From Neptunitalea lumnitzerae (lineage in GTDB: Bacteria; Bacteroidota; Bacteroidia; Flavobacteriales; Flavobacteriaceae), in NCBI RefSeq assembly GCF_027924185.1, contig NZ_BRVO01000001.1:744001-808000 (forward strand): a stretch of 64,000 bases of DNA. The letters run 5' to 3'. The notes below the pieces were generated by a model. That model did no database searches. It was not told the origin of the DNA and saw nothing but the letters and a program-made list of their open reading frames with translations. The position numbers and the translations under genes are program-made. Positions 1 through 64,000 of this stretch are shown one piece after another (the first letter of the stretch is position 1; the number at the start of each line of letters is the position of its first letter).

Positions 1-3000
1 TAAAGCCTCTTTTGCATAAAATGCATCCCAAGCATTTGGTGTTTTAAAGCGGGTAAGGTCTAACAGACCTTCGTCTACAATGGCAAGTGAGTAAGTCATT
101 GGTTTACCAGACTTCTCATTTACTTTTACAGTAATAGTTTGCTCTGGTTGTAATACATCTGGCATTTGAATATTAGGATACAACCTTGTGTTAGGGTCTT
201 CTACAGAAATAGGCATTACTCCATATAAACGTATCGGAAGATCGTTTTTAGAAGAGGCATGTGGTTGTAAAAGTGATATATGGATAAATACGTTTGGTGC
301 GTATAAGCTAGTTATTGGCAACTCAAAACGTGTTTCCCCTTTTTTAGGGGTTACCCAAAGTGCGTCTAATACTTCGGTACCGTTTTCTATGGTTACTAAA
401 GCACGACCTTGCTCACTACTAGGGAATGTTATAATAGCTTTTTCGCCTACATTATATGCTTTTTTGTCAGTAGAGAATGCTAGTACCTGAGCGTTAGAAG
501 GGTCATTTTTTCTTGATTTCCCTGCCCATCCTGGCCAATCTATATACATTGTTTTTCCAGTGGCGTGCCCTCCGTTTTTATCTACTACGCGTACTAAATA
601 TCTACCCCAATCAGGGTAGTTAAGTGTAAATTTAAAAGTAGCCTTACCGTCTGAACCAGTAGTGAGTGTTTTGCCAAATACTTTTTCATGGTAGTTACTA
701 CCGTTGTAAGACGAAACATTGTCTGCACCGGTTTGCCACCACCAACGCCAGTTTACTTTATGTATGGAAACCTCTAAATCTTCAACGGACTTTGGTTTTC
801 CATTTTCATCTACTGTAACCACTTCAAATAAGTGAGGAGTATCGGTTAAGAGCATCCCTCTGGTTTTATCTCCTTTAGGTACATTAATACCCACAAAAGT
901 TTCGTACGGCGCGTATGTTTTGGTAAATACATCGGTACTAAAATCGCCGCCATTTTCATAAACTTTAGCAATAAAAGAGGCTTTTAGCATACCTGGTGCA
1001 TTTTCCTTTAATTCAGGTTTTAAGCTAAAACTTGTTTTACCTTGGTCGTTTACTTTGCCGTTAAATACGGTTTGTTCTTCGCTGTTAAATCTTCTGGAAG
1101 GGTCGTCAAATATATATCCTGGGAATGTTTTAAAAGAGGTTGTTGTAGGTACAAACTTTACGTTAATATCTGTTTTAAGGTTTTTAGCAATAGCCCCATG
1201 TAACCAAGTTACCTCCAAATCTCCGTTAATAGGTTTACTACCGTTAAGTATATCGTCATCAAAAGATGTTTTAATCTTAAGTCGGTTTGGTTTAATGGTT
1301 TCTATTTTAATACGCTGATTAAAAGTTACCCCACCTACAGTTACACTAGCACGCCAATTACCGGTTGGTGCATTTTCATCGGTAGCAACGGTAAAGGAGT
1401 AGAAATTGGTTGCCTCATTACCTGTTACTACCCTTTTAGTAAGTTTACCATACGGATCAAAAAGTTCAAATTTAACAGGGTGTTCTTTTGGTAATTTACT
1501 CTTAGCATCGTTTAAAACAAATGATAAAAATAAGGTGTCACCAGGTCTCCAAACACCTCTTTCACCATATAAATATCCTTTTAATCCTTTCTCTAATTTT
1601 TGTCCGGCAACATCAAATTTACTTACCGAAAGTACATTACCATCGTTCAATTTCAGATATGATTTTTGCTTGTTACGTTCTGCAATAGCAAAATAAGCCG
1701 GTTTTTCACTATCAAAGAAAGAGAATCCTTTTTCGTCTGTTAATACGCTGCCTAATACTTGTTGTTGAAAATTGTAAAAAGTAACTTTTGTACCTTGTAA
1801 GGGCTCGGTAGTTAAAATGTCGTTGGTACTTACAAAGTAACTTTCGTTAATTCCTTTTTTTACGGTTAACCCAATATTGCTAGCCAGTACATTGGTAGAA
1901 ATTCCTTTATTTCTGTAATACGAAGTATGGCAAGGGTTGTCACGTTCTCTCCACTCATAATCGTAATCATAGTAATAATCGTCTTCGTAATAATAATAGC
2001 TTTCTATATTATCCCAGTAGCTTGTTTCTTCGGCATCATCAAAATTGTCTGAAGTAGTAAGGTTTTCAGTGGTTTCAAAATTGGTTTCATCACAACGATA
2101 CGAGCTATATTCTGGTTTAAAATTGATGTTTACTCTGTAGATAGCCCCTGGTTCAGGTGTAATTAATTCTTTTAAATCTATAGCGTATGCACGGTAAGCA
2201 CTGGTATTAGATGGGTTTAAACTACTTTGTAAAACAATGGTTTTATGTGCTATAGGGCGCGCTACATTTCTTAAGTAAGAGGAGCCATTTAAATCGTTAA
2301 ACTGAAGAAACTGTAAAACGTTGTTTTCGAAAATTTTGGTTACTGAAACATCAACAGCTTTAAGATTTACTGCTTCAAAATTAACTTTAAGATTTTTAGA
2401 GTTAGGTAAAATAGTGGCGTTATTAAGTAGCCTAACGTTTGGTTTTAATTGTTCAAAATTAAGTGCTTCTGAAAAGGTGTTTTTCAGTTTATAACCGTCA
2501 ACACTTTTAATACCTTGAAAAAGCTCTACAACGCTAGACCCTTTTACCTCTGTTTTAGGATATACTTTAAGATTATTACCATCTATAGAAAAGGTAAGTC
2601 CTTTAGAACCGCTTACAGAAACGAGTCCATCTAAATTCTGAGACTTATCTATAGGGTCTGAAAAATTGATAAGAATGTATTGGTTTAAACCGCTATTTAC
2701 AGATACATTTAAAATGGTAAAATTATCTTTTCCGGGTATCAGCATTTTTTGGGTATCGGCAGTCTCAATACCAAACTCTTTGCCAGACCATGCAATGGTA
2801 ATGCTATCGTTTTCTACTTTTCTTTTAATACTATCAATAGTAAAATGGAAAAGAGTACCTTCTTCTGGGAGGGTTTCAAACTTAATTTTTAACGGGTTGT
2901 TATCTTGGGTAGCACGTACTAATTTTTTGGCATGACTAAGCGCCATTATATCTGCGGTGTGCACGGTACCTTCTATGTATTGCCAATCTTTAGAATAGGA

Positions 3001-3450
3001 TTGTAAGGTGTTGGTTACTATATTGAAATTCTGTTTTATGGTATGTATACTAAAATGAAACTCTTGGTATTCTTTAGGTATGTTGGGGTATATATCTTTT
3101 AAATTAAGCGTAAGGTTGTAACCTTTGTCGTTTTCAAATGGAGTTTCTGGTGTAAAAGATATTGTTTGACTATTTAAAGCAACTAATTTACCTTTTACGT
3201 TAGGTGATATAGCTAACAGTTTACTATCTAAAGGAGTATTGGTATCCCAATTACTTATTGGGGTTTGTAAAATAATTTTAATATCTGCCATTGCCGACAG
3301 TTCTCCTTGCGTTACACTACTTATGTAATCTTTAAAGTTATAGAGATTGTCAATTTGTTCTTGAGCTGTTTGTTGTTTTTTTTCAGAACAAGCTCCTAAA
3401 AGCACCGCAAAGGCAATTAGTAAAGTTAGTTGTTTGATTAAATTCTTCAT
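1..3450 (-). CDS. alpha-2-macroglobulin family lipoprotein, 3' end outside the window
   Basis: This is the N-terminal 1150 codons of a very large secreted protein; the rest lies beyond the left edge. It begins with a lipoprotein signal peptide (hydrophobic stretch, lipobox LLGAC with the cysteine at about residue 21), so it should be anchored in an envelope membrane. A tyrosine/aspartate-rich loop lies near residues 475-505. It is followed by the macroglobulin MG2-type signature GERGVWRPGDTLFLSF, then further beta-sandwich MG repeats. Bacterial members are thought to act as periplasmic protease traps or envelope guardians; bacteroidal ones are usually about 1800-1900 residues. The thioester region, if any, is not in the window, so protease trapping cannot be judged. 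The start lies 1 nt after the stop of the asparaginase gene upstream, so the two are probably co-transcribed. Confidence 0.85.
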   Translation of the reverse strand, partial: MKNLIKQLTLLIAFAVLLGACSEKKQQTAQEQIDNLYNFKDYISSVTQGELSAMADIKIILQTPISNWDTNTPLDSKLLAISPNVKGKLVALNSQTISFTPETPFENDKGYNLTLNLKDIYPNIPKEYQEFHFSIHTIKQNFNIVTNTLQSYSKDWQYIEGTVHTADIMALSHAKKLVRATQDNNPLKIKFETLPEEGTLFHFTIDSIKRKVENDSITIAWSGKEFGIETADTQKMLIPGKDNFTILNVSVNSGLNQYILINFSDPIDKSQNLDGLVSVSGSKGLTFSIDGNNLKVYPKTEVKGSSVVELFQGIKSVDGYKLKNTFSEALNFEQLKPNVRLLNNATILPNSKNLKVNFEAVNLKAVDVSVTKIFENNVLQFLQFNDLNGSSYLRNVARPIAHKTIVLQSSLNPSNTSAYRAYAIDLKELITPEPGAIYRVNINFKPEYSSYRCDETNFETTENLTTSDNFDDAEETSYWDNIESYYYYEDDYYYDYDYEWRERDNPCHTSYYRNKGISTNVLASNIGLTVKKGINESYFVSTNDILTTEPLQGTKVTFYNFQQQVLGSVLTDEKGFSFFDSEKPAYFAIAERNKQKSYLKLNDGNVLSVSKFDVAGQKLEKGLKGYLYGERGVWRPGDTLFLSFVLNDAKSKLPKEHPVKFELFDPYGKLTKRVVTGNEATNFYSFTVATDENAPTGNWRASVTVGGVTFNQRIKIETIKPNRLKIKTSFDDDILNGSKPINGDLEVTWLHGAIAKNLKTDINVKFVPTTTSFKTFPGYIFDDPSRRFNSEEQTVFNGKVNDQGKTSFSLKPELKENAPGMLKASFIAKVYENGGDFSTDVFTKTYAPYETFVGINVPKGDKTRGMLLTDTPHLFEVVTVDENGKPKSVEDLEVSIHKVNWRWWWQTGADNVSSYNGSNYHEKVFGKTLTTGSDGKATFKFTLNYPDWGRYLVRVVDKNGGHATGKTMYIDWPGWAGKSRKNDPSNAQVLAFSTDKKAYNVGEKAIITFPSSEQGRALVTIENGTEVLDALWVTPKKGETRFELPITSLYAPNVFIHISLLQPHASSKNDLPIRLYGVMPISVEDPNTRLYPNIQMPDVLQPEQTITVKVNEKSGKPMTYSLAIVDEGLLDLTRFKTPNAWDAFYAKEAL

Positions 3451-3451
3451 T

Positions 3452-4501
3452 TTAATTTTTGTAAATACCAATCGTTAAGTTTCCATTTGCATCAATACTA
3501 GCACGAAACATCCCTGCTGTATTAAATTCAGTAATAATAGTACCCAAATGGTCAATACCAATAACACCGCCGGTACCCCCCATTTTTGTTAGTTTGTCTT
3601 GTATCACAGTTTTAGAGGCTTCTTCAATACCTACTCCTTTATATTCCATCATGGCAGAGATATCATGGGCAACAACCCCTCTTATAAAATACTCACCCCA
3701 TCCGGTAGAAGAAATACCACAGGTGGCATTATTAGCATAAGTACCTGCCCCAATAATGGGTGAATCTCCAATTCTGTTCCATCGTTTATTAGTCATACCT
3801 CCAGTAGAGGTTCCGGCTGCTATAGTGCCGTTTTGGTCTAAAGCTACACAACCAACTGTTCCGTATTTTGTGTTTTGAATGTAGGGGTCATAAGTGTTAA
3901 CGCCAGAAACTTTATTTTGTTTTTCACGTTCCTGCACTTTTAGTAAAGATTGCATTCGTTTTTTAGTATAGAAATACGAAGGGTCTATAATTTCTAGCCC
4001 AACACTTGCAGCAAATTCTTCGGCTCCTTTACCACTTAGCATTACATGTTCAGATTGTTCCATTACAGCTCTTGCTAGACTTATCGGGTTTTTAACTGTA
4101 GTAACACCCGCCACTGCGCCTGCATTTAAGTTTTTCCCTTCCATAAAACTAGCGTCTAGCTCATTCTTACCTTCGGCAGTAAAAACTGCTCCTTTTGCCG
4201 AATTGAACAAGGGAGAGTCTTCCATAACTTTAATGGTTTGCTCAACAGCATCTAAACTGCTTCCTCCATTTTTTAATATTGCGTAGCCTTTGGTAACAGC
4301 TTCTTTTAGTTTAGCCTTGTAAGCAGCCTCTAAAGAGTCGGGCATATTTTCTTTTAAAATAGTACCTGCACCCCCATGTATAACAATAGCAAAGGTGGGT
4401 ATGCTATCTTTTTTAGGTGTGTTTTTAGCACCTTCAGTTGAGGGTGTAGAAGTACATGCCCAAAATAGGGGGAGTAAAAGTAATGCTAAGAAAACCCTCA
4501 T
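3452..4501 (-). CDS. lipoprotein isoaspartyl peptidase / plant-type L-asparaginase
   Basis: This 349-residue protein is an N-terminal-nucleophile hydrolase of the type 2 asparaginase family, which removes isoaspartyl residues from peptides or hydrolyses L-asparagine. The signal peptide ends in a lipobox (LFWAC, Cys16), so the enzyme is exported. The N-terminal family signature is IVIHGGAGT (about residues 39-47). The predicted autocleavage site is at KYGTVGCVA, freeing Thr215 as nucleophile. The substrate-binding segment GTSTGGMTNKRWNRIGDSPI follows, as in the family. The length is normal for an unprocessed precursor. It is the first gene of a two-gene unit with the alpha-2-macroglobulin gene, which suggests joint handling of extracytoplasmic proteins or peptides (inference). 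Confidence 0.92.
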   Translation of the reverse strand: MRVFLALLLLPLFWACTSTPSTEGAKNTPKKDSIPTFAIVIHGGAGTILKENMPDSLEAAYKAKLKEAVTKGYAILKNGGSSLDAVEQTIKVMEDSPLFNSAKGAVFTAEGKNELDASFMEGKNLNAGAVAGVTTVKNPISLARAVMEQSEHVMLSGKGAEEFAASVGLEIIDPSYFYTKKRMQSLLKVQEREKQNKVSGVNTYDPYIQNTKYGTVGCVALDQNGTIAAGTSTGGMTNKRWNRIGDSPIIGAGTYANNATCGISSTGWGEYFIRGVVAHDISAMMEYKGVGIEEASKTVIQDKLTKMGGTGGVIGIDHLGTIITEFNTAGMFRASIDANGNLTIGIYKN

Positions 4502-4633
4502 GATAGTTAATTATTAAGCGTAAATAGTCCTTTTTAAAGTTAGTAAATAAGTTTGTATTTAAAAGGTGAACGGAATTATTTTTTTGAAATATTAGCTGTG
4601 TTAATACCTGTATATTGTTAGTATAACATTAAG

Positions 4634-4661
4634 AAAGTAACTTAAATATAATTGTTACTTT
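4634..4661. promoter_or_regulatory. 8-bp inverted repeat upstream of the 3-hydroxyanthranilate dioxygenase gene
   Basis: The arms AAAGTAAC (4634-4641) and GTTACTTT (4654-4661) are perfect reverse complements, separated by a 12-nt A/T-only spacer, and end 22 nt before the start codon. No T-run follows, so it does not look like a terminator. It is a candidate operator for the dioxygenase/aldehyde dehydrogenase pair. Only one copy was seen. Confidence 0.35.
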
Positions 4662-4683
4662 TAGGGTACTTAAAAATTAAACT

Positions 4684-5223
4684 ATGGCTGTTAAAAAACC
4701 ATTCAATTTACAACAGTGGATTAAGGATAACCGACACTTATTAAAACCACCTGTAGGAAATAAGAATATTTACAAGGAAATATCTGAAGATTATATAGTT
4801 ATGATAGTTGGTGGACCTAATGCCCGTAAGGATTATCATTATAACGAAACAGAAGAATTGTTTTATCAATTAGAAGGTACTATTCAGGTAGCAATACAAG
4901 AGGAAGGAGAGCGTAAAGTGATGGAGCTTGGCCCTGGAGATATGTATTTGCACCCTGCTAAAATACCACATTCACCTATTCGATCTGAAGGTTCTGTGGG
5001 CTTGGTGGTAGAATATAAAAGAGCAGGAAAAGGATATACCGATGGACTTGTATGGCATTGTGAGAGCTGTAACCATAAATTATATGACGTATTTTTTGAG
5101 CTACATGACATAGAGAAAGACTTTTTACCTCATTTTAATCATTTTTATAAATCGGAGGAATTACGTACCTGTGACAAATGTGGTACTGTAATGGAAGCAG
5201 ACAAACGTTTTGTAACAGAATAA
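4684..5223 (+). CDS. nbaC: 3-hydroxyanthranilate 3,4-dioxygenase
   Basis: This 179-residue cupin opens the ring of 3-hydroxyanthranilate to 2-amino-3-carboxymuconate semialdehyde, which cyclises spontaneously to quinolinate for NAD synthesis or is degraded further. The iron site is clear: His52 and Glu58 in YHYNETEELFYQLEG and His96 in HPAKIPHSP. The C-terminal rubredoxin-like metal site of the bacterial enzymes is intact (CESC at 126-129, CDKC at 163-166). Length matches the short bacterial homodimeric form. The aldehyde dehydrogenase gene follows after 64 nt. No other kynurenine-pathway gene is in the window, so whether it serves NAD synthesis or tryptophan breakdown cannot be told here. 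Confidence 0.96.
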   Translation: MAVKKPFNLQQWIKDNRHLLKPPVGNKNIYKEISEDYIVMIVGGPNARKDYHYNETEELFYQLEGTIQVAIQEEGERKVMELGPGDMYLHPAKIPHSPIRSEGSVGLVVEYKRAGKGYTDGLVWHCESCNHKLYDVFFELHDIEKDFLPHFNHFYKSEELRTCDKCGTVMEADKRFVTE

Positions 5224-5287
5224 GAATTCATTTTTAGGTGTTAATGGAAATGAGTACCTTTATGAAATATAACAAATCTCGACAAAT

Positions 5288-6850
5288 ATGTTAAAAATGA
5301 AACAATTAGCCGAAGATTTCGGAATCACGGAAGCATTAGCGAAATTATATATTGAGCAGGAAAATCAGGGGACTTCTACCGGATCTGAATGGTTTGGAGA
5401 AGGTGCTCAGATTACCTCGGTTTCTCCTGTAGATGGTGCAGCAATAGCATCGGTTACAACTACTACAAAATCAGATTACGAAAAAGTAGTAGCCAAAGCT
5501 CAAGAGGCTTTTACAGAATGGCGTATGGTACCCGCTCCACAAAGAGGAGAAATTGTACGTCAGTTTGGTGAAAAACTAAGAGCTTACAAAGAACCGCTAG
5601 GGAAACTAGTTTCTTATGAAATGGGGAAAAGTTACCAAGAAGGTTTGGGAGAAGTTCAGGAAATGATTGATATCTGCGATTTTGCTGTTGGACTGTCTAG
5701 ACAATTGCATGGGTTTACCATGCACAGTGAACGCCCAGGACACCGTATGTATGAGCAATATCACCCGCTTGGAATAGTAGGTATTATTTCTGCCTTTAAC
5801 TTTCCGGTGGCAGTTTGGAGCTGGAATACAGCTTTAGCTTGGGTATGTGGTGATGTGTGTATTTGGAAACCTTCTGAGAAAACTCCTTTAACTGGGGTGG
5901 CTTGTCAGCAATTAATCACCAAGGTGTTGCAAGAAAACAATATGCCAGAAGGTATTTCTTGTTTAATAAATGGAGGTGCTGAGGTAGGTGCGTTGATGAC
6001 TGCCGATAAACGTGTACCATTAATTTCGGCTACAGGCTCTACTCGTATGGGTAAAAAAGTAGCAGCTGTTGTAGGTGAGCGTTTAGGGAAATCGTTACTA
6101 GAATTAGGAGGAAATAATGCGATTATTGTAACTCCTGACGCTGATATTAAAATGACGGTTATTGGTGCCATCTTTGGAGCTGTTGGTACTGCTGGGCAAC
6201 GTTGTACTTCTACTAGAAGGCTTATTGTACATGAAGATGTGTACGATACCGTAAAAGATGCTTTGGTAAAAGCTTACGGACAATTGAAAATTGGTAATCC
6301 GCTAGATGAGAAAAATCATGTAGGGCCTATTATTGATAAGGATGCGGTAAATATGTATTTGGCTGCTTTAGAAAAGGCAGAAAAAGAAGGAGGTAATATT
6401 ATTGTTCCAGGGGGTGTTTTAGAAGGCAATGGGTATGAGAGCGGTTGCTACGTAAAGCCTGCTATGGTAGAAGTAGAGAATAGTTATGAGATTGTGCAAC
6501 ATGAAACTTTTGCACCTATCTTGTACTTAATTAAATATTCTGGTACTGTAGAAAATGCTATTGCTTTGCAAAATGATGTAGTACAAGGATTATCTTCTGC
6601 AATAATGACCAATAATTTAAGAGAGGCAGAAACTTTTTTAAGTCATAAAGGATCTGATTGTGGTATTGCCAATGTGAATATTGGTACTTCCGGAGCTGAA
6701 ATTGGTGGAGCTTTTGGTGGTGAGAAAGAAACTGGTGGTGGGCGTGAGTCTGGTTCTGATGCATGGAAAGTATACATGCGCAGACAAACAAACACTATTA
6801 ACTATACTACTGAGTTACCGTTAGCACAAGGTATTAAATTTGATTTATAA
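5288..6850 (+). CDS. ALDH7-type aldehyde dehydrogenase (aminoadipate-semialdehyde dehydrogenase-like)
   Basis: This is a 520-residue NAD(P)-dependent aldehyde dehydrogenase. Catalytic residues visible are Cys306 in GTAGQRCTSTRR, Glu272 in LLELGGNNAII, Lys194 in IWKPSEKTP and Asn171 in SAFNFPVAVW. The segments LELGGNNAI and GQRCTSTRRL are typical of the ALDH7 (antiquitin) branch, whose members oxidise alpha-aminoadipic semialdehyde (piperideine-6-carboxylate) in lysine catabolism. Its position behind 3-hydroxyanthranilate dioxygenase could instead point to a 2-aminomuconate-semialdehyde type substrate, but the motifs favour ALDH7. The first ATG (5288) and an in-frame ATG at 5297 are both possible starts. 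A strong terminator follows, so this ends a two-gene operon. Confidence 0.88.
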   Translation: MLKMKQLAEDFGITEALAKLYIEQENQGTSTGSEWFGEGAQITSVSPVDGAAIASVTTTTKSDYEKVVAKAQEAFTEWRMVPAPQRGEIVRQFGEKLRAYKEPLGKLVSYEMGKSYQEGLGEVQEMIDICDFAVGLSRQLHGFTMHSERPGHRMYEQYHPLGIVGIISAFNFPVAVWSWNTALAWVCGDVCIWKPSEKTPLTGVACQQLITKVLQENNMPEGISCLINGGAEVGALMTADKRVPLISATGSTRMGKKVAAVVGERLGKSLLELGGNNAIIVTPDADIKMTVIGAIFGAVGTAGQRCTSTRRLIVHEDVYDTVKDALVKAYGQLKIGNPLDEKNHVGPIIDKDAVNMYLAALEKAEKEGGNIIVPGGVLEGNGYESGCYVKPAMVEVENSYEIVQHETFAPILYLIKYSGTVENAIALQNDVVQGLSSAIMTNNLREAETFLSHKGSDCGIANVNIGTSGAEIGGAFGGEKETGGGRESGSDAWKVYMRRQTNTINYTTELPLAQGIKFDL

Positions 6851-6877
6851 TAAAAGTCAGTATACTTAAACAGAGAG

Positions 6878-6903
6878 GCCTTACCATTTGGTAAGGCTTT
6901 TTT
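6878..6903 (+). terminator. intrinsic terminator of the dioxygenase/aldehyde dehydrogenase operon
   Basis: A perfect 8-bp stem (GCCTTACC / GGTAAGGC) with a 4-nt loop ATTT is followed at once by six T. It starts 27 nt after the aldehyde dehydrogenase stop codon. Confidence 0.9.
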
Positions 6904-6970
6904 CTTTATTGTGTAATTATATTTATATAAAATACTCATTTAAAGATGTTTTAATGGAGTTAAGCTACGT

Positions 6971-6995
6971 ATGTAATTAAAATAAATTACATTTG
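6971..6995 (+). promoter_or_regulatory. candidate promoter with overlapping inverted repeat (small RNA gene)
   Basis: TACATTTG (6988-6995) fits the Bacteroidota -7 consensus TAnnTTTG. It is overlapped by a perfect inverted repeat with arms ATGTAATT (6971-6978) and AATTACAT (6985-6992), 6-nt spacer. An operator lying on the -7 box would allow repression. No clear -33 TTG was found, which lowers confidence. Confidence 0.4.
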
Positions 6996-6997
6996 TG

Positions 6998-7099
6998 CCT
7001 ATAGAGGTATTTTAAATACCTTGTTTTATAGGTTTTAGACACATTTAGACACTTTTTAGACACAGACGACCCTTGCATTATGCAGGGGTTGTTTTTTTT
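6998..7099 (+). ncRNA. candidate small RNA of about 100 nt
   Basis: Starting a few nt after the TACATTTG box, the sequence can fold as a hairpin: outer arms CCTATA (6998-7003) and TATAGG (7027-7032), inner arms GGTATTT (7006-7012) and AAATACC (7014-7020). A single-stranded-looking tract follows with TTTAGACAC three times (7034-7042, 7044-7052, 7055-7063), and the unit closes with an intrinsic terminator. It sits between two terminators, so it need not be part of either flanking mRNA. No known RNA family was recognised; the call rests on architecture alone. Confidence 0.38.
7069..7099 (+). terminator. intrinsic terminator
   Basis: A 9-bp stem ACCCTTGCA / TGCAGGGGT (one G-T wobble) with a 3-nt loop TTA is followed by TG and eight T. 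There is no coding gene between it and the previous terminator at 6878-6903. Confidence 0.8.
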
Positions 7100-7161
7100 G
7101 TGTATTTATATTTTCTCGTCACGTATAAAAAACATATATTTATAAGTAAATCAGTGTTTTA

Positions 7162-7169
7162 TAACTTTG
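7162..7169 (+). promoter_or_regulatory. TAnnTTTG box directly before the T9SS protein start
   Basis: TAACTTTG matches the Bacteroidota -7 consensus and ends 3 nt before the ATG at 7173. If it is the real promoter the mRNA would have almost no leader. No -33 TTG is evident, so a chance match is possible. Confidence 0.35.
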
Positions 7170-7172
7170 CTT

Positions 7173-8573
7173 ATGATAAAAAAAACTACTTTACTTCTTT
7201 TTTTATGTTTGTTTTTTAATTTTCTAGATGCTCAAAATTTAGAAATTTGGACTACTACTTCTACAGGTGGAACGTATAATGACGGTGCGCTAATTTCCTT
7301 TGAACCCTCTTCTGGAGTTTTAACAACTCATGTAAACTTTCATGATAATAATACGGTTGGAGCATATCCTGCTAGTAATTTAACTATGGGCTCTAATGGT
7401 AAAACCTATGGTGTTGCTAGGGCAGGAGGTACGTATAATGAGGGTGTTATTTTTTCTTATGAAATGGCTACGGGTGCATTTACTATTGTTGCTAGTTTTA
7501 ATGGTACTAATGGTTCTTATCCATTTAAAGGGATGGTTGAAGCCCCAAATGGTAAATTTTATGGTACTACTGTAAATGGGGGTACCAATAGTATTGGTGT
7601 GTTATTTGAGTTTGACCCCGTAACGAATATTATAACTAAAAAATATGATTTCTCCATGCTCTCTGGCTATAACTCTAGGAGTGCACTAGTATTGGTGAAT
7701 TCAAGTGAAATTTATGGAACAACATCCAACGGAGGAGCGAACGATGACGGTGTTATTTTTTGTTATAATTTTTTAACCGATACCTTTACTACAAAGCATG
7801 AATTTGATTATACCGATGGGGCTATACCGCAAGGGTCTTTATTAAAAGTTGGAAACTCTAAAATTTACGGTACGTGTTCATCGGGTGGCGGAAACTTAGG
7901 TGGTGTTATATATATGTATGATACAGCATATGATACATTTTCCAATGTGCACGATTTTGTAGCGTCAAGCGGTTACCATTCAAGGGCTGGATTAGCAATA
8001 GGAGGTAACAATATGTTATATGGAATGACCGAAAATGGTGGTACTAATAATTATGGTGTTTTATATGCTTTCAATACTGTTAATAATTCTTATTCAGTTG
8101 AATATAATTTTGATGGTTATTATAATGGAGGGTGGCCTTATGGAGTTCCAACATTAGATGGAACGGGTAAATTATACGGAACTACAACTTATGGAGGAGC
8201 ATCTAATGCAGGAACTATTTTTGAGTTTGATACTAGTACGGGTGTATTGACAAAATTATATGATCTTACGGTTCAAGAAGGTTCACATCCAAGAAGTAAA
8301 GTTTTATTAATAAATAGTACCCCTATGAATGTTGCAAATTTTGATGCTCCAGATATTACTTTTTATCCGAATCCTGCGTCAGACAAAATACATATTACGT
8401 CTGAAGATCCTTTGATAGCATTACGAATCTATGATGTTCAAGGAAAACTTTTGGTAGAGCAAACTTCAATAATCAATAATACTATAAGCACTGCCTCCTT
8501 AGCAACCGGATTATATTTAGTTAGCTGTAAAACAACAACAAAGGAGGTGATTAAGAAAATTCAAATAGAATAA
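7173..8573 (+). CDS. secreted GloVer-repeat protein with T9SS type A sorting domain
   Basis: This 466-residue protein has a signal peptide ending near DAQN and then about eight tandem repeats of roughly 45-50 residues carrying the pattern YGTTxxGGxNxxGVLFxF, with F/Y-D-rich strands. This matches the choice-of-anchor tandem repeat (GloVer) family, likely a beta-propeller-like fold. The last 75 residues form a type IX secretion sorting domain: ITFYPNPASDKIHI, a central GLYLVS and a basic end EVIKKIQIE. It is therefore exported through the Por/T9SS route to the surface or medium; its function is unknown. The ATG at 7173 is chosen over the in-frame TTG at 7167 because it starts a normal signal peptide (MIKKTTLLLFL). 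It is convergent with the response regulator gene and no terminator is visible in the 25-nt gap. Confidence 0.8.
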   Translation: MIKKTTLLLFLCLFFNFLDAQNLEIWTTTSTGGTYNDGALISFEPSSGVLTTHVNFHDNNTVGAYPASNLTMGSNGKTYGVARAGGTYNEGVIFSYEMATGAFTIVASFNGTNGSYPFKGMVEAPNGKFYGTTVNGGTNSIGVLFEFDPVTNIITKKYDFSMLSGYNSRSALVLVNSSEIYGTTSNGGANDDGVIFCYNFLTDTFTTKHEFDYTDGAIPQGSLLKVGNSKIYGTCSSGGGNLGGVIYMYDTAYDTFSNVHDFVASSGYHSRAGLAIGGNNMLYGMTENGGTNNYGVLYAFNTVNNSYSVEYNFDGYYNGGWPYGVPTLDGTGKLYGTTTYGGASNAGTIFEFDTSTGVLTKLYDLTVQEGSHPRSKVLLINSTPMNVANFDAPDITFYPNPASDKIHITSEDPLIALRIYDVQGKLLVEQTSIINNTISTASLATGLYLVSCKTTTKEVIKKIQIE

Positions 8574-8598
8574 AATTGTAGTTTTAGAAAAATACTTT

Positions 8599-9330
8599 TT
8601 ATAATTTACGATCATTAATTTTATCAAAAAAGGTATTCTTAAAGGTATCACCTAGGGGTAAACATTGTTCATTAATCCATACCTCGTTGGTGTCTGTTTT
8701 CTCTACCTTTTGTAACGCAACAATAAACGATTTATGAATTTTAGCAAATTGGTGTTCTGGTAGGTTTTGTTCAAAATACTTTAGGGTATTATAGGTTACC
8801 ACTTGTTCTGTATTGGTATGAATCACTACATAATTTTTAATACTCTCCAGATATAATATGTTGTTTAGAACAATTTTCTTAAATCGGTTTTTACCATCTG
8901 TTTTTACAAAAAAGTAGGTGTCATTAGCAGTGCTTTTTTCTATTACTTTCGGGGTATTTGCAGAAGAACTCTCTAACTTTTTCACCTTTTCAACGGCTGC
9001 TATAAATCTATTAAAAGAAATAGGTTTTAGTAAATAATCTACTGCATTTAGCTCAAAACCTTCAACTGCAAATTGGGCGTAAGCAGTAGTAAAAATAATA
9101 TGTGTTTTATCTTTTATAAGGGTAGATAGTTGTATACCCGTTAAATCGGGCATTTGAATGTCTAAAAAAACAACATCGGGTTCATGTGTAGTAATAAGTT
9201 GCAATGCCTCTATAGCTTTGGTGGTAGTGGCAATACATTCAATAGCTGGTAATTGCGCTACGTACTTTTGTAAAATGCGTATTGCTGGTGGTTCGTCGTC
9301 TATAATAATACAAGTTAAATGTTCGCTCAT
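8599..9330 (-). CDS. LytTR-family response regulator
   Basis: This 243-residue regulator has an N-terminal receiver domain (residues about 5-120) with acidic pocket IIDDE at 9-13, phosphorylatable Asp57 in VVFLDIQMPD and Lys102 in YLLKPIS. The C-terminal LytTR DNA-binding domain spans about 145-240 and contains ILYLESIKNYVVIHT and FAKIHKSFIVAL. It is the output half of a two-component system with the kinase gene upstream: its ATG overlaps the kinase stop by 1 nt, so they are translated from one mRNA. The divergently transcribed outer-membrane protein gene at 10571 is a plausible target. Confidence 0.95.
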   Translation of the reverse strand: MSEHLTCIIIDDEPPAIRILQKYVAQLPAIECIATTTKAIEALQLITTHEPDVVFLDIQMPDLTGIQLSTLIKDKTHIIFTTAYAQFAVEGFELNAVDYLLKPISFNRFIAAVEKVKKLESSSANTPKVIEKSTANDTYFFVKTDGKNRFKKIVLNNILYLESIKNYVVIHTNTEQVVTYNTLKYFEQNLPEHQFAKIHKSFIVALQKVEKTDTNEVWINEQCLPLGDTFKNTFFDKINDRKL

Positions 9331-10358
9331 TACAAAATGGGTATGTTTAATAGAATAGCGTAGGTAGTGTCTGTTTGGTTTACCTCTAAAGTATAATTTT
9401 TAGGAAATAATATAGCTAAGCGTTTCTCTATATTTTTTTGTCCAATACCAGGTTCATCATAATGGGCACTGGTTTTATAATAGTTAGAAACCTTGTAAAC
9501 AAGTCTATTGTTAAGTACTTCTAGTTTTATTTGTATGGGCATATTAGGGTTGTCTAGTATACCATGTTTAAAAGCATTTTCTACAAAATGTATTAATAAT
9601 AACGAAGGTATTTTTCCGGCTAAATTGGTAGTAGAGCTTGTAAATGTTACGGGTATATTATTATCAAAACGTCTGTTAAACAAGTCAATATAATTTTGTA
9701 AAAAATCTTTTTCGCTGGTTAGCGGTACCATGTCGTTTTCGTTTTCATAAGTTACATAGCGCAACATTTCAGAAAGCTTTAGTATATCATCAGCTACTTC
9801 AGGTTGGGTGTCAAACAAATCAGAATAAAAACTATTGAGCGTATTAAAAAGAAAATGCGGACTTAGTTGATTTTTTAAGACTTGTAATTCTGCTTGCTTC
9901 TTTTCTAATTGCAATAAGCTTAACCGTTGGTTGGTATTAAGCGTATGTTTTACAAAATAAAATACCACAGCTAACGATAAAATTCTAATGGCATAATAGG
10001 AGTTGTCATATACGTAATAAATAGCCATTCTACTACTGTCAGCATAGTTATGATATCCTGTTATTTTGTATAAGATGATTTCTTCGGCTATATAGCGTAC
10101 CCCTGCAAAAACAAATATGAGTAGAAAATTGCCCAATATAAACAGCGCTATCCGTTTACGTTGAATGGTTTTGGGGCATACATACGCATACGATATATAG
10201 AATATAATAGCCTGTAGCCCATTAAAGGCAATGGTTTGTAATACATACCAAAAAGAGGGTAGTTTTTTCTCTAAAATAATAACATCTGAAAATAGATCCA
10301 TAGCTATGAAAACTATCCAGAAGATAATATGTAGTAGTATTTCCTTTTTCTTGTTCAT
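9330..10358 (-). CDS. LytS-type sensor histidine kinase
   Basis: This is a 342-residue membrane kinase. Four hydrophobic segments (about 8-27, 42-60, 72-92, 120-138) form the sensor half with little periplasmic domain, so it likely senses a membrane or membrane-soluble signal. A short coiled coil (145-163) leads to the His_kinase box LSPHFLFNTLN with His168. The N-box LLLIHFVENAFKHG and a glycine region PGIGQKNIEKRL complete the ATPase part. The partner is the LytTR regulator encoded immediately downstream with a 1-nt overlap. Confidence 0.94.
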   Translation of the reverse strand: MNKKKEILLHIIFWIVFIAMDLFSDVIILEKKLPSFWYVLQTIAFNGLQAIIFYISYAYVCPKTIQRKRIALFILGNFLLIFVFAGVRYIAEEIILYKITGYHNYADSSRMAIYYVYDNSYYAIRILSLAVVFYFVKHTLNTNQRLSLLQLEKKQAELQVLKNQLSPHFLFNTLNSFYSDLFDTQPEVADDILKLSEMLRYVTYENENDMVPLTSEKDFLQNYIDLFNRRFDNNIPVTFTSSTTNLAGKIPSLLLIHFVENAFKHGILDNPNMPIQIKLEVLNNRLVYKVSNYYKTSAHYDEPGIGQKNIEKRLAILFPKNYTLEVNQTDTTYAILLNIPIL

Positions 10359-10519
10359 AGGCTCTAAAGTAACGCTTTTGGATAACTTTTATGAATCTGA
10401 AGGGTAATAAGAGGTAAAACTCAAGACGAACAGGTGGTTTTATACAACAAACACAGAAAAGGTACATAAGAGGTAGTTTGTTTTGTGAGAACAGGGGTTT
10501 GTGTAATGCATCATTTTAC

Positions 10520-10554
10520 CTGCTTACTTCTGCCTAATCTTGTAGTGTAAGCAG
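10520..10554 (+). promoter_or_regulatory. inverted repeat enclosing a -7-like box before the outer-membrane barrel gene
   Basis: The arms CTGCTTAC (10520-10527) and GTAAGCAG (10547-10554) are perfect reverse complements 19 nt apart. Between them lies TAATCTTG (10535-10542), one base from the TAnnTTTG consensus. The second arm ends 16 nt before the ATG at 10571. It could be an operator pair flanking the promoter, perhaps for the divergent LytTR regulator (inference); a 5'-UTR hairpin is the alternative. Confidence 0.4.
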
Positions 10555-10570
10555 TTAAAAACACAATACT

Positions 10571-12952
10571 ATGAAAACATTATTTACAACATTAGCCTTT
10601 CTTATTTCAGTAGTAGCATTTAGTCAAAAAACAACTATTTCTGGTACGGTAACAGATTCTATATCGGGTACTACCTTAACCTATGCTACAGTAACTATTC
10701 AAGCAAATGAAGCTGAAAAGGTACTAGCCTTTGCCTATACCAATGAAGAGGGGACGTTTTCTTTAGAGCTACCTAATGGTTTTACCAATGGATTATTAAA
10801 GGTTCAGTTTATGGGGTATAAGAGTTTTACCAAGGCTATTGGTAACACTAGCCCTGAAACAGTATATAACATACAGCTTTTTCCAGATACGAATACCTTA
10901 GAGGCTGTTACAGTAAGTAAAACAAAAAAAGCGGTGATGGTTAAGGGCGATAAAGTGGTTTACAATATTGCAGAAACCGGACTAGGCAATGGGAATAACG
11001 GTTTAGAAACCTTGCAGCGTTTACCTGGAGTTAAATTAGATAAAGATGATAATGTACAATTTAGAGGAGACGCTGGTGTGCAGATAATGATTAATGGGAG
11101 AAAGTCTCTTTTAGAAGGAGAAGCTCTAAGAGAATATATCAGGTCATTAAACGGAGACGATATTCAGTCTGTAGAGATCATTGCGCAACCTTCTGCCAGA
11201 TATGAAGCTACAGGAACTACGGGTATTATAAATATTGTATTAAAAAAGAATACCAAAATGGGTATTAACGGAAATGTGTATACATCTGGTTCTTATGGTG
11301 AATACTTTAGACAGCGACATGGTGGGTTATTATTTTATAATGATTCCCTATGGTCTGTGAGTGCTAATGGGTATTATTACGATGGTAAATCTTTTAACGA
11401 TAGAGAAGTTACACAACAAATTCAATTAGATAATGAAGTTAGAACACTAGAACAAAATAACCTTTGGTTACCACATACTATTTCTAAAAAATTGGGTTTT
11501 GGTGTAGAACGTAAGCTTACAAAAAATCAGTTAGTAAGTACCGAGTGGCAATATTACAATAGTAAAGGAGATGAGGATACTTTTGGTACTACCAATGAGT
11601 ATACCAATGGGGCATTAACCAATGTGGTAAATTTAACCCAAAAGGCCATTAGCACTAAAGAGCAAGTAACAGGAAACGTGTTTTACAATTTTACTTCTGA
11701 TAGCGCTACTACTAAATTTGATGCTCAAGTAAACTATGCGTATTATAACAAAGATTTAGGTGGGTTTCAGCAAAACGAGTATGCTAATAATAGTATCATG
11801 CGTTTAACAGGTACTAATGTAACTAAGTATAATATTGGAAATGTTCAATTAGATTTTAATCAAGATATCACTAAAAAATTACACTTAGAGGCTGGTTTTA
11901 AATATGCTAGAGTGGCTATGAATTATAACAACGCTTACCAAACTAATAACCCAGCTTTGTTGTACATACCAGATAGTTTATTGGTTAACAATTTTGACTA
12001 TAAAGAGAATTTAGTATCTGCATATACTCAGTTTTCGTATGATACAGGAAATTGGAATTTCTTGGCAGGATTGCGTATGGAAAGCTATAATTATACCGCA
12101 AAGTCTTTAAATAACGGTGCTGTTAACAGTAATAGCTATACCAACTGGTTTCCTTCTTTCTCTGCTAATTATAAAAAGGACAGAAACCAGTATAAAATTG
12201 CGTATAGTAGACGTATTGGTAGACCTTCTTACCTAGATTTAAATCCGTTTTACGAATATATGGATGCGTATAGTTTAGAAACAGGAAATCCTAATTTACA
12301 ACCAAGACTTTATCACAGTTTTGAGGTAGACTATATTTATAGAAATGCGTTGAACATAAGTTTATACGGATATTTATATGACAATGCGTTTGCTGATGTT
12401 ATAGACTATCAAGAAGATGAAAACTACAATATTGTTTATACGGCAAATGCATCAAAAGGAAGTCGTTTCGGATTGTCGGCTAGTGTTCCGTATGAAGTAA
12501 CAGACTCATATGCCGTACAATTAGAATTAGATGCAGCTTACAACAGTGAAACTTCTAATATTCCGGAATATAGTTATGACGGAAGTGGTTTTGGGTATGA
12601 TATAAGTTTATACCAACGTTTGCAGTTGAAAAATGATTGGACAGTAACATGGAATGGGTATTACTCAGGTAGAGCTACCAACCCTACGGGTTATATGAGA
12701 AGTGTTTTTGATTTTAGTTTTTCGGTAAAAAAATCGTTGTTTGATGATAAGGTGAGATTATTAACAGGATGCACTAACTTTTTAAAAAATAGCTACTATA
12801 GCAAAGTGTCTACGGTTAATAACGTAACAACAGATTGGACAAACAGATGGGAAACTAGAAAGTTTTATTTACAAGTGAATTATTACTTTGGAAATGCTAA
12901 GGAGAAGAAAGTAAGAGGTACTTCTTTATCTGAGGAAAAAGGCAGAATGTAA
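10571..12952 (+). CDS. TonB-dependent-receptor-like outer membrane beta-barrel protein
   Basis: This 793-residue protein begins with a signal peptide (MKTLFTTLAFLISVVAFSQ). A carboxypeptidase-regulatory-like beta-sandwich follows (about 20-105), then a plug-like domain (about 120-220) with LETLQRLPGVKLDKDDNVQF and IMINGRKS. The rest is a long barrel rich in alternating aromatic residues (OMP_b-brl_3 type). It ends in a basic tail rather than the usual terminal aromatic. Such proteins resemble TonB receptors but their ligands are mostly unknown. It lacks a SusD partner and is divergent from the LytS/LytTR pair, which probably regulates it or responds to the same cue. Confidence 0.85.
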   Translation: MKTLFTTLAFLISVVAFSQKTTISGTVTDSISGTTLTYATVTIQANEAEKVLAFAYTNEEGTFSLELPNGFTNGLLKVQFMGYKSFTKAIGNTSPETVYNIQLFPDTNTLEAVTVSKTKKAVMVKGDKVVYNIAETGLGNGNNGLETLQRLPGVKLDKDDNVQFRGDAGVQIMINGRKSLLEGEALREYIRSLNGDDIQSVEIIAQPSARYEATGTTGIINIVLKKNTKMGINGNVYTSGSYGEYFRQRHGGLLFYNDSLWSVSANGYYYDGKSFNDREVTQQIQLDNEVRTLEQNNLWLPHTISKKLGFGVERKLTKNQLVSTEWQYYNSKGDEDTFGTTNEYTNGALTNVVNLTQKAISTKEQVTGNVFYNFTSDSATTKFDAQVNYAYYNKDLGGFQQNEYANNSIMRLTGTNVTKYNIGNVQLDFNQDITKKLHLEAGFKYARVAMNYNNAYQTNNPALLYIPDSLLVNNFDYKENLVSAYTQFSYDTGNWNFLAGLRMESYNYTAKSLNNGAVNSNSYTNWFPSFSANYKKDRNQYKIAYSRRIGRPSYLDLNPFYEYMDAYSLETGNPNLQPRLYHSFEVDYIYRNALNISLYGYLYDNAFADVIDYQEDENYNIVYTANASKGSRFGLSASVPYEVTDSYAVQLELDAAYNSETSNIPEYSYDGSGFGYDISLYQRLQLKNDWTVTWNGYYSGRATNPTGYMRSVFDFSFSVKKSLFDDKVRLLTGCTNFLKNSYYSKVSTVNNVTTDWTNRWETRKFYLQVNYYFGNAKEKKVRGTSLSEEKGRM

Positions 12953-13054
12953 AATAGTATTAATAATGCATGGTGTAGCGTTAATACCATCTTAATAACA
13001 AACAACAGCGCAAACAGATTTTGTACCTTACCTTGTTTTTAAATACTACAAGCA

Positions 13055-14329
13055 ATGGTTAAACTGCTAAACAAAATCTATAATCTTTATTTTTATTTGG
13101 AAAGCAAAATAGCATTTTATCCAAGTATTATAACCTTGGGTGGGGTGCTATTTACTTTTGTAATGTTTTATGCAGAGAGTTTTCAAATTTCAGCGTATGT
13201 GGTAGATATCATACCGCAATTAGAAATAAAGGATTCAGATACTGCTCAAACTTTGCTAAGTACCATTATTGGTGGGCTCATATCGCTTATGGTATTTAGT
13301 TTTTCTATGGTGATGGTGGTGCTTAATCAGGCTTCTTCTAATTTTTCACCGCGCTTGTTACCTGGTTTAATTTCTAATAAAAATCATCAATATGTATTAG
13401 GTATTTATTTAGCCACTATTATTTATTGTATTTTAATTTTTATATCGGTAGAGTCTGGAGAAAAAGAGAATATGCTACCTATCTTTTCAATTTTAGTAGC
13501 TATTATTTTTACTGTTTGGTGTTTAGGGTTGTTCATCTATTTTATTCACTCCATTTCACAATCTATTCAAGTAAATAACATTGTAAGAACCATTTATACT
13601 ACAGCTTGTAACAGATTGTCAATTTTATTAGATGATAAAGAGCCTAATCCTGTGCAACATAACAATATTTCTTGGCACCACTTTACCACAGAGAGCGTAG
13701 GCTATTATGCGGGTATTAATAAAAGAAGTTTTAGCCGTATTTTTAAAGATAAAGAAGATGTGCAACTGTATGTTACCGTATATAAAGGGCAATTTGTAAA
13801 GCCAGGGGTTGAGGTTTTTAAAACCAATGTTACCTTAACAGAGGCAGAGCAGAAAGAGTTTACGAGTTGTTTAACTTTTACCGATGGTGAAATTGTAGAA
13901 GAAAACTATGCGCTTGCCTTTAAACAACTTACCGAGATTGCGGTAAAAGCAATGTCTCCTGGTATAAACGACCCTGGAACTGCAATTTTATGTATAGACT
14001 ATTTGTCGCTATTGTTAAGACTGCGTATGAGATTAACAGACGATCCCTTGCTTGAAAAATGTGGTAACCATATGTTGTATAATGAGGTGGTAAGCTTTAA
14101 AAATATTCTTAGTGTAATGCTATTAGAATTAAGAAGGTATTGTACAGAAGATACGGCCTTGGTAATAAAACTTATTCATATGCTACAGTACTTAATGCAG
14201 CAGCCAAAAGCATGCCCTTCGTACCATGAAACAATAAAAACAGAATTGGCTATTTTAAAAGCAGATGCACTAAACAATATAACTTCTGAAAATGATAGAA
14301 ATACAGTCAGGGCACTGTTCACTAATTAA
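13055..14329 (+). CDS. DUF2254 family membrane protein
   Basis: This 424-residue inner-membrane protein has about four transmembrane helices in its first 170 residues (near 20-40, 68-95, 112-130 and 143-165), then a soluble domain of about 250 residues. The family-typical block TLLSTIIGGLISLMVFSFSM and the following LNQASSNFSPRLLPG are both present, as is the conserved cytosolic MSPGINDPGTA segment (about 305-316). The function of DUF2254 proteins is not established. It stands alone, with a terminator downstream. Confidence 0.88.
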   Translation: MVKLLNKIYNLYFYLESKIAFYPSIITLGGVLFTFVMFYAESFQISAYVVDIIPQLEIKDSDTAQTLLSTIIGGLISLMVFSFSMVMVVLNQASSNFSPRLLPGLISNKNHQYVLGIYLATIIYCILIFISVESGEKENMLPIFSILVAIIFTVWCLGLFIYFIHSISQSIQVNNIVRTIYTTACNRLSILLDDKEPNPVQHNNISWHHFTTESVGYYAGINKRSFSRIFKDKEDVQLYVTVYKGQFVKPGVEVFKTNVTLTEAEQKEFTSCLTFTDGEIVEENYALAFKQLTEIAVKAMSPGINDPGTAILCIDYLSLLLRLRMRLTDDPLLEKCGNHMLYNEVVSFKNILSVMLLELRRYCTEDTALVIKLIHMLQYLMQQPKACPSYHETIKTELAILKADALNNITSENDRNTVRALFTN

Positions 14330-14342
14330 GAAGTAATATATA

Positions 14343-14372
14343 GAAGCGGTTAGTGCAAACTAACCGCTTCTT
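14343..14372. terminator. hairpin terminator between convergent genes
   Basis: A perfect 12-bp stem (GAAGCGGTTAGT / ACTAACCGCTTC) with loop GCAA lies between the converging DUF2254 and T9SS genes. Only two T follow on the plus strand, so it may work in either direction but with a weak U-tract. Confidence 0.65.
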
Positions 14373-14377
14373 AGTTG

Positions 14378-15400
14378 TTATAGTTTAATAAACTTTTTGG
14401 TAGTAGAAGCACCAGAGGTAGCAACTATTTTAATGAAATACATTCCTGGAGCATAATTAGAAACATTCACACGAGTGTTGTTTTTTTCGGTAGCTATAAG
14501 TGTACCATTGATATTGTATATAGTTATATTCTCAACAGATGTTAAGTCAGAAACTTTAACCTGTAAAAAGTCGGTTGTTGGATTAGGGTATACCTCAAGG
14601 GTAGCAAGTTCGCTGCTATCGGTTTTCATTGGAGTATACGTACAGTCGTTATTTAATTGAAATTCGTAGCTCTTACTAGCTATACAACCAGACCAACAAT
14701 CACCGCCATATAACCAAAAGGTATATATGTTATTATTAACCGTAATATTAGTAGCTTCTACATTATAACTTGTTCCCCAAGCATCATCAATGGTATAGGC
14801 TATACCAGTATAATTAAATGGAGATACGCTGGTTGCTGCTTCAGCAAAGCTAATATCAGTTACAGCAGTAAAATCATCTATCAAAGCTTCTACATTTAGT
14901 ATATCTGTAGATTCAAGAACAAACCATGTACAATTACAAGAGTTTAAATCGTTAAAATTTGAAATACTAAAATTATAGGTAGTCATTAAATTGTCTAAAG
15001 TACTATCTCCAGAAACACCGGTAGTTTTAAAAGTAGTTAACCATGGCGTATTGTTTGGTATTCTAATATTAATAGAATTGTAAGCCATAGGTGTGCTAAA
15101 ATTAGGATTGCCAGGAATAGCATGAATAGCAAATTCATTAAACATAGAATCTGTTACCTGATTGTTATTTGCATTGGCATAAATAACAGACAAACCTTCT
15201 AAATAAGGCTGATATCTTGCTACAGGAATTTCCGGATTGTTATAATCGGGGTCTGCGGGGTCACTCAATATTTCTCGTAACGCTAAAATTTTAGCATCAT
15301 CTAAATAATTAGTGGTAATATAGGCATCTGTGGCACATTGTGCACTACCTAAATAGGTTAGCAAGCTTAATAAGCATAAAGAAAGTAGATTTTTTATCAT
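14378..15400 (-). CDS. secreted protein with T9SS type A sorting domain, function unknown
   Basis: This 340-residue protein has a signal peptide ending at about GSAQCATD and a C-terminal sorting domain: LEVYPNPTTDFLQVKV, ENITIYNINGTLI, APGMYFIKI and a basic end TTKKFIKL. It should leave the cell through the type IX system. The roughly 240-residue middle is acidic, rich in Asn/Thr/Tyr and contains several cysteines (for example CNCTW and GDCWSGC), which could form disulfides. I do not recognise a catalytic domain. Confidence 0.75.
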   Translation of the reverse strand: MIKNLLSLCLLSLLTYLGSAQCATDAYITTNYLDDAKILALREILSDPADPDYNNPEIPVARYQPYLEGLSVIYANANNNQVTDSMFNEFAIHAIPGNPNFSTPMAYNSINIRIPNNTPWLTTFKTTGVSGDSTLDNLMTTYNFSISNFNDLNSCNCTWFVLESTDILNVEALIDDFTAVTDISFAEAATSVSPFNYTGIAYTIDDAWGTSYNVEATNITVNNNIYTFWLYGGDCWSGCIASKSYEFQLNNDCTYTPMKTDSSELATLEVYPNPTTDFLQVKVSDLTSVENITIYNINGTLIATEKNNTRVNVSNYAPGMYFIKIVATSGASTTKKFIKL

Positions 15401-15503
15401 AGTAGGAACGTTATATTCGCATAAAAATAATAAAAAATCAAATGCAAGTAAAGTTTTAGCTTATATTTTATGTAGGAAACAAACTACTTGTGTGTGAAGA
15501 GTA

Positions 15504-15531
15504 AAAAAGCCCGCTGGTAAACGGGCTTTTT
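15504..15531 (-). terminator. intrinsic terminator after phnA
   Basis: The arms AAAAAGCCCG (15504-15513) and CGGGCTTTTT (15522-15531) form a 10-bp stem with an 8-nt loop. On the minus strand the stem ends in a T-run, 4 nt beyond the PhnA stop codon. Confidence 0.85.
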
Positions 15532-15534
15532 AAA

Positions 15535-16116
15535 TTATTTTGTTTTTTTAACGTATTGTGTCAGTATAACAATATGCTGGCCTTCTACGCGTCCTTCAAT
15601 TTGTTCGGCATTGTCCCAAACTAGAGATATACGGTGTACAGGCGTACCACGTTTAGCAATAAAATTTGCTCCTTTTACATCTAAATCTTTAATTAAAACT
15701 ACAGAGTCACCGTCTTGCAAAATATTACCGTTACTATCTTTATGTACAATAGTAGGTTCTTCATCGGCTTCACCAGTGGCTTTAGCCCATTCCAGCGCTT
15801 CTTCATCTAGGTACATCATATCTAGTAAATCTTGTGGCCAACCTTCTGCACGTAGTCTAGTAAGCATTCTCCAAGCCACAATTTGTACTGGTAAAAACTC
15901 ACTCCACATACTGTCGTTTAAACATCTCCAATGGTTGGTATCCATGGTTTCGGCATCTTCAATTTGCCCTACACAGGTTTTACATGCTAAGATACTAGTA
16001 TCTAAATCTTCACGCTCTTTTGGTGGCACTATATATACTTGTAAATCGTGCTCATTACCACACAGCTCACATTTGCTGTTACTTCTGTCTTTTAATTTTT
16101 TTTCTATTACACTCAT
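15535..16116 (-). CDS. phnA: PhnA-family zinc-ribbon protein
   Basis: This 193-residue protein is homologous to PhnA, a small protein widespread in bacteria. Its link to phosphonate use is historical and weakly supported. An N-terminal zinc ribbon is visible with C16ELC19 and C45KTC48. The C-terminal SH3-like PhnA domain contains DSNGNILQDGDSVVLIKDLDVKG and a final IVILTQYVKKTK. It follows the short-chain dehydrogenase gene by 27 nt on the same strand and is closed by a terminator, so the two form an operon. Confidence 0.88.
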   Translation of the reverse strand: MSVIEKKLKDRSNSKCELCGNEHDLQVYIVPPKEREDLDTSILACKTCVGQIEDAETMDTNHWRCLNDSMWSEFLPVQIVAWRMLTRLRAEGWPQDLLDMMYLDEEALEWAKATGEADEEPTIVHKDSNGNILQDGDSVVLIKDLDVKGANFIAKRGTPVHRISLVWDNAEQIEGRVEGQHIVILTQYVKKTK

Positions 16117-16143
16117 GGTCTGGCTAGTTTGAGCGCAAATGTA

Positions 16144-16854
16144 CTATTTTTTATCAGGACGTGTTGGGCGAACCTCAATTTTACTAGGTAAAGTTCGTGG
16201 ATGCATGTTTAGTAAGTCTACTACCATTTGACCGATGTCTTCTGGCTGAATTTTCCAAGCATCACTTTCAGATGGGGTGTGATCATTAAAATGTGAAGCT
16301 ACTGAACCAGGCATAATGGTAGAAACCTTAATATCGTATTTTCTTAGATCTAACATAGCTGCTTGCGTAAAACCAACTACCCCAAATTTTGAAGCGTTGT
16401 AACCTGCTCCGTTGGCAAAGAAATTAGTTCCTGCTAAACTTGCTATGGTTATGTAGTAACCTTTACTGGCTTTTAAAGCCTCAACCGATGCCTTTAAAGT
16501 ATGAAATACACCATTTAAATTGGTATTAATCATTTGGTGCCATGCGTCTTCTGTCATTTCATCAATTGGAGCAAAATTACCAACACCTGCATTGGCAAGT
16601 ACTACATCTAATTGTCCAAACGTATCAAGTATTTTACTTACAGCAGCTTGTTCATCTGCTAATTTAGCAACATCAGAAGCTAATCCTAAAACCTTTGAAG
16701 TATCACCAAGTTCTTTAGCTGCTTTTTCAGCAGTTTCTAAACTTCTGCCGCTAATGGCAACGCGCATTCCGGCATTTAGTAGCACTTTAGCCATTCCGTA
16801 ACCAATTCCTTTTGTACCTCCGGTAATATATACCACTTTATTTTCTAAACTCAT
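16144..16854 (-). CDS. short-chain dehydrogenase/reductase
   Basis: This is a 236-residue classical SDR with Rossmann motif TGGTKGIG (11-18), NAG at 88-90, catalytic Ser139, Tyr152 and Lys156 (YNASK). Arg37 after the second strand (SGRS) suggests NADP(H) preference. The substrate cannot be inferred. It is first in an operon with phnA. Confidence 0.9.
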   Translation of the reverse strand: MSLENKVVYITGGTKGIGYGMAKVLLNAGMRVAISGRSLETAEKAAKELGDTSKVLGLASDVAKLADEQAAVSKILDTFGQLDVVLANAGVGNFAPIDEMTEDAWHQMINTNLNGVFHTLKASVEALKASKGYYITIASLAGTNFFANGAGYNASKFGVVGFTQAAMLDLRKYDIKVSTIMPGSVASHFNDHTPSESDAWKIQPEDIGQMVVDLLNMHPRTLPSKIEVRPTRPDKK

Positions 16855-17060
16855 TCTGAATATTTTTAATAGATAAGGGTAGAAAAATAAGATGATTTTA
16901 TGACAATCCCTGAAATAGGGATGTTATTATTTTCTTAATAAAGGTGATATTGGGGAAAAGAAAAAATAGAGCCGAGGTATCGGTTAAAACATTATAAAGA
17001 AAAGTAAGATATTACTTTATTGATAGGATTTTAAAAAAGAGAGATATTTCTTTCAATAAT

Positions 17061-17747
17061 CTAAAGTTTAAAAGTGAACCCATCTGATACTTTTGCTCTG
17101 TACTTTAGTTCGTCAAAAGTATATAGGTATGAACCTTTTCTAGAAGAATTCATGTCTTTTTCGTCTAATTTTAAAAGAATATCTAATCCATTTATTTTGT
17201 TGATAAAGTTACGTTTATCAAGTTTTTCACCTAGTATAGCTTCGTACAAACTTTGCAATTGTTTCATGGTAAATTTTTGCGGAAGCAATTCAAAACCAAT
17301 AGGTTTGGTTTGTGCTCTGTAACGTAACCTGCTAATAGCGTAACGCACCATTTCTTGGTGGTCAAATATCAATGATGGAGCTTCATCAATGTTAAACCAT
17401 TTGGCAGAATATTCTTCGTTTATTTCTGTATGGTCAGAAATATTAATAAGGGCATAGTATGCCAATGATAGTGTTCTTTCAACAGGATCCCTGTCTACTT
17501 TACTATAGCCACGTAGTTGCTCCAGATATACGTTGTTCAATCCGGTTAGGTGTCTTAATACTCTATCGGCAGCTTCATCTAAGGTTTCACTCTTCTTTAA
17601 AAATCCACCCATTAACGACCATTTCCCACGTTCGGGCTCAAAGTCTCTCTTAATAAGTAAGATTTTTAAATTTTCATTATCAAAGCCAAAAATAATACAG
17701 TCCACTGCAACGAGTGCCTTATCCTCGTCTTTGTAAAGATTAATCAT
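17061..17747 (-). CDS. araR: AraR-like Nudix-related transcriptional regulator (NrtR family)
   Basis: This 228-residue protein joins an N-terminal Nudix-like domain (about 8-145) to a C-terminal winged helix (about 152-225, FELLPQKFTMKQLQSLYEAILG and KRNFINKINGLDILLKL). The Nudix box region, 48-70, keeps the leading glycine and first glutamate, but the catalytic REUxEExGU part is replaced by RVLRHLTGL. It is therefore probably a ligand sensor, not a hydrolase. In Bacteroides thetaiotaomicron an NrtR-family protein, AraR, is the L-arabinose-responsive regulator of arabinose genes. Placement beside this arabinan locus makes the same role likely. The gene is divergent from the first susC. Candidate operators are described at 17932, 22821, 38896 and 48849; none lies at its own promoter. 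Confidence 0.88.
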   Translation of the reverse strand: MINLYKDEDKALVAVDCIIFGFDNENLKILLIKRDFEPERGKWSLMGGFLKKSETLDEAADRVLRHLTGLNNVYLEQLRGYSKVDRDPVERTLSLAYYALINISDHTEINEEYSAKWFNIDEAPSLIFDHQEMVRYAISRLRYRAQTKPIGFELLPQKFTMKQLQSLYEAILGEKLDKRNFINKINGLDILLKLDEKDMNSSRKGSYLYTFDELKYRAKVSDGFTFKL

Positions 17748-17776
17748 TTTTCAAATAATTAAGTAGTAACAGAATA

Positions 17777-17784
17777 CAAACGTA
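17777..17784 (-). promoter_or_regulatory. -7 promoter box of araR
   Basis: On the minus strand TACGTTTG matches TAnnTTTG, about 30 nt before the araR start codon. No copy of the AAGTGT-N7-ACATTT motif overlaps it, which argues against simple autoregulation. Confidence 0.5.
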
Positions 17785-17899
17785 CTAAATTTTTATATTA
17801 AATTATATTTTTTTAAAACGTTGTAGGTTAATATTTACCCAAAACTATATGTATGCCATTACAAATTACATTAAAAAGTATGAATATGATAAAATATAT

Positions 17900-17955
17900 T
17901 TGTTTTATTGAAAAATCTTTAATTACTTTGAAAGTGTAAAATTCACATTTATTAA
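17900..17955 (+). promoter_or_regulatory. susC1 promoter with candidate AraR operator
   Basis: A -33 TTG (17900-17902) and a -7 box TACTTTG (17924-17930) match the layout at susC2. Exactly 1 nt after the -7 box lies AAGTGT (17932-17937), 7 nt, ACATTT (17945-17950), then ATTAA. The near-palindromic core would cover the transcription start, the expected place for a repressor. The same core recurs at 22821, 38896 and 48849. Confidence 0.7.
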
Positions 17956-17976
17956 GCTAACCAAATTTTAATTATT

Positions 17977-20900
17977 ATGATCACAATAGCTAGGTTATTG
18001 GGAAGCAAGAAAGAAGGTTTTCAATTATGGAAATTAGTATGTCTTGTTTCTTTTGTGGTATCAGGGTTTAGTATGCAGGCACAGAATACTATTACTGGTA
18101 CGGTTATCTCCGGGGAAGATCAAAGTCCACTTCCGGGAGCAAGTGTCATGGTTAAAGGCACATCTGTAGGGACTTCGACAGATTTTGATGGAAATTATAG
18201 TATTAACGTAAACAAAGGCGATGTACTAGAATTTGCGTATGTAGGTTTCGTTACTCAAGAAATCGTTGTAGGAGATGCTTCGGTAATTAATGTTACTTTA
18301 GAGGTAGATGCTACAACGTTGGATGACGTGGTGGTTATTGGATACGGTGCTAAAAAGAAATCAGATTTAACTGGTTCGGTTGCCGTTGTAGAGGTTGAAG
18401 AAGCAAAAAAGAACATTACGCACGATGTAGCTAAAATGCTTCAAGGACAGGTTGCCGGGGTTACGGTACAGTCTTCTGGGGAACCGGGAGGTTTTGTAAA
18501 CCTTAAAATACGTGGTATTTCTTCGTTCCGTAATAATAATCCTTTGTTTGTTATTGATGGGATGTTAGTAGACAACCCTTATGATTTCGCCCCTGGTGAA
18601 ATTGAATCTATTCAAGTACTAAAAGATGCATCTTCTGCTGCCATTTATGGTGTTAGAGGGGCTAACGGGGTAGTTATTATTACTACTAAAAAGGGTAAAG
18701 AAGGTAAGTTAAGCGTTAAGCTTAAATCTATGTATGGTTTTCAAACGGTACCAAAAGAAATACCGCTTACAGACCGTGTAGGGTACCAAACTATTACCAA
18801 CGCTGCTTACATAAATTCGGGTCAGTCTATCTTACCAGGTAACGACCCATCAAGTAGTTATTTTATTGATGATGTAGATACTGATTGGCAAGATGCTGCT
18901 TATACTACAGGTGAAGTACAGAACCATTCGGTTTCTTTTAGTGGTGGAGCAGAGAGCCTTACCTATAACATGAACTTAGATTATTTTAAAAACTCAAGTT
19001 ATGTAGATACGCCTCAAGATTATGAACGTTTATCTACTATAATTAATCTAACGGGTGAAAAAGGTAAATTTAAGTATGGTGCTAAAGTAGGATATACAAG
19101 TTCTGACAAAGAGAACTTTAATGAGTATTTAGCAGGTACTTCGTCTGTTATTAACTTATTACAAGCCATTCCTACGATGCCGGTATACGATGAAAACCGT
19201 TTAGGCGGGTATGGAGGTACCGATAACTTTACGCAACGAGCTATTACCTTAAACGTTATTGGTTTCAATAGATTGTTAGAGAATACTACTGAACGTAAAA
19301 GGTTTATAGGTAATGTTTGGACTGAGGTTGAGGTTTTAAAGAATTTAAAATATACTTTTAGAGCTAGTGCAGACCGTTTAGATGAAATGAACAGACTATA
19401 CAACCCTGAAAGTGATTTAGGATGGTACTATATTACCACAGCTGATGAAGCATCTTTAAACGTTAATAATTATGCACAAACAACTACTATTTTAGATAAC
19501 TTATTAAATTATGATATAGAAGTTGGAAAGCATAAAATAGGTGCATTAGCAGGGGTTATTCAACAACGTGTTAAAAATTATAACCACTGGTCTAGAGGTG
19601 TAGGATATTCTTATGGTACCATACCTCATTTAGAATATGCAGACTCTCAGTCGGCAGGGGAATATGAAGATGAAATTACTACGTTATCTTACCTAAGTAG
19701 ATTAGATTATTCGTTTGATGATACATATATGTTAACCTTTAACTTCAGACAGGATAAATCATCATTATTTACAAAGAAAAACAATGCGGGTAACTTTTTC
19801 TCTTTCTCAGCAGGATGGAAACTTCACAAAACTTTTGAGTTGCCAGAATGGTTTAGTACGTTAAAATTAAGAGGAGGTTACGGTGAGTTAGGTAATAATA
19901 CTATTGGTGTATACGAGTGGTATAACCGTGTGAACTCTTTTGCTAGTTATGATTTTAACGATGAGTTAGCGCCAGGTACTACCGTTGTAGAAATTACAGA
20001 TTCTGATATTAGATGGGAGGTAACCACTACCACTAATGCTGCATTAGAATTCGGAATGTTTAAAGATAGGCTTACTTTTACTACTGAATATTACTTAAAA
20101 ACTTCTGATGATTTATTAGCGGATGTTCCGTTACCTTATTCAGTAGGTGTTGTGCCATTAAGCATAACTACTAATGCTGCAAAAGTTAGAAACAGTGGTT
20201 TTGAATTTGCAGCAACCTATCAAGATAATCCATCTGAAAATTTCGGATTTAGTGTTTCTGCAAACATAGGTACTTTAAAGAATGAAGTATTAAGTATTGG
20301 AGATGATGATTTACCAATCTATGGGGTAAACTCTAAAACGGAAGTAGGACGATCTATTGGGGAACTTTTTGCTTATGAAACTGAAGGGTTATTCCAAAGT
20401 CAGGATGAAATTGACAATCATGCATTTCAGTCAGGAGCACAGCCAGGGGATGTTAAATTCCGTGATGTAAATGGTGATGGTTTAATTACTGATGACGATA
20501 GAACATTTCAAGGGGTTACCATACCTAAAATTAGCTATGGTTTAAACTTTTCATGTAACTATAAAGATTTTGATTTTTCTATGTTCTGGCAAGGTGCGGC
20601 GGGGCATAAGATATATAATGGTACTTATAACTCGTTAATGATTGGAGGATTATTAAACCACCATGAAGATATGTTAAACTTCTGGACTCCAGATAATACC
20701 GATACCAATATACCAAGGCCAGATGTATTAGAGATTAACCAAAATGCAAGAGCATCTGATCGTTTTATTGAAAAAGGAGATTACATTAAACTTCAAAATG
20801 TTCAGATAGGATATACACTTCCTTTAAACGAGAACAAGTATGTTAAGAGAGCTAGAGTCTACGCTCAAGGTCAAAACTTATTCGCAATTACCGGATATAG

Positions 20901-21009
20901 AGGTTATGACCCTGATTTTATGAGTGATGGATTATTTTCTAGAGGGTACGATTTCGGATCGTTCCCGAATCCTAGAACCGTTTCACTTGGTGTAGAAGTT
21001 GATTTTTAA
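17977..21009 (+). CDS. SusC/RagA-type TonB-dependent transporter, first arabinan pair
   Basis: This 1010-residue outer-membrane transporter imports oligosaccharides together with the SusD protein encoded next. After a signal peptide (cleavage near MQAQNT) come a carboxypeptidase-like domain (about 38-115, GTVISGEDQSPLPGASVMVKG) and a TonB-box-like segment DDVVVIGYG. The plug follows (about 145-235, with GQVAGVTVQSS, IRGISS, VIDGMLV and IYGVRGANGVVIITTKKG), and then the barrel, ending at VSLGVEVDF. The last aromatic residue fits outer-membrane insertion. Its 5' end and promoter are strikingly like those of the second susC. The likely substrate is arabinan oligosaccharide, judged from the locus. 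Confidence 0.95.
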   Translation: MITIARLLGSKKEGFQLWKLVCLVSFVVSGFSMQAQNTITGTVISGEDQSPLPGASVMVKGTSVGTSTDFDGNYSINVNKGDVLEFAYVGFVTQEIVVGDASVINVTLEVDATTLDDVVVIGYGAKKKSDLTGSVAVVEVEEAKKNITHDVAKMLQGQVAGVTVQSSGEPGGFVNLKIRGISSFRNNNPLFVIDGMLVDNPYDFAPGEIESIQVLKDASSAAIYGVRGANGVVIITTKKGKEGKLSVKLKSMYGFQTVPKEIPLTDRVGYQTITNAAYINSGQSILPGNDPSSSYFIDDVDTDWQDAAYTTGEVQNHSVSFSGGAESLTYNMNLDYFKNSSYVDTPQDYERLSTIINLTGEKGKFKYGAKVGYTSSDKENFNEYLAGTSSVINLLQAIPTMPVYDENRLGGYGGTDNFTQRAITLNVIGFNRLLENTTERKRFIGNVWTEVEVLKNLKYTFRASADRLDEMNRLYNPESDLGWYYITTADEASLNVNNYAQTTTILDNLLNYDIEVGKHKIGALAGVIQQRVKNYNHWSRGVGYSYGTIPHLEYADSQSAGEYEDEITTLSYLSRLDYSFDDTYMLTFNFRQDKSSLFTKKNNAGNFFSFSAGWKLHKTFELPEWFSTLKLRGGYGELGNNTIGVYEWYNRVNSFASYDFNDELAPGTTVVEITDSDIRWEVTTTTNAALEFGMFKDRLTFTTEYYLKTSDDLLADVPLPYSVGVVPLSITTNAAKVRNSGFEFAATYQDNPSENFGFSVSANIGTLKNEVLSIGDDDLPIYGVNSKTEVGRSIGELFAYETEGLFQSQDEIDNHAFQSGAQPGDVKFRDVNGDGLITDDDRTFQGVTIPKISYGLNFSCNYKDFDFSMFWQGAAGHKIYNGTYNSLMIGGLLNHHEDMLNFWTPDNTDTNIPRPDVLEINQNARASDRFIEKGDYIKLQNVQIGYTLPLNENKYVKRARVYAQGQNLFAITGYRGYDPDFMSDGLFSRGYDFGSFPNPRTVSLGVEVDF

Positions 21010-21029
21010 TAACTCTAATAAACAAAGCA

Positions 21030-22601
21030 ATGAGATTTTTAAAAAACATAAAACAAGCAATAGTTGTAACAGCAGTACCATTTATGTTTACAGGTTGTGT
21101 TGATAACGCAGACTTGGTACAGCTAGATAATAATAATTATACAGAAACTTCTTTTTGGGAAACTGATGAAGATGCTGTAGAAGGTGTAAATGCCGTATAT
21201 GCTAGTTTACTAACAGACGGTACGTACATGAGAAGTACTCCTTTATTATTAGATCTTAAAGGAGATGACACGCGTAGCCAAAGTCCTTGGGCTGCTATGG
21301 CAAACGTTGGTAGATTTAATACCAGTGTTTCTGATGCAGCTATTTACGGATGGGCTTTTGAAACTTACTATCAAGGAGTTTTTAGAGCTAACCAAGTACT
21401 TACATTTGTACCAGAAATGGAGATGGAAGATGCTGCTTTAAAAGACCGCGTTATTGGACAAGCATATTTTTTAAGAGGATTGTATTTTTTCCATTTAGTA
21501 AATATGTTTAAAAGTGTTCCGTTACCACAAGCTCCTGTAGACTATAGTCAGTTTAGTTTTGAGCAAAAAACACAAGAAGAAGGTTGGGCTCAGGTAATTT
21601 CAGATTTGCAAATGGCGGTTGATTTATTACCAAACGACTATACAAGTATTTCTGGTTTAGATGCTGGTGATGTGGGTAGAGCTACTAAAGGTGCAGCGTA
21701 TGCATATTTAGGAAAAGCTTACTTGTTTAATCAAGATTATGCAAGTGCTAGAACTGCTTTTGAGCAAGTGATGAGTATGGGCTATTCTTTAGTACCAAAC
21801 TATAGAGATAACTTTACTACTGATAATGAGAATAACTCAGAGTCTATTTTTGAAGTTCAGTTTAGTAGAGATGCTGGTGGTGTAAATTTAGGATGGGGTG
21901 GAGCTCCAGGTTCTGACTGGGGTAAAACATCAGCTAGAGCAATTACGTATGCGCCTCGTAACTTTGGTTGGACAGATGTACAACCAACTTGGCAATTATT
22001 TAATGAATTCCAAGAAGAGTTAACCGTAAACGGAGAAGTAGATCCTCGTTTAGATGCTACTATGTTTTATAACAAACCAGGAGGTATGATGTTATACGGG
22101 CAAGATTTTGCTACTGTGTATGCTGGTAGTCCGGCAGATTTAAATGATTTATTTTGTAGAAAATACCAAAATTCTGATGGGCAATTTGCAGATGAGTATG
22201 ACTGGAGATCAGGTATCAACGAGCGTTTAATGCGCTATGCAGATGTATTGTTAATGTATGCAGAATGTTTAAATGAACTAGGGCAAACTTCAGATGCCTA
22301 TACGTATATTCAAATGGTGAGAGACCGTGTAAACTTACCAGATTTGGCAACTACAATGCCAGGTATGTCACAAGCTGAAATGAGAGATCAAATAGGTCAT
22401 GAAAGATTCTTAGAATTTGGTTTGGAAGGACACCGTTTTGATGATATTAGAAGATGGGGGTGGTTAGATACCAGACTACAGTGGCTACAAGACAGAGATC
22501 CTGAATTTAATACGTATGTAGATGGAAGAGAGTATTTTCCAATTCCACAAACAGAAATTGACAATAACCCAGGTATTGTAGATCAAAATCCAGGATATTA
22601 A
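21030..22601 (+). CDS. SusD-like surface glycan-binding lipoprotein, first pair
   Basis: This 523-residue lipoprotein has lipobox FTGC with Cys23 and the usual RagB/SusD features. Helical TPR-like regions flank a sugar-binding face, and the C-terminal block LRYADVLLMYAECLNELG-like sequence plus RFLEFGLEGHRFDDIRRW and the end GIVDQNPGY are typical. It should cap the SusC1 barrel, whose gene ends 20 nt upstream. A hairpin follows, after which the second pair has its own promoter. Confidence 0.95.
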   Translation: MRFLKNIKQAIVVTAVPFMFTGCVDNADLVQLDNNNYTETSFWETDEDAVEGVNAVYASLLTDGTYMRSTPLLLDLKGDDTRSQSPWAAMANVGRFNTSVSDAAIYGWAFETYYQGVFRANQVLTFVPEMEMEDAALKDRVIGQAYFLRGLYFFHLVNMFKSVPLPQAPVDYSQFSFEQKTQEEGWAQVISDLQMAVDLLPNDYTSISGLDAGDVGRATKGAAYAYLGKAYLFNQDYASARTAFEQVMSMGYSLVPNYRDNFTTDNENNSESIFEVQFSRDAGGVNLGWGGAPGSDWGKTSARAITYAPRNFGWTDVQPTWQLFNEFQEELTVNGEVDPRLDATMFYNKPGGMMLYGQDFATVYAGSPADLNDLFCRKYQNSDGQFADEYDWRSGINERLMRYADVLLMYAECLNELGQTSDAYTYIQMVRDRVNLPDLATTMPGMSQAEMRDQIGHERFLEFGLEGHRFDDIRRWGWLDTRLQWLQDRDPEFNTYVDGREYFPIPQTEIDNNPGIVDQNPGY

Positions 22602-22633
22602 TATAAGATAGCTTAATTATTTGAATGCTCAAT

Positions 22634-22669
22634 AACTATGGCAATTGGCCAAAATAGATTGCCATAGTT
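22634..22669 (+). terminator. intercistronic stem-loop after susD1
   Basis: A perfect 12-bp stem (AACTATGGCAAT / ATTGCCATAGTT) with a 12-nt loop is followed by a short T-run (TTTG). It may be a terminator or a 3' mRNA-stabilising hairpin for susC1D1. Its core TATGGCAA / TTGCCATA is shared with the hairpin after susD2. Confidence 0.65.
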
Positions 22670-22788
22670 TTTGCATTCTATTGTAAACATAATACTTACA
22701 GTAGTGAACGTTGTAGTAAGAGTATTCTTTGGTAATTACGTTTTTAATATTTTGCAACTGTTAAAAGTTAAGATTTTGTAAAAATTAT

Positions 22789-22844
22789 TTGTTTTATTAT
22801 AAAATCTTTAAGTAATTTGGAAGTGTAAAAATTACATTTATTAA
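22789..22844 (+). promoter_or_regulatory. susC2 promoter with candidate AraR operator
   Basis: TTG (22789-22791) and TAATTTG (22813-22819) repeat the susC1 promoter layout with identical spacing. The core AAGTGT (22821-22826), N7, ACATTT (22834-22839) again starts 1 nt after the -7 box. The sequence inside is TGTAA-AAA-TTACA, a perfect small palindrome. Similarity to the susC1 promoter continues through the leader GCTAACCAAATT into the first codons. Confidence 0.7.
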
Positions 22845-22865
22845 AGCTAACCAAATTAATTTATT

Positions 22866-25800
22866 ATGATTGCAATAGTTAGGTTATTGAAAAGCAACAT
22901 AGCTAACTTTCGAGTATGGAAGTTTTTATGTGTTGTTTTTTTCATGGTATCGGCTTATGGTATGCAAGCGCAAACCACTATAACTGGTACAATTATCTCA
23001 GGAGAGGACGATAGTCCACTGCCTGGAGCGAGTGTTATGATTAAAGGTACCTCTACAGGTACTTCTACAGATTTTGATGGTAATTATTCTCTTAGCGGTG
23101 TAAACCAAGGTGATGTGCTTGAGTTTTCATACGTGGGGTTTATTACTAAGGAAATAACAGTAGGCACAGAAACTGTTATTAGTGTTACTTTAGAGGTAGA
23201 TGCTACAACGTTGGATGATGTAGTTGTGGTTGGTTACGGAACTCAGAAAAAAGAACAAGTAACCAGTTCGGTTGCCTCAGTTTCTTCAGAAGAGTTTGTA
23301 ACTCCAGCTGGTTCATCAGATGTAGGATCATTAATCCAAGGTAAAGTAGCGGGGGTGAGTATTGTACAAAATAGTGGAGATCCTACAGCGGGTACCCAAG
23401 TAAGATTAAGAGGTACTAGTACACTTTTAGGAACCAACACTTCACCATTAGTAATTATTGATGGGGTTCCTGGAGATTTTAATACTGTGGCACCACAAGA
23501 TATAGAATCTATTAGTGTGTTAAAAGATGGTTCTGCTGCGGCTATGTATGGTACACGTGGTACCAATGGGGTTATTTTAGTTACTACCAAAAGAGCTTCT
23601 GGTTCTTATGATAGTAAAGTAACTTATTCTGCTTCTGTGAGTACACAAGAGTTTGTGAGAACACTTGATATGCTTAGTGCTCAAGATTATCGTGATCAAG
23701 TTGCGGCTGGTACTAGACCAATAGCTGGTGCTGCTTCTGATTTAGGATATGATACTGATTGGCTAGATGTTATTACAAGAACTCCTATTTCTCATACACA
23801 TAATGTTACTTTTAGAGGAGGAGATTTTAAAACTAACTACTTGGCAACTGTAAATGTTAGAGAGTTAGAAGGAATGTTTTTGAAGTCTGATAATAAAATT
23901 TTAACAGGTAGAGTAGATATTAACCATAGTATGTTTGATGATAAATTACGCTTCAACTTTGGTTATTTAGTAAGAGGTAGAAATTTCACAACTACAGCAG
24001 ATGGGGGTAGTTTTAACGGATACACTTATCGCCAAGCATTGATTAGGAATCCTACCTCACCCGTAAGACATGAAGATGGTTCTTGGGATTCTAATGAACT
24101 TGGAGAAGTGGGTAATTTTAACTATGAGAATCCACTAGGAAGAATCAAGGAATCTGATGGTAGGAACAAGAGTAACTTTACTCGTTTAAATAGTAGAATA
24201 GATTATAATCCTTTTGATGGGTTGAAGTTATCGGCTCTTTTATCACTATCAAGATATAATGAGACCAGAGGATATTATGAAACCAAAAATCACATTTCTA
24301 ATATCAGAGATGGTGTAAATGGATATGTTTCTAATGGTACTTTAGAAACAGAAGATAAGTTAATGGAGCTAACAGCTCAGTACAGTAAAACTCTTGGAGA
24401 GCATGATTTTACTGTTCTAGGTGGATATAGTTATCAGAGCTTTTATAACCATAATTATTGGATGTCTAATACTGATTTTCAAACGGATATTTTCGGTTTT
24501 GATAATATAGGTTTAGGGTTAGGTCTTGCAGAAAATAAAGCCAGAACAGGTATTGGAAGTTTTACCTCTATGACAAACTTAATAAGTTTCTTTGGAAGGT
24601 TGAATTATGCATATAAAGATAAATACTTGTTACAAGCTAGTTTACGTTATGAGGCAGCTAGCCAATTGTATAAAACAGAAGATCCATGGGGAGCTTTCCC
24701 TGCAATTTCTGCAGGATGGAGAATTTCTGAAGAAGACTTTATGAAAAGTGTAAAGTTTATCAGCGATTTAAAAGTAAGAGTTGGTTATGGGGTTACAGGT
24801 ACTCCTAATAGTGATGGTTTTGGAGCAGTTGCTTTATTAGGTTACAGCGATCCTTTCTACTATGATGGAAATTGGATTAGAACCTTAACGCCTACTCAAA
24901 ACCCGAATCCATATTTAAAATGGGAAGAAAAACATGAAACCAATATTGGTTTAGATTTTGGCTTGTTCGATAATTTTATTACTGGTAATATAGATTACTA
25001 CCAACGTAATATTAAAGATTTATTATACGATTATCAGGTGCCAGTACCACCAAACTTTGTAAGTACTACACGTGCTAATGTGGGAGAGATTTCTAATAGT
25101 GGTTTAGAGGTATTGATAAATGTAAATGCCATACAAACTGAAGATTTTGAATGGACCACAAGTGTTAACTTTTCTACTAACAAAAGTAAGTTAGAGCAAT
25201 TGTCTAATGATTTATACCAAGCACAGCAAGATTATTTTTATACAGGGGCAACAGGTGAGCCAATTCAACAGACAACACATATTGTACAAGTAGGGCAACC
25301 AATTGGAAACTTCTATGGGTTTAAAGTAGTAGATGTTGATGATGAGGGAAGATGGATTTATGAAGATGCTGATGGAACACTTAAAAATTATGATGAGTTT
25401 GGAAGAGGATATGAAAACATGCAGGTGTTAGGTAATGGGTTGCCAAATTACTACGCAGGTTGGAACAACAGTTTCAAGTATAAAAACTTTGATTTAAGTG
25501 TTACTATGCGTGGTGCTTTTGATTATCAGATTATTAATTATAATAGAATGTATTTAGAAAATCCAACGTTAACTCAGTATAATCGTTTGGCATCTTCTAA
25601 GGAACCTGTTTTTGGAAAGACACAATTAACTTCACCACAAGAGTTTAACAGTTATTACGTAGAAGATGGTGATTTTTGGAAAATAGATAACATAACCTTA
25701 GGATACAATTTAGGTGAACTAGGAAAATACATCAGTTCTGCTAGGGTATATGTTACTACTTCAAATACTTTTTTAATAACTGGATATAAAGGAATTGATC

Positions 25801-25898
25801 CGGAGGTGAATTTTGGAGGTCTTTCTCCTGGTGTAGATAGTAGAGATACGTATCCAACAACAAGAAATTTCACTTTAGGTTTTGATGTTTCTTTTTAA
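22866..25898 (+). CDS. SusC/RagA-type TonB-dependent transporter, second arabinan pair
   Basis: This is a second 1010-residue SusC-type transporter with the same domain order: signal peptide to MQAQTT, carboxypeptidase-like domain (GTIISGEDDSPLPGASVMIKG), DDVVVVGYGTQKKEQ, plug (GKVAGVSIVQN, VRLRGTSTL, MYGTRGTNGVILVTTK) and barrel ending FTLGFDVSF. The N-terminal 120 residues are much closer to the first SusC than the barrels are, so the pairs probably bind different arabinan fragments. This gene opens the long enzyme operon; susD2 begins 10 nt after its stop. Confidence 0.95.
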   Translation: MIAIVRLLKSNIANFRVWKFLCVVFFMVSAYGMQAQTTITGTIISGEDDSPLPGASVMIKGTSTGTSTDFDGNYSLSGVNQGDVLEFSYVGFITKEITVGTETVISVTLEVDATTLDDVVVVGYGTQKKEQVTSSVASVSSEEFVTPAGSSDVGSLIQGKVAGVSIVQNSGDPTAGTQVRLRGTSTLLGTNTSPLVIIDGVPGDFNTVAPQDIESISVLKDGSAAAMYGTRGTNGVILVTTKRASGSYDSKVTYSASVSTQEFVRTLDMLSAQDYRDQVAAGTRPIAGAASDLGYDTDWLDVITRTPISHTHNVTFRGGDFKTNYLATVNVRELEGMFLKSDNKILTGRVDINHSMFDDKLRFNFGYLVRGRNFTTTADGGSFNGYTYRQALIRNPTSPVRHEDGSWDSNELGEVGNFNYENPLGRIKESDGRNKSNFTRLNSRIDYNPFDGLKLSALLSLSRYNETRGYYETKNHISNIRDGVNGYVSNGTLETEDKLMELTAQYSKTLGEHDFTVLGGYSYQSFYNHNYWMSNTDFQTDIFGFDNIGLGLGLAENKARTGIGSFTSMTNLISFFGRLNYAYKDKYLLQASLRYEAASQLYKTEDPWGAFPAISAGWRISEEDFMKSVKFISDLKVRVGYGVTGTPNSDGFGAVALLGYSDPFYYDGNWIRTLTPTQNPNPYLKWEEKHETNIGLDFGLFDNFITGNIDYYQRNIKDLLYDYQVPVPPNFVSTTRANVGEISNSGLEVLINVNAIQTEDFEWTTSVNFSTNKSKLEQLSNDLYQAQQDYFYTGATGEPIQQTTHIVQVGQPIGNFYGFKVVDVDDEGRWIYEDADGTLKNYDEFGRGYENMQVLGNGLPNYYAGWNNSFKYKNFDLSVTMRGAFDYQIINYNRMYLENPTLTQYNRLASSKEPVFGKTQLTSPQEFNSYYVEDGDFWKIDNITLGYNLGELGKYISSARVYVTTSNTFLITGYKGIDPEVNFGGLSPGVDSRDTYPTTRNFTLGFDVSF

Positions 25899-25908
25899 AA
25901 AAAAAACA

Positions 25909-27540
25909 ATGAAAAAATTAAACACATATATAGGAAAAAGTTTGGTAGTGCTAATGGCGTTATTAATGGGGTCATGTACCGAACTTGAAAACGAAAATTA
26001 TAGTGCAATCATTTCAGCGGATTTTCAACCAACAGAAGATGATGTGGCTGCACTTTTAGGGGCTGCTTATGTAAATTGGAGAGAAACCTTTTTATTATGG
26101 AACGGTGTTTGGCGTGCTCAAGAAGCAACAGCCGATGAAATTATTATACCAGGGAGACCTAATGGATGGGTTGATGGAGGTATATATAAGCGAATGCATC
26201 AACACACTTGGTTAAATCAGGATGATATTGCATATCAATCTTGGTACAGAACCTATGAAGGGATTTCTAACTGTAACCGTTTGATATTTCAGATTGAAGA
26301 CGGAGCTATTCCAGTTACGGATGAGCAGCGTGTAGCAATGCTAGCGGAACTTAAAGTATTAAGAGCTTCATTTTATTACATTTTATTAGATGTTTATGGT
26401 AATGTAGCTTATAGTATAGATTATGATGTGCCGGATGGGTTTGTACCAGAGCAATTAACACGTGATGAAACCTACAATTTTATAGTTTCTGAAATAACAG
26501 AAAATATCGATGATTTAGATGAAACTAATGGTCAGGCTTATTATGGTCGATTCAACAAATGGGCAGCGTATACTTTATTGGCTAAAGTATATTTAAATGC
26601 AGAGGTATATACGGGTACTTCGCATTGGGATGACTGTATTGCTGCTTGTGATATGGTAATCAATTCTGGTGAGTTTTCATTAGAAGCTGTGCAAAAGAAT
26701 GTGTTTATCACAGAAAACGAGAATTCTTCTGAAATTATTTTTGGATTGGCTATAGATAACGAGTATACAAAGCAGTGGAATCAGTTTGATATTCATATGC
26801 AAACACTTCAGCCTAACAACCAATTAACCTATGATTTAGCGGCTACACCATGGGGAGGTATGTGTGCAACACCACAGTTTATTGATACGTTTGATCCGGA
26901 TGATTTACGTTTAACGGAAAACTTTATTTACGGACAACAATATTCTTCTTCTGGAGATCCTATCGATTGCTCACTTGGAGCTTATGCTGGCCAACCTTTA
27001 GCATATATAAATGAAGTACCTAGTATTGATACATCTGAAGAAATCCATGGGTATCGTTTCGGGAAGTTTGAAATAGCAATGGGGACTAATAATATTTTAA
27101 GTAATGATTTCCCATTATTTAGATATGCTGATATTTTAATGATGAAAGCTGAGTCATTACTTAGAACAGGGGATGCAGATGGGGCTGCTGCTTTAGTTAC
27201 AGAAGTGAGACAAAGAGCTTTTGCAACAACCGATCCAACTAAAGCTACTGTTACAGGAGCTGAGTTAATGCAAGGAAGTGTATATGACTATGGTTTACGT
27301 GATAATACTCAACAAACCTATGAAGGGGGTGCAGATATTCAGTACGGTAGATTTTTAGATGAATTAGCTTGGGAGTTTAACCAAGAGGGTAGAAGAAGAC
27401 AAGACATGATTCGTTTTGGTGCTTTTACTACCAAATCATGGTTCTCACATTCAGCTAGTGATGCTACTAAGCAGTTATTACCAATACCGCAACAAGCGAT
27501 ATTAACAAATGGAAATTTAACTCAGAATCCTGGGTACTAA
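25909..27540 (+). CDS. SusD-like surface glycan-binding lipoprotein, second pair
   Basis: This 543-residue lipoprotein is the partner of SusC2. The ATG at 25909 is chosen because it starts a proper lipoprotein signal (MKKLNTYIGKSLVVLMALL, lipobox MGSC, Cys23). An upstream in-frame start would overlap susC2 and spoil the signal. SusD hallmarks are FPLFRYADILMMKAESLLRTGD, LAWEFNQEGRRRQDMIRFG and the terminal LTQNPGY. The central region has little in common with SusD1, consistent with a different ligand. Confidence 0.94.
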   Translation: MKKLNTYIGKSLVVLMALLMGSCTELENENYSAIISADFQPTEDDVAALLGAAYVNWRETFLLWNGVWRAQEATADEIIIPGRPNGWVDGGIYKRMHQHTWLNQDDIAYQSWYRTYEGISNCNRLIFQIEDGAIPVTDEQRVAMLAELKVLRASFYYILLDVYGNVAYSIDYDVPDGFVPEQLTRDETYNFIVSEITENIDDLDETNGQAYYGRFNKWAAYTLLAKVYLNAEVYTGTSHWDDCIAACDMVINSGEFSLEAVQKNVFITENENSSEIIFGLAIDNEYTKQWNQFDIHMQTLQPNNQLTYDLAATPWGGMCATPQFIDTFDPDDLRLTENFIYGQQYSSSGDPIDCSLGAYAGQPLAYINEVPSIDTSEEIHGYRFGKFEIAMGTNNILSNDFPLFRYADILMMKAESLLRTGDADGAAALVTEVRQRAFATTDPTKATVTGAELMQGSVYDYGLRDNTQQTYEGGADIQYGRFLDELAWEFNQEGRRRQDMIRFGAFTTKSWFSHSASDATKQLLPIPQQAILTNGNLTQNPGY

Positions 27541-27560
27541 TTATAGAATAACAAGAATAG

Positions 27561-27590
27561 CTTATGGCAAGTAATGCTACTTGCCATAAG
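27561..27590 (+). terminator. intercistronic stem-loop after susD2
   Basis: A perfect 13-bp stem (CTTATGGCAAGTA / TACTTGCCATAAG) with loop ATGC lies between susD2 and the first GH51 gene. No T-run follows, so full termination is unlikely. Partial attenuation or protection of the susC2D2 mRNA 3' end is more likely. Confidence 0.6.
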
Positions 27591-27620
27591 ATTATTCAAT
27601 AACATAAAAACATCATACAT

Positions 27621-29168
27621 ATGAAATCTTATAAAAAAATAGTTTTAGTAATGGCAGGGATACTTGTTTCGGCAACTGCTATGGCGCAAAAAAAAGCGTC
27701 GGTTACTATTAACAAGGTGGAAGATGCACCAACCATTAGTAAACATATATATGGGCATTTTGCAGAACATTTAGGACGTTGTATTTATGGTGGATTTTTT
27801 GTGGGTGATACGAGTAGTATCCCTAATGTAGACGGTGTAAGAAAAGATGTGATTGATGCGTTGAAAGAATTAAAAGTACCTAATTTACGTTGGCCTGGTG
27901 GTTGTTTTGCAGATACCTATCATTGGAAAGATGGGATTGGACCAAAAGAAGACCGACCAACCATTGTAAATACATGGTGGGGTGGCGTTACTGAAGATAA
28001 TAGCTTTGGTACACATGACTTTTTAAATTTATGTGAAGTTTTAGATGCTGAACCTTACTTGGCGGCAAATGTTGGTAGTGGTACAGTAAAAGAATTTGCA
28101 GACTGGTTGCAGTATGTAAACCATATAGGGCCTAGCCCAATGGCAGACCTAAGAAAAAAATACGGTAGAGAAACACCATGGGGTGTGAAATACTGGGGAG
28201 TTGGTAATGAAATGTGGGGATGTGGTGGAAACATGACACCTGAATATTATGCGAATTTGTATAGAAAATATGCCACTTTTATGACATCGTGGGATAATGA
28301 GCAACATTTGTTCCGTATTGCTTCGGGTGCAAACGTTGATGATTATCACTGGACAGAAGTGCTTATGAGAGATATACCTAAGCATCTTATAGAAGGGGTT
28401 GCATTACACTCATATTCGTATGTAGAATGGGATGAAAAAGGTTCTTCTGTAAACTTTGATGAAGCACAGTATTTTTCTACCATGCAAACAGCATTGCGTA
28501 TGGAAGAGTTAGTAACCAAGCATACGGCTATTATGGATAAATACGACCCAAAAGGAGAAATTGCTTTAGTAGTTGATGAATGGGGCGGGTGGTATAACGT
28601 AATGGAGGGAACCAACCCTGGTTTCTTATACCAACAAAATACTATGAGAGACGCTATGATTGCGGGTACCACTTTGAATACGTTTAATAATCATAGTGAT
28701 CGTGTACGTATTGCAAACTTAGCACAAACCGTAAATGTTCTTCAGGCGGTCATATTAACTGAAGATGAGAAAATGTTGCTAACACCAACATATTATGTAA
28801 TGAAAATGTACAATGTACACCAAGATGCTACATTGTTGCCATTACAATTAATTTCTCCTGAGTATGTATTTAACGGAGAAAGCTTGCCAGCAGTTTCTGC
28901 TTCGGCATCTACAAAGGATGGATTAACACATATTTCTTTAGTGAATATAGATGCAGCTAAAGAAGTAGAAGTAACAATAAATGTTGAAAGCCTGAATGTT
29001 AAAAGTTTCACTGCTGAAGTATTAACTTCTTCAAAACTACAAGACTATAATTCATTTGAAAAAGCAACCAACATTACCCCTAAAGAATTTAAAGATTTTA
29101 AATTGAAAAAAGGAAGTTTAACAATTACGCTTCCTCCATTTTCTGTTGTAGTACTTGAAGGTAAATAA
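27621..29168 (+). CDS. GH51 alpha-L-arabinofuranosidase, short type
   Basis: This 515-residue secreted enzyme releases terminal alpha-L-arabinofuranose from arabinan side chains or oligosaccharides. The signal peptide ends near AMAQKK, so a periplasmic location is likely. The (beta/alpha)8 barrel carries the acid/base Glu197 in WGVGNEMWG and the nucleophile Glu320 in VVDEWGGWY. N-terminal signatures are YGHFAEHLGRCIYGGF and LRWPGGCFADTYHW. The C-terminal beta domain ends LPPFSVVVLEGK. The length is that of classical intracellular-type GH51 enzymes plus a signal peptide, without the extra carbohydrate-binding-like domain of the two other GH51 proteins here. Confidence 0.95.
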   Translation: MKSYKKIVLVMAGILVSATAMAQKKASVTINKVEDAPTISKHIYGHFAEHLGRCIYGGFFVGDTSSIPNVDGVRKDVIDALKELKVPNLRWPGGCFADTYHWKDGIGPKEDRPTIVNTWWGGVTEDNSFGTHDFLNLCEVLDAEPYLAANVGSGTVKEFADWLQYVNHIGPSPMADLRKKYGRETPWGVKYWGVGNEMWGCGGNMTPEYYANLYRKYATFMTSWDNEQHLFRIASGANVDDYHWTEVLMRDIPKHLIEGVALHSYSYVEWDEKGSSVNFDEAQYFSTMQTALRMEELVTKHTAIMDKYDPKGEIALVVDEWGGWYNVMEGTNPGFLYQQNTMRDAMIAGTTLNTFNNHSDRVRIANLAQTVNVLQAVILTEDEKMLLTPTYYVMKMYNVHQDATLLPLQLISPEYVFNGESLPAVSASASTKDGLTHISLVNIDAAKEVEVTINVESLNVKSFTAEVLTSSKLQDYNSFEKATNITPKEFKDFKLKKGSLTITLPPFSVVVLEGK

Positions 29169-29176
29169 GAAACGAA

Positions 29177-30790
29177 ATGATGTTAAAAACGCAACAAATT
29201 AAAAAATCTAAATGGACACTTAGAGCATCTATGCTATTAATGCTAGGTACAATGATAGTGGGTTGTTCTAAAGATGATGGAACCTCAGGCGGTACTCCCG
29301 AAGTACCAGAAGAACCTGTAGGCAATGAGTTTGATGGACCTACTTATGCCGATGATTATACCCCTATTTCGTCATGGTCTCAAAGAGGACAATGGAATTT
29401 AGCTAATGTGCATGATCCTTCGGTAACCAAGCAAGGAGATTATTACTATATGTACCAAACAGATGCATCCTATGGTAATGCACACGATGGACATGGACAT
29501 TTTCCGTACAGAAGATCTACCGATTTAATTAATTGGGATTACCAAGGGGCAGCTATGGCTTCTACCCCAGCTTGGATTAAAGATTCTTTAAACAATAAGC
29601 GTGCAGCTATGAGTTTGCCTGCCATAGATAACCCAACGTATGGGCATTGGGCACCTTATATTCATGAGTATAATGGAGTATACCGTTTGTATTATTCGGT
29701 GGTAGTAACCAACCCTATAGTTGGGAACGATACTAGTACTTCTTGGACAGAGCGTGCCTTTATTGGTATGGCAGAGTCTACAGATTTAGCTGCTAACGTT
29801 TGGGAAGATAAAGGAATGGTTATTTGTTCTGAGCCTGATGGTTTAGAAACCTATACCAGAACCGGCCCTAACGATTGGAGTGGTTATTTTAAGTTTAACG
29901 CTATTGACCCTACTGTTATTAGTAAAGATGGAGAAGAGTGGTTGGTATATGGTTCTTGGCATACCGGTATAGCGGCAGTGCAATTAGACCCTACAACCGG
30001 AAAACCATTTCAGTTAAATAATATAGATGATTACGGTGTGCGTATTGCTGGGCGTGGTAACTTAAGTACCAACAGATGGCAAGCATTGGAAGGGCCTGAG
30101 ATTATTTACAATGAAGATACCGGATATTACTACCTGTTTTTAGCGTATGATGAATTGGCAGTAGCATACAATACAAGAGTAGCTAGAGCTACTAGCATTA
30201 CCGGGCCTTATTATGGGTATAATGGACAAGATATTACGCAAGGCGCAGATTGTTGGCCAATGCTAACACACCCATATAAGTTTAGTAACCATACCGGATG
30301 GGTAGGTTTTTCGCATTGCTCCGTTTTTCAAGATAATGAAACTGGTAAATGGTATTATGCTTCGCAAGCTAGATTACCTGAAAACGTACCTGGAATAAAT
30401 GTGTCTAACGCGGTAATGATGGGACACGTAAGAGAAATTGAATGGACTTCTGATGGATGGCCGGTAGTAGCTCCGGAAAGATACGCAGGAGTACCTGAAA
30501 CCGAAATTACTGAAGCGGACATTGTAGGTACTTGGCAGCAAATTGTTATGAACTATGAATACAGAGTACAACAAGTAGCGGTAGGTGTAACCTTTAATAG
30601 CGATGGTACCTTAAGCGGTGGTGCATCTGGTACATGGTCATTAGATGCAGGTAACAATGTACTTACCATTAATGGTAACGAATGTAAAATATTTGATGCC
30701 TGGGATTGGGAAGCTTCTACCAGAAAAGTAACCATTACCTATTCTGGATTTACATCGGAAGGAAAACCAATTTGGGGTAAAAAGAACTAA
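29177..30790 (+). CDS. GH43 endo-arabinanase-like lipoprotein
   Basis: This 537-residue lipoprotein (lipobox IVGC, Cys30, then a Gly/Pro/Glu linker) is probably on the cell surface. The five-bladed propeller has the general base Asp80 in NVHDPSVTK, pKa-modulating Asp244 in AIDPTVISKDG and a likely acid Glu305 in LEGPEI. The family block LVYGSWHTGIAAVQLDPTTG resembles endo-1,5-alpha-L-arabinanases of GH43. An extra C-terminal domain of about 85 residues, from about 450, has a lipocalin-like pattern (IVGTWQQIVMNYEY, FNSDGTLSGGASGTWSLD). It is the best candidate for the surface enzyme that cuts the arabinan backbone before import. Confidence 0.88.
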   Translation: MMLKTQQIKKSKWTLRASMLLMLGTMIVGCSKDDGTSGGTPEVPEEPVGNEFDGPTYADDYTPISSWSQRGQWNLANVHDPSVTKQGDYYYMYQTDASYGNAHDGHGHFPYRRSTDLINWDYQGAAMASTPAWIKDSLNNKRAAMSLPAIDNPTYGHWAPYIHEYNGVYRLYYSVVVTNPIVGNDTSTSWTERAFIGMAESTDLAANVWEDKGMVICSEPDGLETYTRTGPNDWSGYFKFNAIDPTVISKDGEEWLVYGSWHTGIAAVQLDPTTGKPFQLNNIDDYGVRIAGRGNLSTNRWQALEGPEIIYNEDTGYYYLFLAYDELAVAYNTRVARATSITGPYYGYNGQDITQGADCWPMLTHPYKFSNHTGWVGFSHCSVFQDNETGKWYYASQARLPENVPGINVSNAVMMGHVREIEWTSDGWPVVAPERYAGVPETEITEADIVGTWQQIVMNYEYRVQQVAVGVTFNSDGTLSGGASGTWSLDAGNNVLTINGNECKIFDAWDWEASTRKVTITYSGFTSEGKPIWGKKN

Positions 30791-30800
30791 CGAATACAAA

Positions 30801-31802
30801 ATGAAAAATCTAGTAACCTATAGTGTTGTTGCAGTAATGCTTTCTTCTTGTTGTAATACTACACAAGAGCAAACAGATAAGGTATTGGTAGAACATCAAA
30901 ATGATACTACCCCTAAAGAAATTAATAATCCTATTATTAAAGATAAGTTTACTGCAGACCCAGCAGCATACGTATACAACGATACAGTGTACTTATATGC
31001 TGGGCATGATGAAGCACCAAACGACTTTCATTTTTATAGAATGAATGAATGGTTGGTATATTCATCTACTAATATGGTTGACTGGACAGAGCACCCGGTA
31101 CCCTTAAAACCATCTGATTTTTCTTGGTCTAAAGGAGATGCTTGGGCGGCTCAAGTAATAGAACGTAATGGTAAGTTTTACTGGTATGTTACTGTAGAGC
31201 ATAACGATGAGCATCCTGGAAAGGCTATTGGAGTAGCCGTAGCAGATACTCCGGTAGGGCCGTTTAAAGATGCTTTGGGAAAGGCATTAATCACAAACGA
31301 TATGACTTTGCAAACCGATATTTCTTGGGATGATATTGACCCTTCTGTAATTATAGATGACGATGGGCAAGCATATTTGTTCTGGGGGAATACCGTATGC
31401 CACTATGCAAAACTAAAAGAGAATATGGTAGAGTTAGATGGGCCTATTGAAACCATTGACTTGCCACAGTTTACAGAAGCTCCATGGATTCATAAAAAAG
31501 GAGACTGGTATTACTTATCGTATGCATCTGAATTTCCTGAGAAAATTAAGTATGCTATGAGTAAATCGGTAACAGGACCATGGGAGTATAAAGGAATTTT
31601 AAATGAATTGGCGGGTAATTCTAATACCAATCACCAGTCAATCATAACCTATAAAGGAAATGATTATTTTATTTATCACACAGGTGGAATTCAGCCAAAT
31701 GGAGGAAGCTTTAGAAGATCTGTTTGTATAGATAGATTGTATTATAACCAAGATGGGAGCATGAAACGTGTAATCATGACCTCAGAAGGAATTCAAAAAT
31801 AA
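30801..31802 (+). CDS. GH43 exo-acting arabinofuranosidase/xylosidase-like lipoprotein
   Basis: This is a 333-residue single-domain GH43 enzyme with a lipoprotein signal (LSSC, Cys17). Catalytic candidates are Asp53 in FTADPAAYVYND, Asp180 in DIDPSVIIDDDG and Glu226 in FTEAPWIHKKG. The sequence after the propeller start (YLYAGHDEAPND, WLVYSSTNMVDWTEH) is like the arabinofuranosidase/beta-xylosidase subfamilies rather than the endo-arabinanases. It lies 10 nt downstream of the previous GH43 gene. The exact linkage cannot be decided from the sequence. Confidence 0.88.
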   Translation: MKNLVTYSVVAVMLSSCCNTTQEQTDKVLVEHQNDTTPKEINNPIIKDKFTADPAAYVYNDTVYLYAGHDEAPNDFHFYRMNEWLVYSSTNMVDWTEHPVPLKPSDFSWSKGDAWAAQVIERNGKFYWYVTVEHNDEHPGKAIGVAVADTPVGPFKDALGKALITNDMTLQTDISWDDIDPSVIIDDDGQAYLFWGNTVCHYAKLKENMVELDGPIETIDLPQFTEAPWIHKKGDWYYLSYASEFPEKIKYAMSKSVTGPWEYKGILNELAGNSNTNHQSIITYKGNDYFIYHTGGIQPNGGSFRRSVCIDRLYYNQDGSMKRVIMTSEGIQK

Positions 31803-31806
31803 ACTC

Positions 31807-32802
31807 ATGAGTAAAAGAGTATATATATTTGTTTGTTTGTGTTTCATTGTTGGCAGCGTGTTTGCTCAAAAACCGCTGCCAATTAATGATACTTTTGTGC
31901 ATGACCCTGTAATGATAGAAGAAGATGGTACGTATTATCTTTTTTGTACTGGGCATGGCATTAGCGCTTTTTCTTCAACAGATATGGAAAACTGGACAAA
32001 ACTTGAGCCAGTTTTTAAAACCAAACCAAGTTGGACAGATACCGTTGTACCTAATTTTGAAAACCACATTTGGGCTCCGGATATTACCTATTATAAGGGT
32101 ACGTATTACTTGTACTATTCGGTTTCTGCGTTTGCCAAAAATACATCTGCTATTGGGGTGGCTACCAATAAAACATTAAACCCTAATAGTAAAAATTTTA
32201 AATGGGTAGACCATGGTATTGTAATTCAATCGGTACCTAACAGAGATTTATGGAATGCCATAGACCCTAATTTAGTATTTGATGATAAGGGAACACCATG
32301 GCTTAGTTTTGGTTCTTTTTGGAACGGATTGAAATTGGTGAAAATGGCCGATGATTTATTAGCTGTGGCTTCACCAGAAGAATGGTATACAATTGCCAGA
32401 AGAGAAAGAAGCTTTGAGTTAGCAGATGCAAACCCAGGTGATGCTGCTTTAGAAGCACCTTTTATATTTAAAAAGAATGGCTATTACTATTTATTCCTAT
32501 CATGGGATTTATGTTGTAGAGGGGAGAATAGTACCTATAAAGTGGTAGTAGGTAGAGCTAAAGAAGTAACCGGACCTTATTTAGATAAAGAGGGGAAATC
32601 TTTATTTCAAGGGGGAGGAACCTTAGTAATTGAAGGAAATAAAAACTGGTACGGCGTTGGCCATAACAGTACCTATACTTTTAACGGAAAAGATTATATG
32701 GTTTTTCATTCGTATGATGCTAAAAGAAAAGGTGCACCAGTACTAACCATAAAGGAAATTAAGTGGGAAAATAATTGGCCTACAGTAACCCCGATGGAAT
32801 AA
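31807..32802 (+). CDS. GH43 arabinan endo-1,5-alpha-L-arabinosidase
   Basis: This is a 331-residue secreted GH43 enzyme with a plain signal peptide (to VFAQKP), probably periplasmic. Catalytic residues are Asp33 in FVHDPVMIEEDG, Asp153 in NAIDPNLVFDD and Glu216 in LEAPFIFKKNG. The stretches HIWAPDITYYKGTYYLYYS, WLSFGSFWNGLKLVKM and LSWDLCCRG are hallmarks of the endo-arabinanase subfamily. With the lipoprotein GH43 at 29177 it would give one surface and one internal endo-type enzyme. It begins 4 nt after the previous stop. Confidence 0.92.
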   Translation: MSKRVYIFVCLCFIVGSVFAQKPLPINDTFVHDPVMIEEDGTYYLFCTGHGISAFSSTDMENWTKLEPVFKTKPSWTDTVVPNFENHIWAPDITYYKGTYYLYYSVSAFAKNTSAIGVATNKTLNPNSKNFKWVDHGIVIQSVPNRDLWNAIDPNLVFDDKGTPWLSFGSFWNGLKLVKMADDLLAVASPEEWYTIARRERSFELADANPGDAALEAPFIFKKNGYYYLFLSWDLCCRGENSTYKVVVGRAKEVTGPYLDKEGKSLFQGGGTLVIEGNKNWYGVGHNSTYTFNGKDYMVFHSYDAKRKGAPVLTIKEIKWENNWPTVTPME

Positions 32803-32803
32803 G

Positions 32804-34882
32804 ATGAAACATAGCGTGACATATCAGCAATTTGCCTGCGTTATAATAGCATTGTTTTCAACAGTGTTATATGTAAATGCGCAGCAGTCTAAGCAGTTGA
32901 CTGCGGTAATTGATGTGTCACAAAAGCAACCTCCTATAGCTGATAAGCTATTCGGGATGTTTATTGAAAACTTGGGTAATGAGGATGTAGGCAATATAAC
33001 AGACGATTGTTTATGGGCAGAACTTTTAGATGATAGAAAGTTCTTTTATCCGGTAGATACATTACCAACACTTTTCCCTAAAAACAGAAAGGAAGCCATT
33101 AATCAGTGGTATCCTATGAATGCGAAGGTGTTTATGGATGAAGCCAATGCGTATGTTGGAAAGCATTCACCAAAAATAACACTTGAAAATAACACTGTTA
33201 GCGGTATTAAACAATCTGGCATTGCGCTAGAAGCAGGTAAAACCTATACTGGTAGAGTAGTGTTAAAAGCTAGTGGAAGTACAGAGGTTACTGTTGCTCT
33301 TCATTATGGGAATAACGAAAACGATGTAATTTCTAAAACGTTTAAAAATATAGATACTTCATATTCAAAGTATTATTTTCAATTTACTTGTCCAAAGAAT
33401 TTCTTACAGGGTGCTCTTAGTATTACCGGTAAAGGTACCGGTAATTTTCACATAGGAGCTGTATCACTCATGCCAGATGATAATATTGATGGGTTTAGAG
33501 CAGATGTAATTCCGCTATTGAAAAACCTAAACTCTAGTATCTATCGTTGGGGTGGTAACTTTATTTCTGGTTACGACTGGAGAGACGGTGTGGGTGATAG
33601 CGATAAAAGAGCACCTAGATATGAGTATGCATGGGAATGTTTAGAAGATAATGATGTAGGTACCGATGAAATGATTCGTTTTACAGAGTTGATTGGTGTA
33701 GAGTTAGCTATGACAGTAAACACTGGTTTTGGCGATGCCTTTTCTGCAGCACAGTGGGTGGAATATGTGAATGGAAGTACCGCAACTCCTATGGGTAAAT
33801 GGAGAGCTGAAAATGGTCATGCTGAACCTTACGATATTAAATTATGGTGTGTAGGTAACGAAAGTTACGGGTGGTGGCAATTAGGGCATATACCCTTAGA
33901 ACATCATATTTTAAAGCATAATATGTTTGCTGAAAAAATGCTAGAAAAAGATCCAACTTTACAGCTAATAGGTTCTGGTGCTAGTATTGAAGAAATGACC
34001 GTAACTACTAGTAGCTATAAAGATGGTGGAGAGGTGGAACCCACCTATGGTTCTGAAACCGACTGGACAGGCGGCATGCTGGAAAAAGCAGCACATTTAA
34101 GTTTTATGAGTGAGCATTTTTATTGCTCGGTTACCGAACATTTTGATTTGGATAGTATTAAATATGTAACGGTTACAGAGCTCTTAGAAGATTGGACACT
34201 TAGACCTGCAAACCGTATTAAATCTAAAGCATACCATTACCAACGTTACCGTGCTACCATTCCAGGGGCAGATGCTGTTCCGGTATATTTAGATGAGTGG
34301 GCGTATTATACCAATTGGGTACACCCTACCCCAACATTGGGAGTAACTATTGGGTATGGTAGAGGTTTCAATGAATTATTCAGACATACCGATCTGTTCA
34401 AAATGGCAGGGTTTACATTTGGTACCTCATGCTTGTCTTTTACAGATACTGATGTAGATTACAACGCTACGGGGTTACTATTTAAATTATACCAATCTCA
34501 ATTTGGAAGAATACCTGTTGTGGTAAATGGCAATTCACCACAGCCCGCACCTAAATGGCCTTTGGGTGGAGATCAACCTGTTGAAAATGCTGGAGGAAAT
34601 GTATATCCGCTAGATGTAGTGGCTGCCTTAACAGAAGATGGTACAGCAATTACCGTTTCTATCATTAATCCTACTGAAGCAGCACATGAACTAACTTTAG
34701 ACTTTTTAAATACTACCATAGCAAAAAAAGGAAGTCTGTATACGTTATCTGGTACTTCTATAGATGCTGTGAATGTAGTAAACAAGCAGCCACAGGTTAC
34801 TTTACAACAAACAAACATAAAAACTAAAAGGTTGACTATTCAGCCCGCAACTATAAATATTGTTCGTTATGAGCTTAAGTAA
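32804..34882 (+). CDS. GH51-type alpha-L-arabinofuranosidase with carbohydrate-binding-like domain
   Basis: This 692-residue secreted protein has a signal peptide to about VNAQQS. An N-terminal barrel strand (FGMFIENLGNEDVGN) is interrupted by a CBM4-like beta-sandwich (about 110-225). Barrel motifs then resume with IYRWGGNFISGYDW. The acid/base is Glu353 in LWCVGNESYGWW and the nucleophile Glu498 in VYLDEWAYY. The set is GH51-like but departs from the short GH51 in several places (RWGGNF for RWPGGCF), so linkage preference may differ. The start codon is 1 nt beyond the upstream GH43 stop, and its 3' end overlaps the next gene by 14 nt. Confidence 0.88.
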   Translation: MKHSVTYQQFACVIIALFSTVLYVNAQQSKQLTAVIDVSQKQPPIADKLFGMFIENLGNEDVGNITDDCLWAELLDDRKFFYPVDTLPTLFPKNRKEAINQWYPMNAKVFMDEANAYVGKHSPKITLENNTVSGIKQSGIALEAGKTYTGRVVLKASGSTEVTVALHYGNNENDVISKTFKNIDTSYSKYYFQFTCPKNFLQGALSITGKGTGNFHIGAVSLMPDDNIDGFRADVIPLLKNLNSSIYRWGGNFISGYDWRDGVGDSDKRAPRYEYAWECLEDNDVGTDEMIRFTELIGVELAMTVNTGFGDAFSAAQWVEYVNGSTATPMGKWRAENGHAEPYDIKLWCVGNESYGWWQLGHIPLEHHILKHNMFAEKMLEKDPTLQLIGSGASIEEMTVTTSSYKDGGEVEPTYGSETDWTGGMLEKAAHLSFMSEHFYCSVTEHFDLDSIKYVTVTELLEDWTLRPANRIKSKAYHYQRYRATIPGADAVPVYLDEWAYYTNWVHPTPTLGVTIGYGRGFNELFRHTDLFKMAGFTFGTSCLSFTDTDVDYNATGLLFKLYQSQFGRIPVVVNGNSPQPAPKWPLGGDQPVENAGGNVYPLDVVAALTEDGTAITVSIINPTEAAHELTLDFLNTTIAKKGSLYTLSGTSIDAVNVVNKQPQVTLQQTNIKTKRLTIQPATINIVRYELK

Positions 34883-36881
34883 TATAGTAAAAAAAATAAG
34901 TGTATTTGGCTTGTCAAGTGCTATGGCAATAGGGGTAATTGCCTGTGATACAAAAAAAGAAACAGCAAAAGAACTAGCTGAAAATACGGGTTTAGAGAAT
35001 GGGTATCCCATTGCTCCTGTAGATATTAGAAATGTAAAAGTAACCGATAGTTTTTGGTTGCCTATTATAAAAAGAGTACAAGAAAAAACCATTGAGTATG
35101 CTATTGAAAAATGTGATGAAGAAGGTCGTTTTGAGAACTTTTTAATTGCAGGCGGACAAAAAGAGGGAAAGGTAAGAGGAGTAATGCCTTTTGATGATTC
35201 TGATGTATATAAAATAATAGAAGGAGCTTCAAACTCATTAATTAGCGCGCCAAATCCTAAACTTGAAAAGTTATTAGATTCTTTAATAGGAATTGTAAAA
35301 GTAGGACAAGAAAAAGATGGGTATTTAACCACTTGGCGAACCATAAACCCAGCACAACCACCAGCTACATGGGTAGAGGTAAAGGAAGGGAAGCGTTGGG
35401 AGTCTTTATTTATGAGTCATGAGTTATATAACGCGGGGCACATGTATGAAGCAGCAGCTGTACATTACAAAGCAACCGGAAAAAGAAACTTTTTAGATAT
35501 AGCTTTAAAGAATGCTGACCTGATGGTGAAAACTTTTGGTGATGGTGAAGATAAGATTGCTGCCGTACCAGGCCATCAGATTATTGAAACAGGTTTGATT
35601 AAGCTATATCAAATTACAGAGAAAGAGAGTTATTTAGAATTAGCGAAATATTTTTTAGATCATCGGGGAGATCCTGAAAATCATGAGTTATTTGGTTCGT
35701 ATTCTCAGGATAGCCTTCCGGTGGTAGAGCAAGAAGAGGTAGTAGGGCATGCTGTTAGGGCTGTATATATGTATGCAGGGATGACAGATATTGCGGCATT
35801 AATGGGAGACCAACAATACCGTAATGCTGTAGATAAACTATGGCATAATATGGTATATAAGAAAATGTATGTTACTGGTGGTATTGGGGCTAAACACGAA
35901 GGTGAAGCGTTTGGTGAAAACTATGAGTTACCTAATCTCACGGCCTATAACGAAACCTGTGCTGCTATTGGCGATGTGTATTGGAATAACCGATTATTCA
36001 ACCTAACAGGAGATGTAAAATATTACGACGTATTAGAAAGAACGTTGTACAATGGTTTAATCTCAGGAATATCATTAACAGGTACCGAATTTTTCTATCC
36101 GAATGCATTGGAGTCAGACGGTACTTATAAATTTAACCAAGGGGCGTGCACCCGAAAAGAATGGTTTGATTGTTCTTGTTGTCCAACCAACTTAATCCGT
36201 TTTATACCAGCTATTCCTGGACTTATCTATGCCAAAGAAGATACTACTGTATTTGTAAACATGTACATGTCTAGCGAAGCTGAGGTAGCGTTAGAAAATC
36301 AAAAGGTAGTATTGAAACAAGAAACAGCATATCCTTGGAACGGAGCTATAAAACTTACTGTTACTCCAGCGAAACAAGAAGCTTTTACTTTGAAATTACG
36401 TATTCCTGGGTGGGCAAGAAATGAAGTACTGCCAGGAGGTTTATACCACTATAAAAATACCGTAAACGATAGCTATGTAGTAAATGTAAATGGTAAAACT
36501 GAAAACGCTACCGAAGAGGATGGCTATATAGTCTTAACCAAGGAATGGAAAAAAGGAGATGTAGTAGAGCTTGTACTACCAATGGAAGTAAGAGAAGTAA
36601 TAGCTAACAATAAGGTTGCAGAAGACAAAGGCAAAGTGGCTTTAGAGTACGGACCTTTAGTGTATGCAATAGAAGAAGTAGATAACAAAGAGAATTTTGA
36701 CCTTTTAAAAATAAATAACAACACCCAATTTAAAGTTTCTTTTGAGCCAACACTGCTGAAAGGAGTAAATACCATTCAGTTTACAACAGATGAAACCACC
36801 TTTAAGGCAGTGCCTTACTATGCATGGTCTAACAGAGGTATTAATAAAATGAAGGTTTGGGTAGAAGAGAGCAAACAATAA
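34869..36881 (+). CDS. GH127 (DUF1680) beta-L-arabinofuranosidase lipoprotein
   Basis: This 670-residue lipoprotein (lipobox IGVIAC, Cys26) belongs to the zinc-dependent GH127/GH146 group that removes beta-linked L-arabinofuranose. The metal and catalytic set is complete: Glu362 and Cys364 in YNETCAAIG and Cys437/Cys438 in FDCSCCPTN, one cysteine being the nucleophile in characterised members. The (alpha/alpha)6 signatures SHELYNAGHMYEAA and VVGHAVRAVYMYAG are present. The ATG at 34869 is preferred over a TTG 9 nt upstream because it gives a clean lipoprotein signal. It overlaps the GH51 gene by 14 nt, implying translational coupling. It extends the locus to beta-arabinofuranosyl caps, present in some plant and algal polymers. 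Confidence 0.92.
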   Translation: MSLSNIVKKISVFGLSSAMAIGVIACDTKKETAKELAENTGLENGYPIAPVDIRNVKVTDSFWLPIIKRVQEKTIEYAIEKCDEEGRFENFLIAGGQKEGKVRGVMPFDDSDVYKIIEGASNSLISAPNPKLEKLLDSLIGIVKVGQEKDGYLTTWRTINPAQPPATWVEVKEGKRWESLFMSHELYNAGHMYEAAAVHYKATGKRNFLDIALKNADLMVKTFGDGEDKIAAVPGHQIIETGLIKLYQITEKESYLELAKYFLDHRGDPENHELFGSYSQDSLPVVEQEEVVGHAVRAVYMYAGMTDIAALMGDQQYRNAVDKLWHNMVYKKMYVTGGIGAKHEGEAFGENYELPNLTAYNETCAAIGDVYWNNRLFNLTGDVKYYDVLERTLYNGLISGISLTGTEFFYPNALESDGTYKFNQGACTRKEWFDCSCCPTNLIRFIPAIPGLIYAKEDTTVFVNMYMSSEAEVALENQKVVLKQETAYPWNGAIKLTVTPAKQEAFTLKLRIPGWARNEVLPGGLYHYKNTVNDSYVVNVNGKTENATEEDGYIVLTKEWKKGDVVELVLPMEVREVIANNKVAEDKGKVALEYGPLVYAIEEVDNKENFDLLKINNNTQFKVSFEPTLLKGVNTIQFTTDETTFKAVPYYAWSNRGINKMKVWVEESKQ

Positions 36882-36902
36882 CACAAGCATAAATATAAAT
36901 AA

Positions 36903-38888
36903 ATGAAAACAAGAGCATTAAGAAATATTGCGTTATCGGCACTGTCATTGGCAGGGGTAACGGCAATGGCACAATCTACAGAACATGATTATGTTCTAGA
37001 TTTTAAAGATACCGGCATAGATATACAACCTACTATGTATGGTATTTTCTTTGAGGATATCAACTTTGCTGCAGATGGTGGTTTGTATGCAGAAATGATT
37101 AAGAACCGTTCGTTTGAGTTCACATTGCCGCTTATGGGCTGGGAGCAACCGAACAGTGATCGTCATTCGTTTAACAAACAGTCTGGGTATGCAAATATTG
37201 TAACTACTAAAGAAGGAACCAACCATAATACGGCAAGAATAACCGTAAGAGATGATAAAGGGTATAGCCTTATAAACGAAGGTTTCCGCGGTATGGGAAT
37301 TAAAGCCGGTGCTAAATATGATCTTTCTTTAATGGTTGCCAATGAAGATGGTGGGATTAAAAAAATAATCTTTCAACTAATTGATGAGAAAGGAACTGTT
37401 TTAGGAGAAACATCGGTTAGTCCTCAAGGAGCAGATTGGAAAAAATATGAAACCGTACTTACGCCTTCAAAAACAGAAGCAAAAGCAAAACTGAAAATTA
37501 CTTTTGAAGGAACAGGAGTGGTGAATGTAGATATGATTTCTTTATTTCCTCAAGACACTTGGAAAGGTAGAAAAGGAGGAATGCGTAAAGATTTGGTTCA
37601 GAAATTATACGATTTAAATCCTGGATTTTTACGTTTCCCAGGAGGTTGTATTGTAGAAGGTAGAGTGCTGGAACGCAGATACCAATGGAAAAAAACAGTA
37701 GGTCCTGCAGAAGATCGTGAGATTTTAGTAAATAGATGGAATACAGAGTTTGATCATAGACCAACGCCTGATTATTTTCAATCGTTTGGTATTGGATTTT
37801 TTGAGTATTTCCAATTATCAGAAGATCTAGGGGCAGAGCCACTTCCTATTTTAAGTTGTGGTATGGCTTGCCAATTTAATACAGGAGAATTGGTACCTAT
37901 GGATGAGTTAGACCCTTATGTGCAAGATGCTATTGATTTAATTCAGTTTGCTAATGGAGATACTTCTACATCTTGGGGTAAAGTAAGAGAAAGTATGGGA
38001 CACCCAGAGCCATTTAACCTTAAGTATATTGGTGTAGGTAATGAGCAATGGGGACCAGACTATATAGAGCGTTACAAAGCTTTTGCAAAAGCAATTAAAG
38101 ATGAATATCCTGATATTATTATTGTTTCTGGAAGTGGACCATTTCCTGATGGAGAGTATTTTGACTATGGATGGGAAGAGCTGAAAAAATTAGATGCTGA
38201 AATTGTAGATGAGCATTATTACAATACACCAGAATGGTTTAAAGAAAACGCTACTCGTTATGATGCTTACGATAGAGAGGGACCTAAAGTATTTGCAGGT
38301 GAGTATGCAGCACAAAGCGTTGCTATTGCAAGTCCTGAAAATAGAAATAATTGGGAGTGTGCATTATCTGAAGCAGCATTTATGACAGGTTTAGAGCGTA
38401 ATGCAGATGTAGTGTATTTAACGTCGTATGCGCCTTTATTTGCTCATGCAGAGGGTTGGCAATGGACACCAGACCTTATTTGGTTTAACAATTTAGAATC
38501 GTACGCTACGCCAAACTACTATGTGCAACAAATGTATGGTAATAACCCTGGTACAGATTTAATTACCATTACCGAGAAAAAAGAACCTATTACTGGGCAA
38601 GATGGAATGTTTGCTACTGCGGTGGTAGATAAAAACACCAAAGAAGTTATTATTAAAATAGTAAACACGTCTGAACATGCTCAAGAAACTGATATTAAAG
38701 TACGTGGTAAAAAATTAGCCACCAAAGGTACCATGACCATTTTAGGGAATGATAAACTAGAAAGCGAGAACGGATTTGATATGGAAAATATAGCTCCTAA
38801 GACTTCAGAATTTGAATTAAAAAGCAGAAAAATGGAAGTGGAGATACCAGCGTATTCATTCGTAATCTTAAAAGTTAAAATTTCTTAA
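36903..38888 (+). CDS. GH51 alpha-L-arabinofuranosidase, long type
   Basis: This 661-residue secreted enzyme has a signal peptide to about AMAQST. The first barrel strand is MYGIFFEDINFAADGGLYAEMI, followed by an inserted CBM4_9-like domain (about 75-215). The barrel then carries LRFPGGCIVEG, acid/base Glu381 in YIGVGNEQWG and nucleophile Glu467 in VFAGEYAA. The C-terminal beta domain ends IPAYSFVILKVKIS. Long GH51 enzymes of this type act on arabinan and arabinoxylan side chains. It is the last polysaccharide enzyme before the sugar-catabolism genes; no terminator separates it from araB, but araB has its own promoter. Confidence 0.95.
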   Translation: MKTRALRNIALSALSLAGVTAMAQSTEHDYVLDFKDTGIDIQPTMYGIFFEDINFAADGGLYAEMIKNRSFEFTLPLMGWEQPNSDRHSFNKQSGYANIVTTKEGTNHNTARITVRDDKGYSLINEGFRGMGIKAGAKYDLSLMVANEDGGIKKIIFQLIDEKGTVLGETSVSPQGADWKKYETVLTPSKTEAKAKLKITFEGTGVVNVDMISLFPQDTWKGRKGGMRKDLVQKLYDLNPGFLRFPGGCIVEGRVLERRYQWKKTVGPAEDREILVNRWNTEFDHRPTPDYFQSFGIGFFEYFQLSEDLGAEPLPILSCGMACQFNTGELVPMDELDPYVQDAIDLIQFANGDTSTSWGKVRESMGHPEPFNLKYIGVGNEQWGPDYIERYKAFAKAIKDEYPDIIIVSGSGPFPDGEYFDYGWEELKKLDAEIVDEHYYNTPEWFKENATRYDAYDREGPKVFAGEYAAQSVAIASPENRNNWECALSEAAFMTGLERNADVVYLTSYAPLFAHAEGWQWTPDLIWFNNLESYATPNYYVQQMYGNNPGTDLITITEKKEPITGQDGMFATAVVDKNTKEVIIKIVNTSEHAQETDIKVRGKKLATKGTMTILGNDKLESENGFDMENIAPKTSEFELKSRKMEVEIPAYSFVILKVKIS

Positions 38889-38895
38889 AATATAT

Positions 38896-38938
38896 AAGTG
38901 TAAAAAATACATTTATTAAAGAAAGAGCCTTATATTTG
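38896..38938 (+). promoter_or_regulatory. araB promoter with candidate AraR operator
   Basis: TATATTTG (38931-38938) is a perfect TAnnTTTG box 32 nt before the araB ATG. The core AAGTGT (38896-38901), N7, ACATTT (38909-38914), then ATTAA lies upstream of it, over the place of the -33 element. At the other sites the core lies just downstream of the -7 box. Binding here would block sigma-factor access to -33. Read-through from the GH51 gene would bypass this control in part. Confidence 0.7.
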
Positions 38939-38970
38939 TAAAGTTAGAAACATAAAAACTGTCTACTAAG

Positions 38971-40662
38971 ATGAAAAAATATGTGATAGGATTAGACTAT
39001 GGATCAGACTCAGTTAGAGCGGTATTGGTAGATGCTCAAAACGGAGCTGAACTAGCATCTGAAGTTCATTGGTACCAAAGATGGAAAGAGAAGTTATACT
39101 GTAATCCGGGTATAAACCAATTCCGTCAGCACCCATTAGACCATATAGAAGGATTAGAAAATACGATAAAAGCAGTTGTTACTACCAGTGGGGTAGCACC
39201 TGAAAGTGTAGTAGGTATTTGTATTGATACAACCGGATCTTCTCCGGTACCTGTTACCAAAGACGGAACACCATTAGCATTGGTAGATGGGTTTAAAGAA
39301 AACCCTAATGCTATGATGATTCTATGGAAAGACCACACAGCTATTAAAGAAGCAAATGAAATTAATGAGTTGGCTGAAAGCTGGGGAGGAGAAAATTACA
39401 CCAAATACGAAGGTGGTATTTACTCATCTGAGTGGTTTTGGGCAAAAATTTTACGCATTGTAAGAGAAGATGAAGCTGTAATGAATGCTGCTTACACTTG
39501 GATGGAGCATTGTGATATTATGACTTACATTTTAGCAGATCATAAAGATTTAGATACCTTTAAAAGAAGTAGATGTGCAGCAGGGCATAAAGCTATGTGG
39601 CACGAGAGCTGGGATGGCTTGCCATCGGAAGAGTTCTTAGGAAAGTTACACCCATACTTGGCGGAATTAAGAAGTAACCTGTATAAAGATACCTTTACTT
39701 CTGATCAGGTGGCAGGACATTTGAACGAAGAGTGGGCTGCTAAACTTGGCTTAACCACAAACACGGTTATTGCAGTAGGTACATTTGATGCACACTCAGG
39801 TGCCGTAGGTGCTAAAGTAGATGAAAGAGCTTTGGTACGTGTAATGGGTACTTCTACTTGTGATATTATGGTGTCGTCTACAGATGAATTAGGAGATACG
39901 TTGGTAAAAGGTATTTGTGGTCAGGTTGATGGATCAGTAATTCCTGGAATGGTTGGTTTAGAAGCTGGTCAGTCTGGTTTTGGAGATGTATTAGCATGGT
40001 TTAAAGATGTACTTTCTTGGCCAATAGATAATTTAGTAATGGCGTCTTCTGTACTTTCTGAAAAACAGAAAGCAGAATTAGCAGAAGAAATTAATGCAAA
40101 TTTCATTAGAACGTTAGCAGAGCAAGCAGAGAGCATTCCGTTAACAGAAGCTATTCCAACAGCATTAGACTGGGTAAATGGTAGAAGAACTCCAGATGCC
40201 AATCAGGAATTAAAGAGTGCTATGTCTGGTATTTCATTAGGTACCAAAGCACCTCATATTTTTAAAGCATTGGTAAATGCTATTTGCTTCGGTTCTAAAA
40301 TGATTGTAGATCGTTTTGAATCTGAAGGAGTTAAAATAGATACTGTAATTGGTATTGGTGGTGTTGCACGTAAATCTCCGTTTATTATGCAAACCTTAGC
40401 AAATACATTAAACATGCCAATTAAAGTTGCTGCTTCTGACCAAGCACCAGCTTTAGGAGCTGCTATTTATGCAGCAGTAGTTGCAGGTATTTACCCTAAT
40501 GTAATTGAAGCTAGTAAAGTATTAGGTAGTGATTTTGAAGCAGAATATTACCCACAAGCAGATCAGGTAGAAACCTATAAGAACCTATTTAGTGATTATG
40601 CACAATTAGCAACCTTTATAGAAACCTTCACAAAATCTAAAAATTATGAGTTCCAAGTATAA
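38971..40662 (+). CDS. araB: L-ribulokinase
   Basis: This 563-residue FGGY-family kinase phosphorylates L-ribulose to L-ribulose 5-phosphate. The N-terminal ATPase signature is VIGLDYGSDSVRAVLVDAQNG and the ribulokinase-type ICIDTTGSSPVPV follows. GTFDAHSGAVGAKV and VMGTSTCDIM mark the sugar/ATP cleft, and the C-terminal adenosine region is IGIGGVARKSPFIMQTLAN with ALGAAIYAAV. The length is normal for AraB and longer than xylulokinases. It opens the catabolic operon araB-araD-araA-mutarotase-symporter and overlaps araD by 17 nt. Confidence 0.96.
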   Translation: MKKYVIGLDYGSDSVRAVLVDAQNGAELASEVHWYQRWKEKLYCNPGINQFRQHPLDHIEGLENTIKAVVTTSGVAPESVVGICIDTTGSSPVPVTKDGTPLALVDGFKENPNAMMILWKDHTAIKEANEINELAESWGGENYTKYEGGIYSSEWFWAKILRIVREDEAVMNAAYTWMEHCDIMTYILADHKDLDTFKRSRCAAGHKAMWHESWDGLPSEEFLGKLHPYLAELRSNLYKDTFTSDQVAGHLNEEWAAKLGLTTNTVIAVGTFDAHSGAVGAKVDERALVRVMGTSTCDIMVSSTDELGDTLVKGICGQVDGSVIPGMVGLEAGQSGFGDVLAWFKDVLSWPIDNLVMASSVLSEKQKAELAEEINANFIRTLAEQAESIPLTEAIPTALDWVNGRRTPDANQELKSAMSGISLGTKAPHIFKALVNAICFGSKMIVDRFESEGVKIDTVIGIGGVARKSPFIMQTLANTLNMPIKVAASDQAPALGAAIYAAVVAGIYPNVIEASKVLGSDFEAEYYPQADQVETYKNLFSDYAQLATFIETFTKSKNYEFQV

Positions 40663-41350
40663 GTCGTTAAAAGAAGAATGCTACGAAGCTAATATGCAAT
40701 TAGACGCATTAAAGTTAGTAGTATATACATTTGGTAATGTGAGTGCTGTAGACAGAGCTAATGGCGTATTTGCTATTAAGCCAAGTGGGGTGCCTTATGA
40801 AATTTTAAAACCTGAAGATATTGTGATTCTAGATTATGATAACAATATTATAGAGGGTACTATGCGCCCTTCTTCAGATACTAAAACACATGCTTATTTA
40901 TATAAAAACTGGGAAAACATAGGTGGTATTTCTCATACCCATGCTACGTATTCTTGTGCTTGGGCACAATCGCAATTAGATATTCCAATTTTTGGTACTA
41001 CCCATGCCGATCATTTAACGGCAGACATACCATGTGCGCCACCAATGAGTGATGACCTTATTCAAGGGAACTATGAGCATAATACTGGAATTCAGATTTT
41101 AGATTGTTTCAAAGAAAAAGGACTTTCTTATGAAGAAGTAGAAATGGTGTTGTTAGGGAATCACGGACCTTTTACTTGGGGTAAAAATGCAGCAAAAGCA
41201 GTGTATAACTCTAAAGTTTTAGAAACCGTTGCAGAAATGGCCTATTTAACACGCCAAATTAATCCGCAAGCACCAAGATTAAAAGATTCATTAATTAAAA
41301 AACATTATGAGCGTAAGCATGGTAAAGATGCCTATTACGGTCAGAATTAA
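40646..41350 (+). CDS. araD: L-ribulose-5-phosphate 4-epimerase
   Basis: This 234-residue class II aldolase-like epimerase converts L-ribulose 5-phosphate to D-xylulose 5-phosphate, which feeds the pentose phosphate pathway. The zinc ligands are clear: His97 and His99 in GGISHTHATYS and His173 in LLGNHGPFTWG. The Asp at 78 (PSSDTKTH) corresponds to the fourth conserved position in E. coli AraD. The phosphate-binding GNVSAVD and IKPSGVPY motifs are present. The start codon lies inside araB, implying translational coupling. Confidence 0.97.
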   Translation: MSSKYKSLKEECYEANMQLDALKLVVYTFGNVSAVDRANGVFAIKPSGVPYEILKPEDIVILDYDNNIIEGTMRPSSDTKTHAYLYKNWENIGGISHTHATYSCAWAQSQLDIPIFGTTHADHLTADIPCAPPMSDDLIQGNYEHNTGIQILDCFKEKGLSYEEVEMVLLGNHGPFTWGKNAAKAVYNSKVLETVAEMAYLTRQINPQAPRLKDSLIKKHYERKHGKDAYYGQN

Positions 41351-41376
41351 CATATTAAAACAAACAAAGAAGTAAG

Positions 41377-42867
41377 ATGATTGATATTAGTTCAAAAGAG
41401 GTTTGGTTTATAACCGGTAGCCAACACCTTTACGGTCCTGAAACCTTAGCACAGGTAGCAGAACACTCAACAGAGATAGCACAAGCGTTAGATGCATCTA
41501 GCCTTATCCCTGTAAAAGTTGTATTTAAACCAACTGTAAAAACTACAGAAGAAATATACGAAACACTAACAGCAGCTAACCAAGAGAAAAATTGTATTGG
41601 TGTTATTACATGGATGCATACATTTTCTCCTGCTAAAATGTGGATTAGAGGATTATCTGCTTTACAAAAGCCGTTGTTACACTTACATACACAATACAAT
41701 AGAGACATTCCATGGAATACAATGGATATGGACTTTATGAACCTGAACCAAGCAGCGCACGGTGACCGTGAATTTGGTTTTATGGTAAGTAGATTACGTA
41801 AAAACAGAAAAGTAGTTGTTGGGCACTGGGCACAAGAGTCTGTACAGGCTAAAATTGGAGCTTGGACACGTGTTGCTTTAGGATGGGATGACTGGCAAGG
41901 TGCTAAGTTTGCTCGTTTTGGAGATAACATGCGTTTTGTTGCGGTAACCGATGGAGATAAAGTAGAAGCTGAAACTAAATTTGGTTTTTCTGTAAACTCT
42001 TACGGTATTGGAGATTTAGTATCGTTAATTGATGCGGTTACTGATGAGCAAGTAGCAGAATTAATTAAAGAATATGAAGCTTCTTATAAAATGGCTGAAG
42101 ACCTTTTAGAAGGTGGAGCAAAAAGACAATCGTTAGTAGATGCTGCACGTATTGAGCTTGGTCTTGAGAAGTTTTTAGTTGATGGCGGATTTAAAGGTTT
42201 TAGTGATACGTTTGAAGATTTATATGGTATGAAACAATTACCAGGTATTGCTGTACAACGTTTAATGGAAAAAGGATACGGATTTGCAGGTGAAGGTGAC
42301 TGGAAAACTGCTGCTTTAGTACGTGCCATGAAAGTAATGGGACACGGACTTGAAGGTGGGAATGCTTTTATGGAAGATTATACCTATCATTTAGACCCTT
42401 CTGCTCCTAGAGTTTTAGGTTCTCACATGTTAGAGGTAGACCCAGTGTTAGCTGCAGAGCAACCTTCTTGTGAGGTACACCCATTAGGAATTGGTGGTAA
42501 AGAAGACCCAGTGCGTTTGGTATTTAACGGTAGAGCAGGAGATTCTTTAAATGCTGCTTTAATGGATTTTGGTAACCATTTTAGATTATTGGTTAACAAA
42601 ACTAGAGGAGAAGAGGTAAAAGAAGAGTTGCCAAAATTACCAGTTGCAAGAGTAATGTGGGAGCCACTTCCTAATTTTGAGGTAGGTTGTACTGCATGGA
42701 TTTTAGCGGGTGGTGCACACCATACTTGCTATAGTGAAAATGTTACTGCAGAACAGTTAGAAGATTTTGCAGAAATAGCAGGAATTGAATATCTTGTGAT
42801 TGATGAAGATACTAAACTATCTGATTTCAAAAACACATTACGTTGGAACGATAAGTTCTATAGATAA
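41377..42867 (+). CDS. araA: L-arabinose isomerase
   Basis: This 496-residue enzyme interconverts L-arabinose and L-ribulose, the first intracellular step. Family features include [60 protein letters not shown]-type sequence, the glutamate segments [12 protein letters not shown] and FMEDYTYH, and the C-terminal [10 protein letters not shown]. Length equals that of E. coli AraA to within a few residues. It lies 26 nt after araD. The gene order B-D-A differs from the E. coli B-A-D order and is common in Bacteroidota. Confidence 0.98.
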
Positions 42868-42884
42868 ACTAAACTAACATTATT

Positions 42885-44066
42885 ATGAAAACTTTAAAAT
42901 TGGGTGCATACCTTTTACTTTTTAGTTTTCTGTTTTTAAATGTAGGTTGCGAAAAAACAACTAATAAAAAAGAGGAAACTTCTGAGGTACAAGATGCACC
43001 AAAGAAGTTTCCTATTACCAAAGTAGATTACGGTACAACTCCTGAGGGTGAAAAAATTGAGAAATTTACCCTTAAAAATGCAAATGGTATGCAAATGGAG
43101 GTAATTACATTTGGTGGTATTATTACTTCTTTAACCGCGCCTGATAAAGACGGAAAATTGGAAGATATTGTATTAGGTTACACTACTCCTGACGATTATT
43201 TTAACGGAAACCCTTATTTCTTTGGAGCTGCCATTGGTAGATACGGAAACCGTATTGCCAAAGGTAAATTTTCTTTAGATGGTACCGAGTATCAACTAGC
43301 TACCAATGATGGACCTAACCATTTGCATGGTGGTAAAAAAGGGTTTGATAAAAGAATATGGACCATTACTCCGGTAAAAGATGCGGAGAGTCCAACATTA
43401 CAACTTACTTATGTAAGTAAGGATATGGAAGAAGGTTATCCTGGTACGTTAACTACAACGATAACGTACACTCTTACGGATGAAAATGCACTAGAGATTT
43501 CTTATGAAGCTACTACAGATAAGAAAACCGTAGTGAACCTTACACAACATTCATACTTCAATTTATCTGGTAATTTTAATACTATTTTAGATCACGAGTT
43601 ACAGTTAGATGCCGATAAAATGTTACCGGTAGACAATACCTTGATTCCAACTGGAGAACTAGCAGATGTTGCTGGTACACCTTTTGATTTTACCACTGCA
43701 AAAGAGATCGGAAAAGATATCGATGCAGCTGATGATCAATTGAAAAAAGGTTTAGGATACGATCATTGCTGGGTGTTTAATGGAAATGATAAGTCATTTA
43801 GAAAAGTGGGTTCATTATACCATAAAGCCTCTGGAAGATACATGGAAGTTTTTACAGACCAACCAGCTATTCAGTTTTATAGTGGTAATTTCTTAGATGG
43901 TACTAAGAAAAGTAAAAATGGCGGTATGTACGAACAACGTTCAGGGTTGTGTTTAGAAACACAACATTACCCAGATTCTCCTAACCAACCTGCATTTCCT
44001 TCAACAGTGCTAAATCCCGGAGAAAAGTATTTTACAAAAACGACGTACAAATTTTCAGTGAAATAA
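42885..44066 (+). CDS. galM: aldose 1-epimerase (mutarotase), lipoprotein
   Basis: This 393-residue GalM-family enzyme speeds interconversion of sugar anomers. A lipoprotein signal (lipobox NVGC, Cys about 22) sends it to the periplasm, where GH enzymes release arabinose as defined anomers. Catalytic features are the histidines in GPNHLHGGKKG and VNLTQHSYFNLSG and a glutamate in SGLCLETQHYPDSPNQP. It sits between araA and the symporter, so it probably supplies the anomer the transporter takes. Confidence 0.94.
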   Translation: MKTLKLGAYLLLFSFLFLNVGCEKTTNKKEETSEVQDAPKKFPITKVDYGTTPEGEKIEKFTLKNANGMQMEVITFGGIITSLTAPDKDGKLEDIVLGYTTPDDYFNGNPYFFGAAIGRYGNRIAKGKFSLDGTEYQLATNDGPNHLHGGKKGFDKRIWTITPVKDAESPTLQLTYVSKDMEEGYPGTLTTTITYTLTDENALEISYEATTDKKTVVNLTQHSYFNLSGNFNTILDHELQLDADKMLPVDNTLIPTGELADVAGTPFDFTTAKEIGKDIDAADDQLKKGLGYDHCWVFNGNDKSFRKVGSLYHKASGRYMEVFTDQPAIQFYSGNFLDGTKKSKNGGMYEQRSGLCLETQHYPDSPNQPAFPSTVLNPGEKYFTKTTYKFSVK

Positions 44067-44082
44067 AATTTAAATTATCAAT

Positions 44083-45969
44083 ATGAACGGAGGATTTCAG
44101 CCCTTAGATTATGGGATATTTATAGGATACGTGATTTTAATTGCGGCTTTAGGATTATTTATTTCCAGAGATAAAAAAGGAACAGAGAAAAATTCTAAAG
44201 ATTACTTTTTAGCAGGAGGAACGTTATCATGGTGGGCTATTGGTGCTTCACTTATTGCGGCAAATATTTCTGCAGAGCAGTTTATTGGTATGTCTGGTTC
44301 TGGGTATGCAATTGGTTTAGCAATTGCTGCTTATGAGTGGATTGCAGCCGCTGCTTTAATTATTGTGGCAAAGTACATTTTGCCAATTATGTTAGATAAA
44401 AAAATATATACCATGCCTCAGTTGGCAAGAGAACGTTACGGAAAAGGTGTTGCCTTTTTCTTCTCTTTCTTCTGGTTATTGGTATATGTGTTTGTAAACC
44501 TTACTTCGGTAGCTTGGTTAGGAGCCACAGCTATGGAACAAATTTTAGGGGTAGATAAAACGTATGGGGTAATTGGACTGTTATTATTTGCAGGTGTTTA
44601 CTCTATTTATGGTGGACTTAAAGCGGTGGCTTGGACCGATGTTTTACAAGTTGTATTTCTTGTAGGGGGTGGTTTAATTACAGCTTGGTTTGCTCTTGCT
44701 GCTATTAGTGATACTGGTAGTGCTATTGACGGATTTAACTTAGTATACCACAAAGTGGTTTCTACGCCAGACGATGTGCATTTTAGTATGATTATTGAGC
44801 AAGGTAAAACAATGATTTCTGATGGTACCGGTGGCCAGAAAGATCCGTTTATAGACCTTCCTGGTGTTGCGGTTATCTTAGGTGCTATGTGGTTAACCAA
44901 TTTAGGATATTGGGGTTTCAACCAGTATATCATTCAAAAAGGATTGGCTGCTAAAAACTTAAAAGAAGCAAAAAGAGGTTTATTATTTGGAGCTTACTTA
45001 AAAATATTAATTCCACTTATCGTTGTAATTCCTGGTATTGCAGCTTACGTTATTTTTGCGCATCAAGGAGACTTCCCTGAGTTAACATCACATTTACAAG
45101 GTACTATTGAAAAATCTGATGAGGCATACCCATGGTTACTTAGAAACTTTGCGCCTACAGGTATTAGAGGTTTAGCATTTGCTGCCTTAATTGCTGCAGT
45201 AGTTTCTTCGTTAGCATCTATGCTTAACTCTACTTCTACCATTTTTACTATGGATATTTATAAAGAGGTAATTAATAAAAATTCTTCTGAAAGAAACTTA
45301 GTAAAAGTGGGGCGTATTTCTGCTTTAGTTGCTTTAATAATTGCCATGTTTACAGCAAAACCATTATTAGGTGGTTTAGACCAAGCATTCCAATACATAC
45401 AAGAGTTTACAGGCTTTATTTATCCTGGTGTAGTGGTTGTATTTGGTATGGGATTATTCTGGAAACGTGCTTCTAACAGAGCAGCTCTTTGGACAACCAT
45501 TGCAACGTTGCCAACTTCAATTATATTAAAGTTTGCAGCTTCAGATGTACCGTTCCAGTTCCGTATGGGCTATACTTGTGTAATACTTATTACGCTAGCC
45601 GTAGTACTTACATTAACAGATAAAAACAGAGTACCAGCTACTCCGGTTTCTGATCAGAAAGCGAAACAATTTAAATTGGCAGGACTAATTTTTGCAGTGT
45701 TGGCTGTTGCAGCTGCTCTGGTAACATTAGTGTTTGGTACACCATTCTTTGGTATAGACCTAAGATTTATGGGGTATGAATCTGCTATTTTATTAGTGTT
45801 CTTATTTGGTTTCTTAGCGCTTATGATGTACAACAATGCTAATTGTACATTCCAAGATGAGAAAGCTTATGAAGTTGATACGGAGTTATTTAAAACCGAT
45901 AAAACCTTCTTTATGGGGGCTATGGGTATAGTTGTTATCTTAGTAGCTTTATACGGTTACTTCTGGTAA
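44083..45969 (+). CDS. sodium/sugar symporter (SSS/SLC5 family), probable L-arabinose importer
   Basis: This 628-residue inner-membrane protein has about 14 hydrophobic segments. SSS-family marks include DYFLAGGTLSWWAIGASLIAANIS-type sequence near residue 45, EQFIGMSGSGYAIGLA, YSIYGGLKAVAWTDVLQVV and the conserved serine-rich FAALIAAVVSSLASMLNS near residue 375, which holds sodium ligands in characterised members. Its place as last gene of the ara operon behind a mutarotase indicates arabinose as substrate. An intrinsic terminator follows. Confidence 0.95.
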   Translation: MNGGFQPLDYGIFIGYVILIAALGLFISRDKKGTEKNSKDYFLAGGTLSWWAIGASLIAANISAEQFIGMSGSGYAIGLAIAAYEWIAAAALIIVAKYILPIMLDKKIYTMPQLARERYGKGVAFFFSFFWLLVYVFVNLTSVAWLGATAMEQILGVDKTYGVIGLLLFAGVYSIYGGLKAVAWTDVLQVVFLVGGGLITAWFALAAISDTGSAIDGFNLVYHKVVSTPDDVHFSMIIEQGKTMISDGTGGQKDPFIDLPGVAVILGAMWLTNLGYWGFNQYIIQKGLAAKNLKEAKRGLLFGAYLKILIPLIVVIPGIAAYVIFAHQGDFPELTSHLQGTIEKSDEAYPWLLRNFAPTGIRGLAFAALIAAVVSSLASMLNSTSTIFTMDIYKEVINKNSSERNLVKVGRISALVALIIAMFTAKPLLGGLDQAFQYIQEFTGFIYPGVVVVFGMGLFWKRASNRAALWTTIATLPTSIILKFAASDVPFQFRMGYTCVILITLAVVLTLTDKNRVPATPVSDQKAKQFKLAGLIFAVLAVAAALVTLVFGTPFFGIDLRFMGYESAILLVFLFGFLALMMYNNANCTFQDEKAYEVDTELFKTDKTFFMGAMGIVVILVALYGYFW

Positions 45970-46024
45970 GAATTTTTAAAATTTCGACGAAAGGTAAAAT
46001 AACAAGCTAACTTTCAATATGTTC

Positions 46025-46058
46025 AAACCGATACCATATTTATGGTATCGGTTTTTTT
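46025..46058 (+). terminator. intrinsic terminator of the ara operon
   Basis: AAACCGATACCATA pairs with TATGGTATCGG and the first T residues beyond, around a short loop, and is followed by seven T. It lies 55 nt past the symporter stop codon. Confidence 0.92.
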
Positions 46059-46059
46059 G

Positions 46060-46067
46060 TAAATTTG
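46060..46067 (+). promoter_or_regulatory. -7 promoter box before the 46103 gene
   Basis: TAAATTTG matches TAnnTTTG and starts 1 nt after the T-run of the ara terminator. The gene 35 nt downstream is thus a separate transcription unit. No AAGTGT-N7-ACATTT core is near. Confidence 0.5.
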
Positions 46068-46102
46068 TAGCAATAATCAAAAGAAATTTTTAGTTCTTAC
46101 TT

Positions 46103-46813
46103 ATGAAAAATATTACTGTTGTGCTTTTTTTGATGCTTTGCACATTAAGCAACGCTCAAATGAGATTATCCCCTGACAACAATGAAGTAGACGCTAGTCT
46201 TATTAAAGATGAGGTTTATGAAATGAGATGGTCTGTAAAATCTGGAGATACTTCTAATGATATTGGTAAGGTTATTACCAAGATTAAAAATAATGGCGAT
46301 AAAGTATTAATTACTTCTGAAGTGAAAAGATACAATAGCGCTAAACGTTGGGTAGATACTACCATTGTTACCAAAGCAGATTTAAAACCAATATATCATG
46401 CTTCTTATAACGAGAACCGAGATATGGTAATTAACTATGGTGCTAAAACGGAAGGTTTTTATAAAGATAAAACCAAAAGAGAAAAGATTACTTTAAATGG
46501 TGAATATCCTACTTCTTTTGATAGTAGTATGTATCCGCAAGTAATTAGATGGTTGCCATTAAATGATAATTATACTGCAGATTTATTAGTTTTCAATTTT
46601 AATCCTTCTGGAAAAACAGATGTTTTAAATGCCTATGTAAAGGAAGTTTCTTCTACTAGCTACAATAATAAAGATGTTTGGGATGTAGTAGTAACCGATG
46701 ATATTGTTGGTGGTAATGTTAAAACACATTACTACATTAGTAAAGAAGACAGATCAGTGCTTAGAATGGAAGTAAATATGGGAGCACAATCTATGATTAT
46801 GGAAAGAATTTAA
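46103..46813 (+). CDS. secreted hypothetical protein, DUF3108-like
   Basis: This 236-residue protein has a signal peptide ending near SNAQMR. The rest is predicted beta-rich, with the pattern of DUF3108/LolA-like sheets (VYEMRWSVKSG, VITKIKNNGDKVLITSEVKRY, VVTDDIVGGNVKTHYYISKEDRSVLRMEV). I know no assigned function. It has its own promoter and terminator and lacks the shared operator motif. Its place next to the arabinan locus may therefore be incidental. Confidence 0.6.
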   Translation: MKNITVVLFLMLCTLSNAQMRLSPDNNEVDASLIKDEVYEMRWSVKSGDTSNDIGKVITKIKNNGDKVLITSEVKRYNSAKRWVDTTIVTKADLKPIYHASYNENRDMVINYGAKTEGFYKDKTKREKITLNGEYPTSFDSSMYPQVIRWLPLNDNYTADLLVFNFNPSGKTDVLNAYVKEVSSTSYNNKDVWDVVVTDDIVGGNVKTHYYISKEDRSVLRMEVNMGAQSMIMERI

Positions 46814-46835
46814 TTTGTACCCTTATTATAAAGTT

Positions 46836-46872
46836 AAAAACCCTCAATACTTAAATGTACTGAGGGTTTTTT
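46836..46872. terminator. bidirectional terminator between convergent genes
   Basis: AAAAACCCTCA pairs with TGAGGGTTTTTT around a 14-nt loop. The A-run on the left and T-run on the right let it serve both the 46103 gene and the GH97 gene that ends at 46904. Confidence 0.85.
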
Positions 46873-46903
46873 AATTACAAATGTGTTTGGGAAAAAGAGC
46901 GGG

Positions 46904-48835
46904 TTATATTTTTATAACAAAGCCTCCGTAGGGTTGCATTGTTATGGTTGTTTCGGTATTAGAAATTTCCGTTTGTTCAAATTTGGTTGAAGTACCATCG
47001 GTAATCATATAGCCATTTTTAGAAGGTATAAAGCTCAAGTCAATGGTCATTTCCTTCACTTTATTTTCTCCATTAATACCTGTTATAAACCAGGTTTCAC
47101 CTTTTCTACGGGCAATAATAGCATCTTTACCAGGGTAGCCTGCTAGGTACTTAGATTGGTCCCAATCGGTAGGGATGTCTCTTAAATAATTTTTTACATA
47201 CTCAGGCATTTTAGCCATTCCATTGGGTGTTTCTGCAATATGTTGAATGCCTGATAAAAACAACGTAGGCAGTGCAAGTTCAAAGGCAGCTGTGGTTCTA
47301 CGGTGTATACCCGGTATGGTATCTAATGCCATAGGGGTAAAGTCCATAGGGTCAAATAAGTTTCTGGTATAGGGCAGCATTGCACAATGGCTCGGAGCTT
47401 CATCTGCATCTGGTTGTCCAAAGCTTATAAACTCAAAACCTTTAATGGCTTCCATAGTCATTAAATTAGGATAGGTTCTTTGCCAGCCTCTAGGTAATGT
47501 AGTACCATGAAAGTTTACTAGTATATGGTGTTTTGCAGCACTAGTTAATATCTGGTGGTAATACTCCATATAAGATTGTCCGTCTCCTCCAAAGAAATCT
47601 ATTTTAACACCACCAATACCCCAATCACTTAATTTTTTAAATTCAGCTTCTCTTTTTTCAGCCGTGGTAAATCTGTCTTTAGGCTCGTACGGGGTAGTGT
47701 TCCAGTCACCTGCAGAGTTGTACCATAAAATAAGTTGTACATTTTTTTCTTTACCATAGGCTACAAGTTCTTTAATTCCGTCATCGCCTATTCTGGTATC
47801 CCAATTAACATCTATTAAGCAATAGCCCCAATTCATATCGGCAGCATAGTCAATAAACTCTTTGGTAATATCGTAAGTTATAGAGTCGTCTTTTAAAATA
47901 GCCCAACTCCAAGAAGCTAATCCGGGTTTAATATAATCGGTATCTTCTGTAATGGCTGGTTTGGCAAGGTCGGTACCTAAAGTAGAGTTGGTAACGGTTT
48001 CTAAGGTACCTAGTGCAATAACGCGCCAAGGTGTTTCCCAAGGTAATTTAGATTCTGGGTTAAGAGCCCCATCGGTCATTTTTTCTTCCGGTTGCGGAAA
48101 TGTAAGTTTCAGTGCTTTATCTTCTTTGCTATATTTTAAATGTGACCCGGCATAGTTGGCTTCTAAATGAGTTTCGGTAATTGCCGCCCACATATTCTCA
48201 GCAGTATTAAAAAGAGCAGGATATATCCAACCTTCTCCAATATCTGATGGAGTATCTACACTAATTCCTTTCTTATAATGTTCCTCGTACGATGGATTAG
48301 TATGTTCCCAACCAGTTTTAGCTTTGGCTAGAGGCTGTAACCATGCTTTCGTGTTTTCCGGAAAGTTAAAAGTGGTTTTTTCATCGGTAATATATTTTAC
48401 ATCTTCTGAAGATTCAGGAAAAACATATTTAAAACCAAGTCCATCATTAGAAACACTAAACACAATCTGTAGTTGCTGTTCATGTTCATTAACCAAGGTA
48501 ATGGTTTTTTGGTTGGCTGTGTATGTAATATTACTTTGTTTCCCGTGAGTTAAGGTATAGGTGTCTTCTATTTTTGATATATCTGAAAACGACTGCATGG
48601 ATAGCTTAGATGCAAAATTTTCATCTTTACGCTCTAAACCAAGTACAGAGGTATCAATAACCACTTGGTTATTTTTATAAACTAAATAATATGCGGTAGA
48701 ATCCTTCTTAATCCCTGTATGTACGCTAATACTCTCATCAGGGCTTTCAATGGTGGTAGAAGGCTTAGAATTTTCAGGAGGACAACAGGATGCTAGTAAG
48801 ATACATAGCAAACCTTTTATCGCGATATTTTTCAT
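46904..48835 (-). CDS. GH97 retaining glycosidase lipoprotein (alpha-galactosidase / beta-L-arabinopyranosidase type)
   Basis: This 643-residue lipoprotein (lipobox LLASC, Cys17) has the GH97 order: N-terminal beta-sandwich, (beta/alpha)8 barrel, C-terminal beta domain. Nucleophile Asp413 in GGVKIDFFGGDGQ and a likely acid/base Glu462 in MTMEAIKGFEF place it in the retaining branch, not the inverting SusB-like alpha-glucosidases. Retaining GH97 enzymes include alpha-galactosidases and a bifunctional beta-L-arabinopyranosidase/alpha-galactosidase. Galactose and L-arabinopyranose differ only by the C6 group. The upstream copy of the putative AraR operator points to the arabinose role. It is on the opposite strand from the main locus. 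Confidence 0.9.
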   Translation of the reverse strand: MKNIAIKGLLCILLASCCPPENSKPSTTIESPDESISVHTGIKKDSTAYYLVYKNNQVVIDTSVLGLERKDENFASKLSMQSFSDISKIEDTYTLTHGKQSNITYTANQKTITLVNEHEQQLQIVFSVSNDGLGFKYVFPESSEDVKYITDEKTTFNFPENTKAWLQPLAKAKTGWEHTNPSYEEHYKKGISVDTPSDIGEGWIYPALFNTAENMWAAITETHLEANYAGSHLKYSKEDKALKLTFPQPEEKMTDGALNPESKLPWETPWRVIALGTLETVTNSTLGTDLAKPAITEDTDYIKPGLASWSWAILKDDSITYDITKEFIDYAADMNWGYCLIDVNWDTRIGDDGIKELVAYGKEKNVQLILWYNSAGDWNTTPYEPKDRFTTAEKREAEFKKLSDWGIGGVKIDFFGGDGQSYMEYYHQILTSAAKHHILVNFHGTTLPRGWQRTYPNLMTMEAIKGFEFISFGQPDADEAPSHCAMLPYTRNLFDPMDFTPMALDTIPGIHRRTTAAFELALPTLFLSGIQHIAETPNGMAKMPEYVKNYLRDIPTDWDQSKYLAGYPGKDAIIARRKGETWFITGINGENKVKEMTIDLSFIPSKNGYMITDGTSTKFEQTEISNTETTITMQPYGGFVIKI

Positions 48836-48848
48836 TATGGTTATCTAT

Positions 48849-48876
48849 AAGTGTTTTGTGAACATTTATAAATATA
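48849..48876 (-). promoter_or_regulatory. GH97 promoter with candidate AraR operator
   Basis: On the minus strand TATATTTA (48876-48869) is a -7 box one base from consensus. One nt further on comes the core, read on the plus strand as AAGTGT (48849-48854), N7, ACATTT (48862-48867). The spacing between -7 box and core equals that at susC1 and susC2, although the core is in the reverse orientation, as is possible for a near-palindrome. Confidence 0.6.
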
Positions 48877-48896
48877 CAAAAAAATAGCTTCAAAAA

Positions 48897-49622
48897 TCAA
48901 TTCCTCCCATTTTCGTCTGGATATAATTCATTTACATTGTCACTTTGCCAAAATTCCTTGGTGTCAACATTCATAATAGTTAACGGATTTGTATAGGCAG
49001 CACCTGTATCCATATTCCAAACATTAGCTCTATTTTGAGGGGTAGATTCGCCAATTCTGGTAAGTGGTGTGTGCCCAATAAATATCTCTTTATAGTGTAA
49101 AAAACGTTTTGGGTATCTAATATCGTCTTTAGAAAGGTTTGGGTCTAAGGCTAATGCGGTTTCCCAAAGTGTCCTGTCCCAGTAAAACAATCTTGGGTAG
49201 TACTCTAGTAAAACGCCGTGTAAATTGGTAAACCCTGCATGAATAAACAACCTATTATCATCATCTAAATAATAGGGTTTTAGGTTTCTTAGAAACTCTA
49301 AATGAATTTCTTTTTCATCGTGAGATAATTCGTCATAAGCAGCTACCGATGCGCCACCTCCGTGCATAAACCATAAATCGTTATCAGTTCTACCTTTAAA
49401 ATAGTCCAGTAGTAGTTCATCATGGTTTCCTTGAATAAATACGCAGTCGTTACTAGCTTTTAGTTCAATTAATTTGGCAATTACTTGCGGAGACTGGCTC
49501 CAGCCATCAACATAGTCTCCTAAAAATATAAGTTTGTCGTTTTCGGTAACTTTTGCTCTTTCTAAAATTTGAAGTAATGCTTTGTATGCTCCGTGAATAT
49601 CGCCTATGACAAGGGTTCTCAT
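48897..49622 (-). CDS. calcineurin-like metallophosphoesterase
   Basis: This 241-residue PPP-type phosphoesterase shows all metal motifs: GDIHG (8-12), GDYVDG (about 36-41), GNHDE (about 67-71) and later histidines in FIHAGF and IFIGHTPL. Bacterial members of this size act as protein phosphatases or diadenosine-tetraphosphate hydrolases; the substrate is not clear. It lies upstream of the GH97 gene on the same strand with a 61-nt gap that holds the GH97 promoter, so it is probably transcribed separately. Confidence 0.9.
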   Translation of the reverse strand: MRTLVIGDIHGAYKALLQILERAKVTENDKLIFLGDYVDGWSQSPQVIAKLIELKASNDCVFIQGNHDELLLDYFKGRTDNDLWFMHGGGASVAAYDELSHDEKEIHLEFLRNLKPYYLDDDNRLFIHAGFTNLHGVLLEYYPRLFYWDRTLWETALALDPNLSKDDIRYPKRFLHYKEIFIGHTPLTRIGESTPQNRANVWNMDTGAAYTNPLTIMNVDTKEFWQSDNVNELYPDENGRN

Positions 49623-49729
49623 GCTCGTTAGTTTTTCTCAAAGGTCTTAAAAGATCTTATATATGACAAATTCAGAAAGTTAACTTTACTTCATAATCAA
49701 GATTAAAAGCTCGTTTGCTTGTAGTGAGA

Positions 49730-50866
49730 TTAGCTATACTTTACCTTTCGTAGAATGCGCAAACATTCTTTTAAAGATTCGTAAACGTTGCGGTCATAAT
49801 CTTTTATAATCCATCGGTTTTCTTCTAAAATACTGCGGGCATCTTCAAATCCATTTAAGGCACAAATTAGATAGGTATTGGGTAAGTTACGTAAGCTTTT
49901 TTTATCGCTAGCTGATAGTGGTAGTTTCTTTTTTATTTTAGAGAGAATAGTATTGTTGGTATTGTATATATGGTACAAGGTACTCTTTACATATTGGGGC
50001 GGATTAAAGAGTAGGGTACTTTCTATTTTATAGGTGCCATTTTCTTGAAAATAAATATTGGTACTCTCAAGCGGGTAATATTTTTGATGATTGTTTAAGC
50101 CCATTTGCACATACTCGGTAATCGAAAAAGAATCTTCGGTATGTGCAATTTCTACTTCGTCTAACGCAGAATAGAATAGTTTTACTTGCTCATTAATCAG
50201 TTCAATGTCTACTCTAGAGTAGTAGATTCTATCATTACTTTTTTTGGTGGTACCAGCCCAGCATACCACAAATTGCTCTTTAAACACTTTATAATTGCCT
50301 TTAAGGTCTTTATGGCGGTCATATAAAAAATCAATTACACCATTTAGGGTAAGCTCAATATTATTACTAGCTTGTTTTTCTATTTCGGCTACGGTTTGGG
50401 AGTTAATGTCTTTAAGTTTTATATCAAAAACTTTAGGCATACTCATACTACCATCTCTAAAAAATACAGAACCACCATAGTATTTCCAGATGTTTTTACG
50501 TAGCGAGCATACCTTACCATTAGAGCGTATGGTAACCAAACCTACTACCTTGTTTTCTGGTAGATGCGGAAAAGGAATATTTTCATATGAAATAAGCGGA
50601 GGATTATCTAAGTAAGCATTTACCAGATTTTGAATTTTACTATCATCAAAAAAGTCAACTCCTAAGATGAGATTTTCTTCATCTTCAACCCCAATTACTA
50701 TAAATGAATTGTTGTTGGGGTTAGAGTTTGCCAAAGCGCATACGTGCTTTAAGAATTTAGCTTTGCCTTCTTTTTCACCAATATTTATAAAGCGTTTTTT
50801 GTCATAAAAACTATTTTCATCATTATGCGCTAAAAGACTTTTCACAAGAAGTCGTTTATTAATCAT
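49730..50866 (-). CDS. AlbA_2 (Schlafen-like) domain protein
   Basis: This 378-residue protein has an N-terminal AlbA_2 domain (about 15-140; EGKAKFLKHVCALANSNP, SFIVIGVEDEENLILGV and GLVTIRSNGKVCSLRKN). In other proteins this domain binds nucleic acid or nucleotides and is often linked to transcriptional regulators. The remaining 230 residues match no domain I recognise. It is divergent from the CRP/FNR-type gene, sharing the 191-nt region with the palindrome at 50998. Confidence 0.75.
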   Translation of the reverse strand: MINKRLLVKSLLAHNDENSFYDKKRFINIGEKEGKAKFLKHVCALANSNPNNNSFIVIGVEDEENLILGVDFFDDSKIQNLVNAYLDNPPLISYENIPFPHLPENKVVGLVTIRSNGKVCSLRKNIWKYYGGSVFFRDGSMSMPKVFDIKLKDINSQTVAEIEKQASNNIELTLNGVIDFLYDRHKDLKGNYKVFKEQFVVCWAGTTKKSNDRIYYSRVDIELINEQVKLFYSALDEVEIAHTEDSFSITEYVQMGLNNHQKYYPLESTNIYFQENGTYKIESTLLFNPPQYVKSTLYHIYNTNNTILSKIKKKLPLSASDKKSLRNLPNTYLICALNGFEDARSILEENRWIIKDYDRNVYESLKECLRILRKVKYS

Positions 50867-50997
50867 AGAACAAATAGCTTTTGTTGTGCATTAAATGTAA
50901 GTAATAAAGCTGAAATGTAACTGTTTATAAACGTTAAACTTATCAACGTTTTAGGCGTGTTGGTTGCTTACAGGGGCATTATTATTTAGCAGTATTT

Positions 50998-51015
50998 TAG
51001 AGGTTACAACCTCTA
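50998..51015. promoter_or_regulatory. 18-bp perfect palindrome-like operator between divergent genes
   Basis: The arms TAGAGGTT and AACCTCTA are perfect reverse complements separated by AC. It lies 42 nt before the CRP/FNR-type regulator start and 131 nt from the divergent AlbA_2 gene. No T-run follows. It is distinct from the FNR-type box downstream, so a different regulator may bind. Confidence 0.5.
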
Positions 51016-51057
51016 GAACTTATAATTTTACTGTACTTTTATATAAAATACTTACTC

Positions 51058-51639
51058 ATGTACGAGGTCTATTTTCATAACTTTAAAAAACGGGTAGCGC
51101 TTACCGAAGAAGAGGAAGCACTTATAAAGTCGTACCTATCAGTTAAGAAAATAAGAAAACGACAGTTTCTGTTGCAAGAAGACGATGTATGTAAAACCAT
51201 TGCTTTTGTAGAGCATGGTATGTTGCGAAGTTTTTCGGTAGATGATGCGGGTTCTGAGCACATTCTACAGTTTGCTGCAGAGGGTTGGTTTATTTCTGAT
51301 ATGCTTAGTTTTTTAACAGAAGAACCTGCTACCTTTAATATAGAAGCTGTTGAAAACTCTGAATTGGTTTTAATAAGTAAGTCTGCCCATGAAGAGCTTT
51401 TAAAATTGAGTCCGAAGTATGAAACCTTTATACGTGAGCTTATTACCAATGCTTATATAGCATTGCAAAAAAGAATAAATGCTAATAATAGCCAATCTAT
51501 AGAAGAGCGCTATGAAGACTTTATTCACAACTATCCTGATATTACTAAGCGTGTCCCTCAGCACATGATTGCCTCTTATATGGGCACTACCCCCGAAACA
51601 ATTAGTAGAATACGAAAAAGATTAACTACTCGTAAATAG
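51058..51639 (+). CDS. CRP/FNR-family transcriptional regulator
   Basis: This is a 193-residue regulator with a cyclic-nucleotide-binding-like beta-roll (about 18-115) and a C-terminal helix-turn-helix (about 165-190). The recognition helix reads TPETISRIRKRL. Glu180, Ser183 and Arg184 correspond to the FNR residues that read TTGAT half-sites, and a proline replaces the arginine found in CRP at that place. The N-terminal cysteine cluster of FNR is missing; the only cysteine is Cys45. It is therefore unlikely to sense oxygen through an iron-sulfur cluster. The stop is followed by a perfect FNR-type box before the next operon. Confidence 0.9.
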   Translation: MYEVYFHNFKKRVALTEEEEALIKSYLSVKKIRKRQFLLQEDDVCKTIAFVEHGMLRSFSVDDAGSEHILQFAAEGWFISDMLSFLTEEPATFNIEAVENSELVLISKSAHEELLKLSPKYETFIRELITNAYIALQKRINANNSQSIEERYEDFIHNYPDITKRVPQHMIASYMGTTPETISRIRKRLTTRK

Positions 51640-51654
51640 AGGGTTAGCTTATTT

Positions 51655-51672
51655 TATTGATTTAAATCAATA
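51655..51672. promoter_or_regulatory. perfect FNR-type binding site
   Basis: The 18-nt palindrome TATTGATTTAAATCAATA contains TTGAT-TTAA-ATCAA (51657-51670), identical to the classical TTGATnnnnATCAA consensus. It lies 16 nt after the regulator gene and about 80 nt before the NAD(P)-binding reductase start, so it most likely controls that operon. Confidence 0.75.
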
Positions 51673-51748
51673 GTTTTTCTTGATTTTCCACAATGGAAGA
51701 AGCCTTGTGGGCACCCTATCTTCGTATTGTTATAAAAAGGAAAAGATT

Positions 51749-52408
51749 ATGATAGCAACACAAACCATAGCCATTATAGGTGCCGCCGGTAACATGGGCA
51801 GTGCTATAGCTAAAAGTTTAGCTAAAGGAAATTACAATTTGTTGTTGCAGGCTTCTCATGTGCAGAAAGCGCAAGGTGTGTTAAATGAGATTAAGAAAGC
51901 GAACCCTGATATTTCAGCGGAAGTGATAAATTGTTCTTTTGAAGCATCATGGGAGGCCGACATTATCATACTTGCTGTGCCTTACCAAGCAGAGCAAGTT
52001 GTAGCAGAAAAAATTAGAGAGGTGGCTAATCAGAAAATTGTGATTAGTGTATCCAATCCATTAAATAGTACGTATAACGGGTTGCTTACTAATGAGCTTA
52101 GTGCGGCAGAAGAATTACAGGATTTGTTGCCCAATGCCAAAGTGGTAAAAGCATTTAATACCACATTTAAAGCTGATTTTGAGAAACCCTTTATAAAAGA
52201 CACGCAGGTAGATGCTTTTATTGCCGGAGATAATAAAGAGGCTGTAGCTACCGTGAAAGAGTTGATTGAAACAGTTGGTTTTCGGGCGGTAAATGCAGGA
52301 GGACTTTCAGTAAGCAGAACCCTAGAGCGTATGCAATTATTATTAATTCAGCTGTCGGTTGCTAATAATTATAACTGGCATGCAGGTTGGAAAGTATTAC
52401 ATAATTAA
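51749..52408 (+). CDS. NAD(P)-binding F420-reductase-like oxidoreductase
   Basis: This 219-residue Rossmann protein of the NADPH-dependent F420 reductase-like family (COG2085 type) has dinucleotide motif IIGAAGNMGSAIAKSL at residues 8-23, then IIILAVPYQAEQVV and VVKAFNTTF. Flavobacteria are not known to make F420, so the electron acceptor is unknown. The ATG at 51749 is used because it has a purine-rich ribosome site (AAAAAGGAAAAG) and begins the fold properly; an earlier in-frame start would include 23 non-homologous residues. It is the first gene behind the FNR-type box. Confidence 0.85.
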   Translation: MIATQTIAIIGAAGNMGSAIAKSLAKGNYNLLLQASHVQKAQGVLNEIKKANPDISAEVINCSFEASWEADIIILAVPYQAEQVVAEKIREVANQKIVISVSNPLNSTYNGLLTNELSAAEELQDLLPNAKVVKAFNTTFKADFEKPFIKDTQVDAFIAGDNKEAVATVKELIETVGFRAVNAGGLSVSRTLERMQLLLIQLSVANNYNWHAGWKVLHN

Positions 52409-52445
52409 AACACTATATATTAATCTAAAATTAAATTTAAAAATC

Positions 52446-53018
52446 ATGAAAAAGTTATTATTTGTTGCTATTGCATTTGTTTCGTTAAGCGCATTTACTG
52501 TTGCTAGTAAAGTTTGGACTAATGATGATCCTCACACTCAATTAGGGTTTACAGTTACCCACTTAGGTATTAATGATATTTCAGGAGCATTTACAGATGT
52601 AGATATTACGCTAGAGGCTTCTAAAGAAGATTTTAGTGATGCAGTTTTTAATCTTACTGCTAAAACAGCTTCTATTGATACACGTGTTGAAGCACGTAAC
52701 AATCACTTAAAAAGTGCTGATTTCTTTGATGTTGAAAAATATCCAACCTTAACTTTTAAAAGTACAGGTATTAAAAAAGCAGGAAAAGATACTTACAAAA
52801 TTGAAGGTGATTTAACTATGCACGGAGTTACTAAAAAAGTGTCTTTAAAGGCTACATACAGAGGTAGCGTAGTAAACCCAATGAGCAGCAAAGAAACTCA
52901 AGGTTTCCAAGTAACTGGTACACTTAAACGTTCAGATTTCGGAATTGGTGAAAAATTCCCAGAAGCAGTAGTTAGCGACGAAGTACGTATTGAGGCTAAC
53001 GCTGAGTTTGTACAGTAA
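52446..53018 (+). CDS. YceI-family periplasmic lipid-binding protein
   Basis: This is a 190-residue protein with a signal peptide (MKKLLFVAIAFVSLSAFTVA). A YceI beta-barrel follows: THLGINDISGAFTDVDITLEA-type strands, DTRVEARNNHLKSADFFDVEKYPTLTF-type block and the end RSDFGIG. Family members bind polyprenoid or other isoprenoid lipids such as quinone precursors. The ATG at 52446 is chosen since upstream in-frame codons would hide the signal peptide. It sits between a reductase and a VOC protein, consistent with a quinone or electrophile theme. Confidence 0.92.
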   Translation: MKKLLFVAIAFVSLSAFTVASKVWTNDDPHTQLGFTVTHLGINDISGAFTDVDITLEASKEDFSDAVFNLTAKTASIDTRVEARNNHLKSADFFDVEKYPTLTFKSTGIKKAGKDTYKIEGDLTMHGVTKKVSLKATYRGSVVNPMSSKETQGFQVTGTLKRSDFGIGEKFPEAVVSDEVRIEANAEFVQ

Positions 53019-53061
53019 TTAATAAAGGAATAAAGAATCTAATAAATCACAATTTAGAGAT

Positions 53062-53562
53062 ATGAATACGTTAGACCCCCAATACAAGGTTCCCCCAAAT
53101 ACAAAAATTGGACATGTGCATTTACGTGTATCTGATCTTCAAAAATCGTTAGCTTTTTATTGTGATTTGTTAGGTTTTGAGTTAATACAACTCTATGGAG
53201 ATGATGCCGCTTTTGTTTCGGCAGGTGGTTATCATCACCACATAGGGTTAAACACCTGGCATAGTAAAAATGCTGAGCCTGATACCAGAGAAGGAGTAGG
53301 TTTGTACCATTTGGCAATTTTGTATCCTACAGAAAAGGATTTAGCCAATATTTTGAAACGATTAAGAGCAGCACATTTTCCTAGAATTGGTGCTTCAGAT
53401 CATGGCGTGTCAAAGGCATTATACCTTAGAGACCCAGATAATAACGGAGTAGAATTGTATTGGGACAGACCCAAAGAGCAATGGCCAATTAATGAAAAGG
53501 GAGGTTTAGATATGTATACTAAACCTTTAGATTTAGAAGCATTGTTGGCATTAGCTGATTAA
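53062..53562 (+). CDS. VOC-family (glyoxalase/extradiol dioxygenase-like) protein
   Basis: This 166-residue protein has a VOC fold with metal-binding candidates in KIGHVHLRVSDLQ (first strand), GLYHLAIL and NNGVELYWD. The sequence resembles CatE/MhqA-like ring-cleavage or detoxification proteins. The segment YHHHIGLNTWHS is typical of that group. It lies 43 nt after the YceI gene and 14 nt before the next dioxygenase gene. Confidence 0.86.
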   Translation: MNTLDPQYKVPPNTKIGHVHLRVSDLQKSLAFYCDLLGFELIQLYGDDAAFVSAGGYHHHIGLNTWHSKNAEPDTREGVGLYHLAILYPTEKDLANILKRLRAAHFPRIGASDHGVSKALYLRDPDNNGVELYWDRPKEQWPINEKGGLDMYTKPLDLEALLALAD

Positions 53563-53576
53563 TTAAGATATTGCAG

Positions 53577-54455
53577 ATGAAAAGAAAAGATTTTATAAAA
53601 ACATTGACCATGGGAACAGTTGGAATGACATCATTATCGGCATTTAAAAATATGACCGATAATTTAAAGGAGAGTGCAACCGTAATGCCTGTATTATTTA
53701 TAGGACATGGTTCTCCTATGAACGGAATAGAAGACAATGAGTTTTCTAGAAGATGGAGTGCAATGGCAAAAGAAATCCCAATGCCGTCTGCTGTTTTAGT
53801 AGTCTCTGCACACTGGTATACTAGAGGTACGCGTATTACTGCTATGGATTTTCCTGAAACCATTCATGATTTTGGTGGTTTCCCTCAAGAGTTATTTGAT
53901 GTACAATACAATGCACCTGGTAACCCAGAGCTAGCAAAAGAAACGGTTAAGTTAAGTACCCATACTGATATTATACTAGACCATGATTGGGGTTTAGATC
54001 ATGGAGCTTGGACAGTGGTTCGTCACATGTACCCAGATGCTAAAGTGCCCGTGCTACAGTTAAGTATAGATGGTACCAAACCAGCACAATATCATTACAA
54101 TTTAGCAAAAGAGTTGTATGAATTACGTAAAAAAGGAGTGCTGATAATAGGTAGTGGTAATATGGTGCATAACCTAGGTATGGTAGCTTGGGATAAAATA
54201 GATGCTACTTACGGGTATGATTGGGCTTTAGACCTGAACGAAACGTTTAAAAAGCATATTTCAGAAACCAATCATAGTTCTTTAATTAACTATGATAAGT
54301 TAGGGATGGCAGCTCGTTTAGCCATACCAACTCCAGAACATTATTTGCCATTAATGTACACCTTAGGGTTACAAAAAGATAAAGATGATATTTCGTTCTT
54401 TAATGATAAGGCGGTAGCAGGGTCTTTAACAATGACCTCTGTAAAGATTGGCTGA
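53577..54455 (+). CDS. LigB-type extradiol dioxygenase (4,5-DOPA dioxygenase family)
   Basis: This 292-residue protein carries the LigB-family metal set: His44 in FIGHGSPMN, His79 in VSAHWYTRG, His97 in ETIHDFGGFP and His198 in GSGNMVHNLG. Homologues cleave the catechol ring of DOPA and similar compounds (E. coli YgiD). About 30 extra N-terminal residues (MKRKDFIKTLTMGTVGMTSL) resemble a signal peptide with KRK instead of a twin arginine, so export is possible but uncertain. The ATG at 53577 is preferred over the TTG 6 nt earlier. It is the last gene of the unit, before a strong terminator. Confidence 0.9.
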   Translation: MKRKDFIKTLTMGTVGMTSLSAFKNMTDNLKESATVMPVLFIGHGSPMNGIEDNEFSRRWSAMAKEIPMPSAVLVVSAHWYTRGTRITAMDFPETIHDFGGFPQELFDVQYNAPGNPELAKETVKLSTHTDIILDHDWGLDHGAWTVVRHMYPDAKVPVLQLSIDGTKPAQYHYNLAKELYELRKKGVLIIGSGNMVHNLGMVAWDKIDATYGYDWALDLNETFKKHISETNHSSLINYDKLGMAARLAIPTPEHYLPLMYTLGLQKDKDDISFFNDKAVAGSLTMTSVKIG

Positions 54456-54490
54456 TAGAACTAGAAATATTTATTTATGAATGTATTCTA

Positions 54491-54524
54491 AAAAACGCTG
54501 TTTGAAATTTCAAACAGCGTTTTT
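54491..54524. terminator. bidirectional terminator, 34-nt perfect palindrome
   Basis: The half AAAAACGCTGTTTGAAA is followed directly by its exact reverse complement and more T. It has A-runs and T-runs on the two sides and lies between convergent genes, so it ends both transcripts. Confidence 0.92.
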
Positions 54525-54550
54525 TATTTTTTTTAATTTAACAAAGAAAT

Positions 54551-55315
54551 CTACTCTTTATATGTCATCGTTGCCGATACCTGAGCGGTAGGCAATATCA
54601 ATAAATCTGAGATGTTTACATGGTATGGGCGGGTAACAACAAAGTGTATTACATCAGCAATATCATGTCCGGTTAAAGGTTCAAACCCTTGGTAAACTGT
54701 TTTAGCTTTTTCGGTATCTCCTTTAAAGCGTACATCACTAAATTCAGTTTCTACCAATCCAGGGTGTACCGCACCTACACGTATTCCTTTTCCGTAAAGG
54801 TCTACGCGCATAGCCTTGTTTAAAGCATTCACAGCATGTTTGGTGGCACAATATACATTTCCGTTAGGGTATACTTCTTTACCTGCAATAGAACCAATAT
54901 TAATAATATGTCCTGTTTTACGGGCAATCATTCCCGGAATAATAGCTTTAGAAACATACAATAACCCTTTTACATTAATATCTATCATGGCATCCCAATC
55001 ATCTAAACTACCCTCTTGTATAGGGTCTAAACCATGTGCATTACCAGCGTTGTTAATCAAAATATCAATATTAGAAAACGCTTCAGGTATACTATCAATG
55101 GCAGCTAAAACAGCCTCTTTGTTGCTTACATCAAAAGCCAAGGTATGTACTTTTACCATAGAAGAAAGTTCAGCTTTCATTGCGGCTAATCTATCTTCGC
55201 GTCTTCCACAAATAATTAAATCAATACCATTTTTAGCAAATAGTTCGGCTGTTGCTTTACCTATACCGCTAGTAGCCCCGGTAACAAGGGCTATTTTTGT
55301 TGTGTTATTCATCAT
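54551..55315 (-). CDS. short-chain dehydrogenase (YdfG-like)
   Basis: This 254-residue classical SDR has TGATSGIGKA near the N-terminus, NNAGNAHGL, a catalytic Ser in INIGSIAG and YCATKHAV (Tyr/Lys). RRED after the second strand suggests NADP(H). The pattern is close to NADP-dependent 3-hydroxy acid/serine dehydrogenases of the YdfG type. It follows the aldo/keto reductase gene by 12 nt. A second ATG at residue 2 is an equally good start. Confidence 0.92.
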   Translation of the reverse strand: MMNNTTKIALVTGATSGIGKATAELFAKNGIDLIICGRREDRLAAMKAELSSMVKVHTLAFDVSNKEAVLAAIDSIPEAFSNIDILINNAGNAHGLDPIQEGSLDDWDAMIDINVKGLLYVSKAIIPGMIARKTGHIINIGSIAGKEVYPNGNVYCATKHAVNALNKAMRVDLYGKGIRVGAVHPGLVETEFSDVRFKGDTEKAKTVYQGFEPLTGHDIADVIHFVVTRPYHVNISDLLILPTAQVSATMTYKE

Positions 55316-55327
55316 ACATATTTAAAA

Positions 55328-56191
55328 TTAGGGTACTGGATTACCAGAAACTACTTCTAACATCATAAACCAATCTTCCAGGCTTAACGGAATATTTTTA
55401 GCCTCAATAGCTTTCTTAATTCGTTTCGGTTGCGTAGTACCAATTACCGGAACAATAGCTGCAGGATGTTTCATAATCCAAGCTATTAAAAGCGCATCTT
55501 CTTCTACCTTATATTTTTCACATAAGTTAGGCATGAGTTGCTTTAATCCGGGGTATTGTTTTTTAAAGTAATTGCCAAGCGGACTCCAAGCCATAGGTTT
55601 AATTTTCTTTAGCATCATATGGTCTAAAGTACCATCAAACATGGCTTCGTGTGTAGTTAAAGAAAACTCAATCTGGTTGGTTTCTACAGGTACATATTCA
55701 CTTAAAAGATTGGTTTGTGTAGGGGTAAAATTAGATACTCCAAAGTGTTTTACTTTTCCGGTTTCAATAAGTTTATTTACTGTTTCTCCAACCTCTTTTG
55801 GGTCTAATAAAGGGCTAGGTCTGTGCAGTAATAAAATATCTAAATATTCGGTTTGTAAATGCTCTAAAGAAGTTTCAACACTTTTTATAATATGCTCTTT
55901 AGAGTAGTTGTAATGCTTTACTTTGTGGCTACGGTTTTTGCCTACCATTTGTATACCACATTTGGTAATAAATTGTACTTTTTCACGGTCAAGACCACTA
56001 GCGGCAAATGCCTTTCCAAAGTCGGCTTCTGTAGTATGATTACCGTAGATGTCGGCATGGTCAAAAGTGGTAATACCTTGCTCAAAATAGAAATGTTGTA
56101 GCGCAACCATTTCTTTAGTTCTTAATTTTTTACCCCATTGCCCCCAAGTCATTGTGCCAGCTACCAAATGAGATATTTGTAAATTTTTCAT
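55328..56191 (-). CDS. aldo/keto reductase (YdhF-like)
   Basis: This is a 287-residue NADPH-dependent reductase. The catalytic tetrad is visible as Asp and Tyr in FDHADIYGNH, Lys in VQFITKCG and His in ILLLHRPSP. The cofactor region is VPVIGTTQPKRIKKAIEA. It is most like the YdhF group of oxidoreductases and probably reduces reactive carbonyls. It is first in an operon with the SDR and convergent with the dioxygenase operon. Confidence 0.92.
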   Translation of the reverse strand: MKNLQISHLVAGTMTWGQWGKKLRTKEMVALQHFYFEQGITTFDHADIYGNHTTEADFGKAFAASGLDREKVQFITKCGIQMVGKNRSHKVKHYNYSKEHIIKSVETSLEHLQTEYLDILLLHRPSPLLDPKEVGETVNKLIETGKVKHFGVSNFTPTQTNLLSEYVPVETNQIEFSLTTHEAMFDGTLDHMMLKKIKPMAWSPLGNYFKKQYPGLKQLMPNLCEKYKVEEDALLIAWIMKHPAAIVPVIGTTQPKRIKKAIEAKNIPLSLEDWFMMLEVVSGNPVP

Positions 56192-56370
56192 TAATTTAAC
56201 GTTTTGCTCTGAAAATATATATCTAAGGTAGCGCTTCTAACGCTAAAACTTACTTAAAATGTGGTATTGTTGTTAATTTTTAACCAATTATTAACAGCTG
56301 TACTACTATAAAATTGACAATTTGCGTTGTTAAAATTTTGAACGATAGATTTACCCAACAAAATATAAAT

Positions 56371-57375
56371 ATGATGGAGCAAACGAATACCGTTGACATT
56401 AGTAAAATTAATGAGAAAATAGAGAGAGAGAGTGCTTTTATAGACCTGTTGATGATGGAGATGAACAAGGTGATTGTGGGGCAGAAGTACATGGTAGAAA
56501 GATTATTGATTGGATTACTAGGGCGTGGACACATACTTTTAGAAGGTGTGCCAGGATTAGCAAAAACGTTGGCTATTAATACCCTGTCTAAAGCAGTGCA
56601 AGGATCTTTTAGTCGTATTCAGTTTACACCAGACTTGTTACCTGCCGATGTAGTGGGTACACTAATTTACAACATTAAAGAGAATGACTTTTCTATTAAG
56701 AAGGGACCTATATTTGCCAACTTTGTGCTAGCGGATGAGATTAACCGTGCCCCTGCAAAAGTGCAGTCGGCTTTGTTAGAAGCCATGCAGGAAAAGCAAG
56801 TTACTATTGGAGATGAAACTTTTGTGTTAGACAAGCCATTTTTAGTAATGGCAACACAAAACCCGGTAGAGCAAGAAGGTACGTACCCATTACCAGAAGC
56901 ACAGGTAGACCGTTTTATGTTAAAAACAGTAATTGATTATCCTAAGTTAGATGAGGAGCAATTAATTATTAGAGCCAACCTTAAAGGTTCTTTTGAAACG
57001 GTAAATCCCGTTGTTACTACAGAACAGATTTTAAGAGCGCAAGAAGCTGTGAAAGAAGTGTACATGGATGAGAAGATTGAGCGCTATATCTTAGACATTA
57101 TTTTTGCTACACGTTATCCTGAAAAATACAATCTTGAAAGCTTAAAACCTTTAATTGGTTTTGGGGCTTCGCCAAGGGGTAGTATTAACCTTGCTAACGC
57201 TGCTAAATGTTATGCATTTATAAAACGTAGAGGGTATGTAGTACCAGAAGATGTAAGAGCGGTAGTACACGATGTATTAAGACACAGAATAGGAATTACC
57301 TATGAAGCAGAGGCTGAGAATATTAGTTCTGTAGATATTGTAAATAAAATAGTGAACGAGATTGAAGTACCTTAA
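56371..57375 (+). CDS. MoxR-family AAA ATPase of the Bat operon
   Basis: This 334-residue AAA+ ATPase has Walker A GVPGLAKT (59-66), Walker B FVLADEIN (118-125), the sensor segment VMATQNPVEQEGTYPLPEAQVDRF and a C-terminal lid with FGASPRGSINLANAAKCYA. MoxR proteins act as chaperones for VWA-domain partners, here BatA and BatB. The ATG at 56371 (or the next codon) is chosen over an upstream in-frame codon since the family starts near this point. The 179-nt region upstream holds no obvious TAnnTTTG box. Confidence 0.95.
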   Translation: MMEQTNTVDISKINEKIERESAFIDLLMMEMNKVIVGQKYMVERLLIGLLGRGHILLEGVPGLAKTLAINTLSKAVQGSFSRIQFTPDLLPADVVGTLIYNIKENDFSIKKGPIFANFVLADEINRAPAKVQSALLEAMQEKQVTIGDETFVLDKPFLVMATQNPVEQEGTYPLPEAQVDRFMLKTVIDYPKLDEEQLIIRANLKGSFETVNPVVTTEQILRAQEAVKEVYMDEKIERYILDIIFATRYPEKYNLESLKPLIGFGASPRGSINLANAAKCYAFIKRRGYVVPEDVRAVVHDVLRHRIGITYEAEAENISSVDIVNKIVNEIEVP

Positions 57376-57446
57376 TCAGTTGCCTTAACTAAGGTAGCTT
57401 ACTAACTGCTACCAGCCAATAACAACCATAACTGAATTTGGATACA

Positions 57447-58313
57447 ATGGATACTAAGGAGCTATTAAAGAAAGTACGAAAAATTGAGATAAAGACACGC
57501 CGACTGTCTGACCATATTTTTGGAGGTGAATATCATTCTACTTTTAAAGGTAGAGGGATGACATTTTCTGAGGTGCGCCAGTACCAGTTTGGAGACGATG
57601 TAAGAAATATAGACTGGAATGTAACGGCACGTTATAACGAGCCGTATATTAAAGTTTTTGAAGAAGAACGAGAGCTTACCATGATGCTTATGGTAGATGT
57701 TTCTGGTTCTGAAATCTTCGGTACACAAGACGCTTTTAAAAGAGAAATTATTACTGAAATAGCAGCTACTCTTGCTTTTTCGGCACTACAGAACAATGAT
57801 AAGATTGGGGTTATTTTATTTACCGATCAGATAGAGTTGTTTATACCTCCTAAAAAAGGGAAATCTCATGTTTTAAGAATTATACGTGAAATGTTAGAGT
57901 TTGAGCCTAAGAGCCAAGGTACTAACATTGCAGAAGCGTTGAAGTTTTTAAGCAGTGTAATGAAGAAGAAGGCAATTTCTTTTGTGTTGTCTGATTTTAT
58001 GGATTCTGGTTATGAACAAACACTTAAAATTGCTGGAAAGAAACATGACCTTACGGGTATTAGAGTGTACGATGCAAAAGAGGAAGCTATGCCTAATATT
58101 GGGTTGGTGCAAATGAAGGATAGTGAAACGGGTGAATTAGTGCTGGTAAATACCGGGTCTAAAAGTGTTAGAAATGCATACACCAAGTATTACAAAGATA
58201 ATGTAGCCTATTTTGAAGAAGTGTTTAGTAAAAGTGGTAGTGGTACTTTGGCTAGCAGGGTAGATGAAAATTATGTAAAAAAACTATTGGGTTATTTTAA
58301 AAGAAGAGGGTAA
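57447..58313 (+). CDS. DUF58 domain protein of the Bat operon
   Basis: This is a 288-residue cytoplasmic protein with the DUF58 hallmark SEVRQYQFGDDVRNIDWNVT (about 45-65). A VWA-like fold follows (MLMVDVSGSEIFG with a DxSxS-like start, then VLSDFMDSGYEQ). Such proteins always lie between MoxR and the VWA membrane proteins and probably link them. The ATG at 57447 is preferred over the TTG 9 nt earlier. The gene follows MoxR after 71 nt. Confidence 0.92.
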   Translation: MDTKELLKKVRKIEIKTRRLSDHIFGGEYHSTFKGRGMTFSEVRQYQFGDDVRNIDWNVTARYNEPYIKVFEEERELTMMLMVDVSGSEIFGTQDAFKREIITEIAATLAFSALQNNDKIGVILFTDQIELFIPPKKGKSHVLRIIREMLEFEPKSQGTNIAEALKFLSSVMKKKAISFVLSDFMDSGYEQTLKIAGKKHDLTGIRVYDAKEEAMPNIGLVQMKDSETGELVLVNTGSKSVRNAYTKYYKDNVAYFEEVFSKSGSGTLASRVDENYVKKLLGYFKRRG

Positions 58314-58317
58314 AACT

Positions 58318-60021
58318 ATGAATATGTTGCAACGGGTAATAACTACAAAACACACACAATGGAGCGTAAGTGCATTGTTCGTGTTTTTTGCGTGTTTTGC
58401 CACCTGGGCTCAAGAAGCTCCGAAGGTTACCAAAGAAGTAGATACAACCTCCATTAAAATAGGAGAGCAAATAATGTATAAGGTATCGGTGGAAACCGAT
58501 TCTACTGCACAAGTTATTTTTCCGGAAGGACAAACATTTGTGCCTTTAGAAATGGTAGAGGCTTACAAAACTGATACTATTAAAAGCAATAAAAAGTTTA
58601 CTTGGGTAAAAAAATATGCACTGTCTAAGTTTGACTCGGGTACATATTATATTCCTAAGCAACTTATTTTAGTTAATGAGAAGCCGTATTTGTTAGATTC
58701 TTTATTGGTTTCTGTAGCTGGTGTAGAAGTAGATACTACCAAGCAAAAGATGTACGATATTAAACCTCTTGTTGAGGTAGAGGGTAGAAATAGTTTTGAT
58801 TTTACACTACTCCTTTGGGCTTTAATTCCTATTGCTATTATTGCCTTTATAGTGTACTGGTTTTTAATAAGAAAAAAACCATTGACCGAAGAGGAAAAAA
58901 TAGCCTTGTTGCCACCCTTTGAAAGAGCTATTCAGGAGTTAGACGGATTGGAAAATTCTAAATATTTATTAGAGTCTAATTATAAAGGATACTATTCTGA
59001 GTTAACTACTATTGTAAAACGCTACTTAGAAGAAGAAGTTCATATAGATGCTTTAGAGTCTACTACCGATGAGCTTTTTGCAAAAATAGAGATGCTACAA
59101 GAAAAAGGTGGTGTAAGGTTAGAGCAGGAAACCATTAATAACTTTAAGCGTGTTTTACAGACTGCCGACTTGGTTAAGTTTGCACGTTCTACACCCGATG
59201 ATAATCAGGTAAGTAATGATAAAAAAGTTATACAACATGTGGTTGTAGAAACCAATGAATCTTTACCAGAACCTACTGAAGAAGAACTGGCACAAACAGA
59301 AGCTTACCAAGAATTACTGCTTAAGAAAAAGAAACAGAAAAATATTCTTATTGTAGTGGCTGCGGGTATGTTAACCATACTTTTAACCATAGGAGGCTTT
59401 ATTTGGTATTATGGTCCAACGTATGTGTATGATACAGTTACAGGCCATGAGTCTAAATTAATGCTGGAAGGTGAATGGACAGTGAGTGATTATGGGATAC
59501 CTCCTGTACGCATAGAAACACCAGAAGTATTAAAGCGTACCAAATTGGTATTGCCGGAAGAAGTAGAGCAAGTAATAGCCAGTGGTAAAATGTTTACCAT
59601 GGGGAACGGAGTAAGAGATAATTTTTATGTGGCTGTAAGTACCGTAAATTTAAAACCAGAGGTTGCTAACCCTAACAGTGGAGTTACCATTCCTGAGTTT
59701 ATGAAGCAGATTTATTTAGATGACTTAGAGGCTGCAGGGGCAGAAAATTTGCTTACGAAAGAAGAAGAGTTTATTAGTAAAGATGGCGTAGAAGGAAATA
59801 AAATGTATGGTTCTTTTAGTTGGAAAGAGAAAGAAGAAGATGAAGAACCTATTGATGCTACCTATCAGTTAATATCGTTTAAAGGAGATACGTACCAACA
59901 GAACATTTTAATTGTGTACAACGAGTTTAAAAATGATGAGTACATAGATAAGGTAGTAGACCGAATAGAAACCTCTATTGAAGTGAATACCTTAGCTAAC
60001 GAAAATACGAAACAGGAGTAA
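58318..60021 (+). CDS. Bat-operon membrane protein with two transmembrane segments
   Basis: This 567-residue protein has a signal sequence (to about TWAQEA), then a periplasmic Ig-like domain resembling the start of BatD proteins (about 35-140). A transmembrane helix follows (162-184), then a cytosolic helical region (about 190-340, DUF4381-like), a second helix (342-365) and a C-terminal domain of about 200 residues (ELMLEGEWTV to the end) that I cannot assign. It fills the place where many Bat operons have a small conserved protein. The first 340 residues match those; the last part is an extension. It overlaps nothing and ends 1 nt before batA. Confidence 0.78.
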   Translation: MNMLQRVITTKHTQWSVSALFVFFACFATWAQEAPKVTKEVDTTSIKIGEQIMYKVSVETDSTAQVIFPEGQTFVPLEMVEAYKTDTIKSNKKFTWVKKYALSKFDSGTYYIPKQLILVNEKPYLLDSLLVSVAGVEVDTTKQKMYDIKPLVEVEGRNSFDFTLLLWALIPIAIIAFIVYWFLIRKKPLTEEEKIALLPPFERAIQELDGLENSKYLLESNYKGYYSELTTIVKRYLEEEVHIDALESTTDELFAKIEMLQEKGGVRLEQETINNFKRVLQTADLVKFARSTPDDNQVSNDKKVIQHVVVETNESLPEPTEEELAQTEAYQELLLKKKKQKNILIVVAAGMLTILLTIGGFIWYYGPTYVYDTVTGHESKLMLEGEWTVSDYGIPPVRIETPEVLKRTKLVLPEEVEQVIASGKMFTMGNGVRDNFYVAVSTVNLKPEVANPNSGVTIPEFMKQIYLDDLEAAGAENLLTKEEEFISKDGVEGNKMYGSFSWKEKEEDEEPIDATYQLISFKGDTYQQNILIVYNEFKNDEYIDKVVDRIETSIEVNTLANENTKQE

Positions 60022-60022
60022 C

Positions 60023-61024
60023 ATGTTTAAAGAAATTGAATTTGCGAATCCACATTTTTTCTGGTTGTTTTTAGTACTTCCAGTATTAATAGGGTGGTAT
60101 ATATGGCGCAGAAAAGAACAAACAGCTGCCCTTAAGGTATCTAGCGTAAAAGGGTTTAAAGTAAAAGGTTCTTTTTTAGCTAAGTTTAAGCCAATGTTAT
60201 TTGTGCTAAGGTTATTGGCGTTGGCTGCGTTTATAGTGGCAATGGCAAGGCCACAAACTTCTGATGTTAGCTCGCAAACAAAAACTACCAAGGGGATAGA
60301 TATTGTGATGGCTATAGATGTGTCTTCTAGTATGTTGGCACAAGATTTGAGACCAAACAGATTAAAGGCACTGAAAAAAGTAGCAACCGATTTTATAGAT
60401 GAACGCCCTAACGACCGTATTGGTTTGGTAGTGTACGGTGGAGAGAGTTTTACTAAAACACCTATTACTAGTGATAAAAGTATTGTAAAGCGTGCTTTAG
60501 AAGAAATAGAAAACGGAATTGTAGAAGATGGTACTGCTATTGGCTCTGGTTTAGCTACGGCAGTAAACCGCTTAAAAGATAGTAAGGCAAAAAGTAAAAT
60601 AATTATTTTACTTACCGATGGTGTTAAAACTGCCGGATCTATAGAGCCTATAGATGCCGCTGAGCTTGCGGTTGCTTTTGGTATTAAAGTGTATACCATT
60701 GGTATTGGGTCTAACGGTATGGCAAGAACTCCTATTGCGTACAACGCAGACGGTAGTTTTAGGTATGGTTTAAAGAAAGTACAGATAGATGAAGATTTGC
60801 TAAAAGCCATTGCAGAACGTACCGAGGGAACTTACTTTAGAGCAACAAGTAACTCGTCTTTACAAGATATTTATGATGAAATAAACAAGTTGGAAACAAC
60901 CGAGATAGAGGAGTTTAAGTTTACCAACTATGACGAGAAGTACAGACCCTTTGTTATTGCAGGGCTTATACTATTAATGCTTGAGTTTTTATTAAAAAAT
61001 ACAGTGTTTAGAAGTTTTATATAA
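60023..61024 (+). CDS. batA: BatA, VWA-domain membrane protein
   Basis: This is a 333-residue protein with two N-terminal hydrophobic helices (about 11-27 and 58-75), a VWA domain (about 92-300) and a C-terminal helix (about 312-328). The MIDAS metal site is intact: Asp99, Ser101, Ser103 in MAIDVSSSMLA, a threonine in VEDGTAIGSG and Asp in IILLTDGVK. Bat proteins contribute to aerotolerance and stress resistance in Bacteroides fragilis. The VWA domain faces the periplasm by this topology. Confidence 0.95.
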   Translation: MFKEIEFANPHFFWLFLVLPVLIGWYIWRRKEQTAALKVSSVKGFKVKGSFLAKFKPMLFVLRLLALAAFIVAMARPQTSDVSSQTKTTKGIDIVMAIDVSSSMLAQDLRPNRLKALKKVATDFIDERPNDRIGLVVYGGESFTKTPITSDKSIVKRALEEIENGIVEDGTAIGSGLATAVNRLKDSKAKSKIIILLTDGVKTAGSIEPIDAAELAVAFGIKVYTIGIGSNGMARTPIAYNADGSFRYGLKKVQIDEDLLKAIAERTEGTYFRATSNSSLQDIYDEINKLETTEIEEFKFTNYDEKYRPFVIAGLILLMLEFLLKNTVFRSFI

Positions 61025-61032
61025 AACGGATT

Positions 61033-62091
61033 ATGATAGACTTTGATGAAAAAATATATTTTTACGGATTAGCGGTAATTCCAGTATTGCTTTTGATTTT
61101 CATAGGTATTCAATTATGGAAAAAGCAAACGCAAAAAAAGTTTGCCTCTGATGCGTTGTTAAAAAAGCTTGCGCCAGAAAAATCTATATTTAAGCCTATT
61201 TTAAAAGTAATTGTATTTTTATTGGCCATTGCTTTGCTAGTAATAGCGTTGGTAGACCCTAAAATAGGAACCAAATTAGAAACGGTTAAAAGAGAAGGGG
61301 TAGATGTTGTTTTTGCGGTAGACGTATCTAAGAGTATGTTGGCAGAAGATATTGCACCTAGTAGAATTGAAAAGGCAAAACACGTGGTTTCTGAAATTAT
61401 GGATAAACTTGTAAGTGATAGAGTTGGTATTATAGCCTACGCCGGGCAAGCATACCCGCAATTGCCTATTACTACAGATTATTCGGCGGCAAATATGTTT
61501 TTAAAAAGCATGAATACCGATATGCTTTCATCGCAAGGTACAGCTATAGATCAAGCTATTAAATTAGCAGGTACCTATTATAACGATGATAACCAAGCCA
61601 GTAGAATTTTGTTTATTATTTCTGATGGGGAAGACCATGAAGAGAATGATAACCAAATGAAAACGATTATTGAAGAGGCAGCAGATAAAGGAATTAAAAT
61701 TATTACTATTGGGGTAGGAACTGCCAAAGGAGGTAGAATACCTATTAAAGATAGTAGAGGTATTCTAGAGGAGTATAAGAAAGATGGTAACGGACAAACA
61801 GTAGTTACCCGTTTAAATGAGGTTAATTTAAAACAGATTGCAGAAGAAGGAAATGGTATTTACATTAATGGAGACAATACCGATGCAGCTGTTACAAAGG
61901 TTATAGAGGAATTAAACAAAATGGATAAAACCACTTTTGAGGCAAAAGAATATACCGACTATGAAGACCAGTTTCAATGGTTTTTAGCAGCAGGTATGTT
62001 TTTGCTAATAATAGATGTGTTTATGCTAGAGAAGAAAACAAAATGGGTACAAATGTTGAATTTGTTTAATGAAAAAGAAAAGCAAGCATGA
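61033..62091 (+). CDS. batB: BatB, VWA-domain membrane protein
   Basis: This 352-residue paralogue of BatA has the same layout: N-terminal helices (about 8-29 and 55-75), VWA domain (about 90-300) with MIDAS Asp97, Ser99, Ser101 in FAVDVSKSMLAED, the threonine in SSQGTAIDQA and Asp in IISDGEDHEEND, and a C-terminal helix. It ends inside the start of batC (4-nt overlap ATGA), so the two are translationally coupled. Confidence 0.95.
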   Translation: MIDFDEKIYFYGLAVIPVLLLIFIGIQLWKKQTQKKFASDALLKKLAPEKSIFKPILKVIVFLLAIALLVIALVDPKIGTKLETVKREGVDVVFAVDVSKSMLAEDIAPSRIEKAKHVVSEIMDKLVSDRVGIIAYAGQAYPQLPITTDYSAANMFLKSMNTDMLSSQGTAIDQAIKLAGTYYNDDNQASRILFIISDGEDHEENDNQMKTIIEEAADKGIKIITIGVGTAKGGRIPIKDSRGILEEYKKDGNGQTVVTRLNEVNLKQIAEEGNGIYINGDNTDAAVTKVIEELNKMDKTTFEAKEYTDYEDQFQWFLAAGMFLLIIDVFMLEKKTKWVQMLNLFNEKEKQA

Positions 62092-62900
62092 AGAGATTAG
62101 TTTTTATAGTAATAACTATGTTTGGCTTTACGTTGTCAAATGCTCAAGATGATAAGGATAAAGAGTTAGAACGTGCCAAAGTTAAATCTGAAAATTATAC
62201 CTATAGTGCCAATGAGGAATTAAAAGGGGATGCGTATGTAGAAGCAGAAAGAAGCTATAGAAAAGCCATTTCTGATTATAAAGACAACACTACAGCCAGA
62301 TATAATTTAGGTACTGCATACTATACCAAAGAAACTTATGACGAGGCAGCTTTGCGTTTTAAGGAAACAGCTGAGCAAGCAGAAACCAAAGCCGAAAAAC
62401 ATAAGGCATACCATAATTTAGGGAATGTGTTTATGAAAGAGAAGATGTACCAAAATGCGGTAGGAGCATATAAGCAAGCCTTGATTAATGACCCTACCGA
62501 TGATGAAACGAGGTACAATTATGCGTTAGCCAAAAAGATGTTGGAAGATGAACAAAAAAATGGTGGCGGTGATGATAATGATAAAGATAAGGATAAGAAC
62601 AAAGACCAAAACCAAGAAGATAAAAAGAATAAGAACGACGATAAGAACAAGAATAGTAAGAAAGACCAAGGCAACGACGAAAAGGATGAGCAGCAGAATG
62701 AAGGAAAGAATAATGAGCAGCAAAAAAATCCTGACCAGCCAAAAGATGGGCAACCACCAGAGCAGAGTAAGTCTAAAGCTTCTCCTGAGCAAATAAAACG
62801 TATGCTTAGAGCTATAGAGCAAGAAGATAAAAATGTTCAGGAAAAACAGAATACCAAAAAAGTAAAAGGTATTCCGGTGAAAACAGAAAAAGACTGGTAA
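62088..62900 (+). CDS. batC: BatC, TPR-repeat protein
   Basis: This 270-residue protein has a signal peptide to SNAQDD and three or so TPR motifs (about 30-150, with ARYNLGTAYYTKETYDEAALRF and AYHNLGNVFMKEKMYQNAVGAYK-type units). A highly charged low-complexity region rich in Lys, Asp, Asn and Gln follows (about 160-240). The TPR part is expected to bind the other Bat proteins. It overlaps batB by 4 nt. Confidence 0.93.
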   Translation: MKRLVFIVITMFGFTLSNAQDDKDKELERAKVKSENYTYSANEELKGDAYVEAERSYRKAISDYKDNTTARYNLGTAYYTKETYDEAALRFKETAEQAETKAEKHKAYHNLGNVFMKEKMYQNAVGAYKQALINDPTDDETRYNYALAKKMLEDEQKNGGGDDNDKDKDKNKDQNQEDKKNKNDDKNKNSKKDQGNDEKDEQQNEGKNNEQQKNPDQPKDGQPPEQSKSKASPEQIKRMLRAIEQEDKNVQEKQNTKKVKGIPVKTEKDW

Positions 62901-62921
62901 TCTTAACAAGCAACTTTTAAG

Positions 62922-64000
62922 ATGAAAAAATTAGTAACACTGTTTATACTTTTGTTTATAAGCTTTGCAAATGCACAAAACGATGAGGTATCGTTTACGG
63001 CAAATGTGAGCAAAAAGAAATTGGGTGTAAATCAACGACTACGTGTAGATTTTACTATTGAGAATAAAGATGGAGATAATTTTACAAGACCTAGTTTTGA
63101 AGGTTTTAGAATTATCTCGGGTCCTGCACAGCAGGTAAGTAATGTGTGGAATAATGGAGTGCGTTCTTTTTCAAGAAGTTATTCGTATATTCTTCAGCCT
63201 TCAGAGGTAGGCAAGGTAGTTATTAGCCAAGCCACTATTGAGGTAGATGGTAAGGTGTACAAAACCATGCCTATAGAAATAGAGGTAACAAAAGCTGTTG
63301 ACGACCCTAATGCTATACCTGGAGTAGATGAAGATTTAGGAGATAAGTTACTGCTTATGGCAGAAGTTTCTAAAACCAATCCGTATGTAAACGAGCCTAT
63401 ATCTGTAACCTATAAGCTTTATTTTGCCACAGATATAGGGGTAAATCAATTTGATGTAATAGACGACCCAAAGTATAGCAACTTCTGGAATCAGAATATT
63501 GAGACAAAGGGGTATAATACAGAAACCAAACTTTATAACGGAAAACGCTACCGAGTAGCCACCCTTAAAAAGGTTGCTTTATATCCGCAACAGGCTGGTG
63601 AACTAGAAATAGAACCGCTAACCATTGATGTAGGGGTTGAGGTACCTACTAATAGACGAAATTTTATTGGTAGACCTATCTATGTAAACACTACAAAAAG
63701 AGTATCAGCAGGTACTAGAACTATTAATGTGAAACCATTGCCTACAGAGGGTAAACCCGAAAGTTTCTCAGGTGCCGTTGGACAATTCGATTTTAAAGTG
63801 GAGATATCCAGAGATTCTTTAGAGGCTAATGAATCTTTAGACGCTCGTGTTAGAGTATCTGGTAATGGTAATTTAAAACTGTTGAGTTTACCTAAACTTA
63901 AAACACCAAGTGCTTTAGAAACGTACGACCCAGAGTACGAAGAAAAGGTTACTACCAAACTTACCGGTATGGAAGGTAGCGTAGCCGAAAATTATACTAT
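62922..64000 (+). CDS. batD: BatD (BatD/oxygen-tolerance family), 3' end outside the window
   Basis: The first 359 codons are present; the gene runs off the right edge. A signal peptide (MKKLVTLFILLFISFANAQ) is followed by repeated Ig-like domains: SFTANVSKKKLGVNQRLRV, GFRIISGPAQQVSNVWNNG and SYILQPSEVGKVVISQATI are typical of BatD. BatD is a periplasmic scaffold with a membrane anchor near its end, not yet visible. It starts 21 nt after batC in the same operon. Confidence 0.93.
   Translation, partial: MKKLVTLFILLFISFANAQNDEVSFTANVSKKKLGVNQRLRVDFTIENKDGDNFTRPSFEGFRIISGPAQQVSNVWNNGVRSFSRSYSYILQPSEVGKVVISQATIEVDGKVYKTMPIEIEVTKAVDDPNAIPGVDEDLGDKLLLMAEVSKTNPYVNEPISVTYKLYFATDIGVNQFDVIDDPKYSNFWNQNIETKGYNTETKLYNGKRYRVATLKKVALYPQQAGELEIEPLTIDVGVEVPTNRRNFIGRPIYVNTTKRVSAGTRTINVKPLPTEGKPESFSGAVGQFDFKVEISRDSLEANESLDARVRVSGNGNLKLLSLPKLKTPSALETYDPEYEEKVTTKLTGMEGSVAENYT

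Follow-up and report, generated by a model that had tools for sequence, protein, structure and literature searches.

A candidate AraR regulon marked by an N7-spaced motif in Neptunitalea lumnitzerae

The locus

We analyzed a 64,000-nt stretch of the Neptunitalea lumnitzerae genome (contig NZ_BRVO01000001.1, positions 744,001 to 808,000; hereafter the window), in which araR is clustered with arabinose genes, as judged from profile matches of the neighboring genes. An earlier note on this DNA reported four exact copies of AAGTGT-N7-ACATTT, and we found its coordinates right, with both arms intact and a 7-nt gap in each. All four read on the plus strand, and 100 dinucleotide-preserving shuffles of the window yielded no copy. 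In the following list, operator spans are predictions that use the position of the -7 box relative to the start site given in PMC9723704.

17061..17747, minus strand: araR, NrtR-family arabinose repressor with degenerate Nudix domain and winged helix, assigned by Pfam, phmmer, and residues
17923..17930, plus strand: imperfect -7 box of susC1, TTACTTTG, ending 1 nt before operator 1
17932..17950, plus strand: predicted operator 1 (susC1), AAGTGT-AAAATTC-ACATTT, spanning about -3 to +16
17977..21009, plus strand: susC1, TonB-dependent receptor
21030-22601: susD1, downstream of susC1
22812..22819, plus strand: weak -7 box of susC2, GTAATTTG, with the TTTG half only, ending 1 nt before operator 2
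22821..22839, plus strand: predicted operator 2 (susC2), AAGTGT-AAAAATT-ACATTT, in a promoter homologous to that of susC1
22866..38888, plus strand: presumed arabinan-degradation operon of susC2, susD2, GH51, three GH43, a CBM4_9/arabinofuranosidase-like protein, GH127, and GH51-like
38896..38914, plus strand: predicted operator 3 (araB), AAGTGT-AAAAAAT-ACATTT, at about -47 to -29, over the -33 region
38931..38938, plus strand: perfect -7 box of araB, TATATTTG, beginning 35 nt after the operator 3 start
38971..45969, plus strand: presumed operon of araB (ribulokinase), araD, araA, aldose 1-epimerase, and SSF symporter
46904..48835, minus strand: GH97 enzyme, scoring below the NCBIfam cut-off for retaining alpha-galactosidase
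48849..48867, minus strand: predicted operator 4 (GH97), AAATGT-TCACAAA-ACACTT in the gene direction
48869..48876, minus strand: -7 box of GH97, TATATTTA, ending 1 nt before operator 4

The regulator and its paralogs

The araR product matches Pfam NrtR_WHD (7.3e-24), NUDIX (4.4e-12), and AraR_C (5.8e-10), its N-terminal Nudix-like domain preceding a C-terminal NrtR/AraR winged helix as in the AraR family, and phmmer relates it to BtAraR (5bs6) at E 7.7e-70. The Nudix signature is degenerate, with V, H, and L for the three E of REUXEEXGU (RVLRHLTGL). Contacts to L-arabinose are retained at R34, R86, and H131, plus Y5, F36, G47, G48, F49, and F129, while T replaces V at the V92 contact, as it does in most of 80 relatives. 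Among the DNA-touching residues of BtAraR, D178 and K179, R180, and N181 of the recognition helix are kept; S163, R183, K184, K200, K204, R205, A207, and A208 differ. K184, K204, and R205 were reported as invariant in AraR orthologs of Bacteroides and Prevotella (PMC4666351), whereas the Neptunitalea protein has N, R, and K at these positions. Among the 80 relatives, residue 184 varies (32 N, 19 K, 16 S, and 13 R) and residue 205 is always K; the reported invariance therefore fails outside the published set, and we do not treat these residues as defining. In a midpoint-drawn tree that carries long-branch warnings, the protein groups with BtAraR and the other AraR rows, away from the four NrtR paralogs of the genome (support 94/90). 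Pfam families, the 5bs6 match, residues, and tree thus agree with the earlier naming of the gene beside the first site as an NrtR-family AraR, and on these grounds of family, residues, and phylogeny we assign the regulator as an AraR ortholog.

Of the four paralogs, one is 44% identical to AraR and adjoins a GH43 gene. Their recognition segments read DKPNF, NRGNF, DVRNF, and DRSRF, as compared to DKRNF in AraR, so that each lacks the K179-R180-N181 set. The likely XylR-like paralog has a differing recognition helix and adjoins a GH43 gene with a beta-xylosidase-type C-terminal domain.

The motif in this and other genomes

Genome-wide, we counted 11 exact copies of the motif and one of its backwards-read pattern; the relaxed form AARTGT-N7-ACAYTT marks 15 places (control, 5). 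With gaps of 3 to 11 allowed, there are 52 places (control, 39), N7 accounting for 15 of the 52. Such a scan had been named beforehand as a possible refutation of the AraR regulon, which came through it: nine of the 15 places precede pentose-related genes, namely the window's four and five elsewhere, before a TalC-type transaldolase/fructose-6-phosphate aldolase, a transketolase subunit, two GH43 enzymes, and a sodium symporter (SSF). Two of the other six lie inside ORFs and four before genes with no clear pentose link. The first interpretation of the four sites as a candidate AraR regulon is supported; binding, repression, and arabinose induction are our inference.

Other genomes give the spacing further weight. 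Between genes at AraR loci, taking the best 80 of 587 confirmed matches, AARTGT-Nk-ACAYTT was counted 96 times with k=7, and nine other spacings gave 0-1 occurrences each. Of these 80 loci, 63 have a strict site; the 17 without one include several short contigs. The sites precede genes for an FGGY-family carbohydrate kinase (ribulokinase-like), SusC, TalC-type transaldolase, full-length transketolase, SSF, GH51, and GH127; nine targets were verified by Pfam, including the GH127 at locus L060. Among 249 genomes of the family, the 35 with AraR average 6.9 places against 3.4 for the control and the 214 AraR-less genomes 3.1 against 2.4 (Mann-Whitney p 8.7e-6 for the motif-minus-control differences), although the five most diverged AraR genomes (54-57% identity) have no motif excess (1.8 versus 2.0 control). 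The AraR-less genomes show a small excess as well (paired p 0.0008). Part of it traces to a repeat with regular spacing, another palindrome, and one AraR homolog that narrowly missed the cut-off.

These data bear on whether the sites might instead be operators of another regulator, such as a further NrtR homolog (e.g. XylR-like) or a Crp-type protein, with AraR an incidental neighbor. The genome offers candidates in its four paralogs, one of them the 44% identical protein beside GH43, and one motif place lies 225 nt upstream of an NrtR paralog gene and another between a GH43 gene and a cyclic-nucleotide-binding regulator. We nevertheless consider this quite improbable: the paralogs lack the recognition set described above, it was near AraR genes that the N7-specific excess appeared, motif counts in a genome can be predicted from whether it has AraR, and the three published BtAraR sites, GTGT-N7-ACAC, have identical geometry (PMC4666351, section 7 and Table 2).

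Sites before transaldolase and transketolase genes are a trait of the clade near Neptunitalea. In the 30 of 35 AraR genomes surveyed, which exclude the five most diverged, transaldolase sites number five exact and one with one mismatch in 30 loci (29 genomes; five further copies without a locus in the count), and split transketolase sites three exact and two with one mismatch in 24 loci of AraR-bearing genomes. The idea of a family-wide trait was rejected. In a control of 30 of the 214 AraR-less genomes, transaldolase sites at N7 numbered 0/30; with one mismatch allowed, other spacings reached up to 3/30, so one-mismatch sites are weak evidence. In some Flavobacterium loci, a site precedes a full-length transketolase instead (L037, verified by Pfam).

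Promoter register, proposed mechanism, and known systems

At susC1, susC2, and GH97, the operator core had been said to start 1 nt after the -7 box, as could hardly occur by chance. The spacing holds, but the susC2 box is poor, GTAATTTG failing not only the strict definition TAnnTTTG but also the relaxed T[AT]nnTTT[AG], and the pattern becomes convincing only with the relatives. There, the relaxed box falls exactly at -9, on either strand, at 39 of 78 non-redundant sites (background offsets mean 2.2; 58/105 with redundant sites included) and the strict box at 13 of 78 (background mean 0.3). The araB site has a different register, upstream of its perfect box and covering the -33 region. Among the nine pentose-related sites of the genome, only susC1, GH97, and transaldolase have a relaxed box in the start-site register toward the gene; neither this nor the araB-type register fits the two GH43 sites and the SSF site. 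The GH43 at C2:688948 was rejected as a start-site promoter, its TTTA match being on the strand that points away from the gene.

An operator arm doubling as the -7 box (TACATTTG at offset +12, 10/91 sites) was dropped, not disproved. TAnnTTT[AG] occurs in 27/78 at +12 versus 26/78 at -9, but +12 is not a fair test because it lies inside the operator, where ACATTT alone gives most letters. With sites aligned toward the target gene, the +12 match is apparently mostly a by-product of the nucleotide preceding AAATGT.

Duplicated promoter cassettes or AT-rich chance, with no common regulation, could in principle also place such sites. The susC1 and susC2 promoters are indeed homologous, identical at 81/98 aligned positions (their proteins at only 348/1075 aligned columns), so both sites count as one event; likewise, ATTAA does follow three sites, as had been noted, but these two are not independent. 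The araB promoter, however, shares only 16/50 upstream positions with that of susC1, other spacings show no excess, and the start-site register is retained across differing gene contexts. This explanation was already disfavored, and we give it almost no credence.

Given their sequence, spacing, register, orthology, and conservation, the four sites are very probably operators for the neighboring AraR, a repressor of the NrtR family that L-arabinose would release. When L-arabinose is absent, an AraR dimer would occupy GTGT-N7-ACAY. At susC1, susC2, GH97, and the distant TalC-type transaldolase gene, the operator would run from 1 nt after the -7 box over the start site, and at araB over the -33 region, with RNA polymerase shut out in both arrangements. 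L-arabinose in the Nudix-like pocket would then take AraR off the DNA, jointly inducing arabinan uptake, debranching, arabinose catabolism, and non-oxidative pentose-phosphate enzymes. That AraR acts as an activator, or dually, rather than as a pure repressor seems quite unlikely to us: the araB site, upstream of its -7 box (about -47 to -29), is a possible activator position, but about half of the non-redundant sites overlap the start site, which leaves no room for activation there, and BtAraR releases DNA with L-arabinose (PMC4666351), behavior that in an inducible catabolic operon amounts to repression.

Read on the plus strand, each of the four window sites has GTGT in its first arm and ACAT in its second; in an exploratory count, 31/37 start-site operators have exactly one ATGT arm. 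The idea that the ATGT arm varies together with the identity of residue 184 (K, R, N, or S) was rejected, arm mixtures being alike in the N, S, and K/R classes. We raise, as a tentative and rather doubtful idea, that flavobacterial AraR operators follow a promoter-specific plan, in which start-site sites locked 1 nt after the -7 box carry one weakened ATGT half-site (in either arm), the araB-type -33 site tends to two strong GTGT arms, and the asymmetry tunes affinity per promoter. If so, one repressor could switch on import, debranching, catabolism, and pentose-phosphate genes by degrees or in sequence.

On the AraR reading, the NrtR-type regulon known from Bacteroides and Prevotella would also exist in Flavobacteriaceae and neighbors, and arabinan degradation would be linked to pentose-phosphate genes at distant chromosome positions. 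The positional rule (operator 1 nt after the -7 box) may help in finding regulated promoters in the phylum. The operator core stays constant even though DNA-recognition residues described as invariant do not.

Among known systems, AraR of Bacillus subtilis (GntR/LacI type) is alike in name and arabinose-responsive repression but unrelated in protein architecture (PMC4666351). XylR (BT0791), known here by its description in PMC3878776, shares the NrtR family and a sugar-utilization role, whereas our protein groups with BtAraR and keeps R34. The closest counterpart is BtAraR (BT0354) of Bacteroides thetaiotaomicron (PMC4666351; PDB 5BS6, 5DD4, 5DDG, and 5DEQ), from which Neptunitalea differs in several ways. 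Its AraR has several further DNA-contact residues substituted; its sites usually have one ATGT arm, as compared to GTGT/ACAC in both arms of the three assayed BtAraR sites; and its araB has a single predicted operator, as compared to tandem sites at araM. The fixed register after the -7 box is a feature of Neptunitalea and relatives of which we found no discussion for BtAraR in the consulted parts of PMC4666351, and the TalC-type transaldolase and transketolase of the candidate Neptunitalea regulon are words absent from that paper's main text (supplementary tables aside). The two systems are nonetheless alike in regulator architecture, L-arabinose contacts, and K179/R180/N181; the comparison with published sites proposed in the earlier note shows N7 spacing and one GTGT half-site in common with the BtAraR operators, and araBAD, SusCD, GH51, GH43, and GH97 are among the targets of BtAraR and the predicted targets here (PMC4666351).

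Motif copies and putative targets in the genome

The four exact copies of AAGTGT-N7-ACATTT that the earlier note described, with their 7-nt gap, were all found at the claimed coordinates, and the exact motif was absent from all 100 shuffles of the window. Tolerating two mismatches yielded 19 window matches against a mean of 16.1, which is chance level, so it is the exact core that carries the signal. Across the 3.85-Mb genome there are 11 exact copies of the motif, compared to one for its backward-read control, and AARTGT-N7-ACAYTT has 15 places compared to 5 for control. When the gap is left free from 3 to 11 nt there are 52 places (control, 39), 15 with N7 and 37 for the remaining eight spacings together; among the 50 of these 52 places listed, every spacing except N7 has at most 8.

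Of the 15, nine lie upstream of pentose-related genes. The other six comprise two within ORFs and four before genes without clear pentose link.

Places of AARTGT-N7-ACAYTT in the genome
Window, 17932, exact copy: susC1
Window, 22821, exact copy: susC2
Window, 38896, exact copy: araB
Window, 48849, exact copy: GH97
Outside the window, site 82 nt before: TalC-type (transaldolase/fructose-6-phosphate aldolase-like) gene, Pfam TAL_FSA
Outside the window, site 106 nt before: transketolase N-terminal subunit
Outside the window, sites 50 and 54 nt before: two GH43 proteins
Outside the window, site 118 nt before: SSF symporter
Without clear pentose link: lactonase; sugar-acetyltransferase-like; near NrtR paralog; near contig end

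The TalC-type protein also passes the NCBIfam threshold for fructose-6-phosphate aldolase; because its families are this one and TAL_FSA, its transaldolase activity is only putative. Judged by family only, the two GH43 enzymes and the SSF symporter would act on pentoses. The susC1 (17882-17976) and susC2 (22771-22865) promoter/leader cassettes share 81 of 98 aligned positions, so their sites count once; the proteins are identical at 348 of 1075 columns (∼32%), suggesting that the promoter was copied or converted. A perfect symmetric site, AAGTGT-AAATATA-ACACTT (contig C1:243311-243329), has TTTA in the start-site register (operator starting 1 nt after the -7 box) on the + strand and lies 189 nt from a lactonase-family gene of the opposite strand.

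AraR and its motif among relatives

The araR ORF (17061-17747, minus strand) matches Pfam NrtR_WHD, NUDIX and AraR_C and, in PDB, BtAraR of Bacteroides thetaiotaomicron (5bs6, E 7.7e-70). With residue functions and numbering as assigned for BtAraR in the text of PMC4666351, the L-arabinose residues R34, R86, H131, Y5, F36, GGF 47-49 and F129 are kept, V92 (now T) being the sole change noted; on the DNA side D178, K179, R180 and N181 are retained and the remaining listed contacts are changed (S163K, R183I, K184N, K200M, K204R, R205K, A207S, A208Y). That text terms K179, R180, N181, K184, K204 and R205 absolutely conserved across AraR orthologs; in 80 relatives (the top 80 among 587 confirmed matches) position 184 is N in 32, K in 19, S in 16 and R in 13, and every one of the 80 has K at position 205. 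In a 30-row tree, midpoint-drawn and with long-branch warnings, BtAraR clusters with 25 AraR rows, including that of the window, separately from this genome's four NrtR paralogs (support 94/90), whose recognition helices differ from that of AraR.

One such paralog, which shares 44% identity with AraR and has DKPNF in its recognition helix, adjoins a GH43 gene whose C-terminal domain is of the beta-xylosidase type (L099, C4:82282-84938), a candidate XylR pair. Two convergent paralog genes stand side by side at C2:535847-537373 (L093), with AAATGT-N7-ACATTT upstream of one of them at a distance of ∼225 nt. A contig titled Rickettsiales MAG, which is probably mis-binned, encodes an AraR sharing 65% identity with ours.

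Around the AraR genes of the same best 80 of 587 matches (252,250 intergenic bases, with ORFs of 90 aa or more taken as genes), AARTGT-Nk-ACAYTT occurs 96 times at k=7, once at k=10 and never at k=3, 4, 5, 6, 8, 9, 11 or 12; 63 of these 80 loci have at least one N7 site. The 35 of 249 Flavobacteriaceae genomes with an AraR match at E ≤1e-75 average 6.9 motif places (control, 3.4), as compared to 3.1 (control, 2.4) in the 214 AraR-less genomes (motif minus control, Mann-Whitney p 8.7e-6). The five least similar AraR genomes have no excess (1.8 vs control 2.0), and a small excess exists within the AraR-less genomes too (paired p 0.0008). Eight of the latter stand out, one having a 55% AraR homolog slightly below the cut-off. 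Among the three whose sites were inspected, 8 of 15 sites in the first form evenly spaced repeats along a single contig, each of the 10 matches in G205 belongs to another palindrome, AAATGTCC-N3-GGACATTT, and the third has a mixture of site types. The palindrome also accounts for 3 of 9 matches in AraR-less G078 (G205/G078 loci L171-L184), and would belong to an unrelated system, as its operator or as a repeat.

Across 30 of the 35 AraR genomes, an exact site precedes the TalC gene at 5 of 30 loci, with a one-mismatch site at a sixth, and the split transketolase at 3 of 24 (one-mismatch, 2 of 24). None of 30 TalC loci from 30 of the 214 AraR-less genomes has an N7 site; at one mismatch, other spacings there reach up to 3 of 30. 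A site also precedes a full-length transketolase gene in Flavobacterium (L037) and Formosa (L061), and the TalC gene at one AraR locus (L056). Further targets in relatives, among nine Pfam-checked of 123 recorded, comprise an FGGY-family kinase, SusC, SSF, GH51 and two GH127 genes. Extra TalC copies occur on the araR contig, adjoining in G127, within ∼5 kb in G157 and within ∼15 kb in G215. The proposed AraR regulon is both supported and enlarged, through the genome-scan targets, AraR orthology and the spacing-specific excess in relatives.

Predicted operator position and arm asymmetry

The -7 box of Flavobacterium psychrophilum reads TAnnTTTG and spans -12 to -5 relative to the start site (PMC9723704). 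Accepting either strand and leaving gene direction free, we found T[AT]nnTTT[AG] starting exactly 9 nt before the site in 58 of 105 sites (96 from AraR loci, 9 from this genome), and in 39 of the 78 non-redundant sites left after dropping those at least 60% alike (background mean 2.2; maxima 12, at offset -38, 9 and 7). Strict TAnnTTTG is there in 13 of 78 (background mean 0.3), and neighboring offsets are almost empty. This register would place the predicted operator at about -3 to +16. At araB-type sites the box comes 32 to 35 nt past the site start, so the predicted operator covers the -33 region; both positions would suit steric repression.

Among the nine pentose-related sites of this genome, a relaxed box points toward the own gene at susC1, GH97 and talC. 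The earlier claim of a core 1 nt after the -7 box stands for susC1 and GH97 in relaxed form; at susC2 the TTTG portion of the box alone remains. At araB and transketolase the site lies upstream of the box, and no box is recognisable in either register at the SSF site or at either GH43 site. TTTR-N-AARTGT-N7-ACAYTT is exact at 6 genome places, 4 of which face susC1, susC2, GH97 and talC.

Arm composition of non-redundant sites (n = 78) according to where the box lies, either strand
Start-site class: one ATGT arm, 31; GTGT both arms, 6; ATGT both arms, 0
Upstream class: one ATGT arm, 1 (the window's araB); GTGT both arms, 5; ATGT both arms, 1
Both classes at once: one ATGT arm, 0; GTGT both arms, 2; ATGT both arms, 0
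Box not found: one ATGT arm, 19; GTGT both arms, 5; ATGT both arms, 8

Start-site and upstream classes differ in arm composition (Fisher p 0.0008), but because sites share ancestry, the upstream class has only seven sites and the position classes were defined after inspection of the data, one-armed weakening of start-site operators is a lead only.

Comparison with Bacteroides AraR operators

BtAraR oligonucleotides assayed in PMC4666351, which deals with Bacteroides and Prevotella, include AAGTGT-TACTTTT-ACACCC, GAGTGT-ATTTGAT-ACACCA and AAGTGT-AAAAAAG-ACACTT, on a common plan of GTGT, 7 nt and ACAC. The comparison with published sites that the earlier note proposed finds equal N7 spacing and one identical arm, whereas the second arm is ACAT at window sites and ACAC at BtAraR sites. 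The BtAraR crystal structure shows K179 in contact with the leading G of both GTGT arms (PMC4666351); A in its place, as in an ATGT arm, should therefore cost AraR one contact on one side. Transaldolase or transketolase sites may exist in Bacteroides too, the comparison covering the main text of that article. Searches of open-access literature turned up no account of an AraR regulon in flavobacteria. The window sites raise the question of one-armed operator weakening and would extend a known regulator to a new lineage, where placement one nt after the box is a neat positional rule.
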